A stretch of 64,000 bases of DNA, from contig OX442416.1 of assembly GCA_949361645.1 (NCBI GenBank), positions 12,695,540 through 12,759,539 on the forward strand, given 5' to 3'. Each line of letters begins with the position of its first letter. The stretch's first letter is position 1. Position numbers and translations under genes: made by a program. This document shows positions 1 through 64,000 of the stretch, one piece after another. This stretch comes from Spongilla lacustris (lineage: Eukaryota; Porifera; Demospongiae; Spongillida; Spongillidae). The notes below the pieces were generated by a model. It worked only from the letters and a program-made list of their open reading frames with translations. It was not told the DNA's origin and searched no databases.

Positions 1-89
1 ATTTACATGTACATGTACATGTACAGACAGCAGGCATCTCCTCTGATGTTGGTCACTCCACACCTCACACACACACCACTCCCACTCAC

Positions 90-3000
90 CCAGTGCCAGG
101 TGAGCTGCCAGTGCAGTCCTGGTGAGGGTGAGGGACCAGATGTGGAGGCTGTGGACGTGCTTCACACCTGGCACCTGGCCAAGGTCCCTCTTCACCTCCT
201 CGTAGTTCACATGACGTGGGGTCGCTGTGAGGGTACAAAGGTCATGTGCAAGTATTAGAGAACGCAAGAGTAGATGCACTTATTGAAACTACATGTACAT
301 GAACATTGTACATGTACATGTACATATACTATAGTGCTAGAACTGAGAACAGTCATGTACAGTGTGTGAACATGTAGTAGTACATATACATGTACATGTA
401 GTTACAAGTAAATGTGCATGTATACAATATTATAACAAAGGATACACTGTACATGTACATGTAAGTCGCTTAGAAAAAAGGCCATGATATTGCCTCTGGC
501 ACATTCCATCTGCTTTTGCACCATCACGTTCGAGCACTCTACGAACTACAAACTAAAGCCAAGTTCAAAACAAGAGCTTCTGAGTTAGCATGTAATTGAA
601 CTTTTAAAAGATGCAAACACCAAAACCACAGCTTTGTACTTATAAGGTATGTGGTCAGTTTATCAAATCCAAGGGCTAAATTAGCCAGTTTTGGAGGGAA
701 ATAATTCCTTCCTCAACAGAAATGTTTGGATCACAGTGTACATGTATCGTGTAAGAGCCATATTCCATTTCCATTTCGGAATATCTCAAATTGATACATG
801 TATACATATACCATCGGATAAAACCTTTATCATACCCCTTTTTGGTCATAATAAAAAACTGCATGAAATGTTACCAGTTATGATGCTTTTAAATCAAATT
901 GAGTCCCCAAGGTAGATACATTAACATGTACATGTACATGTAATCAACTCGAGTGTCACTAAAGAACACTTCAAGAAAACATACTGGATTTTTCAGTTAC
1001 AGTTTGGAATGACAAAACTTGCCTTCTGACTGTTTGCATGGACAGACCACACACCCTCCAAAGTGTTCTGCAGAAGCTTGTCACTTGTTTACTGTACAGG
1101 TATTTAGTGTGGGTCGATACTACTTACTTGTATAAACATGACCCTGTAAAATGTGTACCTTGGAAGGGCTTTTACTACCACAAACTGCATGTACATGTAT
1201 ACATGTACATGTACATGTACTTTGTACATGTACATATGTGTACTCACTCAATCTTTTCATGCAGTGGACTAGGCGTTGACGATAGGGCATCACTTCCCTA
1301 TGATCATGCAACAGGCTTTAGCATTTGTGTGTTATATTCTTATTTTGATTGTACTGTGTATGTAATAGTAACCGTGTGATATACATGTAATTAATGCATG
1401 CAATACATGTACATGTATGTTTGATTTTTCAGTCAAAATAAAGGAAGAGGGAAACCACAAAATGGACCCATGGAATGGAACATGGGAGCTTTGTGACCAC
1501 TACATGTATACTCCACCCACACCAATGGACCCTTTGCATGAAAGATCGGAAGTACGATAAACGTCACGTCTGGAGTAAAAACCACAGCGGTTGCCTAGAG
1601 ACATCGTGTCATGTTTGCGTAATAAAATGGCAACGCTCGGAGTCATTCCTCCCCACTCGGACAGTGATCCTTGAGCCAATCCAGTTCCTGGTCAAACTAT
1701 GCTGCCAACAGTATCTTGACAGAGTCTGATATACCTGGAGCCTTTTAAAAATGAATGGCTTTAAATAGGCTCTGGCTCGGTCAAACTTACTGTTACGTGA
1801 CGTTTATCGTACTTCCGATCTTTCATGCAAAGGGTCCATCAGTGTGGGTGGAGTATAGATGTAGTGGTCATAAAGCTCCCATATGCACATGTAAGTGTAC
1901 TCACCTTCCATTAGGACCAGGAGGGCATCTCTGAGGATGTTACCAGTGGAGAAGAGGACCAGTATGGAGAACAGGAAGGTACATATGGGGTCTGCTAACT
2001 TCCAGCTAGGCTGGAGGGAGGGAGGGGAGGGGTGGGGAGGGGAGGGAAGGGAGGGGAGAGGGGAGGGAAGGGAGGGGAGAGGGGAGGGAAGGGAGGGGAG
2101 AGGGGAGGGAGGGGAGAGGGGGAGGGAGGGGAGAGAGGGGAGGGAGGGGAGAGGGGGAGGGAGGGGAGAGAGGGGAGGGAGGGGAGAGGGGGAGGGGGGG
2201 GAGAGGTGGAGGGAGGGGAGAGGGGGAGGGAGGGGAGGGTGGGAGGGGAGGGAAGGGAGGGGAGAGGGGGAGGGAGGGGAGAGAGGGGTGAGAGGGGAGA
2301 GGGGGAGGGAGGGGAGAGAGGGGATGGAGGAGAGAGGGGGAGGGAGGGGAGAGGCAGAGGGAGGGGAGAGGGGAAGGGAGGGGAGAGAGGGAGGGGAGAG
2401 AGGGAGGGAGGATTGAGAGAGGGGGAGGGAGGGGAGAGGCAGAGGGAGGGGAGAGGGGAGGGATAGTGTTTAGAATCAGTTCAAGAAGTGAGTTAACATT
2501 TTCATTTTGCAATCAACAATAATACTCCTTATGTGGTACACATTTGTACATGTACATGTGCATGACATATTCATGACATGTTGTAAATCAATGGCACACA
2601 CACACACACACCCTGCACACATCAATGACCCACCTGAAACTTGATGATATAGCCAGCAATGACCACACCCACACTCTGTATGAGGTCACCTATCACATGG
2701 ATGAAGGCTGCCCTCACGTTGATGTTCTGTGCTGGCTTCCTCACAGAGCTTTTGACCTCAATGTCCTCCTCTACTGCATTGATGCTCACGACATCACTTC
2801 TGCCATGGCTGTTCTTTGCCTTTCCATGGCTGTGTCCATGGTGACTGTCCCCATGGTGATCATGTTCATCGTGGTCATGTCCATGGTGATCGTGATGCTC
2901 ATCACCATGGTAATTGTGATGCTCATCACCATGGTGATCATTGTGTCCATGACCACCTCCCCCATGGCTGTGTCCATGACCACCTCCCCCATGGCTGTGT

Positions 3001-6000
3001 CCATGACCCAGGACAGCCATCATGCTGAAATGTTGAAGTTTTGGAAAGAGAGAGAAAGCATAAATTTGTCATAACAACTTGTAATGGTATGGCCTCCCTC
3101 CCAGGAAGATAATTGTGTTTTTAATTGTTTTATGTTTTACTTATTCATATATTCCAATAATAAGCCTACATGTAAGTATATGTTAGACTGTTGGACTGCA
3201 CATTGTTCATACGTTGTGCTTATCAATCTTGGTGTGTTTGGTTGTTGTGTTTAATTGGGGGTGGGGTAACTCGACATTTTAAATGTTTACATCAGGTCAT
3301 GTACATTGTATTTCTGAAATTTGACTGCAAGCGTGTGTACATACATGTACATGTGTAGAATTACCCCATTCATCTCCCAATCAAACACAACAATAAAACA
3401 CACCAAAATAATATTTATCCGTATTTACATGTACATGTATATACTTACTATACAGGTACATGTATGGTGGGCTTCAATTGGCGGTTTTCCAAAACTACAG
3501 TGTATCCCATCAATACATAACCCTTCAACCATGCACATTAAAGCACTCACAAGACGTTCACAAACACTCCACCACCAGCTGTGATCAGCATAATGTCTGC
3601 ATCAATCTCATAGTCCTGGTTGATGATCCTGAGAATGGCCTCGTACACCAACACACCAGTCAGCAACCAGATGATCAGGACAGAGATGACAGCTCCCACA
3701 ACCTCTGTGATTGTGGGAGGGGGAGGGGAGGAGAGGAACAGGAAGACACAGAACTATTTATAATTCAAAAATGTGCACACAATGACATGTACCATGAACA
3801 CAACAGGTGTGGAGCACAGTACAACACGTGCATGTAAGCAGACATACAATGTACACGTATGTGTACATTGTATGTCTGTTTACATGCACGTGTAATTTGT
3901 ACACACATGTTACTCTACAACGTGTGGGTACATGTACATGTAGACAGGGTACATATACATGTATGTGATATTTTTTGTGGTGTGCACAAGAAATGGACAC
4001 ATGAGTACTAGTACAGTATACCTACATGTACATACATGTACATGTACATTTGTACATACATGTACATTTGTACATACATGTATATGTATATGTACACGTA
4101 CATGTACATGTACTTGTTCATGTACTACACATGTACATGTAGGTATACTGTACTATAGTACTCATTAGTCCATTTCTTGTGCACACCACAAAATACATCA
4201 CATACACAGGGTTTGCTTGGCGTGCGCCAAGCAGTAATTGTGGTTGACCATATTAATATATTCACGGTTGACAGTGGTGGTGTTAACATAACAGTGTACC
4301 TAAGCCTACCTAAGCCTAATTAGGGGGCGTAATCCACAATTGGAAAGAAGGAATCGCCTCGTACATGTACGTGCATCACTAATAATCTATTCAATTTTCA
4401 ATATGTGCATACATGTAAGTGTACATGTATGTGTGCAGGACCAAAATGCACTGTTTTGTTTCCATGGTGCACAAGGGTGATAATAGTTGTATGTATACAA
4501 GGGACTGGGTATTCTACTAACAATTGGCATTAGGTATATCCCTTTCTCTGTAGAGTTAATCAAACTGGTGGTATTTTCATAATCACATTGTAAATCTGCA
4601 TTATTAGAGAGTAGTAAGTCTTCAAATACATGCATCAATCAGCATAGTTATGCAACTACACATATTCTACGTTTGTTCATGCTACCCCAAATGCTAGCAG
4701 CCTTTTCAAACTCAAAGTGCTCTAAAGGCATACCCTCCACTGAAATTGTTATTAGTTGACATAAAGTTGATATTTGCAGTCTATTTATAAGATTTGTCTT
4801 AATTCTGTTCATTGCGGAAAAGCATCTTTCACACTCTGCAGTACTAACAGGCAGGATTAGTGCAATGGAAGCTAGTCTTGACAACTGAGGGAATAGGTCT
4901 TTAAGAGTTGCATCTAAGACTAGCAGCTTCAAAAATGACCTCATGTCTGTATTACGATATGCACGGGACATAAAGTGTTTGACGCTCTTCCACTCAGATT
5001 CTAACGCACTACAGTCAATATCTGGATTGTCCCCATTTCCATACTTGTCTTCAAGGATTGCCAGCGTGTCTAGTCCCCAAGTGTCAAATGAAACACTTGG
5101 TAATTTGGAAGGGTCAAATATGGTAAAGGCATTATATTCATCACTGATAGGAAAATAAATTTCCAGTTCTTTGATAACAGCATCAACATATTTCATCTGG
5201 ATGCAATCACGAAACCTTTCCCTTTCTGTTTCTGAATCCTTAATTTTGAAGCCTTGAAGAGCACCTTCAATAACTTCATCAACCTCTTGTGCTATATTTG
5301 CTGTACGATATGCTCGTATGCTTTGTATGTTGGAATCAAGGGCTGGCTGTATTAGTGATACATCTACGTGCTCCTTTTGAAATATCAGGCTCATGTGACT
5401 TATATGAGGCAAGATGTGATGCAGAAGGTGAGCACAAGCGATAAAGTAGTACAATGTAGGTCTTCACAAACTTTGCTAAACCTTCAGCCGCTGGTTCAGA
5501 GCGCTCTGTAGCCTCTCTTTCTAAACTTGCAATTAACGATGGAAGTGTGTGAATTATTGAGTTAATGGCAGCATCATGAGACAACCACCGAAAATCTTTG
5601 GCTTGAGTAAGCTTTATTATTGGATCATTGAAAACTTCCTGTATCAAATGAAGGCCAGCCATTTGGACAGGACTGTTCTGGTAGAACAGGAATAGTGATT
5701 GCACTGTAGATTTAAACTTTTGCAGATATGGAATGTCATCAGCGGTTGGTGGATCTTCAGTTTGGCAGCTACACCATTGTTCTTACCCACCATCACAGAT
5801 GTAGGTCAAAGTTCTTAATGTATGCCGTAACTGCTTCTTCAATTGTTTCTGCTTTGCCATTAGCAATGTCACACATGTGTACAAATGAGGTTTCCACATC
5901 TCCAGATGGTAGGAGATATTTTGCTACTATGACTGGCTGGCTCAAAACAGATATGTCAGTTGACTCATCAATCATCAGTGAATAGAAGGGACTGGATCGT

Positions 6001-9000
6001 AGCCTACTCAGCTTTGCATCTGCTGTGACTGATGCAAGACACTGTATGAAATCTCCTACAATCTGATGGCTTGAGTATGTTGCATTTCCACCACGAGAAA
6101 TATCTTATATGTATGTACACCCAAGGCTCTGTACCAGGCACAGCAAGGATTCGTACTTGGTAAAGATGGCAACCTCTTCTTTAGCTAGCCAGTAGACAAT
6201 CTTTAGTGTTCCTATTAGTGCCCTTCTCTGTGATTCATCTACACTCATTCCTGCATCACTTCCTTGTTGTAGCAAAGCTACCATATGCATTTTTGATTGT
6301 CTGTGGCACTCAATGCAATCTTTGCGAAGAGAAGTGCAGGGTACAGATGTCCATACACAAGGCTTGCTTTGTTCAACTTCACTAGAGTGGCATTTTGCAG
6401 TCTGCAAAGCTCACAAAGAAGCCCTATCACAGAACCATCAACCTGTTCTACTGTGACTACCCACGGATACTGCTGCTTCCATGCTGGACAGTATCCAACC
6501 TTATGCCCACTATTTTTCTTTTTACTCACTAATGTAGAAGCCTCCTCTAAACTCATCACTGATTCAAATGCTTTTTCTTGATTAACATGCTTTGTAAACC
6601 TGCATGAACCCTTTATATACTGTTTGAAGGAGGGGCTTGTGGGTAGAACATAAGATTCTAAAAATAGTAAAATCCCCCTTACCAAGCGAAATTTGTAAGG
6701 GAAAATCCTATTGCACTCCCCCAATTGTGGATTACGCCCCCTAAATAGGCTTAGGTAGGCTTAGGTACACTGTTATGTTAACACCACCACTGTCAACAAT
6801 GAATATATCAATATGGTCACCCACAATTACTGCGTGGCGCACGCCACGCATTTTGCGTGGCGCTGGCAGAAACCCTGATACATGTATATGCATCTCCCTC
6901 TGACTACCTGTACAGATAGTGTACATGTATGTCTAAACGGTGTGTGGTAGGGGGAAAGTCCACAAGGGACATGGGGAGAGGCTAACACTACACACAATAT
7001 ACACACTGTATACCTCAACAGTTATATTCACAGTCACAAGTTGCACTGACAGCTGATATGCAGGCTGCCATGAATGTATTACTGCTGTGCAGTACACATG
7101 TCTTGTGGGTAGGGGCACTACCTACATGCCAAGTATGGCGCCCAAGAATAGCAACAGTGTTTCCACCTACACATGTAGGAGTGCCTTCTGGGTGCAATGT
7201 GACACCAGAATAGGACTCCCAGGTGGAAGGTAGTGGTATGGAGCACACTTCACATGCAACCATAAACAATAATTATTTCTTCCTCCTTACTTCACATACA
7301 TGTACAGGTGTTCCCTTCAGTACGCTCAAGTACCCTCCCATAACCCCTCCCACCCCTCCCATAACCCCTCTTACCCCTGACTTCCCACCTAGTTTGACGT
7401 AGCCACACCCTTGCACTTTGCAGATGGTCTGGAGAAATTGCCACACCAAATCTGTTCTGATTACATGCACATGTACATGGACATGTAGTTTAAAATAATT
7501 GCAAGTTACAGGAATGTACAATTGTGCAATTAAAAATGTCGAAGGTGGAAAGGACTGCAGCAGACGTGGCTAAAGAAAGACCTCAAAAAGGAGGCTGTTG
7601 TACATGTAGCTGCGATAACAGGACTGGCACATTATTCCAGGTGTGGTAGTTTCAGACACTGAAACACTCAACTCTGGTATGTTAGCGTAAGTTCACGTAA
7701 CAGAATTGCATTCCTCGTAACATATGGTAACCTAAATTACTTTTAATTTTTAAACCTATTATAACCAATTTGGTGTGGCAATGTCTCCAGATCCTCCACA
7801 AAGGGCAAGGGTGTGGCTACGTCAGACTACTTCCCACCTTGTACATCCTCCCCCCCCCCACCCACCCCCACCACACACACGTACCAGCCCTATACCATCC
7901 AAAGGACATCTTCTGGGAGGCTGGCCTCCTGGCTATCCAGATGGCTAACAGGCTGATCAGGAAGGCTGCAAAGTCTGACAACATGTGGGCGGCATCTGTG
8001 AGGATGGCCAGACTGTTGGACAGCAGACCTCCTGCAAGGGGGTGTGGTCAAGGGGTGTGGTCAGCACAAGGAACACACGTTCACATGATGTGCATGAAGT
8101 ACATGTACATGTGCTACATTAAGTTATAAAATAACGATGACTTTTAATAATGTACAAATGTACATGTACATTTAAAATAAACAAGTACTCCTTAATCACC
8201 ACTGCCCATCCCCCTCAGCCACCTAAACAGTACAATAAATTTAGTATTCGATCAACTCCTTCATTGGTTCTGGTGTTAGACTACAATGTAGATGTAGCTG
8301 TAAGCTGATTGGTGTACTCACTGACTGCAAGCAGAGTACATGTCCATACATGTAGTGTCTGGGAGATGTATTAAGGCCGGCATTCCTGAGTTTGTCACAA
8401 TGAATATGGGTAAAAGTTCCATAATTACATAATTTACTGATGGTTTACGGAATGTTTACCCATATTCATTTTGAGATGCTTGTGCCAAGTTGGCAGGAAG
8501 TCACCTCGTGTGTGTGCCACCCCCCCCCCCCCCTACCCCCTCCCTCCCACCCCTTGGCTTTACATGCAGCACTGGAGCCAGCAGACATACATGTACACAT
8601 GTATGCACATGGGTAATGGTAAGCACACAAATATATACAAGTACAGTACATGTACAAGTATCTATCATAAAATGCATACATGTACACACTTCCACTATTT
8701 GTATACGAACTCATACTGCAGTTGCAATGCAAAAGTTAATCCTACAGATGTACAGTTACATGTCAACACCAAAAGTGCTACATTTGTTGACCTGTACATC
8801 TACATGTACGATATGACCGGATGGTTCAGGGTGGTGCGTGGCAAGCTGCCTTACCTACAACTTCTGCCGACATGAACACCAGAGTGATACCACACGCTAT
8901 CCCCAGCTTGGTCTGAGCATTCCTGCTGATCTCATCGGAGGAAGATTCCTTTGTGTGACACTCACACTTGCCTGACTGAGGGGAGGCAGTGAATCAGGAA

Positions 9001-9941
9001 CATCTTACATTTTATCCCACCCCCTACCAGCCATGTAGAAATGTAACCCCACCCCACAGTGTGTGATCTTCATAAGGGGTTACTCTACGAGGGCTCCACA
9101 AAGGGTCACCACACCAGCTTACCATCAGGGGACTAAAGGTGACCATACAATACGCTGCATGTTGTGTGCCATACAAATGAACAACCACCAGTAAACTAGG
9201 GTTTTACTGAACTTTTAGACTATGTTCATTAATTGAGTTGCAGGCAACATGTCGCCTAGTGTACATGCGTATGATTGCCTTTAAAACATACACCATGTAG
9301 GCACATACATGTAGCATACATGTGCACACAAGAAAAAGGAGATCATGTGATCCTGTGACTTGATTTGACATCCACTAAAACAATGGTAGGCAAATAGAAG
9401 ACTCAGATCACAACAAATGGACTTCCCCCCCAAGGCAACCCCTCTTTTCCCTTAGCAGTGTATAAAGCGGACAACTCTGCTAGCTAAGAGGGGCAGATAA
9501 GACCCCAGGACCAGTGTACACAGTACATCATGACCCACACACACAACCTTTGCACATGCACGTGGGTTTCGTTAGCTGCCAAACAGTGTCCACACATACA
9601 TATACACATATGTACATGCAGTTCGGGTTTTATAATTTTAATACACTAATAGGACCTTGTTAGTTGCACAAAGGATATAGTTATCTCGGGCATGTGTTGC
9701 TTCGAACAGGTAGTAACTTGCTAACGCACACTTATGAGTGGGCACCGTTAGGTCGAAAGCTTACCTGTACTAGTAGTGATAGCGATGAGGCAGATGAACG
9801 ATGGCTCCCCGGGGCCGTGCCGTATCCGCCAGCGGTAAGGTGGCCGTGGGGTTCAATGCAGCCGCAGTCGTGGCAGGGGCGGCGGAGGGTGTCCATATTT
9901 GGGGGGGCAGTGGTCAAAAAGATAATTATATTCATACTCAT
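90..9941 (-). CDS. Vesicular zinc transporter, SLC30A (ZnT2/3/4/8-like), left copy, 3' end outside window
   Basis: A cation diffusion facilitator that would move Zn2+ from cytosol into vesicles as a proton-coupled dimer (family knowledge). Minus-strand exons: 9941-9765 (exon 1), 8975-8855, 8031-7885, 3704-3551, 3024-2634, 2010-1905, 224-90; exon 8 lies beyond base 1. All have GT-AG borders and compatible phases with no stop. The TM2 site (TDAAHMLSD), the TM5 site (HVIGD) and a His-rich loop (exon 5) are present. The loop is three residues shorter than in the right copy. Exon 1 differs at its 5' end: the ORF opens [14 protein letters not shown] and lacks the acidic dileucine motif EKSSLL of the right copy. 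Exon 2 has several replacements in or near TM1 (W to G, A to T, L to S). It may be functional, mis-sorted or a young pseudogene; no promoter homologous to that of the right copy is seen. Confidence 0.85.
1483..1881. mobile_element. MITE-like element with about 80-bp terminal inverted repeats, intron of left ZnT
   Basis: The ends are long inverted repeats: the left starts ATGGGAGCTTTGTGACCACT and the right, read in reverse, starts ATGGGAGCTTTATGACCACT. They continue through the CTCCACCCACAC and GATCGGAAGTACGATAAACG segments. The element lies downstream of left exon 6. At the matching place in the right copy (about 61815-61852) only one degenerate arm (GAAGCTTTGCGACCACTTAA) remains. The element was therefore lost or rearranged there, or grew by inverted copying here. 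No coding capacity; superfamily not determined. Confidence 0.6.
2011..2462. repeat. Purine-rich GGGA/GGGGA tandem tract at splice acceptor of left ZnT exon 6
   Basis: About 450 bp of nearly pure purine on the + strand, built from GGGAGGGGAGAG-type units. On the transcribed strand it is an expanded polypyrimidine tract ending directly at the CTCCAG acceptor of exon 6. The right copy has only about 25 bp of pyrimidines at the same acceptor. Such tracts can form triplex or G-quadruplex structures. ORFs read through it are Gly/Glu/Arg or Pro/Ser/Leu monotony and are artefacts. Confidence 0.85.
3963..4197. repeat. Foldback element enclosing ACATGTAC repeats
   Basis: A near-perfect inverted repeat of about 65 bp per arm. 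One arm reads TTTTGTGGTGTGCACAAGAA from about 3971 and its reverse complement ends near 4190; both run inward through GAGTACTAGTACAGTATACC to a core of overlapping ACATGTAC motifs. In the right ZnT copy only one of these arms is found (60010-60055), directly beside the giant 10-bp array. The core here is the likely short ancestor of that array. Confidence 0.7.
4207..6877 (-). mobile_element. hAT-superfamily transposon, 2.7 kb, inserted in left ZnT intron
   Basis: The termini are CAGGGTTT...AAACCCTG, followed by inverted-repeat blocks of about 130-150 bp: 4207-4345 contains GTTAACATAACAGTGTACCT and AGGGGGCGTAATCCACAATTG, mirrored at 6720-6877. The interior encodes a decayed hAT transposase on the minus strand. 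The element is absent from the right arm. I could not find a clean 8-bp target duplication (left flank CACATACA, right flank ATACATGT). The insertion site may have been rearranged, because the flanking 6878-7300 segment is also missing from the right arm. Confidence 0.88.
4648..6724 (-). pseudogene. hAT transposase (ZNF862-like type), frameshifted
   Basis: Reading right to left, coding blocks lie at 6724-6278 ([24 protein letters not shown]), 6407-6105 ([20 protein letters not shown]), 5975-5793 ([20 protein letters not shown]), 5704-5336 ([17 protein letters not shown]) and 5454-4648. The last ends with the hAT C-terminal dimerisation domain: [20 protein letters not shown], then the KTNLINRLQ stretch. 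Block order matches ZNF862/KIAA1586-type hAT transposases. Adjacent blocks sit in different frames, with frameshifts near 6300-6400 and 5340-5450 and stops between 5700 and 5800, so it is not active as it stands. Confidence 0.85.
6878..7310. other. Segment private to the left duplication arm
   Basis: About 430 bp between the hAT end and the point where the two arms realign (AGTACGCTCAAGTACCCTCC near 7320, matching about 57645). No coding content is recognised and there is no counterpart in the right arm. It is either ancestral intron lost from the right arm when the 10-bp array formed, or left-specific gain. Confidence 0.5.
8392..8475. repeat. Short inverted-repeat element (TGAATATGGGTAAA), one in each ZnT copy
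   Basis: AATGAATATGGGTAAAAGTT pairs with the AACATT-TTTACCCATATTCATTTT end around an AT-rich centre. The same structure occurs at 56564-56632 in the right arm, and a relative lies at about 43362-43424. It is a small foldback MITE family present before the duplication. Confidence 0.5.
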
Positions 9942-9980
9942 AGTCTAGCACCACGTTTCTTCCTTGCGCTACATCACTAA

Positions 9981-10438
9981 TCAGACCACGCGGTAATAAG
10001 ACCACTTAACCACCCGATTATAAGACCACTTCGCCAATCCGACCACCGTCTAATAAGACCACTAATGTATAAATATTGGATCGGAGGGGCGTTTTTGTGT
10101 ACCTTTCTTTCTCTGAACAGGCGATCAATGAAGTGGATTCCTAATACAGTTGGTACCCACCATGCATTCGATTGCGGGGAAAATCGACGATCCCGTACTA
10201 ATGGAGTTAGCAATGTCTATGACACACACGAGCCAGCTCTAAGCTTGCTTTACAATCCTTGGCATAATTGTTCATCCTTCCAGCTGTTATTTTGTTACGA
10301 TTCGTTTGTTTATCTGCTACGTATTGGCGAGTTTTACCACAAGATCCGATTGTCCCGGGGTGGTCTTATTAGTGAGCCGCTAAGTAGAAGTACGATCTTA
10401 GAATGCGCTTTTAACGGGGGTGGTTAATTATGGTCAAA
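9981..10438. mobile_element. Non-autonomous element with TAATAAGACCAC subrepeats
   Basis: The left end holds about four degenerate copies of a TAATAAGACCAC motif (9985-10070). The right part holds inverted matches (GTGGTCTTATTAGTG at about 10359), and TTAACCACCC / GGGTGGTTAA motifs sit at opposite ends. It has the look of a pogo/Tigger-type MITE, but I could not define exact termini or a target duplication. The ORF at 10065-10427 through it has no recognisable domain. Confidence 0.4.
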
Positions 10439-10489
10439 TGAATGTATTTGCGTATGTAAACTGAGATCTCACACAACACTTGTATACAT

Positions 10490-13449
10490 GTACTTAAATG
10501 TAGAGCTTGCATGAACCTCTTCAGCAAGCAGCAAAAGTGCTCTGTAGTCAGCTTCAGTAAACAAAGCTATGTTATCTCCTACAAATTGAGCAAGGCTTAA
10601 GGCACTCCGTTTTGCCTCTTCCAGTGGCACAGTTCGAGGTTCTACATTATTTGGATCAGCCTCTCCATCACTTTCATCATCTCTATCCTCAATGTCTCGA
10701 CCCATCAACCTGGCAGCTATTTGAGCGATGGTCTCAGCCCCCTCAGTTTCCATCTCGCCTGGAGCATTCACCCACTCAGTTGCACTCATGCGGGTTGTCC
10801 CATTTTCCACTGGCAGCCTATGGATAGCTGTAGTAATTGCTGTCATCTGTGCACCTTCTGTAGCTTCTGCCATTGCCACTGCTGCCCTATCTGGCCTCAG
10901 ATGACAGTGCCACGGCACTCAGCAGGGAGAATGTCAGCCTCACACCAGCAGTTGACTATAGTGGAGAGGGTAATTTCGCCCCATGCAGCAAGTAGCCATA
11001 TGATTGCCTGAATTTGGAGATCAAAAAAGTTTAATCAATCTGTGGTATTTTTTAAGCAACAAAGTATACTCACAAGAAATAATGTAAAATAACCTCCTTC
11101 ACATTGAATTTTGATGACAAAGCCCGCAGATCTTGGGTGGGATCAATGTCATACTGGGTGACCATGTGGGTGGCAAGCTTGCTTTTGTACCGAGCCTTTA
11201 GTGCAGAAATCACACCCTGGAAAAGATTGCTCAACTTAAAGCAATCAAAGCTGCCCACTTTGATCATGGGCATATCAGACAAAATGTGGGAACTGGCATT
11301 GTCAAGACGCATCAGACACTGTCGCTTTTATTGCTTGAACTGCTCATTGACTTGTTTTGACCAGTCAGTAAACACCTAAGTATCCACCACAGATATAAGA
11401 TCTGATTAAAATGTATTTCATTTATACATGCATTAGTTTCTTCTTACATCTGTGCGCATCCAGGCATTTGTATTGGAGTAATACATGACCAGACTGTTAG
11501 GGTTAAATGTTCTGCCAAAGCAACGTGGTTTCTTGTACTTGTGTATTACTACTGGCTTCAGTCGTTCACTTGCAGTTACATTTATACAGGTCCTTTGCTT
11601 TCTTGGCACCCCGCACGTCTGCGGTGGTGGGTGTGTGATCAGGCTGTAAAAAAAATCATTACAATGTAAAGTGTGCACCATTTCCCTTCCAAATTATATA
11701 CATGTACCAACATGTAATAAAGAAGTCATATGTACCATGTAATGTACAAATGGGCTATGTATGTGCATGTGCCTTGGTCAATTCACTTACTGCTTGTCTG
11801 TAAAATAACCCTGTCTCGTCGATATTGAATACATCCTCTGGTCGATACTTCTCAATGATACCAGGCAACTCCCTCTGGGCTCTAGCCACACCTTGCTGGT
11901 CAGCACCACCAGCCTCTCCATGTAACCGCACGCTGAATACGCCATGCCATCCTTTCCATCTAGAAAGCCAACCATTGCTTAAAATAAGCTGTCCATCCAC
12001 AGTGAGATCATCATTGCTGGAAGCTGTTGGTGATAGCTGTCTGCTGCTAATTGTGGGTGTGGCTGTCACTGGCTGGCGGTTAGTGGCTGTCATGATCACT
12101 GGCTGGCGGTTAACTGGAGGTGTGGCTGCCACTGGTTCAGTGGCGGATCCAGGGGGGAAGGGGGGGGGGGGGGTCTAAGGGGTCTAAAGACCCCCCCCCC
12201 CCCTCGGCCCGACCAGTTATGAATAAATTAACTTATGAATAATTAATTACATGATTGACGAGTTGAAAAACGAAGCGTTTAGTGAACGCGAGTGAACTGA
12301 TTATATAGCATTCGACCCAAAGTGTGTGTGAGTGTATGTGTGTGTGTGTATGTGGGGGGGGGGTCTAAAGCCAAGGCCCTCCAAGCGTGCAGTGTTTTAT
12401 TAGTATTACTGCTGCGCGATGGAATATTGCCGTGCGAGCAAGAAGTAAGCGATCAAAAGAAGACCCTAAATCAAGTAGGGTATATAATACTGCTAAAACG
12501 TGTGTGTCGTTTAGATCAGAATACGGTCACAATGGCTTTGCGTAGAGTTTTCTATTCGCTATCCTTATCCACGTTTATTAATCGACTCGAATATTGCGCT
12601 TGCTAGCTATCAATAATGAACACACTTTCAAAGTATGCTTATTTTCAAGCTAAATGAACGCAAAAGTGAAAAAGCGGCTGGGGCTTCGCCCCAGACCCCA
12701 CTGGGGGAGCTTGCAGCGCTCCCCCAGACCCCCTAGCTAGCTGTCCAGTACCCACCCCGCTTGTGAATATAGTTATTAGACCCCCCCCCCCTTCCAGAAA
12801 TCCTGGATCCGCCGCTGCGGTTGGCTACTAACTGTGGGTGGGGCTGCCACTGGCATGGTTGGCTGCTAACTGAGGGTGGGGCTGCCACTGGCTGGCTGCT
12901 ATTAGCTGTAGAAGTAACTGGTACTGGATTCAAAGAAGATGTGGAAAGATGGATACCCAACTCCTGAGCTAATTCGGCAGCTTTTGTGAGCAAAAGAGCA
13001 TCCGATAGCACACCGCTAAGATCATCGTTTATTTTATGCATGCTACTTTCGAAAGGGGCATGCTTTATTTACCTACTGAACCATGTGAAAAGTCCTGGGG
13101 CCATTTGGGCCCCCTCCTCCTGCATGCATCTCTTCGCCTCCGGTCCATCAATATCCATCTCATGGAAGCCAGCCCGGACGTATGTGCCAACTGAGCGATG
13201 GATCTCTTTGCCTGTCTTCAGTTTGAACCAGACTGCGACCATGTTTTCAGAATAACCTGTTTCCACCTTTCTTCGTGCAATCATGTGCTTATCATCAGCG
13301 GTCAACTTGGTCTTAGCCTTAGGCTTTGCTCCCGTTAACTCGGACATCATATGGCCAGTATTACAAAAATGAGCCTTCTTTCCTTTTATAGTGCGTCGTG
13401 TTGCATGCGAGCGGGTTGTGCACAATTCGCTTGTCTTTGTGCGCCTCAC
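10490..13449 (-). pseudogene. Tigger/pogo transposase (CENP-B HTH plus DDE_1), broken
   Basis: From the right: an N-terminal helix-turn-helix region (13449-13069, MSELTGAKPKAKTKLTADDK onward); a spacer region; a CENP-B-type HTH block (11980-11800: LSNGWLSRWKGWHGVF, then LHGEAG); the first catalytic Asp in VFNIDETGLFYR; then, after an intron-like GTAAGT at about 11790, the block KPVVIHKYKKPRCFGRT...SNTNAWM (11620-11440); the second Asp in LDNASSH (about 11300); and a C-terminal stretch AIIWLLAAWGEITLSTIVNC (about 11000). A frameshift separates GAKKAKD from INVTASERLKP near 11590. The tail ORF at 10918-10469 is acidic. This order is diagnostic of Tigger elements; the copy is not intact. Confidence 0.85.
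12138..12817. mobile_element. Non-autonomous hAT-like element nested in the Tigger copy
   Basis: The termini are CAGTGGCGGATCCAGG and, inverted, CAGCGGCGGATCCAGG, each followed by poly-G/poly-C runs. This is a common terminal sequence of non-autonomous hAT elements. The interior has the hallmark GGGGCTTCGCCCC and GGGGGAGCTTGCAGCGCTCCC hairpins seen in three other places in the window. The host coding sequence (a run of GTGGCTGCCACTGG repeats) resumes on the far side. The flanks CACTGGTT and CGGTTGGC do not give a clean 8-bp duplication. Confidence 0.75.
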
Positions 13450-13670
13450 GCCGCTTGTCTTTGTGCGCCTTTCGCGCGTCTTTGTGCGCTTGTCTGTGAT
13501 CCGCGCTCGTTCATTCTTACCGCGCGTTATGCATGACCGATAGTTTCAACATGTATGTATGAAAAAGATACACGTACCACCGCACTACATGATTTATTCA
13601 ACATTGCGCTACTAACGAGGGAATGCGCTACTAACGCAGTGCGCTACTAACGGGGGTAGACTGTATAGAG

Positions 13671-13740
13671 TACCCCCCTCCCTCCGCCCCCACCGAAAAA
13701 AAATGGTCCGCGTGTTTAAACAAGCGTATATCTTCGTTAG
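13671..13740. repeat. Terminal-type sequence shared with 18828-18900
   Basis: The string CCTCCGCCCCCACC, followed by A-run, GGT(C/T)CG(C/T)GT and GT(T/G)(T/A)AA(C)A(A)GCGT, occurs here and again at about 18836 in the same orientation. It is probably one end of a small element family. The matching other end for this copy was not found. Confidence 0.35.
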
Positions 13741-13937
13741 GTACTTCGATATTTTTTTCAAATTGATATTTTCAATTCGCATGGTTCTAAAATAGGTATT
13801 AAAAAAATGAGCATTCCAACGGTATATTACTTATCATATCATCTTTTTTCATTCGGTCAATACGGCAGCATAAAGCGGTACTTTTGAATGTGAATGACCG
13901 CGCTAAAAAAAAACTGTGCCGGTTTAACTTATATTCG

Positions 13938-15237
13938 CTACACTGAACTTACTAAACATGCTATACTGCAACCAAATATATAAGGAGTAACTGCCACACA
14001 TACCTGCATATTAAAATAGTTTTTAGAAGGTACTACAGCAGATATTAATATTATGCATAAAATCATGAGAAATACATAGCCAAGTGTATTTATATCATGT
14101 TCTCGGAAACAAAATTTTACCATTCAATGAAAAAGGTATTTCACATGTCAGGAAAATCAACAAAAATCATATCTCCAGTAATATAGTCAGTAAGCAGCTG
14201 TAATATGCATGCGTACTTTTTCATCTTCCCCTTCTTCCTTGATGTCTTGCTGTGTCCAGTAACAGATGGTGGCTTTTGGAACTTTGCCAGTACTTTTCAC
14301 TGAAATAATGTGTCCATGATACAGAATATTGTGTTTTAGCTCAGTAAAAGATAAATTTTCAATGTAAAGGCCATTAAGTATATGGACATATTAGATATAA
14401 CTGTGACATTTCTAACAGCAGTTTCTGTTTGTTCAATACTCTAAGTTCTGGGAGAACTTTTTACTTTACTGAAATATTTCAATAAACTGCTTATTTATTG
14501 AAATATTTCAATAAACTGCTGCTGTTTTTTTATTTTTAAGTTTAATGTCTCTTACTTTAGAACGAAGATTGGATTCAATTTTAGCCTTCCGTTGTAAAGC
14601 TTGCTTTAAATTGTGTATATGCTTACTCCTGTAGTTATTCATTTTCAGTTGTTGCTTAAGCATTTGATTTCCTTTAGCCATTCTCTGCAACTCATCCTTC
14701 CTTTTAGCCCACTTCTTACAATCAGTTCTTACATTAAGTGGAATAGTTTAAGGTGGATTGCACATTACATTTATCTCTGTATTCAAAAGTAACAGCTACA
14801 TCCTCAGCTGTGTCAATAGACACTATAAACTGCTCATTGAGAAACACCTCTACTTCAGCCCAATTCAACATCTTGTAAGATTTTGACATTATATTAATAA
14901 TATGATGTATTGCCCACCGCAACACATCAGGTGTAGTGGTGACACTGCTTCCAGCAGAGTGCTTAAGAATTGATGCAATGATACTTCTTGTATTTTCTAA
15001 ACGTTGAGATGCTATATTGGTGTGGATGTAAAACACTAGCACCTTTCGTATCATGGGTGCTTGCAGTTCATTACGTTCATTAATGTCATTTTTAAAATGG
15101 TCCACAAAACTCTTCAAATCACCAACAGTCTTCATTATCCATGCAACTACACACAGAACTGTTGAATAAAAATATAGTTTAATAAACATAGTATTAAAAC
15201 ATGAATAATAAACTAACATTGCATGTTGCCATGACAA
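13938..15237 (-). CDS. Unrecognised minus-strand coding pieces, possibly one spliced gene of a transposon
   Basis: I do not recognise this gene. The longest piece (15237-14734, 167 aa) reads like a real globular segment (VGDLKSFVDHFKNDINER, NTRSIIASILKHSAGS, MLNWAEVEVFLNEQF). A second (14690-14508) is a basic coiled-coil-like stretch (LKQQLKMNNYRSKHI, ALQRKAKIESNLRSKV). A third short piece near 14310-14220 reads KVPKATICYWTQQDIKEEG. They lie in the same orientation and could be exons of one gene. No catalytic motif is visible. The neighbours are transposon ends, so a transposon accessory gene is the simplest guess. Confidence 0.35.
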
Positions 15238-15239
15238 AT

Positions 15240-16050
15240 TTTGATTAAATTGGTTTGATTGATAAGAGCACTGCGCTAAATCAGAATCTCAAGGCGCTGT
15301 TACTACATAAGCAGCAGAGTCTGAAACACGGCAACGAAAAGGTGCGTTTTATATAGAACACCTCGTTAACACTCTCTACCTACGTAAAAAAAAAGGTCAG
15401 AAACATATCTTAGTAACATTAGGGCAAATAAGTATGACATCCCACTGTCATAAAAGCTATTAGCTTTCACGACAATAGCGTACTTTAAACCATATGAAGC
15501 CGTTCATGGAGGCTTCAAGCCTCCACGAACGGGCCTTCGAGACAACACCCTGCGCATCGTCTGATTGCTCTCATATTTAAATGAGTAATGCATCTAGGTG
15601 TCCTTAATGCCTTCATATGTATTTCATGCAACCCATTGAATGCGCTACAAAATTCTATAACCATCAAACCATACCCTTTTTTGACACGCCCGCAACTTAC
15701 TACTGCGAATCATTTCACTGTATACAACGAATAGCAAATGCTAAAAGAATCCATGGGCTACCTTTATAGAATATAGCATATAGATATTAAAGTAACTTAC
15801 TTTAATATATCTATGAATATAGCAAGCACAACAAAACTCTAAACCAGCGCAAACAAACGATCGCCTCTCCGGCAGTCAAAAATTACGTTACAATTTTTGG
15901 GATACAATTTTTTACGGTAGTTACGTGATTTATCCAAGTACCTATCTTCGTAATCGTTCATGCTTCCGCGTATCCTGTTTCAACATTTCAGAAAAGAACT
16001 GGTACTCCAAGAAGATTTCAAAGAATGGACGGTTTTCATCATGTGACATG
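15240..16050. other. No gene seen; small hairpin at 15493-15524
   Basis: No ORF with a recognisable product. CCGTTCATGGAGGCTTCAAG pairs with the following CCTCCACGAACGG to make a 14-bp-arm hairpin. The rest is unremarkable AT-rich spacer. Confidence 0.4.
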
Positions 16051-16125
16051 CTAGTTGGGCGTGGCCCTCCCTTCGCGTATTGGCGGAAGGCTTCCAATAC
16101 GCGAAGGGCGGGCCACGCCCAACTA
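16051..16125. mobile_element. 75-bp foldback element with perfect 8-bp target duplication
   Basis: It is almost entirely two inverted arms (CTAGTTGGGCGTGGCCCTCC and reverse complement) around a 9-bp loop. It is flanked by GTGACATG at 16043-16050 and again at 16126-16133. An 8-bp duplication fits hAT-type mobilisation. Confidence 0.75.
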
Positions 16126-16415
16126 GTGACATGCCACACCCAAAATTTGCGTGGGTGGTAGGGCAAAGTACGTGGCGATGCAGATTAGTGCGTATCTTTC
16201 TTCTCTTCCATGGGAGGCTCGGAAACGCTACGCAGCCGACCAAACGCTGTGGTAGGGCCCGCCCTTCTAGCAGAAAAGCTCAAGCTCAGTATTGGTGGAG
16301 TAATCCTTCCCGAACCTTACGGTATCGATCAGGGGCTTGGGACGGTTGGACGGAAGATGTGGCAAGATGGAAGTTTGGAGACCTGTACTCGTATTTAGTG
16401 AATACCAAAGGGTTG

Positions 16416-16502
16416 TAGTCTCGTACCCAGACCCAAATGTACGTAACGATGATTATCGCTTACCGTAATCGTTACGTACATTTGGGTCTGGGTACGAGAC
16501 TA
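16416..16502. mobile_element. 87-bp foldback MITE with perfect 9-bp target duplication (Mutator-like family)
   Basis: The arms begin TAGTCTCGTACCCAGACC and are complementary for about 40 bp. The flanks are AAAGGGTTG at 16407-16415 and AAAGGGTTG at 16503-16511, a perfect 9-bp duplication as made by Mutator-like transposases. The same terminal sequence bounds the larger element at 48350-48826. Confidence 0.8.
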
Positions 16503-16897
16503 AAAGGGTTGTTCACTCAAGAAGCACTAAAGGCGTACAGGTCCTTGGAGGCATATAACTATTTCTTTAATGGGTATGTCCGTACTGTGTTCTACTACGA
16601 TGGTAGTAATGCATGGAGGATCTCAAATAGGTAAACAGTTGTTGTTGATGTCTTAAGGGTATTGCCTCGACAACTCGCAGAACTACTCTCTTCGAATTCG
16701 TTCCCCCAATTCAAAACCGCACTTTGTAACGTTTGCCCCACAGCTCCGGCGGTACCTTAATCACCCGTTAACGCTCCAACACAGCTCAGACTTCAGTATC
16801 TTTCTTCGGAACGGACCATGGTTCATGCAATAGAACCTGCCTTCATTTCATCCGTATACACGCACCCAAACATTGATAAATAAGTCATTCACAGTTA

Positions 16898-17019
16898 AGC
16901 CAGACCTACTTCGCTATTGACGATTGATTACAATGGACTGGGGACCAAGAGTTTTTAACTACTTATCCTGGTCCCCAGTCCATTGTATATCGATCGTCAA
17001 TAACGAAGTAGGTCTGGCT
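16898..17019. mobile_element. 122-bp foldback element with 8-bp target duplication
   Basis: Arms of about 52 bp start AGCCAGACCTACTTCG and enclose a short AT-rich loop. The flanks are CACAGTTA (16890-16897) and CACAGTCA (17020-17027), seven of eight matching, consistent with a hAT-type insertion. Confidence 0.7.
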
Positions 17020-18558
17020 CACAGTCACTGACAGTACAGCAATCTCGAAGAACACGCGCTCGCAATAAGATTATAGTTATTCATAACCTGATGGTAGCGC
17101 GGGGGGGGGGGGGGGGGGGGGGGCACTCGCTTACAACGTCAGCCTCGACTGTTGTACACGTGTCAGTAGTGCGAAAATTCCCTCGGAAGGCCAGTACAAG
17201 AAATATTTAAAAAATCAATAAGAAAGCCGAGTGTTACCGATATTATTCGGTTAGAAGTTACCTCTTACTGAAAGGTAATGATAAGAAAAGTGCCTTACCG
17301 GTTGCTTAACGTTATCGGATAACCGGTAAGCGGTAAGGACAAACCTTATCGATAGTTGACCCTAACCAAAAGGATTAAAGCCTTGCTTATCTCGGCCCAA
17401 TCCTGAAAAGACTTGTAGTCTTGTAGACTTGTACTATAAGCCAGTACCGTTAATGCCGCTAGGCCTAGGTCAGTAGGTCCCTTCCGTGACCGAACGGCAA
17501 AAACGTTTTTTGCTGTGCACCCGCGGGTATACAATTGTACCCCCGGGTGGACATTCAGGACAATAGACATTAATGTCTCTGAACTGGCATGTGACTGGAA
17601 GGCGAGGGGATCCCTAAACAAAGTAGTAGCGTAGGAAAGGAGGCATTAGTAGTGACGTAACAAAATATAATGTGAGATCAAACCATAAATGCCCTTCCCA
17701 TGGCTCCAACCAAAGCATAGCACACATATCCTAGGCCGCATGTCATACACAAGAATCTCCATCACAACTATCCTCACATGATTCAAAGCCCTCATCTCTT
17801 GACTGAAGGTACTCATACGTTCTTCAAAGCCAGTAGCCAAGGCATAAGGATTAATCACCATTTTAACGTCTGTCTTTGATGTGAGTATATATGATTAAAG
17901 CAATTGGCCATTCAAACCAAAGATGCTACCAGATTGCTTGCCATTTTCATATATGGTATCGAGAGTTACGTTAGTAACTCTCATATAGGATTTGACCCCG
18001 ATTGTGAATGTCATTAAAAAGGGACCCGCTTCTAACGGGACTCCTATCAATCGGATGGCTTAGCTAGTTGTCCGTATCGAACAAGGAATCAAAAGAGATC
18101 CGTTTCGTGTTTGTTTGATGTCGCATAGCCGTGTCATTCAAGAGAACAAAAGGAATGAATTCTGTTTTTCCTCGTCCCCTGACGGCGGCCATTTTCTCCT
18201 TCTTCCTTTATTTGTAAAGAACAACTGCTTTTTAAAGGACGCGAATGATGCCAGTACGTTCAGAATTTCAAGCGGTAGTGCCCTATTGAGTCAGATACTC
18301 GTGGATCCTATTGGACGCTGAACTGATAACATAAATACATATGTTGATAACTTTACTGGGGATAAAACTCGACACGGGAGCTGTTTCAAAGAACGTAAGT
18401 GGTATCAATAGGTTCAGAATTTCAAGTTATATCCGTACAAGTGAGTATGTTCATAGGGATCGCTTGTTACAGTAGCTCAGGCTAGAAATGGTGTGTTTCA
18501 AGCCATACGGCCATGATAGATGCTGTAAGCCACACCTACTTGAGTTTAAATAGAACTA
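17020..18558. other. Non-coding, repeat-bearing stretch
   Basis: It contains a G23 run (17101-17123); a region at 17240-17355 rich in ACCGGTAA/TTACCGGT motifs that looks like the end of an old hAT-type MITE; and 17955-17995, a hairpin TATCGAGAGTTAC...GTAACTCTCATATAGGATTT that recurs near 30615-30640 and 55155-55195. No gene recognised. Confidence 0.4.
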
Positions 18559-18827
18559 CACAGCCAAAAAATTTCATAATGTGTCAGCAATGATGAGAAG
18601 TGTACATAATGTCGCAGCGATGATATCATTGAGTAACAGCGATATTTCTAAATGGACATACTGTGTCAGATGTTTTTTGAACATGATGTCACATTGTTCC
18701 ACGTCATCGATGATGGGTAATGTATCCAGGCGATGTAACATCGTTGATGTCAGTGTTGTACGCTGACTACGAAACATTAACTTTAATAAGTTTAGGGCAT
18801 GTAGTATACATGTTGGTACGTCAACTA

Positions 18828-19014
18828 GGCCCCCCTCCGCCCCCACCAAAAAAGGTTCGTGTTTGAACGAGCGTGTTGTCGTAATCTCGAGCGCTACTAC
18901 GCGCCGTTCATCAAAATCTTGTAGGCCTTAGGACACCATTTCTTTCCAGACGTGTCGAAACAGGTACGCGCTAGCGTTGCTACTAAGATTTTTTTGGTAG
19001 GGGCGCAGGTGCTT
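18828..19014. mobile_element. Small inverted-repeat element inside the CACTA-like transposon
   Basis: CTCCGCCCCCACCAAAAAA at the left is mirrored by TTTTTTTGGTAGGGGCGCAGG at the right, about 185 bp apart. The left end matches the sequence at 13671-13740. Probably a MITE that inserted in the larger element. Confidence 0.45.
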
Positions 19015-19254
19015 ACAACGTTAACGTATTCTACGGTACTATTACTGACATGCCTGACATTAGCAACAAAGAGTCATGATAGGTTTATTTTGGGCCCTCA
19101 TGCCCGTGACAAAGTCTAAATATATAATGGATACACTGATACACAAAGAGATAGACATCAAGGTTTGAAAAAGCGAAAGCAATCAATGAGTCATGCATGC
19201 GTACGGAATTCAGTCCTGCTGCAGCTGTAGAGTATAAGTTCAGTTTTAACAAGC

Positions 19255-20357
19255 TTAAGCCACGTATAAAGGTGAAAGTGCAGATTCAAACACAAGTGAA
19301 GGGTCTCCCTCCGTTTCATGCTGGATCACGGAGTCACGTTCCGCTGACAAAATAGCTTCCAGGTCATCACGTGTTGGTTGACCATTACTAGCAGGATATG
19401 ATGTCTTCAGCCATTCATCAAAGGTACTGTACGTGTTTCTGCGTGCACTTGGCACAGTATTGCAAAACTTGCGCTGCATACAAATGTAATGACAATGATA
19501 TTATAATGAGACTTACTAACAATGCCACATGGTAAATATATAATGGCACATTTTCCTCTTCAGCTTTCAGCATTGTAATAAATTTCTTCACAAAGTCATG
19601 GTGACTTAATTTAGCAAACTTTCCAAAAATTTAGTGAAACCTTATAAAAATCAATAGATCACCACATTTCATTAACTTACCTTGCGTCTTTCTTCAGCTC
19701 TCAGCTCTCTAAGCCGATGTTTGCAGAATTTGACCGTTATCTGGAGCTTCTTAGAGCTTATTGACCCCACAACACTAGTGATCACTTGCTGTGTGTTAAG
19801 CAATCAATAATGCATGAGCCGGCATTACTATGTATACATATAATTTTACAGCTATATCTTTTGCAGATGGCTGCCGGTTGGTTGTTTGTGCAAACAAGAT
19901 TCCAATAGCTGTTGTCAATTGATCCTATTAAGATATTATTTTGTATGCGAATGTATGCATACAGTGGAATTTATGTACCTTGTAACCACTGTTCTCCACT
20001 GTGAAGGACTGCTGTGCAATCAGGGCCCACTGTTTTTTGTTGTCTTCTACAACTTGTTTCAGTAACGCACTATTTTTTTGCACTTCATCTTTACACACTC
20101 TTAGTTCATCATTGATAACTCTGAGTGCACCGCTCAATGGGTGTTGTTGTGGCAACGCAGTTGCACTAGGTGGTACACAGTTTGGTGGTACAGCTACAAC
20201 AGTCGCGAGCGGCTGGAAGAGGTTGTAAAGCGGTAGTTACCGTAGTACTTGTTTGGGTTGGTCGTGGAACTCGAAGGGGTGTCAATTGCATCGCAGTGCC
20301 AGTACCATGGTTAGCCATTTGAAATTTACTGCAAACGTGGTATGATCGCAGCTCCAA
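19255..20357 (-). CDS. Accessory gene of the CACTA-like element, probably spliced, product unrecognised
   Basis: Divergent from the transposase and sharing its upstream region (around 20360-20390). From 20316 a start MANHGTGTAMQLTPL runs into a Pro/Thr/Val-rich stretch. Then a hydrophilic helical block follows (20130-19980: ALRVINDELRVCKDEVQKNS, ALLKQVVEDNKKQWALIA), like a coiled coil. A later piece (19479-19255: STFDEWLKTSYPA, DDLEAILSAERDSV) is probably a downstream exon; a short basic piece lies near 19690-19780. CACTA elements typically carry a second, DNA-binding gene; position suggests this role, but no domain is recognised. Exon joins are not certain. Confidence 0.45.
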
Positions 20358-20382
20358 TTAACGCTTCTTCGTATACGCGTAA

Positions 20383-23300
20383 ATGGCCAGTAAAAGTACA
20401 AGCTGCATGCAAGGCTGTATGCATGGGAAAACATTATATTTTTACTTTTTTTGTTTATATACAAATTCAGGATACAGGTGCGAACCTTGTGACGTACAGT
20501 ACGAGTTTAGATCAAGACTTCTGCAACATCTTCGAAGTCGCTCTCATCGTCTGCTTTTAGAATGCCTTGGTGAAAATGAAACACCTTTGTTTGATGAACA
20601 GCAGGTCAGGATTAGTGTGTAGGGATGCGTGTATTTATTTTCATCTACATCTACATGTACATGATGTAGTGGGACGATAGTGCTACCAACAGCAGTGAAT
20701 CTAATCTTGTGGAGTTAGCTGACAACACCATTTATGATCAAGAGGATGAAAGTGATTGTGAGGCTGATGAGGCAGAAGAAAGTGAAGCATGCGAATGCCT
20801 GTTTAACGATCTTATTCAAGACCTTGCATTGAGAGGGACATGGATGGACAGAGCTTTTACCCATTTCCAAATAAGCTCTTTGCTCTACTTTTCCTGCTTC
20901 TTCATACTCCTCATCAAATGGTACACTGTGATATACATGTAAATACGCATATATTTTGATCCTTCGATATTTTTGCAGGGTGAAACAAATATGTCTTTTG
21001 TGTGGTTTATACTGAAGCAGATGGGTATTGCTACTCCATCATTAAATTCCATAAAGGCATTCCAGCTACCTGGTGTGTCTGTGCCAAAACGGGTACAATA
21101 CTAATATGTCACAATGGGATACTAAAGCATCCTCTCTTTCCGCAGTACGTGTCTCAGGAAGGGATTCCTTTTTATTCAATTCCTCTGCCAACAATTGTTC
21201 GTCAGTGTCTTGGACGACCTGACATAGCAAATAGTGTATCTCGCTTTCCAGTTGTTTCACAAGGCCAATATACGTAAGTAACTGTTGAATAGCAAACTTA
21301 TAACTGATGAATTGATATCCTAGGGAAATATTTCATGGGAAATGTTGGCATAACGATTCTCGCCTGTTGTCTCCAATGGTTACCCTCAGTGATGGAAATC
21401 ATCTTTTTGTTCGCGATTGTATATCCATTGCTACTCAAGAGATTGGTGAAGTAAAGGCTGTGGTTGTTAAATTTTATTTGAAGGTAATTCATGTATGCAA
21501 TTTTACATTATATAATAATGATTTCAGGAAGGTTTCCGGACATTTGGGTGAACCTTGATTTGCTACTAAGTATCCAGCAGTTCAAGTATTTTGTTCCTGA
21601 GACGACCATCGCCCACCTTGACAAAGACACCTGTAATGTCTATCCTGGTGTCAGCTATCCTCTTTCCCATGTATATGTTGTTCAACTCCACCAGCTCATA
21701 TTGTTAAATGGAATGCTCCCAACTTTGAGAGAGTTGATAATGAGGTAAAACTTGAAAAAATTGTATGTATGAACATGGTTAGCAGTATTAGCTTGCTTGT
21801 AGGAATATTTGACTTACTTTGCTCCAAATCATTGGAAGTCCCGATCTGCTGGAAGGCGAGTTGTTATGTTGCCACTAATACCTTTCAGTGATGATACTAG
21901 CGGTAATGTCAGCAAAAAGTGGCATAAATTTGATTCATTTTTCCTGTTGATCGCTGGTTTGCCACGTCATGTAAATGCTCAACTTGAGCATATTCACTTT
22001 GTGTCCACCTCGGACAAGGTGTCGCCATTGGAGTTAAGCAGGCCAATTGTTGATGAACTGAAAGTTTTGGAGATGGAGGGAGTGGAAGCCTTTGATGCCT
22101 ACTTCAGTGAAATTGTTTTAGTAGTGGCCCCATTGTTGTGCATAATATGCGACAATCCAAGAGCTGCAGAGCTTCTTAATCATCTTGGTAGTGCTGCATA
22201 CAAATACTGCCGATTTTGTCTGGTAAGTGTGATGTTTGAAATGTTTATGGCTTTTGATAACATGTTTTGTTTTGTAGTCTGACCGGGTAGAAAGCCCGGA
22301 TCAAATTGGTGAGAAGAGGAGTAAAGATGAATCACTAAAGCAAATGGCTGAAATAACTGCTCTGAGAACAGAAAGCGAGAAGGTTGAGAGGAGGAAGTTA
22401 TTTGGCATCAAGGAAGTTCCTAACCCAATGTTGGAACTGCTCATTGATATTTACCAGTAAGGAATAGCCATTGTCAGCCTGTGATTCATATCTTTATTGC
22501 AAGATATTATTTTTTGGGTATACAGGAGGGTACCTTAGAATATTACTTTAATGCAACCTGATTTATTTTTACATGCCATGTTTGGTTCGCAGGCGTTTGC
22601 CTGTAGAAATACTACACACAATTGTGCTTGGTCTATGCAAGTATGTGCTGAAGGATCTGATGCCAAAGATGTCTTCAAGACAGAAATGTGAAATACTGGC
22701 AATGGTGAAGGCATTCAACACCTCTGGATTTCGAGTTAAAATGTATGGCAATGTTTGCTCATACTATAAATCTTTTGCTGGACGTGATTTCAAGGCCTGG
22801 GCACAAATGGCACCTTTCATCATGGGTCCTTATTTGAATGAAGGGCAAAAAAAGGTGATGCTGAGTTTGTCCAAGGTAATATAAACGCTTCCAACTAAAT
22901 GTGTTTGTAATATGGATCATTGTTGGGAGTATAGGTATTTCAGCTGGCATACTGTGATATGTTCACCCCTGCATTGGAGGATAATTATCAAGAACTGTGC
23001 CAAACATTTGTCAGTGATGTAAAGCTCTAAATGCCAGAATTATTGCAGAAGCAGAAGGTGCATCTGATCCTTCACCTGGTTGAATCAATGGCAGCATTTG
23101 GCCCCTCGTCTGCATTTAGTGCTGAGCGGTAAATTCTATTCATGAATTGTTGGTATCCAAATTATGACTGATTTATCACAGCTGCGAATCATTTAACTCG
23201 AAGGTTCGAGGCTCTAACATTTTTAGCAACAGGCTTGCACCTAGCCGGGATATTGCCAAACACTTTGCAGTGCTTGAACAACTACGCTACATATGCCATG

Positions 23301-24607
23301 ATGGATATCTCAAGGATGAGATAAGGTATGTAATATAGGTATATATCCTTTATATTTATCAGACATACATGTGTAGGTGTGGTGGTGGACTAAGAAGAAT
23401 TTTTCAGTCATCTTTTATTCAACACACCCTTTGTGGCATTCCAACTGAAAAGCTCAACAGCAGTAAGGGTATTTACCAAATTGGAGCACCAAGAATGGTA
23501 TGTGAATTATATGTACACATCCATATACAAGTGGGCGAAGACATCAGCAGATCCATGAGGGAGAGGGGGGTACTTTGGGCATTTCCTTTCTGTTTTTTCA
23601 AAGCTTTCATTACTTAAGCTGCAGTGCTTTTAGGGCTCCACCCCAAACACTGTTGGTGAAGCTTGAAGTGCTCACCCTATACTCTCCTCCCACATCAAAC
23701 CCAACTAAACCCCCTCAAGACCTGGATTACACTCACGTGTCCTTTTGTTGCATTTCTGGATAAGAAACCAAATTGTGCAATGTGCAACGCTTCACGCAAA
23801 CCTCAATATGGGAGTTTACAGCATTTTCCCATACCCCCTAGATGTTGCCCCCCCCAGCTACAGAATTTCTGATGCTCTGTTTACAGTGTAACTACATATC
23901 TTACTACTACATGTCACTGTATGTGGTGTTTATGTTTACATGCGAGGTGTGAATACGAGAGTTATTTATGGTGGTCATTAAATTGTCAGAAATCAGACAC
24001 TGAGTGTGTATTTGAGGCATTACCACTCACATTCGTGGACAACTCAAAATCAACTCTGAGGGACCTACACCACAACATGACATACACAGTAAAGCTAAAT
24101 GATATTGCAGTTAGTGATGAGGTTATTCAACATCATGCTGTCATGTCGCAAAAGGAATCACTTTCAAAGATAGGAAAATTTGTTGAACTGGTTACCCCTT
24201 ACAATCAGGTCAGTACTCTAAATCCTATAAATGTGGACGTTACAAGGTTTTCCTTGTGGTAATAGATGCAGTATGGACTATTAATGGCTGTTTGCACACT
24301 ATCAGGCAGCACTGGGGCTGCTTTGGGTGTGGTTCAAGGATTTGAGAACATGGCATCAGTTTATGGACCCATCTTAAATGACTGGGGCTGCCCTCTACTC
24401 AACCTAAGTAACTGTATCTTCACTACCTCAGCACTAAACATCAGGTGTTCAGTTTCCATTGTACATGAATGCTCCGGTAACTGTACTTTTTTGGAGGAGG
24501 TTGTGGCACAGACTCATGAAAGGGAAGAAATCCAGCATAAGGTTTTACGATTTAAACATGATTGGTCTTCTCCTTTGTATTGTTACAATGCATTTTGTCT
24601 TATATAA
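20383..24607 (+). CDS. Tnp2-like CACTA transposase, multi-exon, partly decayed
   Basis: The order is: a C2H2 finger (YRCEPCDVQYEFRSRLLQHL, about 20480); an acidic linker (20700-20810); FYPFPNKLFALLFLLLH (about 20860); IATPSLNSIKAFQLPGV (about 21030); EIFHGKCWHNDSRLLSPMV (21325-); PDIWVNLDLLLSIQQFKYF (21540-); then the core exon 21803-22221 with LIPFSDDTSGN, KKWHKFDSFFLLIAGLPRH, ELSRPIVDELKVLE and ICDNPRAAELLNHLG then CRFCL. Exons at 22279-22459, 22591-22876 and 22936-23130 join in phase. The block FGPSSAF-SAERFESFNSKVRG then NRLAPSRDIA (23090-23260) is characteristic. Later pieces run to a stop at 24607. The in-frame TAA at 23028 and frame changes near 20850, 21080 and 21530 argue that this copy is damaged, unless unrecognised short introns explain them. 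Confidence 0.7.
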
Positions 24608-25126
24608 TTATATTAAATCAGCGCTGTTACATTTGTTAGTCACTCACCAGCTGATAGTGGCGATGATCGATTTTTGTCTTATGTGTTCCTAAAGGCAAGC
24701 CGACTGACTACCTAGCTTGCACCAGAAGAATTTTATCCCACCAGGTTGAATTGCAGTCCATAGCCAATCGAGTAATAATTCCATGGGACCTTGGATCCCT
24801 TTAACGAGTCACCACACACATGCCCAGGACGACGAACGTCAATAGGTTTGTTCGCAACGTAAGTATTGTACTATGATTCTGTATGTACGATGCGTTTCTT
24901 TATAAAGGGTTTCAGACGCGGAAAACCTATAGCATCAGGTTGGTATCGATTTAATGGTGTCCTTGACATGCCCTTTAGCTGTAGGTGTTTTACGGTGCAC
25001 CTGGGTGAGATTTGAAAGAAGCAGGTAAATCATGCTGTGTGCACGTTGTGTTCTTTACAGTGAAGTGAGACCTGTTCCTTGCTGTGTAAAGAAGGTGAGT
25101 GTATTTAAAAGTATGAATTCTACTGT

Positions 25127-25325
25127 TGCAGAAAGGCCATAGCTTGCTACTATGCCCACTGTTTCTTGTGGTGGAAGGAGGTGAGTGTGTTGTGATATAT
25201 ACTGTTCCAGAGACAGTCTAGCTTGCTTCTACGCCCAGTGACCCCACTGTTTCTTGTGGTGGAAGGTAGGTGAGTGTGTTGTAAGCACTGTTCCAGAGAT
25301 CTTCTAGCTTGCTACCACTCCGTCA
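25127..25325. repeat. About 85-bp tandem repeat, 2.5 copies
   Basis: The motif GTTTCTTGTGGTGGAAGG followed by AGGTGAGTGTGTTGT, then TGTTCCAGAGA and TAGCTTGCT(A/T)C, is repeated with small changes. It lies in the 3' non-coding part of the CACTA-like element. Confidence 0.6.
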
Positions 25326-25852
25326 GGTGAGGCAGCACTTGTCTGTTTTAGTTCTTAACAATTTGTTCATCAGTTTAGAAGGTGCTGATGGAATCTGTGG
25401 TGTAGAAGATAGAAGACTGTAGAAGATGGAACGCTAACTACATGTACACTTTGTACATTTGTAATGTACATGTTGTAAACAAAAAAAAAACTTTTATTTG
25501 GAACATATGAATTTTAATGTATGGAAAGGTCAACCACCAGATACGGCCATCAAACGCATGTGCCACTGTTGGCATCAGCGCTGCGTCATTACGATACGAC
25601 AGCAAAAAACATACTGATCGCTACATAGTGCATCATCGTTGATGCATACGATTACTGGTCGGATAAGACACATAGTGTACATCAGCATTGGTAGACATCG
25701 CTGATGTCAGCACGCGCACAACATGATGTCATCGATGTGCCTTACACCGACAGCGTTGGCCCATTATGATTTTTTTTGGCTGTGTATAACACATGAGGCT
25801 TTGGTGTTCCTGTTCGTCGTTTGCTTTTGTTAGTGAAGTTGTTTTTGTCAAA

Positions 25853-26240
25853 ATGCCTTCACGTCAGCGTAAGGCTAGAGCTAAACGTCGAGCGGAATAC
25901 CTCCAAAAGCGAGATCGAGGAAATATTGAAAGAACGGTCGTCAGAAGAGAGCAAAGAAAAAGCTCGAGAACGATATCATCGGAACCCCGAGCCAAAACTA
26001 ACCGCTGAGGAAGAACGATATCACCAGAACTCCGATCGAAGCAAGGCGCTGAGTGGGAAAAATATCACAAGAACCCCGAGCCAATACTATCTTTAAAGCG
26101 GCAACGGTACAATGAAAATAAAGCGGCCATGAACAGTGCAGAACATCGGGACGGTTCCATCGCTTCTCCTGCGAAAAGAATGCGATTGCAAGAACGACCA
26201 ACAGATCAACATGCTGCACGAAGCAAATGCGTAGAAAGTT
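25853..26240 (+). pseudogene. Lys/Arg-rich repeat-family ORF, copy 1
   Basis: It starts MPSRQRKARAKRRAEYLQKR and remains Arg/Lys/Glu-rich to a stop at 26008. The basic pattern continues in another frame to about 26240 (ARERYHRNPEPKLTAEEERY), implying a frameshift. Close relatives lie at 30161 (-) and 54512 (-). I associate this start and its R-x-R-Y-x-x-N-P-E repeats with a large family of sponge predicted proteins of unknown function; this is memory, not a search. No enzymatic domain. Confidence 0.55.
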
Positions 26241-26249
26241 ATCTACCAT

Positions 26250-27240
26250 AGTACCAATAAACCCCAAAGGTACGTAGGCCTACGTTCGAATTCGACTGAG
26301 TGATACAATACGTACGTATTTTGAACATGTACATGCATGCGTGTATTATAAAGTAAACCTGTGGGTTGCAAAGTCACCATGGACATAGTGCCCATATTAC
26401 CAGGGCAACCTCACCCCTCCATCCTGCACATTCTCAGAAGGCTCTATATTCAGCTACTGTGTGTGGGAAGGTGTCATCCTACTGACAGCTCAGACCTGTG
26501 TGGTTCTATCATTGTAGTCATATATTTACTATATGTGTTACAGCAAGGTTGATGGGGATCAAGGCAGATATGGAGGCAGCAAGCCACATAGTTCTGCAGA
26601 AGTCTAAGGGCATTCTCCATTTGAAGACCTGTTGAGGTATGCATAGGTGTCAATGGCCTGCCTGTGCATGCCAGCCCTTCCCACTATTGTGTTCTGCCTG
26701 CATAATTTTATTCAATGTTTCTTTGAAGTGACTGAATATGGCTTCTGTTTACCAAGCATGCTAGTATTTTAGTCTGCTTGTGTAACAAGTGGTAAGTAGT
26801 GTTGCTAGTGTATGACTTTGTCAACACCTCCAAGACTTGATTCTTCCATTCTGTTTTAACATTTTAGAACGCTTCCTAGCTGTGCAGGTTACATGTGTAA
26901 CTTTGGAAAGGAAAACAAAGGTATGGATATAATACGCTATTTGACTGGTGTACTCCACATATAGAAGAGTACATCTACATGTACGAAGAAGATTGATATG
27001 GTCCTCCAGTGGTGCTACAAAAGTGAAGGATAAGTGTGGTGCTTATCCTTAAATTGGAAAGAGGATTATTTTGGCAATGCGATGGCAGTTTAATGAAGGT
27101 AGAGTGAGTGGATTTGCTTATGGTGCATATAGCACTTGTCCTGACCTGGTGGATGTCATGATCAGATGTCAAAATTCACCATTTTTGTCTTGGTGATATG
27201 GTGGAGTTGGTGACGGTGTTTAAATGTGGTGTTAAAATTT
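26250..27240. other. No recognised gene
   Basis: Spacer with weak coding-like patches but no ORF I can name. It may be the decayed 3' part of the Lys/Arg-rich copy 1. 27250-27297 carries a partial end (CCACCAACTTTCTCATAGAG) of the MITE family that follows. Confidence 0.4.
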
Positions 27241-27351
27241 GTGCTGTATGCTATATGCCACCAACTTTCTCATAGAGAATGTTTTTTATTTACTTGTTTC
27301 ATTAACTTTTTTTCATACCTGAACATACCATATCACATGTACACTTACATG

Positions 27352-27642
27352 TAACAAGATATAAAAAACATTCTCTCTGAGAAAGTTGGTGGTATATAGG
27401 ATTTGAAGGCAATGGTGGTGTAAAAAGGAAGGGAACAAGGGATCAACGATGATACGAAATTTTTTTAACAGTCCTATATTTAGCACTTTTGTAGTACGTA
27501 CATCTTTCGTTGCTAAATATAGGACTTAAAAAAATTTCGTATCATCATTGATCCCTTGTTCCCTTCCTTTTTACACCACCATTGCCTTCAAATCCTATAT
27601 ACCACCAACTTTCTCAGAGAGAATGTTTTTTATATCTTGTTT
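27352..27642. mobile_element. 291-bp palindromic MITE (AACAAGATATAAAAAACATT family), copy A
   Basis: Near-perfect inverted arms of about 125 bp: AAAACATTCTCTCTGAGAAAGTT at one end, its complement AACTTTCTCAGAGAGAATG at the other, both reaching GATACGAAATTTTTTTAA near the centre. Other copies: 53820-54067 (whole), 30653-30787 (one half) and 27250-27297 (end only). Confidence 0.8.
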
Positions 27643-28137
27643 CCTTCATTTTTTTTTTTACATTGGGTTGCCATAATATAACCAGGTACCAGTATGACAT
27701 TGTGTACCTGCCTTCTAGTACAGGAAAGTGCATTCATCAGAACCTGTTACTTGTGTGTGCATTTATGTAACTCAGTAGTGTCATAGACACTTGTTTTGGT
27801 TAGTGGTAGAGAGAAAAGGATCAGTCATTTATACCAGCTGTGCAGAAGTACCCATCAAAATGCTATGCATACATGTACCCATGTCCAGCTGTAGCAACAC
27901 TGAACATGTCACTGCCTAGCAACATCATGTTTTGTGGTTTGTTTATATGGAAGCAAACAACATCGAACTTATAAACTCCTGGGGTTACCTTCTTTGTGAT
28001 TTGATTCAATTGCCATTGAGGATAGGTCCCCCATATATGCCTCAGACATATATGTATTATCCACTCAAGGTGGAGGGTATCATGAGGCCCAACCTCACTC
28101 ATTGTTGCCTATTTTAGGCAAATGAATCTGCTTGGAC

Positions 28138-29076
28138 TAGGGTGTGTAACTGATTTTCAGGTTTTGTAGGTTAACCGATTATTCGCGATTACCTATTCGG
28201 TCGACTATGCATTTAGTAGAATAGCAGGTTACCGATTTCAGAATTTTCTTTAGTCGAAATAACCGATTCTGTTTTTCTTAGTCGCGATTAGTCGATATTC
28301 GTTTCCTTCGCACAGAAATCGGTAGGAAATCGATTACCCTTTTAATATGCCCCTTCCTGCCTGAAGTACAAAGGGTTAATTAATCGATACACAGTTGACA
28401 TGATGTAATGAACATTAGTCTGGGGACCCGGCTGAATTAGTATTAAAGATAACCATCAGTCTAATCAATGTAAATACACGCAGTCATTGGGCACGGCGAT
28501 TTAAATACGTTCGCGCTCTCTGCAGTATTGTACATGTGCGTTAATCGAACGTGCTACTATGTACTCTTTTGCACAGCAGCACAGGTGACAGGTGTCCAAA
28601 TACTTCGGTACACTGGCTCTTTTCCAGACGTTCGGCCATAACATTAATATTATGAAATCGTACATGTCTTGATTGGCGGCCTTGTCATATGCGTGGAAAG
28701 GTGTTCCACCCATCCACCCAATATGCAAGAATGTGTTCTTTGGTGATAATTCCCATCCACCCGACCGCCATTGAATCCATGCAGTGGATGTACGTGGCAT
28801 CACATTGGAATGCACCTCGTTCCCAGTCCCTGCGGATACTATCTAATGTTGGCATAACCAGCTGATAAGTAGTTATCCGTGTATAAACTTGAGAAACTGG
28901 GATTTAATAACACAAATCGGAAAAACCTAGGTAATCATTGGCAAATTAATGGTGCACTAATCGCCAATGTTTCTAATAACCGATTTTCAAGTTGCTATTA
29001 ACCTGAAAAATCGATTGGACTTTTTTTCATAGTCGAAATAATCGATTTTGATTTATGAAAAAGGTTACACACCCTA
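28138..29076. mobile_element. Non-autonomous hAT-type element, 939 bp, perfect 8-bp target duplication
   Basis: The termini are TAGGGTGTGTAAC and, inverted, TAGGGTGTGTAACC. It is flanked by GCTTGGAC at 28130-28137 and 29077-29084. Both ends carry clusters of AACCGATT / AATCGATT motifs in both orientations, a plausible transposase-binding array. A 104-aa ORF on the minus strand (28815-28501) reads MPRTSTAWIQWRSGGWEL and ends with several Cys and His, but has no recognisable domain. Confidence 0.85.
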
Positions 29077-29192
29077 GCTTGGACAATCAACTGATAACAC
29101 ACCTACCATTGAGGTCTACTGGTATACAGTGTAGGCCATGCTGTTTTGTGTGATTGTAAGAGGTATAATAGAAATAGGGTTCTGAGACAGCA

Positions 29193-30161
29193 CTATGATG
29201 CCTTATCCCAGCTATAATATAATTTTATTGCATTAATGGCACGAACATCTTTTAACAATCCCCCTGCTTTTGCTCTTCGAATGTTCAGTGCCTTAGCAAG
29301 TAATGCATCTGCGCTAACTTTGCTAACAGCAGCATGTGCAGATCTAGTGGTAACCTTTTGTGCTAACCATGGATGGGTCTTGCAAAAGGCATCATTTAAC
29401 TCATCTAGCAATGTCCTATTGCTTAGAATAGCCTTTTCAAGGTCACCCTTATACTCCATTAGAACACTATCATTGGGTTCATACAGGCAGTAGCTAAAAT
29501 GATTAAGGAGATGGAAGCATGCAGTCAATACTTAAATTTACTTACTTTGACACTGGTAATACATGTAGAAGCCACATACTAATGTCTACCCCATGTCATG
29601 CATTATTTGTGTGTACTAAATAAGGGGTGACATTAAAAGTGGCTTGAACTGTATTGCAAAGCATAATAAACATAACTGTAACAGAAATAGTGCATCTAAT
29701 ATCAATAATATGAATACTGTGTAGCAACACCCGTTATGCAGCATGACAAAATCCAGCTGTACATGTCATCACCTAGCAACACAATGTTTAAAGCTATGTC
29801 AGTTTTCCAGCTGCTCTAGTCTAAAAGAAGCGCGCCAAAACATAATATTCCATGCACAACTCACCTTTGGGCGGTAGTTGTTATTCCGTTGTAGCATGCT
29901 GTCTCCGCCTCACGCTTCTGGTATCGCGCCCTTCTCGCTGAACGCGCAGCGGAAGGGCTTCTCCAATATACACTCCTTTTGGAATCCCGATTAGTCTTTT
30001 GCTTCTTAGAAGCTCGTATGTCGTCGGAATTCTGCTCATCACAGCATTCACGCCCCCTCTTCAGAAGCGCCGAACCCGAGAGAGGTCTCTAACTCCTCGT
30101 TTCGATTTTGGAGGTATTCCGCTCGTCGCTTTGCTCTCCGCTGTTGTTGTCGTGAAGGCAT
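29193..30161 (-). pseudogene. Lys/Arg-rich repeat-family gene, copy 2
   Basis: The first part starts at 30161 with MPSRQQQRRAKRRAEYLQNR and soon hits a stop (about 30063); basic sequence continues in other frames to 29870. A downstream ORF (29528-29193), reading LLDELNDAFCKTHPWLAQKV and ALNIRRAKAGGLLKDVRAIN, looks like the conserved C-terminal part of the same family. Further 3' exons would have been displaced by the hAT insertion at 28138-29076. Function unknown. Confidence 0.5.
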
Positions 30162-30199
30162 TTTGATAAAAACCACTATTAATATGAGTTAAAAAATGA

Positions 30200-30650
30200 T
30201 AGATAACTAATACTATACACGTATCACGTGAACATTGCCATGGGAACGCTTTCATATAGCTCCATATGCATATTACGTATATCAGTTACATGCTTTATTT
30301 CCATATCTGAGACCTGTAGATTTTCTTCCAGAATTTTCTAGATTTTTTGGTGTATTTTGCGCTCATTACAACCATTCCTATCCCGAGTTATACTCACCCA
30401 GAAAAACTGTCGGAGGAGAAATTTGGGACTGGGAACGAGAACAACGAGCATTTTTGTTCTCTTAAAGTAAACGGTCTGGCGACTTGAACAAAACATGAAA
30501 ATGATCGTCTTTCCATTGTGGATCGATAGCAATAAAGAGCTACACTATCCGTTTCTCGGTTCGTGAGTTATACGCGGATCGCGTTTTAAAAATGATTTCA
30601 TGATACGGCACAAATCCTATATGAGAGTTAAACTCTCGATATGGTATGTT
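30200..30650. repeat. Segment paralogous to 54540-55200
   Basis: Shared blocks in the same order include TTGCCATGGGAACGCTT (matching TTGTCATGGGAACGCTT), CGAGTTATACTCACCCA(G/T)AAAAA, CTGGGAACGAGAAC(A)ACGAGC, AGCAATAAAGAGCTA(C/G)ACTATC and GATACGGCACAAATCCTATA. In both places it lies directly upstream of a Lys/Arg-rich-family start. It is therefore probably the promoter or 5' part of a composite mobile unit. The following 30653-30787 is half of the MITE found at 27352. Confidence 0.65.
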
Positions 30651-31177
30651 GTTCATGTGCTAAATATAGGACTATTCCATTTTCCCTTATTATTAGACCC
30701 TTGTTTCCTTCCTTTTTACACCACCATTGCCTTCAAATTCTATATGCCACCAACTCTCTCATAGAGAATGTTTTTTATTTACTTGTAGACAAACCGACCA
30801 CCACAGCGTACAGCACAGAATAGTTCTATCATCATGGCCAAACTGTATCCCTTGTATCCAGCTGTGTTGGGGCAAATAGGTGGAGAAGGAGGTGAAGGAG
30901 GGGGAAGAGAAGTGGAAGAGGAGAGGGGAAGGGGGCTTCCTTTTGGAATGTTACCTTAGACTCTCCAAATATTTAGCTGATCACCCTGAATCCTACAATG
31001 TAGACAGGAACAGGAATGCATGCATAAATGCATATTATCTCAAATAGTACATGTACCCAATACACAGGCACACCTCCACCCACTCTTACCACTAAACAAT
31101 CCCACCCACCTAATCTTCCTCTTTTCTACTGTCACCTAACCCCTCCCCACCCTCCTGTGCTGGACACCATTCTGTAG

Positions 31178-31434
31178 GGTCAGAGACCTTCAATCCCAAA
31201 TACAGCATGCACAGGTCAGGCCAACTTGACCTTCAACCCCTTATACATGAACAAGGCACACCCACCCGATTGAGAGGGCATCATCCAAATCATCACAGCC
31301 CACAGGATCTACACTGAATAAGAGGTGGGTGTGGTGAAGGTCCCTACGTGTCCTGACCTCTTCACGGTCAACATCCTATATGGTAACCATGGGGAGCTCT
31401 ATAGAGAGAGGAGAAGGGGGCCGGTGATTAGGAA
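31178..31434 (+). pseudogene. Unrecognised exon with two in-frame stops
   Basis: After a TCTGTAG acceptor-like end, one frame reads NLTFNPLYMNKAHPPD, stop, EGIIQIITAHRIYTE, stop, EVGVVKVPTCPDLFTVNILY, then GNHGELYRERRRGPVIRK. The sequence is clearly protein-like, but TGA and TAA interrupt it, and the preceding FNPKYSMHRSG is in another frame. I cannot name the family. Confidence 0.4.
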
Positions 31435-31509
31435 ATGACCACAGCAACATGGCCATCTCATGCCTGCCATCAAGGATAGCTTTGCTAAAAAGTCTAAGTC
31501 TGAAGAGTG

Positions 31510-32816
31510 AAGGGAAGTGCGAGGAAGGAAGTGAGATATAGGGGTGAGGGAGGGAGGTGAGTGGGAGAGAAAGAAGGAGAGGGGGAGGAGGGAGGAGGCA
31601 CAGGAGATATACGAGGACACAGCACATGCTGCATACATGTGGGTATCACATAACACATGTACATTACATGTATGTAGCTCATACACTCATACTTGTATGT
31701 ACATGTAGCTTGTACACCATACAAATACATGTATATAGCTTATAAATACATACGTGTATGTAGCTCGCACACACATACATGTATGTAGCTTGTACACGCA
31801 TACACTGATGTATGAGACTGGAATTAAAGGCTAACCTCTCCACCTGTAGCATAGTGAGGGCTTCTTCATGGACTCTTTTGCTGCATCTGGTACCGCTTGC
31901 TGGCTGCCTGGTACAGTCTGTTCACATAAACTGAATGAACATGGATTACAACAGGATATAAAAAATCAAATCAATCATCTCAGACCCCACCTGAGCAGAT
32001 GTATCACTGCCTCACTTCACCCATACCAGCAAATACAGAGAAAGTCATGTACTGGCAAGGTAATATGCCAGCAAAGGTGAAGTCTCTCATTTGCATTGAT
32101 ATAACTAAATCCAAACAGTACTCTTGTGGTTAGCAAGGTAATGACCAGACAGCACCCTGGAACTAGCCCAGACACATGACTGCTTGCAGTGTGGGCAAAC
32201 AAACTTGACCCTACACAGCCAAATTTATACAATCTGTACCAGATATGATTTAGCCATCATACAGAATCAGACACAATGATCAGTCTGAACCAGGTATGAT
32301 TGCAAGTGACAATGTGATCCAGAATGATACGACGACCGCAAACAGAATGATGGCACATTCTGGTACATGGATCCAACAATATGTCCCAGACTGATGAGCA
32401 TATCAGTACCAGACTGAATACATCATGTACCAAAGGCAGAAAATACTAAAATATGCGTATAAATAGGCATTAAAGTGTAGCGCGGATTGATTTTCTAAAA
32501 GCCTTATAAGCTTAAGTAGCCAGATTGTTCAGCGCAGCATGCTTAATTGCATCGTACTTGACAAAAGATGTGCAATGAATTATACAATTCGAGCCTTGTA
32601 TACCAAAAAGTATGCTTGCATGTTCTGTGCAGATTCATATTTTTAATGGAGTTGTTAAATCAGGATTGTCGTATCAAATAGACCCTTTTGCCGTGCCATG
32701 TCAGGCAATATCTAGAACAATAACAATTAACATTACGTGTACACACATGACGTAATATACAAAATCAATATGGCAGCCAATGTTTTGATTCTTCGCGGGA
32801 TGACAAGCCAGTAGCG
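31510..32816. other. No intact gene; AC-rich and unidentified sequence
   Basis: 31620-31800 is a run of ACATGTA/TGTATGTAGCT repeats (about 50-bp period around TGTAGCT(T/C)(G/A)). 31845-31930 could be a small exon on either strand. 32365-32460 is a diverged copy of 33218-33300 (CCAACAATATGT, ACATCATGTACCAA, AAATATGCGTATA). Confidence 0.35.
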
Positions 32817-33210
32817 TAGGAAGGGAATATAAAGTGCAGCGGTCAACAACGGTGGTTCCCCCGCCTACCCAGGGAGGGTGCGGGAGGGGGTACCCCTTCC
32901 GCCCAGCTAGGGGGTATGGGGGAGCGCAGCAAGCGCCCCCATGCGTCGGGGTCAGGGGCGGAGCCCCAAAAGTCTACACTTTTTGCCGCCTGGAGAAAAT
33001 GGTGGAGACATGTCCGAGTTCTACCCTGTTCGTTGCGAGCCTCGACCATCTTATAGCAACCTTCACAAAACGCGATATTGTGGATAAGTTGCCTTGTTGT
33101 CTGCACAGGGCAAAAGATACCTACGCGTCAGTGCTATTTGAAGCAATATTCGTAGATCAGGTGGTCACAGCAAAGGAGATCCGGTGGGGTGGGCACAGCA
33201 GAGATCAGGC
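32817..33210. mobile_element. Non-autonomous hAT-like fragment
   Basis: It carries the family hallmark seen in three other elements here: CAGCTAGGGGGTATGGGGGA followed by GCGC-hairpin and GGGGCGGAGCCCC. It starts near AGTAGCGTAGGAAGGGAATA and lies between two diverged copies of a host sequence (32365-32460 and 33218-33300). A second terminus was not defined. Confidence 0.45.
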
Positions 33211-33559
33211 ATGAATCGAACAATATGTTTCAGACTTGCGATCACAACGTCGCCAGGTTGAAGACATTATGTACCAACAAGATATTTAAAAATGCGTATA
33301 CACGGCCAGCTTTTTTACAATGAATCACAGACGTTAACGCTTGCGTAGCGTCTATACTAGTACGCGGGTGAATCACAAGTTTTCGGGAGCAGCTGTGCTA
33401 CGTCTCTTAAAATATCACGGGTGAATCATTATCAACCGCACCTGATTCATGTGTGAAATAGCTGATGAACACCCGTGAAATTCAAAGCTATACCGTAATC
33501 CTTATTTAGCGCGCTTCTAATGTTTTTTTATTCTTCGCTTTAAAATCATTTTTTTTTTT

Positions 33560-35300
33560 TAAATATTATTTGCAATGCAGTAAACATTATAACAATACAC
33601 AGACATGTTTCAAACGCAATGTGTTTTCAGTTACTCTCTGTCGTTTCATCCTGGTAGCAGAGAATCCACAACACACGTTGAGGTGCACTGATGTACCACT
33701 GAAACAGTCCAAACAATGGCTGTTGCACGGGTTGCCATGTGAGGATCCATATGGTGTACCATACAGTAGCGGGTGCTTTCACTTTCGAAGCAGCTCAGTA
33801 AGATCCTAACTCCATAAATCTATTATAGCACTATACATGTAATAAAGGACTCACTATTTGGTGGACTTACTGGAGATCCATGCAACTCTGTCTACGTAGA
33901 GCACAAAGTAACCGACATTAAGTTCAGCTGTCACTGTTGCTTTGTCACAGGTGACATGAGCTTGCAGTGGGAGGGAGAAGCAGCCTGCAATGAACATGTT
34001 CATCTATCGAAGTGGTGATAGACATCTCCCCAACTGGCAAGTTCCTGTGTTTGAAGCAATACAGATCCCAACTGAGTTGGCCTACATACACTGATCTAGG
34101 GTTGCAGAGCATTAGCATAATGTACCAGCACAGTGTTAAAAAAAATTGACTGGTCACCTTACGAAGTGTCCAGTGACATCACATGTAGATGGCCTTCCTG
34201 TCAGGAAATCCTGAACCTCTGATGACTGATATACCTGCATCACACCATCAGCACACCTGATGAGGAGACATTATTAAAATACACAAAATGAGAAAAATCA
34301 ATACTCACTTCATTTCTGATTGATTTAAATGACAGAAAAATCTATATGTGTCTTTGCTACATGTAGGAGCAAGTGTATCGGCATATATGTTAAGGCCTGA
34401 TCACACCATTACCTTTCAGTGTTGAGCCCTGATGCTCGACCAAACTGAAGCAGTGAAGGAAGGAGATGGAATCTGAACTTCTCCTTAACTTGGTTTATCC
34501 ACCACAGCTCACAAGACACACAGACTTCAACCTTGTTTGGTGTAAATCGCTTACAACACACAAGCTTGAACACACCTGTATAGATATGCATTCAGGCACA
34601 CGTATCAATGAGTAACATACCTTTTAAAGAGCCAATCACACCCACACTTCAGTTTCATTAGTAGGTGTTAAGATGCAATGCAAAGCCAGAGAAAGGAGAT
34701 GTGGAAATGAGTGCCAAAGCTTACTTGCATAGCTGTGGACCATCAGGGAACCAAGTAGATACTTGTTTGGGCCCAGAACTAGAGTGTGCAAGACCTCAAA
34801 ACGTCAATGAATCTGCATTGTGTAAACCAACCACTTACTGATGTGCATCCACAGCTAGCTCAAGCATTCGGTTTGGTTTGCAACTTGCTCCTAAAGTTCT
34901 GTGCCTGCTGCTCCATCTGCTCCTTCTTAGTTGGCAGAGATGGTATGAGCTAGAGTATCTGGCTTGGTCCTAGCTGAGATTGCAAATTCACTGAACATCA
35001 ACCTTGACATGAAAAGGACAATTGGGTAAGTGCAGTTTCAATATAAGAGTGGCGCTTACTGTGTAAGTCCTGCAATACATCACTGCTGGTGCTCAGAGCT
35101 GATTACATATTTCTGCTAACGAGGATTGTCATAAAGAAGACGGCTAGGCCTGCCTACAAGAGCAGGCTTCGGGTTCATCCTCTGGGGCCGGGCCAATATC
35201 TGAATTATCAGCATCAGGACATGCAGCAGGCGAACTGGCTGAACCACAATCGGTTGGCTGCACATCTGGCCGTGTGACAATACGGCTGTGCTGGTTTCTT
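33560..35300 (-). CDS. Unrecognised multi-exon minus-strand gene, possibly transposon-encoded
   Basis: Several stretches read as plausible exons on the minus strand: about 35275-35140 (RPDVQPTDCGSASS...EDEPEACSC, acidic and Cys-containing); about 34950-34870 (PTKKEQMEQQAQNFRSKLQT); 34577-34430 (GVFKLVCCKRFTPNKVEVCV then SCELWWINQVKEKFRFHLLP, with GT after the last codon); about 34259-34160 (CADGVMQVYQSSEVQDFLTG); 34157-33945; and 33925-33860 (ELNVGYFVLYVDRVAW). Regions just outside both ends (33300-33420 and 35560-35670) share motifs such as ACGTCT, ATATCAC and ATTCACAAGT in inverted arrangement, hinting at transposon ends. No family recognised. Confidence 0.35.
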
Positions 35301-36110
35301 CACCTATTATGATATACTGAAGGCATCGTGACGAGCCGCTTGCAGAAGACGCATATACCTGCTTCTGAACTCCAATTCAAGCTTGAAGGGCGCTCTTTAA
35401 CTTTCTCAAACAATTGCAATCGTGGTCACGTGATCAAACATGCTTTACATGAGCGGTTCAGAAACAATACCCAGCCGTGTATTCCTTGTGAATTCAAGTT
35501 AATTGTAATTAACAATGGATAAACAATTCCACGATCGACTCCAGGTGATTCACACCTGATATATACGGTCTGAATCCCAGCCTTTCGGAGATCACCCCTG
35601 CTACGTCTGTAATATCACAACCGTAACGCCCGAGATCGTATTATCTCGAGAGATTCACAAGTGTGTAGAACTGGTTGTGTAAATTGGCGACGCAGGAAGT
35701 ATTATCGAACAACATAGGCCACTAGGCCTGCAGGGATCATTGAATAGGGGGCTCCTCTGCCGATGAAAAATGCGCACGAGAGACGGCAAAAAGGTAGTGA
35801 AGGGTAGATCCGCTAGCCGAAAGCGCAGGGTGGTTGACAGAAGGTGTGCATAATTTAGAGCCAATACTAGAGTACGAAGTTAAAGTCAGATGGCCAAAAG
35901 GACTACGACGTAAGCTAGCGTAATATTGCCTTCTGATGTCGTCACCACTACAGGACATCGTGCAGTCTCACAATCAACAAGTGAGTTCCATACCAGTATA
36001 ATCCCTTTCCATAGCCTCCTGAGTAATGTTCCTTCCCTTAATGTTCCTTCCCTTATCCCATGTCCCTAATCCTCCTCCCCAGTCGTATATACCAAAATGA
36101 CATATTTCAG
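35300..36110. other. No gene recognised
   Basis: Short ORFs on both strands only, without domains. The first part may be the 5' end of the minus-strand unit at 33560-35300. Confidence 0.35.
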
Positions 36111-36113
36111 ACG

Positions 36114-36965
36114 AGTTGAGAGACTCTTATGGCAACATCAGGTGGGTGTGCCCTCTGTCACCTAAGAAGGTTTACATGTCTCCCACACAGTTGTGACCAT
36201 TTACCAACCTCTAGCAGCAGGGTAGGAATGCACATATGACACATGTACAGTTTAACTGTCGCTCTCATCTGCCTAGATCTACGTGTGTGTATATGTGTAT
36301 GCACTGCACATGGATGAATGAAAGGACACAGCTCTGATCACTATGGGAGGGACTTGGCCAGTGATCAGGCAGAGGAAACATGAGGATGTAGAAAGGGGAT
36401 TAGTGCCCTTGAGAACACGGTTAGTTGCTATGGGTATGTATGGTCATCCATCCTTCTCTCCTTTCTCCCATTCCTCCCCTCATTTTTTCTTCTCCCTACC
36501 TCCCGTGGACAAATCCCAGCTCTCCACACAGATGCAGAGCAGTTGATATACCAACCACCACTCTAATTAAATATAAGAGAGAAATCAGCAAAGGCTGGAG
36601 CGATTTGAAGGCGAAATAAATCTGGGCACTTGTATCATTGCTGCAACTACCTTATCCTTGCATTGGAATCAGGTTGGTACAAACATACTTTTATAAGTGA
36701 TTTTAGTACAGTGGACATTGGACTACATGTAGCTCAATGGCCATGCACGGCCTTGGTGCACCATCAACAGGGAAGTCCCCAGCAATGTTAGAGGACTCCT
36801 ATGGCAAAATCAGGTGGGTGTGCCGTCTGTCAACTCTGAAGGCTTACATGTCTCCCACCCAGATGTGACCATTAACCAACCTGGAGCGACAAGAAAGGTA
36901 TGCCCATGTGACACCGGTACAGTGTAACAGTACTGGGCTCTCATTTGCTTAGGCATCAAGGTGTT
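36114..36965. repeat. Pair of 170-bp direct repeats (36114-36280 and 36787-36965)
   Basis: Both begin GTTGAGAGACTCTTATGGCA / GTTAGAGGACTCCTATGGCA. Both continue through CAAAATCAGGTGGGTGTGCC, TTACATGTCTCCCAC, TGTGACCATTAACCAACCT and ACAGT(T/G)TAAC, at about 80 percent identity by eye. The spacer between them has no recognised gene. Confidence 0.65.
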
Positions 36966-37388
36966 CGTGCAGTTTTCATTGGTACTCTCAGCAGTGCGGA
37001 ATAGCATATAGCGTATTGCTTGGGTTTGTTATGCTCATTGACCAAGTGGTAGCGCACCATCACATCAGACATGTTTGATCATTCGGGGGACAACATAGAA
37101 TGTAAGACGTATGAAGTAGTTATTATTGTTTTGACTAATTCTTATCTCTTAGATGCTGTATGGAATTTTGATAGCTGAATTTAGTTGCAAGATGGTGCTG
37201 TGGTGTACCTTGCTTTGTGGACGAGTACGACTACCACACCTACTTAGAGCGCCAGGAAATAACTTCCTTTTGAACACAACTGGAGGACACATACATGTAC
37301 CATTTGTACTATGTAATGCATCAAGACAAAAATAACCTCTTCCATATAAGGAAAACCACCATATGAATTACATTATTATAGTTTCTAT

Positions 37389-37517
37389 CACTGCAAGTAG
37401 ACTATGGTTATACGCACTAAGAAACCATGTATAACTTTGGTATAAGCGCACATAATTTGATTATGTGCACTTATACCAAAGTTATACATTGTGTATAACC
37501 ATAGTCTACTTGCAGTG
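37389..37517. mobile_element. 129-bp foldback element with CACTG ends
   Basis: Arms of about 55 bp start CACTGCAAGTAGACTATGGT and meet at a TAATTTGATTA-like loop. It is flanked by TAT on both sides (a 3-bp duplication). CACTG termini and 3-bp flanks suggest mobilisation by a CACTA/EnSpm transposase. A single related arm occurs at about 53297-53340. Confidence 0.65.
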
Positions 37518-37974
37518 TATGGAAGAGAATTTCAAGTTACGTTAGTGTATGTTATCATTCTGACCCAAAGCCGTTGGACAATCTGATTTAAGCTGTTACG
37601 ACAGCCTCGGACAGTCGACTTGTCTACATACCTTGTAACAGATTGTTCACAATCCTGCATACCATATATGATAACATATATGGTGGGTATATGGGTACAG
37701 TCTGGGTCAATAAATAGAATTTGGCTGTGTAGCTTACGAGATAGCTCCTGTCCCTTCCAAGCGAGTAGTACTAGTATACAGAGCAACAGGATTACTAATT
37801 ACGGTATAATGCTGGGCAAGCTTGAATTAAGGCCTTACGTTCAACCACATAGACGTCTTGGTCACTGGGGCTTCATCCCGGTAGCATACATATAGATACC
37901 CATTTTTTTTTTAGGGGCTTATACGTGCACGTATATCTATCGTACTAGTACTAACCTGCAGGGTCCATTCCTTC

Positions 37975-38105
37975 CAAGAACAGGATGTTCTGCTTCTTGA
38001 GGCCTGGGGTTGTGTCAATACGCGGTCCAGCAAACCATTCAACACACTGATAGTAGCGTTCCGCTAGCAACTGAGTGCCAGTAGTAGCCTCCCTGCTTCA
38101 AACCT
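37975..38105 (-). CDS. Possible isolated exon, product unrecognised
   Basis: The minus strand reads TTGTQLLAERYYQCVEWFAG, then PRIDTTPGLKKQNILFLEGM and DPA, ending at a GTTAGT donor-like site. It is protein-like with no stop, but no neighbouring exon or family is identified. The ORF at 37786-37532 on the same strand may or may not belong. Confidence 0.3.
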
Positions 38106-38289
38106 ACTCAGAACAGTTTCATTTTCATCTCTAGAGGAAAAGGACCATTGCAGGTGTAATTTGTGCCGAGAGTATCTAAGAGGTCGATCGCCATTATGAT
38201 TATAAGAACATGTGATCGAATGTGATCAGTTTTTTAACTTAGTGTTATTAACTTCAGACTGTGAAACGCAAGTCAGTGCTAGTGGTATT

Positions 38290-38796
38290 CAGGGGCGGAT
38301 ACAGGATTTTGTGTTAGGGGGGGCATATAGGGATGGGAATGGGGGCGTGCCCCTCCGAACTTTGCCACGGTGTCTGGGAAAGCGCAGTGAGCACCATCAT
38401 CTCCGCCCCAAAACCCTAGCCACTGGTGTTTTTTTTGTTTTTTTTTTTGCACTTTTGGAAGTTATAAAACAGGTATTCACAGATACAAATGATTAAAGAT
38501 ACCTATAACAGTCACACTTCACAAATAGGGTTAATTAGAAGCATCCTCCGAGGGTATTTTCGACTATAGCTGTCAATGATAGCAATCATAGCATCAATAT
38601 TATTTTCAATATCTTTGTGAAATCTCAAAGAGGAACTAGCCCTTTCCACTCCACTTGATGTTACAGAGGTCAATAGCAGTAGCTTAATGATAGTTGTAAT
38701 ATTTGGGAACATGGTAGGGGATGCATTTCTGTCTACTATGGTTGTGACAAGAGAGTTTGGTTTAACAGGGGACATATGGAGAAATGGCCCATACAT
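38290..38796 (-). pseudogene. hAT transposon end with C-terminal dimerisation domain remnant
   Basis: A terminus CAGGGGCGGATACAGGATTT begins at 38290, then poly-G and the usual hairpin region. At 38796-38512 the minus strand encodes FPNITTIIKLLLLTSVTSSG followed by VERASSSLRFHK. This corresponds to the hAT C-terminal domain (the FPN, L-L-x-x-P-V, ER-F-S, L-K pattern), with some key positions replaced. The rest of the element to the right was not found. Confidence 0.6.
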
Positions 38797-38799
38797 AGG

Positions 38800-39250
38800 C
38801 GGTCATCTTGCTTTATATTTCAAATTGAATTTTAAACACGTGTATAATTTACAATAAATCGGACTGATTGTCAATCTGTACTTTATAAGATTATCCCATG
38901 AACCATTCGTAAACTAAAATCAAGACAAGAAATTAATTTCTACCGCGCTCATACACGAAGTAGCATTACGTATACTTTGCGTCATCTTTATAATTATGTC
39001 GGGCTGTAACTAGTATAACTATCGTTAACTCAAAGAATTATAGTTGTAACTATACACAAACCTATCGGCTTGCGTCACTGGAGATGTGGAGCGCATCAAT
39101 TAGGCATGCAGGGCGGCCCTTCATGATTTCATATTCCGAGACGCAGGTGTTTTGGTGAGTATACTAGGTGAATTTAGTAGGGTAGCGTAGGGTATGTTCG
39201 GTAGTGGATGTGCAGAACATGTTCAGGCATATCTTCGATGCAGTAAAGGA
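38800..39250. other. No gene recognised
   Basis: AT-rich spacer between the hAT remnant and the 20-bp minisatellite. Contains a CTGTAACTAGTATAACTATCG palindrome-like patch. Confidence 0.4.
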
Positions 39251-39257
39251 GGAGATA

Positions 39258-40632
39258 TGGCCTTCTCCCTGTACTGTTGGCCATCTCTTATACTGGTGGC
39301 CTATTGGCTTTCTGCCTATGCGGTTGGCCTTCTCCCTATACTACCCCCATAATGGTGGGTTTCTTATACTGCAGTAGCCTTTTTCCTATACTTCTCCCTT
39401 GTTTGTTGGCCACCGTTGGCTTTCTCCCTATACTGTTGGCCTTCTCCCTATACCGTTGGCCTTCTCCCTATACTGTTGGCCTTCTCCCTATACTGTTGGC
39501 TTTCACCATGTACATGTACATGTACATGTACATGTACATGTACTGTTTACTTTCTCCCTACATGTATACTGTTGGCCTTCTCCCTATTCTGTTTACATTC
39601 TCCCTATACTGTTGGCCTTCTCTTTATACTGTTGGCCTTCTCCCTATGCTGTTTACATTCTCCCTATACTGTTGGCCTTCTCCCTATGCTGTTTACATTC
39701 TCCCTATACTGTTGGCTTTCTCCCTATACTGTTGGCCTTCTTTCCTATACTGTTGGCTTTCTCCCTGTACTTTTGGCCATCTCCCTATATTGTTGGCCTT
39801 CTCCCTATACTGTTGGCCTTCTCCCTATACTGTTGGCCTTCTCCCTATACTGTTGGCCTTCTCCCTATACTGTTGGCCTTCTCCCTATATACTGTTGGAT
39901 TTCTCCCTATACTGTTGGCCTTCTTTCCTATACTGTTGGCTTTCTCCCTATACTGCTGGCCTTCTCCCTATTCTGTTGGATTTCACTCTACATGTACATA
40001 CATGTATACTTCTAGCCATCTACCTACATGTACACTGTAGTTGGCCTTTTCTTTATACTGTTGGCCTTCTCCCTATACTGTTGGCCTTCTCCCTATACTG
40101 TTGGCCTTCTCCCTATACTGTTGGCCTTCTCCCTATACTGTTGGCCTTCTCCCTATACTGTTGGCCTTCTCCCTATACTGTTGGCTATCTCCCTATACTG
40201 TTGGATTTCTCCCTTTACTGTTGGCCTTCTCCCTACATGTATACTTTGGGCCTTGAACTCCCTATACTGTTGGCCTTCACTCTGCATGTACATGTGTACT
40301 TTTGGCCATCTTGCTAGTTGGCCTTTTCCTTATACTGTTGGCCTTCTCCCTATACTGTTGGCCTTCTCCCTATACTGTTGGCCTTCTCCCTATACTGTTG
40401 GCCTTCTCTCTATACTGTTGGCTATCTCCCTATACTGTTGGCCTTCTTCCTATACTGTTGGCCTTCTCCCTATACTGTTGGCCTTCTCCCTATACTGTTG
40501 GCCTTCTTCCTATATCGTTGGCCTTCTCCCTATACTGTTGGCCTTCTCCCTATACTGTTGGCCTTCTCCCTATACTGTTGGCCTTCTCCCTATACTGTTG
40601 GCCTTCTTTCTATACTGTTGGCCTTCTCCCTT
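39258..40632. repeat. 20-bp minisatellite (CTGTTGGCCTTCTCCCTATA)n, array 1
   Basis: About 65 units, mostly 20 bp, with variants (TTTCTCC, CATCTCC, CTTTACATTC). The array is interrupted near 39505-39545 by ACATGTAC repeats and near 40245-40320 by a block that begins a larger duplication. The long ORFs it produces (Leu-Tyr-Cys-Trp-Pro-Ser repeats in all three frames) follow from the stop-free unit and are not genes. Confidence 0.95.
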
Positions 40633-40874
40633 ACATGTACATGTACATGTACATTGTACATGTACATGCAGTTTTAAAACCTTGCAGGTTGTAATGCATT
40701 CCAATATTAATATTGTACTTCAGACTTTTTTTTTAGTGAGTACACTGCATGATTGTAGCATGGTGCATTGTAATGTATGTACACTGTAGATTTGACATCC
40801 TCATGAACCCTCTCTCATCTCCCTCTCCACTCTAATCCCACTCCTTCCCCCTTCCCTTACAATTTAGTGAACAG

Positions 40875-41020
40875 AGGACTATCCTGGGATTAACCAGCGT
40901 GCCTTGCTTGAGCTGTTCCACATCACTGAAGAGTGCAGTGATGACTGGCAGTACACTGTTGTGGCTTCAGCACACAGAGAAGATGGAAGGAACTGTATGC
41001 CGGGAGTGTCACAAGTCCAG
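40875..41020 (+). pseudogene. Kinesin-14 (KIFC3-like) motor-domain exon, copy A
   Basis: After an acceptor-like ACAG, the frame reads DYPGINQRALLELFHITEEC, then SDDWQYTVVASA. This matches the kinesin-14 motor motif (PGINQRAL-x-x-LF, then DW-Y-I-x-V-S) that follows the P-loop region. The next expected residues (EIYNE) are replaced by HREDGRN, and the exon ends at CAG|GTGTGT. No P-loop (GQTGSGKT) exon is in the window, so this is a fragment of a gene or a pseudogene. Confidence 0.55.
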
Positions 41021-41421
41021 GTGTGTGTTGGTATCCAAATGGTTTACTGATGTATACATGTACATTGTATGTAATGGCCTTCTCCTTATACATGTACATG
41101 TGCATGTACTGTTGGCATTCTGTTGGCCTACTCCCTATAAGTTTACTGTTGGCACTATTGGCTTTCTCCTATACTGTTGGCCTTCACCCATACATGTACA
41201 TGGCACAAGGGCACACACAACCATTGTCCTGGCTAAATGAATGCATCTTGTGAGCTGTGTACTGTCACCTTCATTTTGATTGGCAGATAGCTGTGCAGTA
41301 AACCAGCTATAGAGTGGACAGGGAACCCCGCAGCAGATGGGTATGGAGTAGATACTGCAGTGGAGTGAACGTATGGCAGATACAGTGTAGGTTGGATTTC
41401 AAGGAGCTACATGTACTTGCG

Positions 41422-41423
<2 letters not shown>

Positions 41424-41497
<74 letters not shown>
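41424..41497. repeat. (TG)n microsatellite in copy A
   Basis: Uninterrupted GT dinucleotides; its counterpart in copy B is 43880-43949. Confidence 0.95.
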
Positions 41498-41499
<2 letters not shown>

Positions 41500-42632
41500 A
41501 GATTAGCTTTGCATGTGAGTTTCTAAGGCTTAAGAAGGTTGACATTTGATGCTGTGGTTTTAGTTCTGTTTGTGTGTGCTTAAAGGTTAGGTTTGGAGCT
41601 ACATGTACATTATAATGGACTACTTGTACTTGTGAGGGAGGGGCTTGTACCATCTGGTGTGTTTGTGTGAGTTTATTTGTGTGAGTGTATTTGTGTGTGA
41701 GCGCCTACTGTTGGCCTTTGCCATATCCCTGTACATGTACATAACTTCTACTGTATGTTGGCCTTGGTTCCTGACCTCTACATGTACATGTACCACAAAA
41801 CCCACAAGTGCAGTCCAATGTTTACACAACCATTGTCTTGGATTAAATGAATACAATCAAATCATCTTGTGAGCTGTGTACACTTTGATTGGCTGATAGC
41901 AATGCACCTACATACATGTATGGCAGATACATGTACATGTACAGTATACTTTGGGCCTTGAACTCCCTATACTGTTGGCCTTCACTCTGCATGTACATGT
42001 ATACTTTTGGCCATCTCCCTAGTTGGCCTTCTCCTTATACTGTTGGCCTTCTCCCTATACTGTTGGCCTTCTCCCTATACTGTTGGCCTTCTCCCTATAC
42101 TGTTGGCCTTCTCCCTATACTGTTGGCCTTCTCCCTATACTGTTGGCCTTCTCCCTATACTGTTGGCCTTCTCCCTATACTGTTGGCCTTCTCCCTATAC
42201 TGTTGGCCTTCTCCCTATACTGTTGGCCTTCTCCCTATACTGTTGGCCTTCTCCCTATACTGTTGGCCTTCTCCCTATACTGTTGGCCTTCTCCCTATAC
42301 TGTTGGCCTTCTCCCTATACTGTTGGCCTTCTCCCTATACTGTTGGCCTTCTTTCTATACTGTTGGCCTTCTCCCTTACATGTACATGTACATCATGTAC
42401 ATTGTACATGTACATGCAGTTTTAAAACCTTGCAGGTTGTAATGCATTCCAATATTAATATTGTACTTCAAACTTTTTTTTTTAGTGAGCACACTGCATG
42501 ACTGTAGCATGGTGCATTGTAATGCACTATTTACATGTACACTGTAGATTTGACATCCTCATGAACCCTCTCTCATCTCCCTCTCCACTCTAATCTCACC
42601 CTTTCCCCCTTCCCTTACAATGTAGTGAACAG

Positions 42633-42801
42633 AGGACTACCCTGGGATTAACCAGCGTGCCTTGCTTGAGTTGTTCCACATCACTGAAGAGTGCAGTGAT
42701 GACTGGCAGTACACTGTTGTGGCTTCAGCACACAGAGAAGATGGAAGGAACTATATGCCAGGAGTGTCTAAAGTCCAGGTGACCTGCCAGAAGCCATACA
42801 G
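42633..42801 (+). pseudogene. Kinesin-14 (KIFC3-like) motor-domain exon, copy B
   Basis: Second copy, with the same DYPGINQRALLELFHITEEC block and downstream VASAHREDGRNYMPGVSKVQ, extended by VTCQKPYR to a CAG|GTGTGT end. The few differences from copy A include C to Y and Q to K. A possible further kinesin-like piece is at 45000-45168. Confidence 0.55.
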
Positions 42802-42968
42802 GTGTGTGTTGGTATCCAAATGGTTTACTGATGTATACATGTTTGTAATGGCCTTCTCCTTATACATGTACATGTACTGTTGGCACTATTGGCTTTCTCC
42901 TATACTGTTGGCCTTCATCCATACATGTACATGGCACAAGGGCTGCACACACAGCCATTGTCCTGGCT

Positions 42969-43034
42969 CAGGCCCGTAGGCTGGTCGGGAGACGGGGGGG
43001 TTCGGGAAAGTAATAAGGTGCAACTGATTAAGAG

Positions 43035-43091
<57 letters not shown>

Positions 43092-43679
43092 AGGTCCCCT
43101 CCCTCCCAGCTAGGGGGTATGGGGGAGCGCTGTAAGCTCCCCCATTGGGGTCTGGGGCAGAGCCCCTGCCGCTTTGCAACTTTTGCAATTTTTAAGCCAC
43201 AAAACATAGCATATTGCATAGAAACATGCTAAAAATATAGATAGCCCAGTTTGTGTTCTCGTTCAATAATGAGGTCTGGCTTGCGAGTTTACGAGTCTAT
43301 AACGGCTGGCATACACGGGACAACTTCCGGGCTATTTGTGGCATGCAACTTAAATACTATGCATGGGTAAAAGTTCCGCAATTTTGATGGTTTGCTACCC
43401 TATTCATTTAATTTGAGTTGCATGGACCTGTGCACACTATATCACGAACCCTCCTCCAGTTCCGCCCTCCTGTTCCGCCGCTGCTGTTTGTTGTGGGCGG
43501 GCAGTAGGCGCCCCATTTAGAATGGATGTCCCGCAGTTGGTATGCTTAGTAAGTGTTATCTCACGCTCGTGGTACATGTATATAGAAGTAATGAATAAAT
43601 TATTTTGATGGCAAGCGGAACTAGTTTGGAGGAGCGGAGGGGGGGGGGGGGGGGCGACCAAACCCACCGACCCGGCCTG
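42969..43679. mobile_element. 711-bp non-autonomous element with empty site in copy A
   Basis: The ends are CAGGCCCGTAGG and, inverted, CAGGCCGGGTCGG. Copy A at 41228-41242 shows the uninterrupted sequence GTCCTGGCTAAATG. Comparing the two gives a 5-bp target duplication TGGCT (42964-42968 and 43680-43684). The interior contains a G run of about 60 (43037-43090), the CTAGGGGGTATGGGGGAGCG hairpin family block and a G17 run near the right end. The terminal sequence resembles hAT-type elements, although 5 bp is shorter than the usual 8. Confidence 0.85.
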
Positions 43680-43887
43680 TGGCTAAATGAATGCATCTTG
43701 TGAGCTGTGTACTGTCACCTTCATTTTGATTTGCAGATAGCTGTGCAGTAAACCAGCTATAGAGTGGACAGGGAACCCCGCAGCAGATGGGTATGGAGTA
43801 GATACTGCAGTGGAGTGAACGTATGGCAGATACAGTGTAGGTTGGATTTCAAGGAGCTACATGTACTTGCGAGGGAGGTATGTGTGT

Positions 43888-43951
<64 letters not shown>

Positions 43952-44419
43952 GATTAGCTTTGCATGTGAGTTTCTAAGGATTAAGAGGGTTGACATTTGA
44001 TGCTGTGGTTTTAGTTCTGTTTGTGTGTGCTTAAAGGTTAGGTTTGCAGCTACATGTACATTATAATAGACTTGTGAGGGAGGGGCTTGTACCATCTGGT
44101 GTGTTTGTGTGAGTGTATTTGTGTGTGAGCGCCTACTGTTGGCCTTTGCCATATCCCTGTACATAACTTCTCCTACTGTTACATGTGTATGTTGGCCTTG
44201 GTTCCTGACCTCTACATGTACATGTACCACAAAACCCACAAGTGCAGTCCAATGTTTACACAACCATTGTCTTGGATTAAATGAATACAATCAAATCATC
44301 TTGTGAGCTGTGTACACTTTGATTGGCTGATAGCAATGCATGACGTTTGAGTGGACAGTAGACACTGCAGTGGAGTTGAACCTACATACATGTATGGCAG
44401 ATACATGTACATGTAGGTT

Positions 44420-44980
44420 GTATGTTCATCTAAGGACTTTACTAACTACTTGTGAGGGAGGGGGGCTTGTGTATTTGTGTGTATGTTTGTGTTGTGTGTG
44501 TACATGTATGTTTGTGTTTGTGTATGTTTGTGCATGTGCGTGCCTAAGGGTTAGTCGTGCTGCTACATGTATACATGTATGTATGTTGGATTCTACTTAT
44601 GAGAGAGGGGCTGTACCATCATGTGTGTGTATGTGTGTGTGTGTTTGTATGTTTGTGTGTGTGTGCATGTGTGTGCCTAAGGGTTAGTCTCTGCAGCTAC
44701 ACATACATATACATGTACATATACATGTACATGTACATGTACATGTACATGTATGTTGGATTCTACTTATGAGGGAGGGGCTGTAGTAGTACCATCATGT
44801 ATGTGTGTGTGTGTGTGTGTGTAGCAGTGGCAATGACTGGTTATCTTACCTCACATCAATGGGTAGAGCAAAACTCATAGTCATGCATGTAATGAGCTGT
44901 ACATGTACTGTAGGCACAAGCAGTGATACATATATAATGGGAAAGCTTCCATACACTCTTTGACTTGTTGAAATATGGGT
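44420..44980. repeat. Variable TG/ACATGTAC repeats with GAGGGAGGGGCTTGTACC-type units
   Basis: Three degenerate units of roughly 130-180 bp contain ACTTATGAG(A/G)GAGGGGCTGTA, a TGTGTGTTTGT run and GCCTAAGGGTTAGTC. They are partial descendants of the last part of the duplication unit. No gene. Confidence 0.6.
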
Positions 44981-44999
44981 TGAAGGAGCTTACAGCTGC

Positions 45000-45168
45000 T
45001 CCCCTATACCCCAAAAGGCCCAGGAGTGAGGCATACCCCCACAAACTGGAAATCCTGGATCCATCACTGAAATTGAATGTACTCTTGCCAGGATCAGCTG
45101 AACAGGATGCCATTAACATGAAGGAGTTAGCCCTCAAACACTTCCAAATTCTGATGCCACACCCCTAG
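45000..45168 (+). pseudogene. Possible degenerate kinesin-like exon
   Basis: The frame reads PHKLEILDPSLKLNVLLPGS followed by AEQDAINMKELALKHF and a stop at 45168. It loosely resembles the KLEI-x-x-(D/P)-x-G-x-x-V-P-G-L-T-E segment of kinesin-14 motors, and lies downstream of the two kinesin-like exons in the same orientation. The match is weak and could be chance. Confidence 0.3.
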
Positions 45169-45667
45169 TTCTTCCTAACTGCTGCAAAATGGTTGTATGT
45201 GTACACTATTAGAAATGACAACCTTATGCATTATTGCACAGTGCACAGTAGCTCTTTTTTTTTTCTGTCCTTACACCCACAACGTACATGTAATATGTGC
45301 TTCTGTACTCAATGTTACACACACTGTATACACAATGTATGTGATTACATGTATAATTTGACCATGATGCATTGAAGGGGTTCATCCATTCTGATCAATT
45401 GCCTTGTCATTCTTTTGTAAGAAATATGGCTCTGGCAGGGTCCCATTTATTGTTGCTAAAGTAAGCTTATATCCATGTTGCATCATCATTTAGCTTCTCA
45501 ACAGCTATATACATGTACAGTACACATACAGGTACAATACTATGTCAGTGTACAATCATATTCACTAACCTTGGCAGCTAAACTGCTTCACATTTCTGTT
45601 GTCTTTCATCATGGCAGGAATGCGCTTAGCCAAGATGTGCATTTTTGTCTTGTATCCTTCCAAAGCA

Positions 45668-45958
45668 TGGGCGCCCCCAGCTTTTCTGGAAGGGGGGGGG
45701 GGGGGGGGCACCATTTGACAGCAGTAAATAAGTTGTCCGCTTTCGGCCCATTCAACCAGCGGGTGGGGGTGGGGGGGGAGTGCTGTCTACTTTTGGCCAA
45801 TTCAATCAGTGAGGTGTGAGGTGTTCGCTCTTTCGGCCAATCCAGTCATTCAATCAGTGGGGGGAGGGTACTGTCCACTTTCAATGCGCATGTATGTAAA
45901 CTGAGGGGGGGGGGGGGGGGCTGTGGCCTCCCCCCCCCCTCCCCAATGGGGACGCCCT
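45668..45958. mobile_element. Small MITE with GGGCG(C/T)CCCCA ends and internal subrepeats
   Basis: Left TGGGCGCCCCCAGC and right, inverted, AGGGCGTCCCCATT, each followed by poly-G. The interior has three to four degenerate copies of GTC(C/T)(G/A)CTTT(C/T)GGCCAATTCAATCAGTG. No ORF. Confidence 0.65.
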
Positions 45959-46183
45959 TTTTCCAATGTTTTGGACATAGCAAGAAAAAAATTTATCCAC
46001 TCTTCTTATAGTAGATGAACTTATGAATGATGCATAACCATTTACACAAATATTTACCTCAGTCTGAAGGGTCTCAGCATCAGGACTCCAGCTTGACTTT
46101 TCAAACTCCTACATTACACAGTTCGATCTATATACAGAATTGCTTCAAACTACAGTGCCGGCATACATGTATGCGGCAGTGCT

Positions 46184-46588
46184 TTACCTTCCGCAGCTTA
46201 CTAACTGCATTGGGGGAAATAGGGGGTCCAAATGGGGTGGTAACTGCACTAGAAGCTTTTTCCTGTCTTTTTCTCTAAAAGATATGCAGTCAAAACCAAG
46301 ATTATCTTTTCCTGGAGGCTTCCACCACACATGAAAAGACAGGCCAAAACTTCTGATAGTGTCAATGAGTTGCTTCATTACAGGTCCTGCTTTAGCATTG
46401 ATCTGTCTCACTTGAAACACCAAGTTGCATATCAGCACATCGAAGATCCTTAGCAGACGATGTATTTCATAAGGTACATGTACATGTAGGACTGGAATGT
46501 TCAGTAGTGGCTCGTACTTCATACTTAGTTTTATTTCTGCGCTCTTACTCTTCAATCTTGCACATCTTCTTACTTCAGCATCTTCCAT
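46184..46588 (-). CDS. 134-aa ORF, unrecognised, transposon-like context
   Basis: It reads EIHRLLRIFDVLICNLVFQV, then INAKAGPVMKQLIDTIRSFG and LSFHVWWKPPGK. The composition is protein-like and the end is clean (stop after QLVSCGR). The pattern of a His followed by L-R-I-x-D-x-L-I recalls uncharacterised transposon-associated proteins of invertebrates, but I cannot assign a family. May be one exon of a larger gene. Confidence 0.35.
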   Translation of the reverse strand: MEDAEVRRCARLKSKSAEIKLSMKYEPLLNIPVLHVHVPYEIHRLLRIFDVLICNLVFQVRQINAKAGPVMKQLIDTIRSFGLSFHVWWKPPGKDNLGFDCISFREKDRKKLLVQLPPHLDPLFPPMQLVSCGR

Positions 46589-46599
46589 TTTATATAGTG

Positions 46600-47750
46600 T
46601 ATGTACAAGCTAGTGAGTGCATAGGTTTCATGCAACATACAAACATACCTGTCTTCTGAACGTATAATCCACTGTATGTACATGTATTATAGAGTCTTAT
46701 CATGCATCATCAACCTAGTGCATCCTGCTAACTCCACTGACATTATGTAATACATGTGTGTATTAAGGAATGTAATGCTTTTGACTGAATACAATTCCGT
46801 AATTGGATTATCAATCTAAATCAATTTATGAATAAAGAATAGCCAGGTTTAGGCAAATATGAAGCACATTGATTTATTCAAATTCAATTATCTTTAACAG
46901 TTCAAAAGATAAAATTTGTAATTAATTAAAAGTTGTCAGTCAAATTAATTAATTTCAAGTTATAATCTACAGAATAGCTGTGAAAAGAGATTGAAAAATA
47001 TTTGATTGGCATTTTGCTAGTTTTAATATTCAAAACAACAAATCAAATTTGAAAATGCTAAAAGGCCACTACAACTATAATTAACTTTTTAATGACTCAC
47101 CATTAGATGATCTAATACCAAATCATATGATGTTTTTTAGTTCATATAATAATGGAGTAATTAGTGATGGTTATTAAAATTAGTTATCCCATAATAGCTT
47201 CAACTGCTATAACTTAAGAGCAAATTATGATTTTACATGTCTATTGAACTCAGTGACTTGAAATCAGTGCTGTTCCACCGCATATTCCAAATCTAACCTT
47301 ACTTATTGTAGGTATCAAAATCAATTACCTCTAACCGTATTCTTGAATAATGTTGATAATAGAGTGCTTTAAATATTTTGATTTTTGAGGGTTTTGATAC
47401 AATTACTTACCCGCTTAAAATAACTGGAACCTAACTACTGCAATATATATTAAAGTCAATTCTGAGTTATAGGGATGAAATGACTTCGTGGAGACCTGTA
47501 TATTAAATTCGAATTCAAATGTCATATATTCAGTATAGAGGCACATGTACATTTAGGGAAGGGTTAAAGCATTCAGTGAATTCAAAATATCATGTGCAAG
47601 ACATTTCAAACTCCAAGAATTATTATCAACTGCCTCGGCCTGCCTCCAACTGTTTTTTTCAGTCCCTTTTAGCCATTTCTCCTGACACTAAGTAAATTAG
47701 CTCCTCCTATAGCTAGTACCTCCTCATATTGGCATAGGTTTAAGAGATGA
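46600..47750. other. AT-rich spacer, no gene seen
   Basis: Strongly AT-rich, many AATTAATT-type palindromes, no ORF above background and no recognisable repeat. Composition differs sharply from both neighbours. Confidence 0.5.
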
Positions 47751-47757
47751 ACATTAC

Positions 47758-47985
47758 ATGTACGTTAACACCTTAAGAAACTTGGTTATGGTGCAACTGA
47801 TGTATTTTACCTGGCACAGTCCACTATGGCAGCAGGTGCTGTCGCCAGTCAGGCAGAGGACCGGAAAAAGGTCAAATACTCATATCTGGAGGGACAGCCA
47901 GGCATATGTTTCACCCCTATTGCCTATGAAACATCAGGTGTAGTTGGCCCTCTTTCCCTGGCTCTCAGCCACAACTGGTGACACA
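47758..47985 (+). pseudogene. Fragment resembling the C-terminal end of a reverse-transcriptase-type retroelement ORF
   Basis: One frame reads LGYGATDVFYLAQSTMAAGA, then VASQAEDRKKVKYSYLEGQP and FTPIAYETSGVVGPLS before running into stops. The A-A-G-A-x-A-x-x-AE-x-RK-x-x-KY...F-x-P-x-A-x-ET-x-G pattern is that seen after the reverse transcriptase domain in many invertebrate retroelement ORFs. Only this tail is present. Confidence 0.5.
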
Positions 47986-47999
47986 AAAAGTTACAGCTA

Positions 48000-48340
48000 C
48001 CTGCTCCAACGTCTTTCAGTGGCTGTACAAAGGGGCAATGCTGCCTCCATAATAGGAACACTTTTTACTCCTACCAGGACTGACTTTTAGTGTTTAATGG
48101 GGGGGGGGGGGGGGGGGTTGTGTTATTGTATACTTAGCATTTTGTGTTAAGTTTATTATTATTACTGTTATTATTATAAAATTAAAAAAATAAATTAAAA
48201 AAATAAAGAATAAAATAAAAAAACTGATGTATACAATTTTTGCATTAAGTAAATAAGGAGATATAATTGAGGGTAGAGTGCTTATGCTAATGATCGATTT
48301 AGTCTTGTGCCTGTACTAAGCTGCTATAGTATAGTACTGA
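48000..48340. other. Low-complexity spacer
   Basis: A G17 run at about 48101 and an A/T-rich AAATAAATTAAAAAAATAAA stretch at 48180-48225; no gene. Confidence 0.5.
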
Positions 48341-48349
48341 GAGCTGATG

Positions 48350-48826
48350 TAGTCTCGTACCCAGACCAACGTATTGAGAAACAAGGTCTGCTATAACGCT
48401 ATTCGGTTGAAAACGCTGGAATGTCGACGACACCAATCAGATTCCAGGCGAGTCTGAGCGCACAAGTACATTAAGCACATTGGATTCGACATCGCGCGTC
48501 ATATCAAACAATTACGAATACGCGATATGCTGTCAAATCCTCCCTATCTAAGGGAGGATTTAACTATCGATGTACATTATACATGTAGGTGTGGCTGTAA
48601 CGTCAAATACTCTATCTGGTCAAACTGTTCCTACCTAACCAACTGCACGTCGGTCAAATATTGTCAAGTCCCGGCATCGCCCGCACGGTGCAAATTCCAA
48701 GCATACACCTGTAATCTAATTGGTGCCGCCAGAGATAACATAGATCTCTGGTGCATGCCGCCGACATTCCAGCACTTGCTGAGCGGGGCCTTGTTTCTCA
48801 ACAAATAGGGTCTGGGAACGAGACTA
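48350..48826. mobile_element. 477-bp Mutator-like MITE with perfect 9-bp target duplication
   Basis: The ends are TAGTCTCGTACCCAGACC and, inverted, TAGTCTCGTTCCCAGACCC. The flanks GAGCTGATG (48341-48349) and GAGCTGATG (48827-48835) are identical. It shares termini with the 87-bp foldback at 16416. Inside, an ORF (48527-48808) is Cys-rich (YTCRCGCNVKYSIWSNCSYL, NCTSVKYCQ) but shows no known domain. Confidence 0.85.
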
Positions 48827-48835
48827 GAGCTGATG

Positions 48836-49170
48836 CGCCACATTATTTACCCTCCAACTTAAGTGGACTGGCGGATCCAACCATCAGCATGGTACCCGAT
48901 GATCAAGAGGTATCAGCAATGCCTAATAAACACTCGCTGAATCTCAGAGTCAAAACTCGCGATCGAGCTGCAATTTATATAATATAAGGTTTGTGCCTTT
49001 CATAGTCGATCGATACAACGCCCACGAAGATAGCGGAATATTTATTGGGCACGAGGCCAATTGGGCGTGGTTCTTCCTCCACAAACAGTTGAACGCACGT
49101 GATGATGTCAGAATTTGAGATGCGCACGTGATGATGATCAGTGCAAATGTACGCAGATCTTAGTGCATGA
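48836..49170. other. No gene recognised
   Basis: Contains two nearby GCGCACGTGATGATG(T/A)-type repeats (about 49095 and 49123). No supported ORF. Confidence 0.35.
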
Positions 49171-49179
49171 ATAGAAAAT

Positions 49180-50030
49180 TCAGAGGAACCGGGAATTATC
49201 ATAGCAAAAATCTGAAAAATACTCGATAATTATGTCCATAGATTCAAGATTTGGGGACATGTCGGGCAAATCCCTTACCACATTAGATACAACAGATATA
49301 TGAGATGGAATATGATAATTAGGTATCAATTCCAATGTCATCAAGCCAAAAGCAAAAAAATCAAGGGAACCCACAGGAAGGGGCTAGAAATTTTGAAAAA
49401 ATCGTGACAATTTGTACCATGTCCTATATCTTATAGAACTTGTCGGGCAAATCATCAAATGCATAAGATTGAAGCAGAACATACGATTTTCTTGAGTTTT
49501 CCATACAATCTCCTATACTGCCCATATGCGGTTAGTTGTACATACCGCTAATTCCCGTGACCGCACATTTCTCCATATGAATTATTCCACATGGTTTTCC
49601 AAAGCGCAATCTCTTGATGAAATGCTTGGGGAAAAGGCAGATCATCACTATAAAACTTGTATAGGTCGTCTGCAACGATAGTCTCTTCATCATCTTTGAA
49701 AAGATGCGAAGGAATAAAACATAATGCTCGTAAACCTTGAATAGTTAGATCCGAAAATCGAAGATGTAATTGCTGAATGAGACGGCAATTGAAATTGAAA
49801 TTCGCAATGTACGAACTGAACGCTGAACGAATGTACGAACTGAACGCTGAAGAAATGTACGAACTGAACGCTGAACGAATGTACGAACTGAACGCTGAAC
49901 AAATGTACGAACTGAACGCTGAACGAATGTACGAACTGAACGCTGAACGCTGAACGAATGTACGAACTGAACGCTCAAAAGCACAATAAAAAAAGTGCCA
50001 CGTGTCAGGGGTTATACTTAGCACGTACAA
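49180..50030 (-). pseudogene. hAT/ZMYM-type transposase remnant with internal tandem repeat
   Basis: The minus-strand ORF 50030-49548 contains LIQQLHLRFSDLTIQGLRAL, then FIPSHLF and DDLYKFYSDDLPFPQAFHQE followed by IALWKTMW. This matches the region before the C-terminal dimerisation domain in hAT transposases of the DUF4371/ZMYM1 type (L-x-x-RF, LP-P, E-x-x-x-W). Upstream, the coding sequence runs into five to six tandem copies of a roughly 24-bp unit translated as SAFSSYIR. No intact dimerisation domain follows; the ORF at 49374-49180 may be its decayed remnant. Confidence 0.5.
49803..49977. repeat. 24-bp tandem repeat (GAACTGAACGCTGAACGAATGTAC)
   Basis: Seven units, mostly 24 bp with a few variants. 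Two stop-free frames result, giving Arg-Ser-Val-Arg-Thr-Phe or Ser-Ala-Phe-Ser-Ser-Tyr repeats. It lies within the hAT remnant ORF, so it arose by local amplification. Confidence 0.85.
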
Positions 50031-50124
50031 CAGGTCTAATAAATAGTGCCTGCTAGAGTGCGGCGCTGATTACATGTAATGAAATTCATTACAATGGACA
50101 GGAGGCGTATCCTTATTATAGTTA

Positions 50125-50178
50125 GGGGGGGGGGGGGGGGGGGGGGGTGGGGGGGGCCGGGGATAGGCCGCCCGGGTT

Positions 50179-50234
<56 letters not shown>

Positions 50235-50248
50235 TGTATTCGCCACTG
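50125..50248. repeat. Poly-G / poly-C foldback at a transposon end
   Basis: A G run (about 50126-50156) and a long C run (about 50180-50234) flank GGCCGGGGATAGGCCGCCCG, followed by CTGTATTCGCCACTG. Read in reverse, that is CAGTGGCGAATACAGG, a hAT-type terminus. This is probably the terminus of a non-autonomous hAT-like element. Run lengths are likely unreliable. Confidence 0.5.
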
Positions 50249-50259
50249 GTATTATTGAA

Positions 50260-51240
50260 CTCTTGTACGTACGCTGCTGTTGCCAAGCCTCTATGCATAA
50301 ATATAGAGCCACCATTTCAAATTTAAAACAGCCGCACGGCCGGTTGATCCACTCTCCTTTTATACGCCAACTCCTCCTTTAAAGAATTCTCTATTAGTAC
50401 TTGGCCGCGATACTGTCGCCTAATTTGACCCCTACATCACAATATACTTCCTCAATGCTGTCACGGCTGTTTCATTGCATTTGGACAAAAAGGCTACGCC
50501 CCTTGATACGAAACTTTTTCATAGCAACGGACCAAATTACGACCCTAGCAACACATCTGTTCTTGTGGATGGACCTTTTTGTACAGACCGTTTCGATACA
50601 GTGCCAGCGTTGTCTATGTACAGTTTCTAAGATGTCTACTGGTATTAATGATGTGCATCTCTGGCGCTATCGTTCAATCCTGGATGTGGCATTAGCTTGC
50701 AAATCCACGGGGTGATTCTCGACCTAGGAGGATAAACGTTACCCTGGTAAAGTTTCCGCCCTTATAAAGTACCTTCAAATTTTAACAGTGTAAAGCCGGT
50801 AGGTTGTTTCTATATTTTCCAATGTCATCTCGTGGTGCCGCGTATTCTACTAGAAGTTGTGAGCCTTCAGAATATTGTTATTTTTAGCGCTATCACCCGC
50901 AACACCATATTCTGTATAGTGTATTGGCTATTTGTCTATGCATTGGTTAAGATGGATCTTAGCCAGATTGCACTCTGGATGCATACTAGGTGAAACCCTC
51001 CTGCAACGGGGCCAGGGATGAACCCAACCAAGGCTGTTATGAAAAGACACAGCCCAGGCCGTACTCCCACGAGAAAGCATCTTGCATATAGTGCATATGG
51101 CCTATCCATTCCTGCATATGGTATTCAAGCAATGTGGTCTGAGTGGCGCCAAGGGCTGTGGTATTGGAAACAAGGCCTGCTAGGGTTTTACTGGAACCAT
51201 GGTCTATGACGTTGGCCACATGTACACCCATGACCCATCC
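50260..51240. other. No recognised gene
   Basis: ORFs at 50401-50715 (+) and 51231-51037 (-) have protein-like composition but no domain I recognise. The latter (LAGLVSNTTALGATQTTLLE, then WIGHMHYMQDAFSWEYG) lies downstream of the RAG1-like exon on the same strand and might be another exon. Confidence 0.3.
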
Positions 51241-51845
51241 AATGCTCTATGTTCCCTCATCCAATGCCCCCCATGCACACCCATCCAATGCCACCAATGC
51301 ACACCCATCCAATGTCCCCCATCACACACACCCATTCAATGCCCCACATGGGTCATGCACACACATTCAATGCCCCCCATGTACACCCATCCAATGTCCC
51401 CATGCACACCCATCCAATGCCCCCCATGTACACCCATCCAATGCCCCCCATGCACACCCATCCAATGTCCCCCATGTACACCCACCACGTACACATGTAC
51501 ACCCCGGCATCCAATGCCCCCTCCATGTACACCCATCCAATGTCCCCATGCACACCCATCCAATGCCCCCCATGTGCACCCATCCAATGCCCCCCCCAAT
51601 GTACACCCATCCAATGTCCCCCATGTACACCCATCCCGCCATCCAATGCCCCCATGTACACCCATCCAATGCCCCCCCATGCACACCCATCCAATGTCCC
51701 CCGTGTACACCCATCAAATGCCCCCCATGTACACCCATCCAATGCCTTCCACGCACACCCATCCAATGCCCCCATGTACACCCATCCGATGCCCCCCATG
51801 CACACACACCCATCCAATGCCCCTAGGGATGTACACTCATCCAGG
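51241..51845. repeat. 22-24-bp minisatellite (CCCATGTACACCCATCCAATGC)
   Basis: About 27 units with small length variation, for example GCACACCCATCCAATGTCCCC. Stop-free on both strands, so it yields long His/Pro/Thr or Gly/Trp/Met ORFs that are not genes. Confidence 0.95.
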
Positions 51846-52025
51846 CTCGTGGGGTGAACATTTCAGTTTTATGATGGCCAGTTTGTGGTGAGCTGTGCCA
51901 TCTGTTGCTGTACCCATATGAAGTTGCATAGAGTGAGGGATACTTAAAAGAAACCATTTGCATACCTTACAAGTGCATGTGTGTAGCTGAGCATGAAGTG
52001 ATTCTTCACCAAGAACACGTGAGCT

Positions 52026-52379
52026 TTAATCAGTTAAGCACAAAGTGCAAAACATTTGGGGGTGGATCTCAGGTGTATCAACAAGAATGTTGATGTTAAA
52101 AGCCACAAGAAACTTGTCAGCATTGGAGATACAGCTGAATGGTGGCTCTGGTTTTACTGCTCTCCCCTTTGCTTTGATCCCTCTATGCAATTTGCACCCG
52201 CACACTCGGCACAGATCATCTAGTGCTGCACTTCCATACTTGTGGTGCGCGTTATTCATTATTTGGGTATGTGTGTTATAATAATTATAGCAGGGCGTAG
52301 GAGACGCGGCACCACGTACTGAAAACATATTCTTACCTGGCAAAGATACCACTATAAGCTGTTTTTTTACCGACAGCAC
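52026..52379 (-). CDS. Small exon resembling the N-terminal zinc-binding region of RAG1
   Basis: From an internal Met (about 52280) the ORF reads AALDDLCRVCGCKLHR, then after a basic stretch SNADKFLVAFNINILVDTPE and IHPQMFCTLC before a stop. The layout LCR-x-CG...(F)-x-I-x-(V)-x-D-x-x-x-IHP-x-x-FC-x-x-C matches the vertebrate RAG1 N-terminal region upstream of the RING finger (LCRICG...[21 protein letters not shown], known from the family). Related stand-alone domains exist in invertebrate transposon proteins. No RING or DDE core is seen near. It lies 1.1 kb upstream of the right ZnT start, on the opposite strand. Confidence 0.55.
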   Translation of the reverse strand: MLSVKKQLIVVSLPGKNMFSVRGAASPTPCYNYYNTHTQIMNNAHHKYGSAALDDLCRVCGCKLHRGIKAKGRAVKPEPPFSCISNADKFLVAFNINILVDTPEIHPQMFCTLCLTD

Positions 52380-52399
52380 TTATAAGGGCGGAAAAAAAG

Positions 52400-53480
52400 C
52401 TACACAGTCGTGATTTTATCCGCCTAAAAAGAACCATCTAATGCGCGGAACGAAATGCAGTACGCCACTCGAGGCTAATGGATGCGTGAGGCTAAATCTA
52501 ATAAGAGGACTAGTTCTAGTTACCGTTTGTTGCAATTTTATTCGTATTAGATCGATTGGCTGCGGAAACCTGTTGAAACTTTAATGAGCTTGTAAAGGGA
52601 AAGCGGTTGTTGAACCGTAAATCTTTTTCCTGTGCTCTAATTATGACCCTTTTTGTCCAATTGTAACAGCCGTGCTGTCGTGGACATCGGTTTTGCGATG
52701 ATATGAAATTCATATGCATGAAATAATTATCGTACGTTCATTTTAGCCCCCCCCCCCAAATATGATTAGCTTCCGCCGCCCCTGGTAAGTCTAACCCATA
52801 ATATTATCAACGGTCGGTGCTATGCTGGATACCCCTTATGAGGCTTCCAAAGCTCTGTTGTAACAAAACAAAAGTTTGCTAAAGATCGAAATTGTGTTCA
52901 GTATACAACTCAAAATAAGAAAGTTATAGTACCAAACAAATTCGGCAGAAAGTTTCTAACTTATCTCCTACAGTTCCTTAATTTTCATAACCGCAAACAT
53001 TGCGCTTCAATCGTGTCAAAGATACAGTGCAATGAATATCTTATCTTATCAGATCCGGAAGAGAAACGTTTTTTTTAGGTTCGAGTGAGGGAACGAGTGA
53101 GCGTTATCTCTGTTGTCTGAGCTTTCTAAGCATCGGCAGTTTTGCTACGTTATAGAAACGGCTGTATCCAAATATATACGCTCGCTAATTAAAACCAACT
53201 CATTCTACGGTACATCGGCAATAGTGTTTAGCTAATCGTATTCATCACACTTCACATAGGACCTACTAACGTATACGTAGGTCCTGATATATCACTGCAA
53301 GCGGACTATTCTACTCCAATATCTATGGTTATTTTATAACCATTGTGTATTGTCAATCAGAATTAAAATGACGTCAATTTATTTTTGCACACTGCACTAA
53401 AACGATGCACACAGCACTAATACTGTACCTGACTTTATGCACACTGCACCATTATTTAACAAAACAGGTATAGAAGGTCT
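52400..53480. other. Upstream region of right ZnT; hAT-like terminus at 52745-52785
   Basis: CCGCCGCCCCTG at 52785, read in reverse, is CAGGGGCGGCGGAAGC, followed by a run of Gs: a hAT-type end without a located partner. 53295-53345 is a lone relative of the foldback arm at 37389. No TATA box is obvious before the ZnT ATG. ACAACGG/GCACACTGCAC repeats at 53390-53455 occur just upstream. Confidence 0.35.
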
Positions 53481-53482
53481 TC

Positions 53483-56400
53483 ATGTCGAGTTATAACGAG
53501 AAGTCTTCGCTGCTTACTGCTCGTCGCGAAAATGGACAACCTCCTCCAGTCGAGGCCGACGTTGTAAGCGAGTCCCACGAGTTGGGTGCCTGCGGCTGTG
53601 TTAAACCCCACGGCCACCTTACCGCTGGCGGATACGGCACGGTCCCGGGGAGCCATCGTTCATCAGCCTCATCACTGTCAATACAGGTAAGCTTTCGACC
53701 TAACGGTGCCCATGTCATGTGTGCGTTAGCAACAGTACCCACCACCACCACCACCCCGTTTATACCTGTTCGAAGCAGCACATGCCCGAGATAACACTAA
53801 TATCTACATGTATATATATACAAGATATAAAAACATTCTCTCTGAGAAAGTTAGTGGCAAACAAGAGATCAACGATGGTACAATTTTTTTGAAAAGTCAT
53901 ATAATTAGCACTTTCGTAGTATGTATACATTTTACATTGCTAAATATAGAACTATTCAAAAAATTTGTACCATCGTTGATCTCTTGTTCCCTTCCTTTTT
54001 ACACCATCATTGCCTTTAAATCCTATATACCACTAACTTTCTCAGAGAGAATGTTTTTATATCTTGTTTCATTGATTTTTTTATTTATAGTATACAGGTG
54101 TACATGTACTTTGCAACCCGTACATACTAGTACAATGTACAAGTAAATACGATTGTATGACAAAATCCAGCCGTTGTAATTCCCAATGTTTATTGCCTAG
54201 CAACACAATGTTTACAGTTATGTTACATTTGCAGCTGGTCTAGATCGAAACTCGCGCTCCAAGCTTTGCCTCTTAGGAGCTCGTTTCTCGTCTGAGTTCA
54301 GTTCATAACGCCGCCTCTTAGAAGCTTGCACCGCAACGGAATTCTTTTCCTGTCGACTCCAGATTTGCTCTGTACATGTCACGAACAAACGCCCGCCTTT
54401 GTTCAGCATCAGCATCGTACCGAAATCGGGAGGACTCTAACTCATAGTCTCGATTTAGGACGTATTCCTCTTGTCGCTTTTTTCTCCTCTTTCGTTCCCG
54501 TGAAGAAGGCATTTTGACAACGTCATTTAAAGGTTAATGGTACCATAAATGTCTAATTATACGTGTGGGTATTGTCATGGGAACGCTTGTGTTAGGTACT
54601 TGGACGTAATTATTGCTTTATACCAAACATGTATATCTGACCTCAAGGGGCAGTCGGTAGATAAATTCTACATCTATTGGTGTAACTGGCGCTCTTTAAA
54701 ACCGTTCCTATCTCGAGTTATACTCACCCATAAAAACGACGACGACTATGGACAAATTACGGTCTGGGAACGAGAACTACGAGCTTTGATGCCTTTGCAT
54801 CTACGTCATTTTTCTACTCAAATGAGCTCGAGTACATGACTGGCGTTGGGCCCGCGCACGGCATGTGCTGTAAGCAAAAAAAAAAACAAAAAACACACAC
54901 ACATACACAAAGGAACAACAAAAATGCAACGAAGAAAAAAAAAAACCTTGTATATGAGAGTTTTTCTTAGTGCTTCGTTTTATGCACTAATGGCTGCAGG
55001 CATATAGTGAGAGGCTTCCCTTTGGAATGTTACCTTAGACTCTCCAAATATTTAGCTGATCATCTCCTTTCCATTGTGGCTCGATAGCAATAAAGAGCTA
55101 GACTATCCGTTTCTCGGTTCGTGAGTTATACGCGGGACGCGTTTTTTAATGATACGGCACAAATCCTATATGAGAGTTACTGCCGTAACTCTCGATATAT
55201 CCTTGGTGCATGCAACGAATAAGGTCTTGTTAGTGTATTAAAATTATGAAAATGTGAACCACATGTACATGTGTATATGTATATGTATGTGTGGACACTG
55301 TTTGGCAGCTAACGTGATGGTTGGTCCCATGTAAGGTGCACAGGAGGTTATGTAGGTGACCTACATGTAACCACATGCATACGTGTACAGTACACAGGGT
55401 ACAAAGGTTGTGGGTGTGGGTCATGATGTACTGTGTACACTGGTCCTGGGGTTTTATCTGCCCCTCTTAGCTAGCAGAGTTGTCCGCTTTATACACTGCT
55501 AAGGGAAAAGAGGGGTTGCCTTGGGGGGGAGTCCATTTGTTGTGATGTGAGTCTTCTGTTTGGCTACCATTGTTTTACTGGATGTCAAATCAAATCACAG
55601 GATCATGTGATCTCCTTTTTCTTGTGTGCACACAATTCATGCCTACCTGCAAACATGTTGCCAGCAACTCATTGGTAACAACCCTAGTTTACTGATGGTT
55701 TACTGATTTTAGCTTTATTCAGCAACATGTTGGTCACCTTTAGTCCCCTGATGGTAACCTGATGTGGTAACCCTTTGGGGAGCCCTCGTAGAGTAACTCC
55801 TTATGAAGATCACACACTGTGGGGTAGAGGCTACATGTACCATGGTCCCTATCCCTAGTGATGTAGACCTCACAAATACAACCCCCTGTTGCGTGCACTG
55901 TGTTACAGCACCTTCCCACAACTACATGTAAATGGTTGGTAGGGGGTGGGGTCAGATTTCTACATGTACATGGTTGTTAGGGGTGGGGCTACATGGTTGG
56001 TAGGGGGTGGGGTTACATTTCTACATGGTTGGTAGGGAGTGGGGTTAGTATGGTTGTTGTGCCTCCCCTCAGTCAGACAAGTGTGAGTGTCACACGAAGG
56101 AATCCTCCTCCGACGAGATCAGCAGGAATGCTCAGACCAAGCTGTGGATAGCGTGTGGTATTGCTCTGGTGTTCATGTTGGCAGAAGTTGTAGGTAAGGC
56201 AGCTTGCCACACACCACATCTGGTCATATTGTACATGTACATGTACACTGTAGGTCAACAAATGTAGTAATTTTGGTATTGATATGTACATGTACATGTA
56301 CATGTAACTTCACAGTTCTAGAATTAACTTTTGCATTGCAACTGCAGTATGAGTTCATATACATATACATGTACATGTAGGTGTGTATGTACCTGTATAT

Positions 56401-59400
56401 ACATGTGTATTTGTGTACTTACCATTCATGTGCATACATGTGTACATGTATGTCTGCTGGCTCCAGTGCTGCATGTAAAGCCAGGTGGGGGAGGGAGGGG
56501 GGAGGGGTGCCACACACACATGGGGTGACTTCCTGCCAACGTGGCGCATGCATCTCAAAATGAATATGGGTAAATCATCAGTAAATTAAATACACATGTA
56601 ATTATGGAACTTTTACCCATATCCATTTGAGTTGCATGTCAACAGGAAGTTGCTCCGTATATGCTTGCCACTATGCCAGAGTGCAGCCTTAACACATCCT
56701 TCGGCATGTGTACACCAATCAGCTTACTGCTATAGGTACATGTACATCATGTAAAGGTGTGTTCCTTGTGCTGACCACACCCCTTGACCACACCCCTTTA
56801 CCACACCCCCTTGCAGGTGGTCTGCTGTCCAACAGTCTGGCCATCCTCACGGATGCCGCCCACATGTTGTCAGACTTTGCAGCCTTCCTCATCAGCCTGT
56901 TTGCCATCTGGATAGCCAGGAGGCCAGCCTCCCAGAAGATGTCCTTTGGATGGTATAGGGCTGGTACGTGTGTGGTGGGGGTGGGTGGGGGGGAGGATCT
57001 AAATCTAGGTGGGAAGTAGTCTGACGTAGCCACACCCTCGCATTTTGTGGAGGGTCTGGAGATTTTTTTTTTTTAAATGAGTATTTATAAATTTTACCTT
57101 ATGTTACGAGGAATGCAATTATGTTACATGAATTTACGCTAACAGGCCAGGGTTTCAGTCTCTGAAACTACATGTACTAAACCAGGAATGATGTGCCAGT
57201 ACTGTTATCGCAGTTACATGTACAACAGCCTCCTTTTTGAGGTCTTTCATTATCCATGTCTTTCCAGCGTCCACATTATGAATTACATTCCTCGTAACAT
57301 TATGACATGCGTGAAAGCTAACATTAGTACATGTATATGTACATGTGTATGTATATGTACATGTACATGTATATGTACATCAATTTTTTGAAACTACATG
57401 TATGTACATGTGAGAACCGATTTGGTATGGCAATGTCTCCAGACCCTTGCAAAGCGCGAGGGTGTGGCTACATGTATGTCAGACTTGGTGGGAAGTCAGG
57501 GGTGAGAGTGGATATGGGAGGTGGGAGTGGTTATGAGAGGTGGGAGTGGGTTATGGGAGGTGGGAGTGGTTATGAGAGGTGGGAGTGGTTATGGGAGGTG
57601 GGAGTGGTTATGGGAGGTGGGAGGGGTTATGGGAGGGTATTTGAGCGTACTGAAGGGCACGTGTATGTACATGTATGTACATGTATGTATGTACATGTAT
57701 GTACATGTATGTACATGTATGTACATGTATGTACATGTATGTACATGTATGTACATGTATGTACATGTATGTACATGTAGGTACATGTATGTACATGTAT
57801 GTACATGTATGTACATGTATGTACATGTATGTACATGTATGTACATGTATGTACATGTATGTACATGTATGTACATGTATGTACATGTATGTACATGTAT
57901 GTACATGTATGTACATGTATGTACATGTATGTACATGTATGTACATGTATGTACATGTATGTACATGTAGGTACATGTATGTACATGTATGTACATGTAT
58001 GTACATGTATGTACATGTAGGTACATGTAGGTACATGTATGTACATGTATGTACATGTAGGTACATGTATGTACATGTATGTACATGTAGGTACATGTAT
58101 GTACATGTATGTACATGTATGTACATGTAGGTACATGTGTGTACATGTGTGTACATGTATGTACATGTATGTACATGTATGTACATGTATGTACATGTAT
58201 GTACATGTATGTACATGTAAGTACATGTGTGTACATGTAGGTACATGTATGTACATGTATGTACATGTATGTACATGTATGTACATGTAGGTACATGTAT
58301 GTACATGTATGTACATGTAGGTACATGTAGGTACATGTATGTACATGTATGTACATGTAGGTACATGTATGTACATGTATGTACATGTATGTACATGTAT
58401 GTACATGTATGTACATGTATGTACATGTAGGTACATGTATGTACATGTAGGTACATGTATGTACATGTAGGTACATGTATGTACATGTATGTACATGTAT
58501 GTACATGTAGGTACATGTAGGTACATGTAGGTACATGTATGTACATGTATGTACATGTATGTACATGTATGTACATGTATGTACATGTATGTACATGTAT
58601 GTACATGTATGTACATGTATGTACATGTATGTACATGTATGTACATGTATGTACATGTATGTACATGTATGTACATGTATGTACATGTATGTACATGTAT
58701 GTACATGTATGTACATGTATGTACATGTAGGTACATGTATGTACATGTATGTACATGTATGTACATGTAGGTACATGTATGTACATGTATGTACATGTAG
58801 GTACATGTATGTACATGTATGTACATGTATGTACATGTAGGTACATGTATGTACATGTATGTACATGTATGTACATGTATGTACATGTATGTACATGTAT
58901 GTACATGTATGTACATGTATGTACATGTAAGTACATGTGTGTACATGTAGGTACATGTAGGTACATGTATGTACATGTATGTACATGTAGGTACATGTAG
59001 GTACATGTATGTACATGTATGTACATGTAGGTACATGTAGGTACATGTATGTACATGTATGTACATGTAGGTACATGTATGTACATGTATGTACATGTAT
59101 GTACATGTATGTACATGTATGTACATGTATGTACATGTAGGTACATGTATGTACATGTAGGTACATGTATGTACATGTAGGTACATGTATGTACATGTAT
59201 GTACATGTATGTACATGTAGGTACATGTAGGTACATGTAGGTACATGTATGTACATGTATGTACATGTATGTACATGTATGTACATGTATGTACATGTAT
59301 GTACATGTATGTACATGTATGTACATGTATGTACATGTATGTACATGTATGTACATGTAGGTACATGTAGGTACATGTAGGTACATGTATGTACATGTAT

Positions 59401-62400
59401 GTACATGTATGTACATGTATGTACATGTAGGTACATGTATGTACATGTATGTACATGTATGTACATGTATGTACATGTATGTACATGTAGGTACATGTAT
59501 GTACATGTATGTACATGTATGTACATGTATGTACATGTATGTACATGTATGTACATGTATGTACATGTGTGTACATGTAAGTACATGTGTGTACATGTAG
59601 GTACATGTAGGTACATGTATGTACATGTATGTACATGTATGTACATGTAGGTACATGTATGTACATGTATGTACATGTAGGTACATGTAGGTACATGTAT
59701 GTACATGTATGTACATGTAGGTACATGTATGTACATGTATGTACATGTATGTACATGTATGTACATGTATGTACATGTATGTACATGTAGGTACATGTAT
59801 GTACATGTAGGTACATGTATGTACATGTAGGTACATGTATGTACATGTATGTACATGTATGTACATGTAGGTACATGTAGGTACATGTAGGTACATGTAT
59901 GTACATGTATGTACATGTATGTACATGTATGTACATGTATGTACATGTATGTACATGTATGTACATGTATGTACATGTATGTACATGTATGTACATGTAT
60001 GTACAATGTACTAGTACTCTTTAGTCCATTTCTTGTGCACACCACAAAATTTCACCTACCACGTACATGAGTGTATGTACACTGTCTACAGTACATGTAC
60101 ATGTACCCACTGTGCCTGCACGTTGTAGAGTTAACATGTACATGCACACATACGCATGTACATGTACATACACAATGTATATGTACATGTGTACATGTGT
60201 ACATACACGTACGCATATACATGTACATGTATGTCTGTTTACATGCACATGTTGTACTGTACATATATCAGTAGCTCCACACCCTCACTGTTGTCATTGT
60301 GTAGTTGGATGGCTGTGTGCACATCTTGAATTATAAATAGTTCTATCTTCCTGTTCCTCTCCTCCCCTCCCATCCCACAATCTCAGAGGTTGTAGGAGCT
60401 GTCATCTCTGTCCTGATCATCTGGTTGCTGACTGGTGTGTTGGTGTACGAGGCCATTCTCAGGATCATCAACCAGGACTATGAGATTGATGCAGACGTCA
60501 TGCTGATCACAGCTGGTGGTGGAGTGTTTGTGAATGTCTTGTGAGTGCCTTGATGTGCATGGGTGGAGGGTTGTGTATTGATTGGATAGTTTGGAAAACC
60601 GCCAATTGAAGCCCACCATACATGTACATTATATACATGTAAATACTTATTATTATTAAAGATGAAATATTAATTTTCGGTGTGTTTTATTGTTGTGTTT
60701 GATTGGGGGATGGGTGGGTGGGGTAATTCTACACATGTACATGTACACACGCTTGCAGTCAAATTTCAGAAATACAATGTACATGACCTGATGTAAACAT
60801 GTAAAATGTCGAGTTACCCCACCCCCAATTAAACACAACACAAAAACAACCACCAAACTTAATAAGTACAATTTATATACAATGTACACGCCAACATTCT
60901 AACATCTGATTATTATACACTTACATGTAGGCTTATTATTGGCTAAAATAAAATAAAAAATGATTATCTTCCTGGTTTTAATAACAGAGGGAAGCCATAC
61001 CATTACGAGCAGTTATGACAAATGCTTTCTCTCTCTTTCCAAAACTTCAACATTTCAGCATGATGGCTGTCCTGGGTCATGGACATAGCCATGGGGGAGG
61101 CGGTCATGGACACAGCCATGGGGGAGGCGGTCATGGACACAATGATCACCATGGTGATGAGCATCACAATCACCATCACCATGGTGATGAGCATCATGAT
61201 CACCACGGACATGACCACAATGAACAATATGATCACCATGGGGACAGTCACCATGGACACAGCCATGGAAAGGCAAATGACAGCCATGGCAGAAGTGATG
61301 TCGTGACCATAAATGCAGTAGAGGAGGACATGGAGATTAAAAGCTCTGTGAGGAAGTTAGCACAGAACATTAACGTGAGGGCTGCCTTCATCCATGTGAT
61401 CGGTGACCTCATACAGAGTGTGGGTGTGGTCATTGCTGGTTACATCATCAAGTTTCAGGTGGGTCGTTGTTGTGTGCAGGGTGTGTGTGTGTGTGTGTGT
61501 GTATTAAGGGCCATTGTTGTGCATGTACATGTACATGTACAACATGTCATGCACATATACAGTATATTGTACATTGTACCACACAAGGAGTATTTTTATT
61601 GATTGCAAAATGTTAACTCACTTCTTGAACTGATGTTAATCACTATCCTTCCCCTCTCTTCCCTCCCTCCCTCCAGCCTAGCTGGAAGGTAGCAGACCCC
61701 GTATGTACCTTCCTGTTCTCCATATTGGTCCTCTTCTCCACTGGTAACATCCTCAGAGATGCCCTCCTGGTCCTAATGGAAGGTGAGGACACTTACATGT
61801 GTATATAGAAGCTTTGCGACCACTTAACTACACCCACACCAATTTGGTGGATTCCCTCTTGTTATTTTTTATTTTTTTGACTGCAAAAAAAAATAGAAAT
61901 CGAACAGTTCTTTTGCTTTCAGAGTGTAATTGTACATGTACATGTACACATACTTATTTGGAATGGTGACTCCCCTATTGCATGTATTACATGTATACAG
62001 TGTACATGTATCATACGGTTACTATTACACACAGTACAAACAAAAGAAGACTACATGTAACGTTCAAAGAGAGACAAAAATAATAATGCTAAAAGCATAT
62101 TGTATGATTGTAGAAAGTGATGCACTGCATGAAAAGATTGAGCGAGTACATGTACACACATGTACATGTACACACATGTACATGTAAGTAGTATCAACCC
62201 ATACTAAATACCTATAATTGTCCCATTTTCAACCTGAAAAATCGAGTATGTTTTCTCAAAGTGTTTTTTGAGTGACACTCTAGTTGATTACATGTACATG
62301 TACATTACATGTGTATGTATGTACCTTGGGGACTCAATTTGATTTAAAAACATCACATTACAGGTAACGTTTCATGCAGTTTTTTACTATGACCAAAAAG

Positions 62401-63854
62401 GATATGATAAGTGTTTTATCGGATGGTATACATGTATCAGTTGGAGATATTCTATAATGGAAATGGAATATGGCTATTACACCATACATGTACACTGTGA
62501 TCCAAATATTTCTGTTTGGGAAGGGATTAGTTTCCCCAAAAATTAGCTAGTTTACTGACCACATACATGTACCTTATAAGTACAAAGCTGTGGTCTTGGT
62601 GTTTGCATCTTTTCAATGAGGATGCTGACTCAAAAGCTCTTGGCTTTAGTTACATGTAGCTCTTAGAGTGCTTGAACTTGATGGTGGAAAAGCAGATGGA
62701 ATGTGTTCACTGTCCAGAGGCAATGTCATCTAAGCGACTTACATGTACATGTACAGTGTATCCTTTTGTTATACTATTGTACATTTATATATGTACATGT
62801 GTGTACATGTAACTACATGTACATGTAGTTACATGTACTAACTACATGTACATGTACAGTAATGTGTACACTCACTATGCATGATTGTTCTCAATTCCAG
62901 CACTATAGAGCAATTGAAGTACATGCCATGTACATGTACATGTACATGGCATGTACAATGTTCATGTTCATGTAGTTTCAATAAGTGCATCTGCATATGC
63001 ACTCTTGCATTTTCTAACACTCACACACCTTTGCGTCCTCACAGCTACCCCACGTCACGTGAACTATGAGGAGGTGAAGAGGGACCTTGGCCAGGTGCCA
63101 GGTGTGAAGCACGCCCACAGCCTCCACATCTGGTCCCTCACCCTCACCAGGACTGCACTGGCAGCTCACCTGGCACTGGGTGAGTGTGGGAGTGGTGTGT
63201 ATGTGAGGTGTGGAGTGACCAACATCAGAGGGTTGCCTGCTGTCTGTACATGTACATGTATGTGAGTGTACATGTACATGTACATGTATGCCTATGGATG
63301 AACACATGTCACATGCATCTCCCTCCCTCCCTCCCTCCCTCCCTCCCTCCCTCCCCCTCCCTCCCTCCCTCCCCCTCCCTCCCTCCCTCCCCCTCCCTCC
63401 CTCCCTCCCCTCCCCCTCCCTCCCTCCCTCCCCCTCCTCCCTCCCTCCCTCTCTTATGTACATGTACATGTACCTCTATGATGCAAGGTCAAATAAAAAA
63501 TCATTACACATGTTACCACGGTATATGAGAACCAACTTCAGAATATTCTGCATCTACATGTACAACATGTACATATACATGACCATGCACTGTTTGTTTG
63601 TGTACACACTGCCACATCTACATACATGTACACACTGCTATCTCCCTGTTCCCCCTTGTCCCCCACCAGAGCCTGGTGTTAACTACCAGGAGGTGCTGGA
63701 TGCGGCCTCTGCCATGCTGAAGGCCAAGCACAACATTGAGCAGACCACACTGCAGGTGGAGGAGTTCCGCATCGCCATGGAAACGTGCCAGACCTGCCAG
63801 AACGTGAAGAGGCCTAGCCTGCTGGACAATGTCATCAGAAGAGTCAGCAGTTGA
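53483..63854 (+). CDS. Vesicular zinc transporter, SLC30A (ZnT2/3/4/8-like), complete 8-exon gene
   Basis: Exons: 53483-53686, 56073-56193, 56817-56963, 60387-60540, 61059-61458, 61677-61782, 63045-63179 and 63670-63854. They total 1452 bp, giving 483 aa; every junction is GT-AG and the phases join exactly. The N-terminus has an acidic dileucine signal (EKSSLL, residues 6-11) as in endosomal/vesicular ZnTs. TM1 lies at about 92-110. The TM2 zinc site is H124/D128 in [10 protein letters not shown] cytosolic loop at about 216-285 holds some 29 His (HGHSHG, HHGDEHH). The TM5 site is H321/D325 in HVIGD. The C-terminal domain carries the conserved HSLHIWSLT and ends with a CQTC pair, as in vesicular ZnTs. 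The family packs zinc into secretory or endosomal vesicles. The ATG is chosen because exon 1 then ends in phase 0 and begins with the sorting motif. The exact vertebrate orthologue (2, 3, 4 or 8) cannot be assigned. Confidence 0.93.
53820..54067. mobile_element. 248-bp palindromic MITE, copy B, in ZnT intron 1
   Basis: Same family as 27352-27642: arms with AAAACATTCTCTCTGAGAAAGTTAGTGG and complement. It lacks part of the arm that carries the GCCTTCAAATCCTATATACC block on one side. Absent from intron 1 of the left copy. Confidence 0.8.
54218..54512 (-). pseudogene. Lys/Arg-rich repeat-family ORF, copy 3, in ZnT intron 1
   Basis: It starts at 54512: [20 protein letters not shown], then [20 protein letters not shown]. 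The basic pattern continues in another frame ([20 protein letters not shown] then [10 protein letters not shown]) to 54218, implying one frameshift near 54370. Same family as 25853 and 30161. It is antisense to ZnT and absent from the left arm, so it came in with the 1.4-kb insertion. Confidence 0.55.
54540..55200. repeat. Segment paralogous to 30200-30975, part of the intron 1 insertion
   Basis: Contains GTTATACTCACCCATAAAAA, CTGGGAACGAGAACTACGAG, GGAATGTTACCTTAGACTCT (matching about 30940), AGCAATAAAGAGCTAGACTA, and a terminal hairpin TATATGAGAGTTACTGCC...AACTCTCGATATA. Together with the adjoining Lys/Arg-rich ORF and MITE it forms the right-arm-specific insertion 53794-55210. Confidence 0.65.
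57664..60003. repeat. 10-bp minisatellite (GTACATGTAT)n with higher-order structure, ZnT intron 3
   Basis: From 57691 to 60000 the unit repeats 231 times in perfect 10-bp register without an indel. Variation is almost confined to the tenth base (T or G; rarely A) and a few GTACATGTGT units. It lies between ZnT exons 3 and 4, beside one arm of the foldback known from 3963-4197. Its stop-free frames give spurious ORFs of up to 818 aa on the minus strand. Three copies of a higher-order pattern are present (see findings). Confidence 0.97.
63314..63457. repeat. (CCCT)n / CCCTCC pyrimidine tract, ZnT intron 7
   Basis: About 145 bp of CCTCCCTCCCTCCCC units on the + strand, complementary in style to the purine tract of the left copy but in a different intron. 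Confidence 0.9.
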
Positions 63855-64000
63855 CCTGCTGGAATGTACTTGCAGAGGCTGGACATGTAATCTTGAGATC
63901 AATAGGCTTACATGTAATCATGAAATGAAATTGAGGTTGTCTATAACTATTGTAGATTTCTTGTACATGTATGTGTATATTTATGTCAAATTGTTCTGCC

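Follow-up and report, generated by a model that had tools for sequence, protein, structure and literature searches.

This locus of Spongilla lacustris raises the question of whether two zinc transporter genes that lie in mirror order on either side of a long repeat-rich spacer were produced by an inverted duplication, or whether they are two haplotypes wrongly joined head to head in the assembly. Both readings were offered in a preliminary description of the window, that is, the whole stretch of 64,000 nucleotides analysed here. In all probability the two genes, c2 and c3, are diverged SLC30A2-type paralogues within a cluster of at least eight genes on chromosome 2, and dispersed elements have parted them. 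In a whole-genome search, 12 of the 20 matches mark at least eight ZnT2-like loci, in both orientations, within 0.64 Mb of C2 (12.67-13.31 Mb). Four of them are similar copies: c1 and c2 on the minus strand, c3 and c4 on the plus strand.

Comparison of the window with its own minus strand gives 11 blocks in mirror order, which link positions 10-9867 to 63260-53590. Arm A (about 1-9869, minus strand) carries c2, and arm B (from 53479, plus strand, to the end of the last exon at 63854) carries c3; both genes are of the SLC30A2 type (ZnT2/3/4/8-like). c3 encodes a complete protein of 483 residues in eight plus-strand exons: exon 1 with the start codon (53483-53686), exon 2 (56073-56193), exon 3 (56817-56963), exon 4 (60387-60540), exon 5 with the His-rich loop and TM5 (61059-61458), exon 6 (61677-61782), exon 7 (63045-63179), and exon 8 with the stop codon (63670-63854). 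The gene runs on to this last exon, past 63265, where the arm had been described as ending. All seven introns are GT-AG, and intron 3 holds a 2.35 kb TGTATGTACA array (57662-60010).

Exons 2-7 of c2 and c3 match one to one in mirror order. In c2 these are, on the minus strand, exon 2 (8855-8975), exon 3 (7885-8031, HxxxD of TM2 kept), exon 4 (3551-3704), exon 5 (2634-3024, His-rich loop and TM5, HxxxD kept), exon 6 (1905-2010), and exon 7 (90-224). The statement that the arms are reverse-complementary exon for exon therefore holds for exons 2-7 but not for exon 1, of which arm A retains only the second half (9765-9867, minus strand); homology to c1 and c3 starts at about this point. With the first half of this exon lost, c2 may be damaged. 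A candidate replacement start codon lies in frame on the minus strand (9894-9896), 44 codons from the exon 1 donor. The expected place of exon 8 is outside the window and reads N in the sequence used, so that exon 8 is not callable; its loss, suspected at first, was withdrawn for this reason. Intron 3 of c2 contains a frame with a hAT transposase C-terminal dimerisation domain (4648-5463, minus strand) between 95% inverted repeats (4214-4343 and 6721-6850). A search of the 12 bases around each end of the inverted repeats for an exact 8 bp repeat, as a target-site duplication would leave, gave none.

A whole-protein Pfam scan, made for c3 and not for c1, c2, or c4, gives Cation_efflux at 162.8 bits (cut-off 26.6) and ZT_dimer at 53.2 bits (cut-off 26.7). 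The translations of c1, c2, c3, and c4 all contain HMLSD and HVIGD, the HxxxD of TM2 and TM5, which we take to be the motif of SLC30A2-type cation diffusion facilitators. The top matches among solved structures are SLC30A3 (9jj1), ZnT8 (7y5g), and SLC30A4 (9jj3). The sponge proteins thus resemble animal SLC30A2/3/4/8 (ZnT2/3/4/8) in the two Pfam domains, the His-rich loop, and HxxxD in TM2 and TM5, whereas the length of the loop differs among the sponge copies. These proteins are predicted to export zinc in exchange for protons at vesicle membranes, as ZnT2/3/4/8 do.

The mirror images formed by the arms might suggest one locus whose two haplotypes were assembled head to head. Assemblies do carry haplotypic duplications; according to the Spongilla genome paper, curation removed 160 of them. 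The same paper applied purge_dups, which argues against a duplication of this kind, as does the absence of an assembly gap at the join (0 N in the 64,000 bases). The inverted arms are real but do not form a unique pair: the scaffold carries six more ZnT2-like genes, and two of the further copies, c1 and c4, are at a similar distance. dS between the arms is 0.118, within the range of 0.114-0.156 found among pairs of c1-c4 (dN/dS 0.20-0.30). The readable outer flank of c2 matches c1 and has no mirror beside c3 in the 52 kb stretch from c3 onward (40 of 63 candidates were scored, and the part of the c2 flank adjoining exon 7 reads N). In Ephydatia muelleri, six ZnT genes with near-consecutive locus tags (EMCRGX_G004795, 4796, 4802, 4806, 4816, and 4822) are all on one contig of 14,856,820 bases, so that linked copies exist in a related species too, a check that had been proposed at the outset. 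Because of the extra copies, the N-free window, the unmirrored flank shared with c1, and the linkage in Ephydatia, joined haplotypes are very unlikely. A variant in which an array of two genes would have been assembled as mirrored haplotypes, with c1 paired to c4 and c2 to c3, was rejected, since c1-c4 ranks with the least similar pairs and a closer pair than c2-c3 exists. Note that c4 sits beyond a run of 200 N, and its place and orientation therefore rest on scaffolding; a longer N stretch, which need not be a true gap, separates c1 from c2 in the sequence used.

Reading c2 and c3 as genuine paralogues on one N-free stretch agrees with the idea of a real inverted duplication, which is nevertheless incomplete, as the two genes belong to a set of four similar copies and the whole cluster has eight or more. 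The arms differ at 40 of 919 positions in exons 2-6 (4.4%), as the earlier estimate of 3-5% had it. Introns differ by about 10%, with many indels, large ones in introns 1 and 3. Over introns 1-6 arm B is nearer to c4 (0.077) than to arm A (0.101); the remaining mismatches are 0.125 for c2-c4, 0.129 for c1-c3, 0.143 for c1-c4, and 0.153 for c1-c2. Exon 5 is 304, 391, 400, and 367 nt long in c1, c2, c3, and c4, with the same remainder by three. In a protein tree, c1-c4 form one clade (99.8/100) separate from the Ephydatia proteins used; this tree omits c5 and c7, includes rough versions of c6 and c8, and represents c2 by exons 2-7 and c4 without exon 1. Within the clade it pairs c1 with c3 and c2 with c4 at low support. 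Noncoding 2:2 site patterns (1,918 sites) number 21 for c3+c4, 16 for c2+c3, and 12 for c2+c4, while coding patterns favour c1+c3 (7 of 13). The branching order suggested by these sequences differs by data set, and no single order is adopted here.

These distances also bear on a recent palindrome, with arms kept alike by gene conversion or able to extrude a cruciform. Such a history would fit the mirror arrangement, a concordant c2-c3 run (permutation p 0.046), and the region just 3' of exon 7, where the two arms agree at all but 2 of 79 noncoding sites (Fisher p 0.021 in comparison with introns 1-6). However, the arms are neither nearly identical nor each other's closest copies, and the spacer is 43 kb long, which makes a recent palindrome extremely improbable. 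Cruciform formation, which had been proposed, appears implausible given the intron mismatch, the many indels, and the length of the spacer.

Conversion itself, also proposed for the arms, is only hinted at, in their 3' part. Some arm-to-arm exchange there may have occurred, because similarity in this part exceeds that of the introns both in comparisons with c1 and at the 79 c2-c3 sites. It is possible, at somewhat less than even chances, that the 3' ends of old paralogues still exchange sequence by ectopic conversion, whatever the orientation of the genes, and this would be compatible with diverged paralogues in a cluster. Downstream of exon 7, c1 and c3 differ at 44 of 697 noncoding sites, compared with 464 of 3585 in introns 1-6 (p 1.8e-7 by Fisher's test), and c1 and c4 at 27 of 494, compared with 345 of 2406 (p 8.8e-9). 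Pairs with c2 offer only 75-79 sites (p 0.0006 for c1-c2, 0.021 for c2-c3, 0.006 for c2-c4), and exon 8 dS is 0-0.025 among c1, c3, and c4. There is, however, no such drop in c3-c4 (p 0.25), longest-run tests are mixed (p 0.16, 0.18, and 0.028 at noncoding sites of c1, c3, and c4), and the p values are uncorrected for multiple tests. The same pattern could also come from local constraint, or from rapid evolution of c1 in its 5' part.

The spacer (9870-53478) contains tandem arrays and dispersed repeats. It was described as almost pure mobile DNA, and in a sample of about 10 of its 43.6 kb, four of five two-kb pieces do match dispersed copies in large number. The remaining piece has a low copy number; it also matches a tnp2 transposase, at a score under the Pfam cut-off. 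Three of the five have copies elsewhere at 96-99% (1-4% different), and the copies of the other two are more diverged or partial only. The stretch 44500-49500 is part of a dispersed element, and both of its sampled ends have counterparts in neighbouring stretches of C9, at 98% for 44500-46500 and 99% for 47500-49500. Part of the spacer is probably of younger age. Of the 72 listed frames of at least 90 aa, 27 were examined and none could be recognised as a host gene; a search of a phage collection gave no match. Homology among the gene copies begins 4 to 13 nt before the ATG. No shared promoter was found, c1, c3, and c4 being unalignable upstream over 8 kb (c1 and c3) or 2.9 kb (c4); beyond this there are only repeats.

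Repeated duplication of a single ancestral gene within the Spongilla lineage, in either orientation, would have given c1(-), c2(-), c3(+), and c4(+). Dispersed elements would then have inserted between and inside the copies, widening the c2-c3 gap to 43 kb; we infer this order, copying before insertion. Overall, this is a fairly ordinary lineage-specific expansion of a gene family. Palindromic or inverted segmental duplications with gene conversion likewise have two mirror copies around a spacer, but here arm identity is low, c4 is closer to arm B in introns, and the repeat-rich spacer is very long. In translated matching, Ephydatia 4795 is best with c7, 4802 with c6, and 4806, 4816, and 4822 with c1-c4; c5, of which two exons are seen, is most like 4802. 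The tree groups c6 with 4796 (93.1/93), yet 4796 scores best against c3 and 4802 fits c6 best. The three c1-c4-like proteins of Ephydatia branch outside the Spongilla clade, which implies that the two lineages either expanded the family independently or each homogenised their own copies.

The titles and abstract openings consulted on sponge zinc transporters, family expansion, and inverted duplications do not mention this cluster. The kind of system itself is not new. As a rather doubtful suggestion from the sequences, the ZnT2-like cluster of freshwater sponges may consist of ordinary zinc transporters repeatedly amplified behind unrelated 5' flanks. Their conserved neighbour c7 (Ephydatia EMCRGX_G004795), which has lost both metal-site histidines, may act as a partner subunit or transport a different metal, and the amplified copies might then be tuned by site of expression and by pairing with c7. 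It is very likely that the mirror arrangement belongs to a true lineage-specific expansion and is no assembly fault; the genes concerned should therefore count as separate ones in Spongilla. With ZnT linkage in two genera of freshwater sponges, copies of recent origin, 5' flanks that differ, and a member whose metal site is altered, the cluster is thus a usable case for the diversification of a transporter family.

A minus-strand self-comparison of the window confirms that its two arms mirror each other: positions 10-9867 pair with 63260-53590 in 11 blocks, in mirror order and far beyond chance. Arm B carries c3, a complete gene of eight exons on the plus strand (53483-63854) that encodes 483 residues, as obtained by translating the conserved frames and checking the splice sites; all seven introns are GT-AG. 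c3 belongs to the SLC30A2/3/4/8 type of cation diffusion facilitators. Its partner in arm A, c2 (minus strand), has exons 2-7 whole, with intact splice sites and without a stop. Homology begins within exon 1, the second half of which is present, and an in-frame ATG at 9894-9896, 44 codons before the exon 1 donor, could be a candidate for a new N-terminus of c2. The arm limits in the preliminary description, 1-9930 and 53515-63265, are good overall, except that the last exon of arm B lies past 63265 and that exon 8 of c2 is expected outside the window, in a stretch reading N in the sequence copy examined. The layout of the arms is unequal because of arm-specific insertions. Intron 3 of c2 has an insert of about 3 kb with a hAT frame, intron 1 of c3 is longer by about 1.4 kb, and intron 3 of c3 contains a 2.35-kb tandem array (57662-60010) of about 234 copies of the 10-base unit TGTATGTACA.

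When the entire genome (248,560,934 bases, of which chromosome 2 is 22,152,909) was searched for Cation_efflux, 20 matches were obtained. Twelve are on chromosome 2, where they mark ZnT2-like genes, at least eight of them, over 12.67-13.31 Mb, in the order c1(-), c2(-), c3(+), c4(+), c5(-), c6(+), c7(-), and c8(+). The best protein match is from Ephydatia muelleri, in which ZnT genes with near-consecutive tags are found on one contig of 14.86 Mb. Very probably, the inverted pair is genuine and belongs to a lineage-specific expansion within a cluster of ZnT genes that are linked also in Ephydatia. In a protein tree c1-c4 form one clade (99.8/100) with low support inside it, while three Ephydatia proteins and a 476-residue protein fall outside.

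The preliminary description also considered that the arms might be two haplotypes wrongly joined. On that view no pair should be closer than c2 and c3, the outer flanks should be mirrored, and further copies should be absent. All three predictions fail. Besides the further copies, the flank outside arm A matches the flank of c1 (94.1% ungapped identity over 2,244 columns and 94.8% over 1,488), and short pieces of it are found elsewhere in the genome at 68-84%. A counterpart beside c3 was seen neither in the 52 kb compared there nor among the 40 of 63 genome-wide candidates that were scored; the comparison covers the arm A side except the part adjoining exon 7 of c2, which reads N. The window itself (C2:12695540-12759539) has no N in its 64,000 bases. 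The nearest runs of 200 N, at C2:12,635,340 and 12,766,250, look like scaffold gaps. In the sequence copy examined, c1 and c2 are separated in part by a longer run of N, either a gap or withheld sequence. The S. lacustris genome note gives 248.7 Mb, 23 chromosomes, and 22.15 Mb for chromosome 2, and describes an assembly from 34x HiFi and Hi-C data with purge_dups and curation. By eye, frames in the outer flank of arm A resemble Ig and FN3 domains. Such frames adjoin c1 and c2 on the minus strand (C2:12,658,042-12,669,299 and C2:12,690,101-12,692,600), and weaker relatives are grouped at 18.6-18.76 Mb of chromosome 2 and also occur on C23.

In introns 1-6, mismatches are fewest for c3-c4 (265/3463), so that the nearest intron relative of arm B is not arm A but c4, which has the same orientation as arm B and lies about 180 kb from it. 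c2-c3 (379/3742) and c2-c4 (314/2519) follow, and c1 is more distant (464/3585 with c3, 345/2406 with c4, 444/2898 with c2). By coding dS (exons 2-7, 306-351 codons), arm B is about equally far from c4 (0.114) and arm A (0.118); the other values are 0.123 (c2-c4), 0.133 (c1-c3), 0.155 (c1-c4), and 0.156 (c1-c2), with dN/dS of 0.20-0.30 in the same exons. Among 1,918 four-way noncoding sites, 2:2 patterns group c3+c4 at 21, c2+c3 at 16, and c2+c4 at 12; coding sites group c1+c3 at 7 and the other pairings at 3 each.

Downstream of exon 7, differences are lower than in introns 1-6 for c1-c3 (44/697; Fisher p 1.8e-7) and c1-c4 (27/494; p 8.8e-9), and without change for c3-c4 (39/622; p 0.25). In exon 8 these three copies show 0-1 synonymous differences. 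For pairs with c2 only 75-79 noncoding sites are comparable there, 2 of which differ in each pair (p 0.0006 with c1, 0.021 with c3, 0.006 with c4). Permutation of the longest run gave mixed results: with four copies, p was 0.0007 (c1-c2), 0.022 (c1-c3), 0.0056 (c1-c4), 0.046 (c2-c3), 0.020 (c2-c4), and 0.18 (c3-c4); with three, 0.0043 (c1-c3), 0.27 (c1-c4), and 0.024 (c3-c4); and with three at noncoding sites, 0.16, 0.18, and 0.028, respectively. The Fisher and permutation p values are uncorrected for multiple testing. These patterns are a hint either of ectopic conversion acting patchily among the family members or of 3'-end constraint; the two arms of the window may or may not have converted each other.

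Five 2-kb pieces of the spacer were searched in the genome, with copy counts being lower bounds. Full-length copies number at least 12 others for 33300-35300 (87-96%) and at least four for 47500-49500 (92-99%, plus many partial), and at least 10 copies of 44500-46500 cover 1,997 or more of 2,001 bases (91-98%). The piece at 11600-13600 matches two families, apparently one nested in the other, with many partial copies mostly at 74-93%. The sequence at 21000-23000 occurs in few copies and includes a tnp2-like frame that falls short of the Pfam cut-off. In three of the five pieces, the most similar copy found is 1-4% different, whereas the arms differ by about 10%. This difference suggests that some of the spacer was added later than the duplication; the remaining two pieces give no such sign. 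The Pfam scan covered 30 sequences: c3, 27 of 72 listed spacer frames of at least 90 aa, and two arm A frames. Among the 29 other than c3, one match is above cut-off (hAT dimerisation, arm A intron 3), three are sub-threshold (tnp2, RAG1_imp_bd, and YVC1_C), and 25 frames have none. The element at 44500-49500 is probably young; it has copies on C9 that are 98-99% identical and many further ones. A foldback-type element is found at 27353-27641, with a 116-base inverted repeat (99% complementary) around a 57-base loop; its arms match also 53958-54058 and 30698-30778.

The most unusual observation concerns a gene beyond the window, c7 (C2:13,202,440-13,203,526). This paralogue is ZnT2-like with both metal-site histidines replaced, H..D being S..E in TM2 and F..D in TM5. 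Ephydatia EMCRGX_G004795, 55% identical to c7, has the same loss (N..E, F..D). Among 232 ZnT proteins, 229 have both HxxxD motifs, two have the TM2 one only, and EMCRGX_G004795 has neither.

HxxxD is retained in TM2 and in TM5 of all four close copies, c1-c4, and the lengths of their His-rich loops differ by multiples of three. These features and membership of the family make it probable that c1, c3, and c4 function as zinc/proton exchangers in vesicle membranes. While they share introns at about 85-92%, the alignable sequence upstream of the ATG (window position 53483 in c3) extends over no more than 4 nt (c1) or 13 nt (c3-c4), which could reflect breakpoints, insertions, or an intron further upstream. 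Judging from this lack of shared upstream sequence, c1, c3, and c4 may be under different control.
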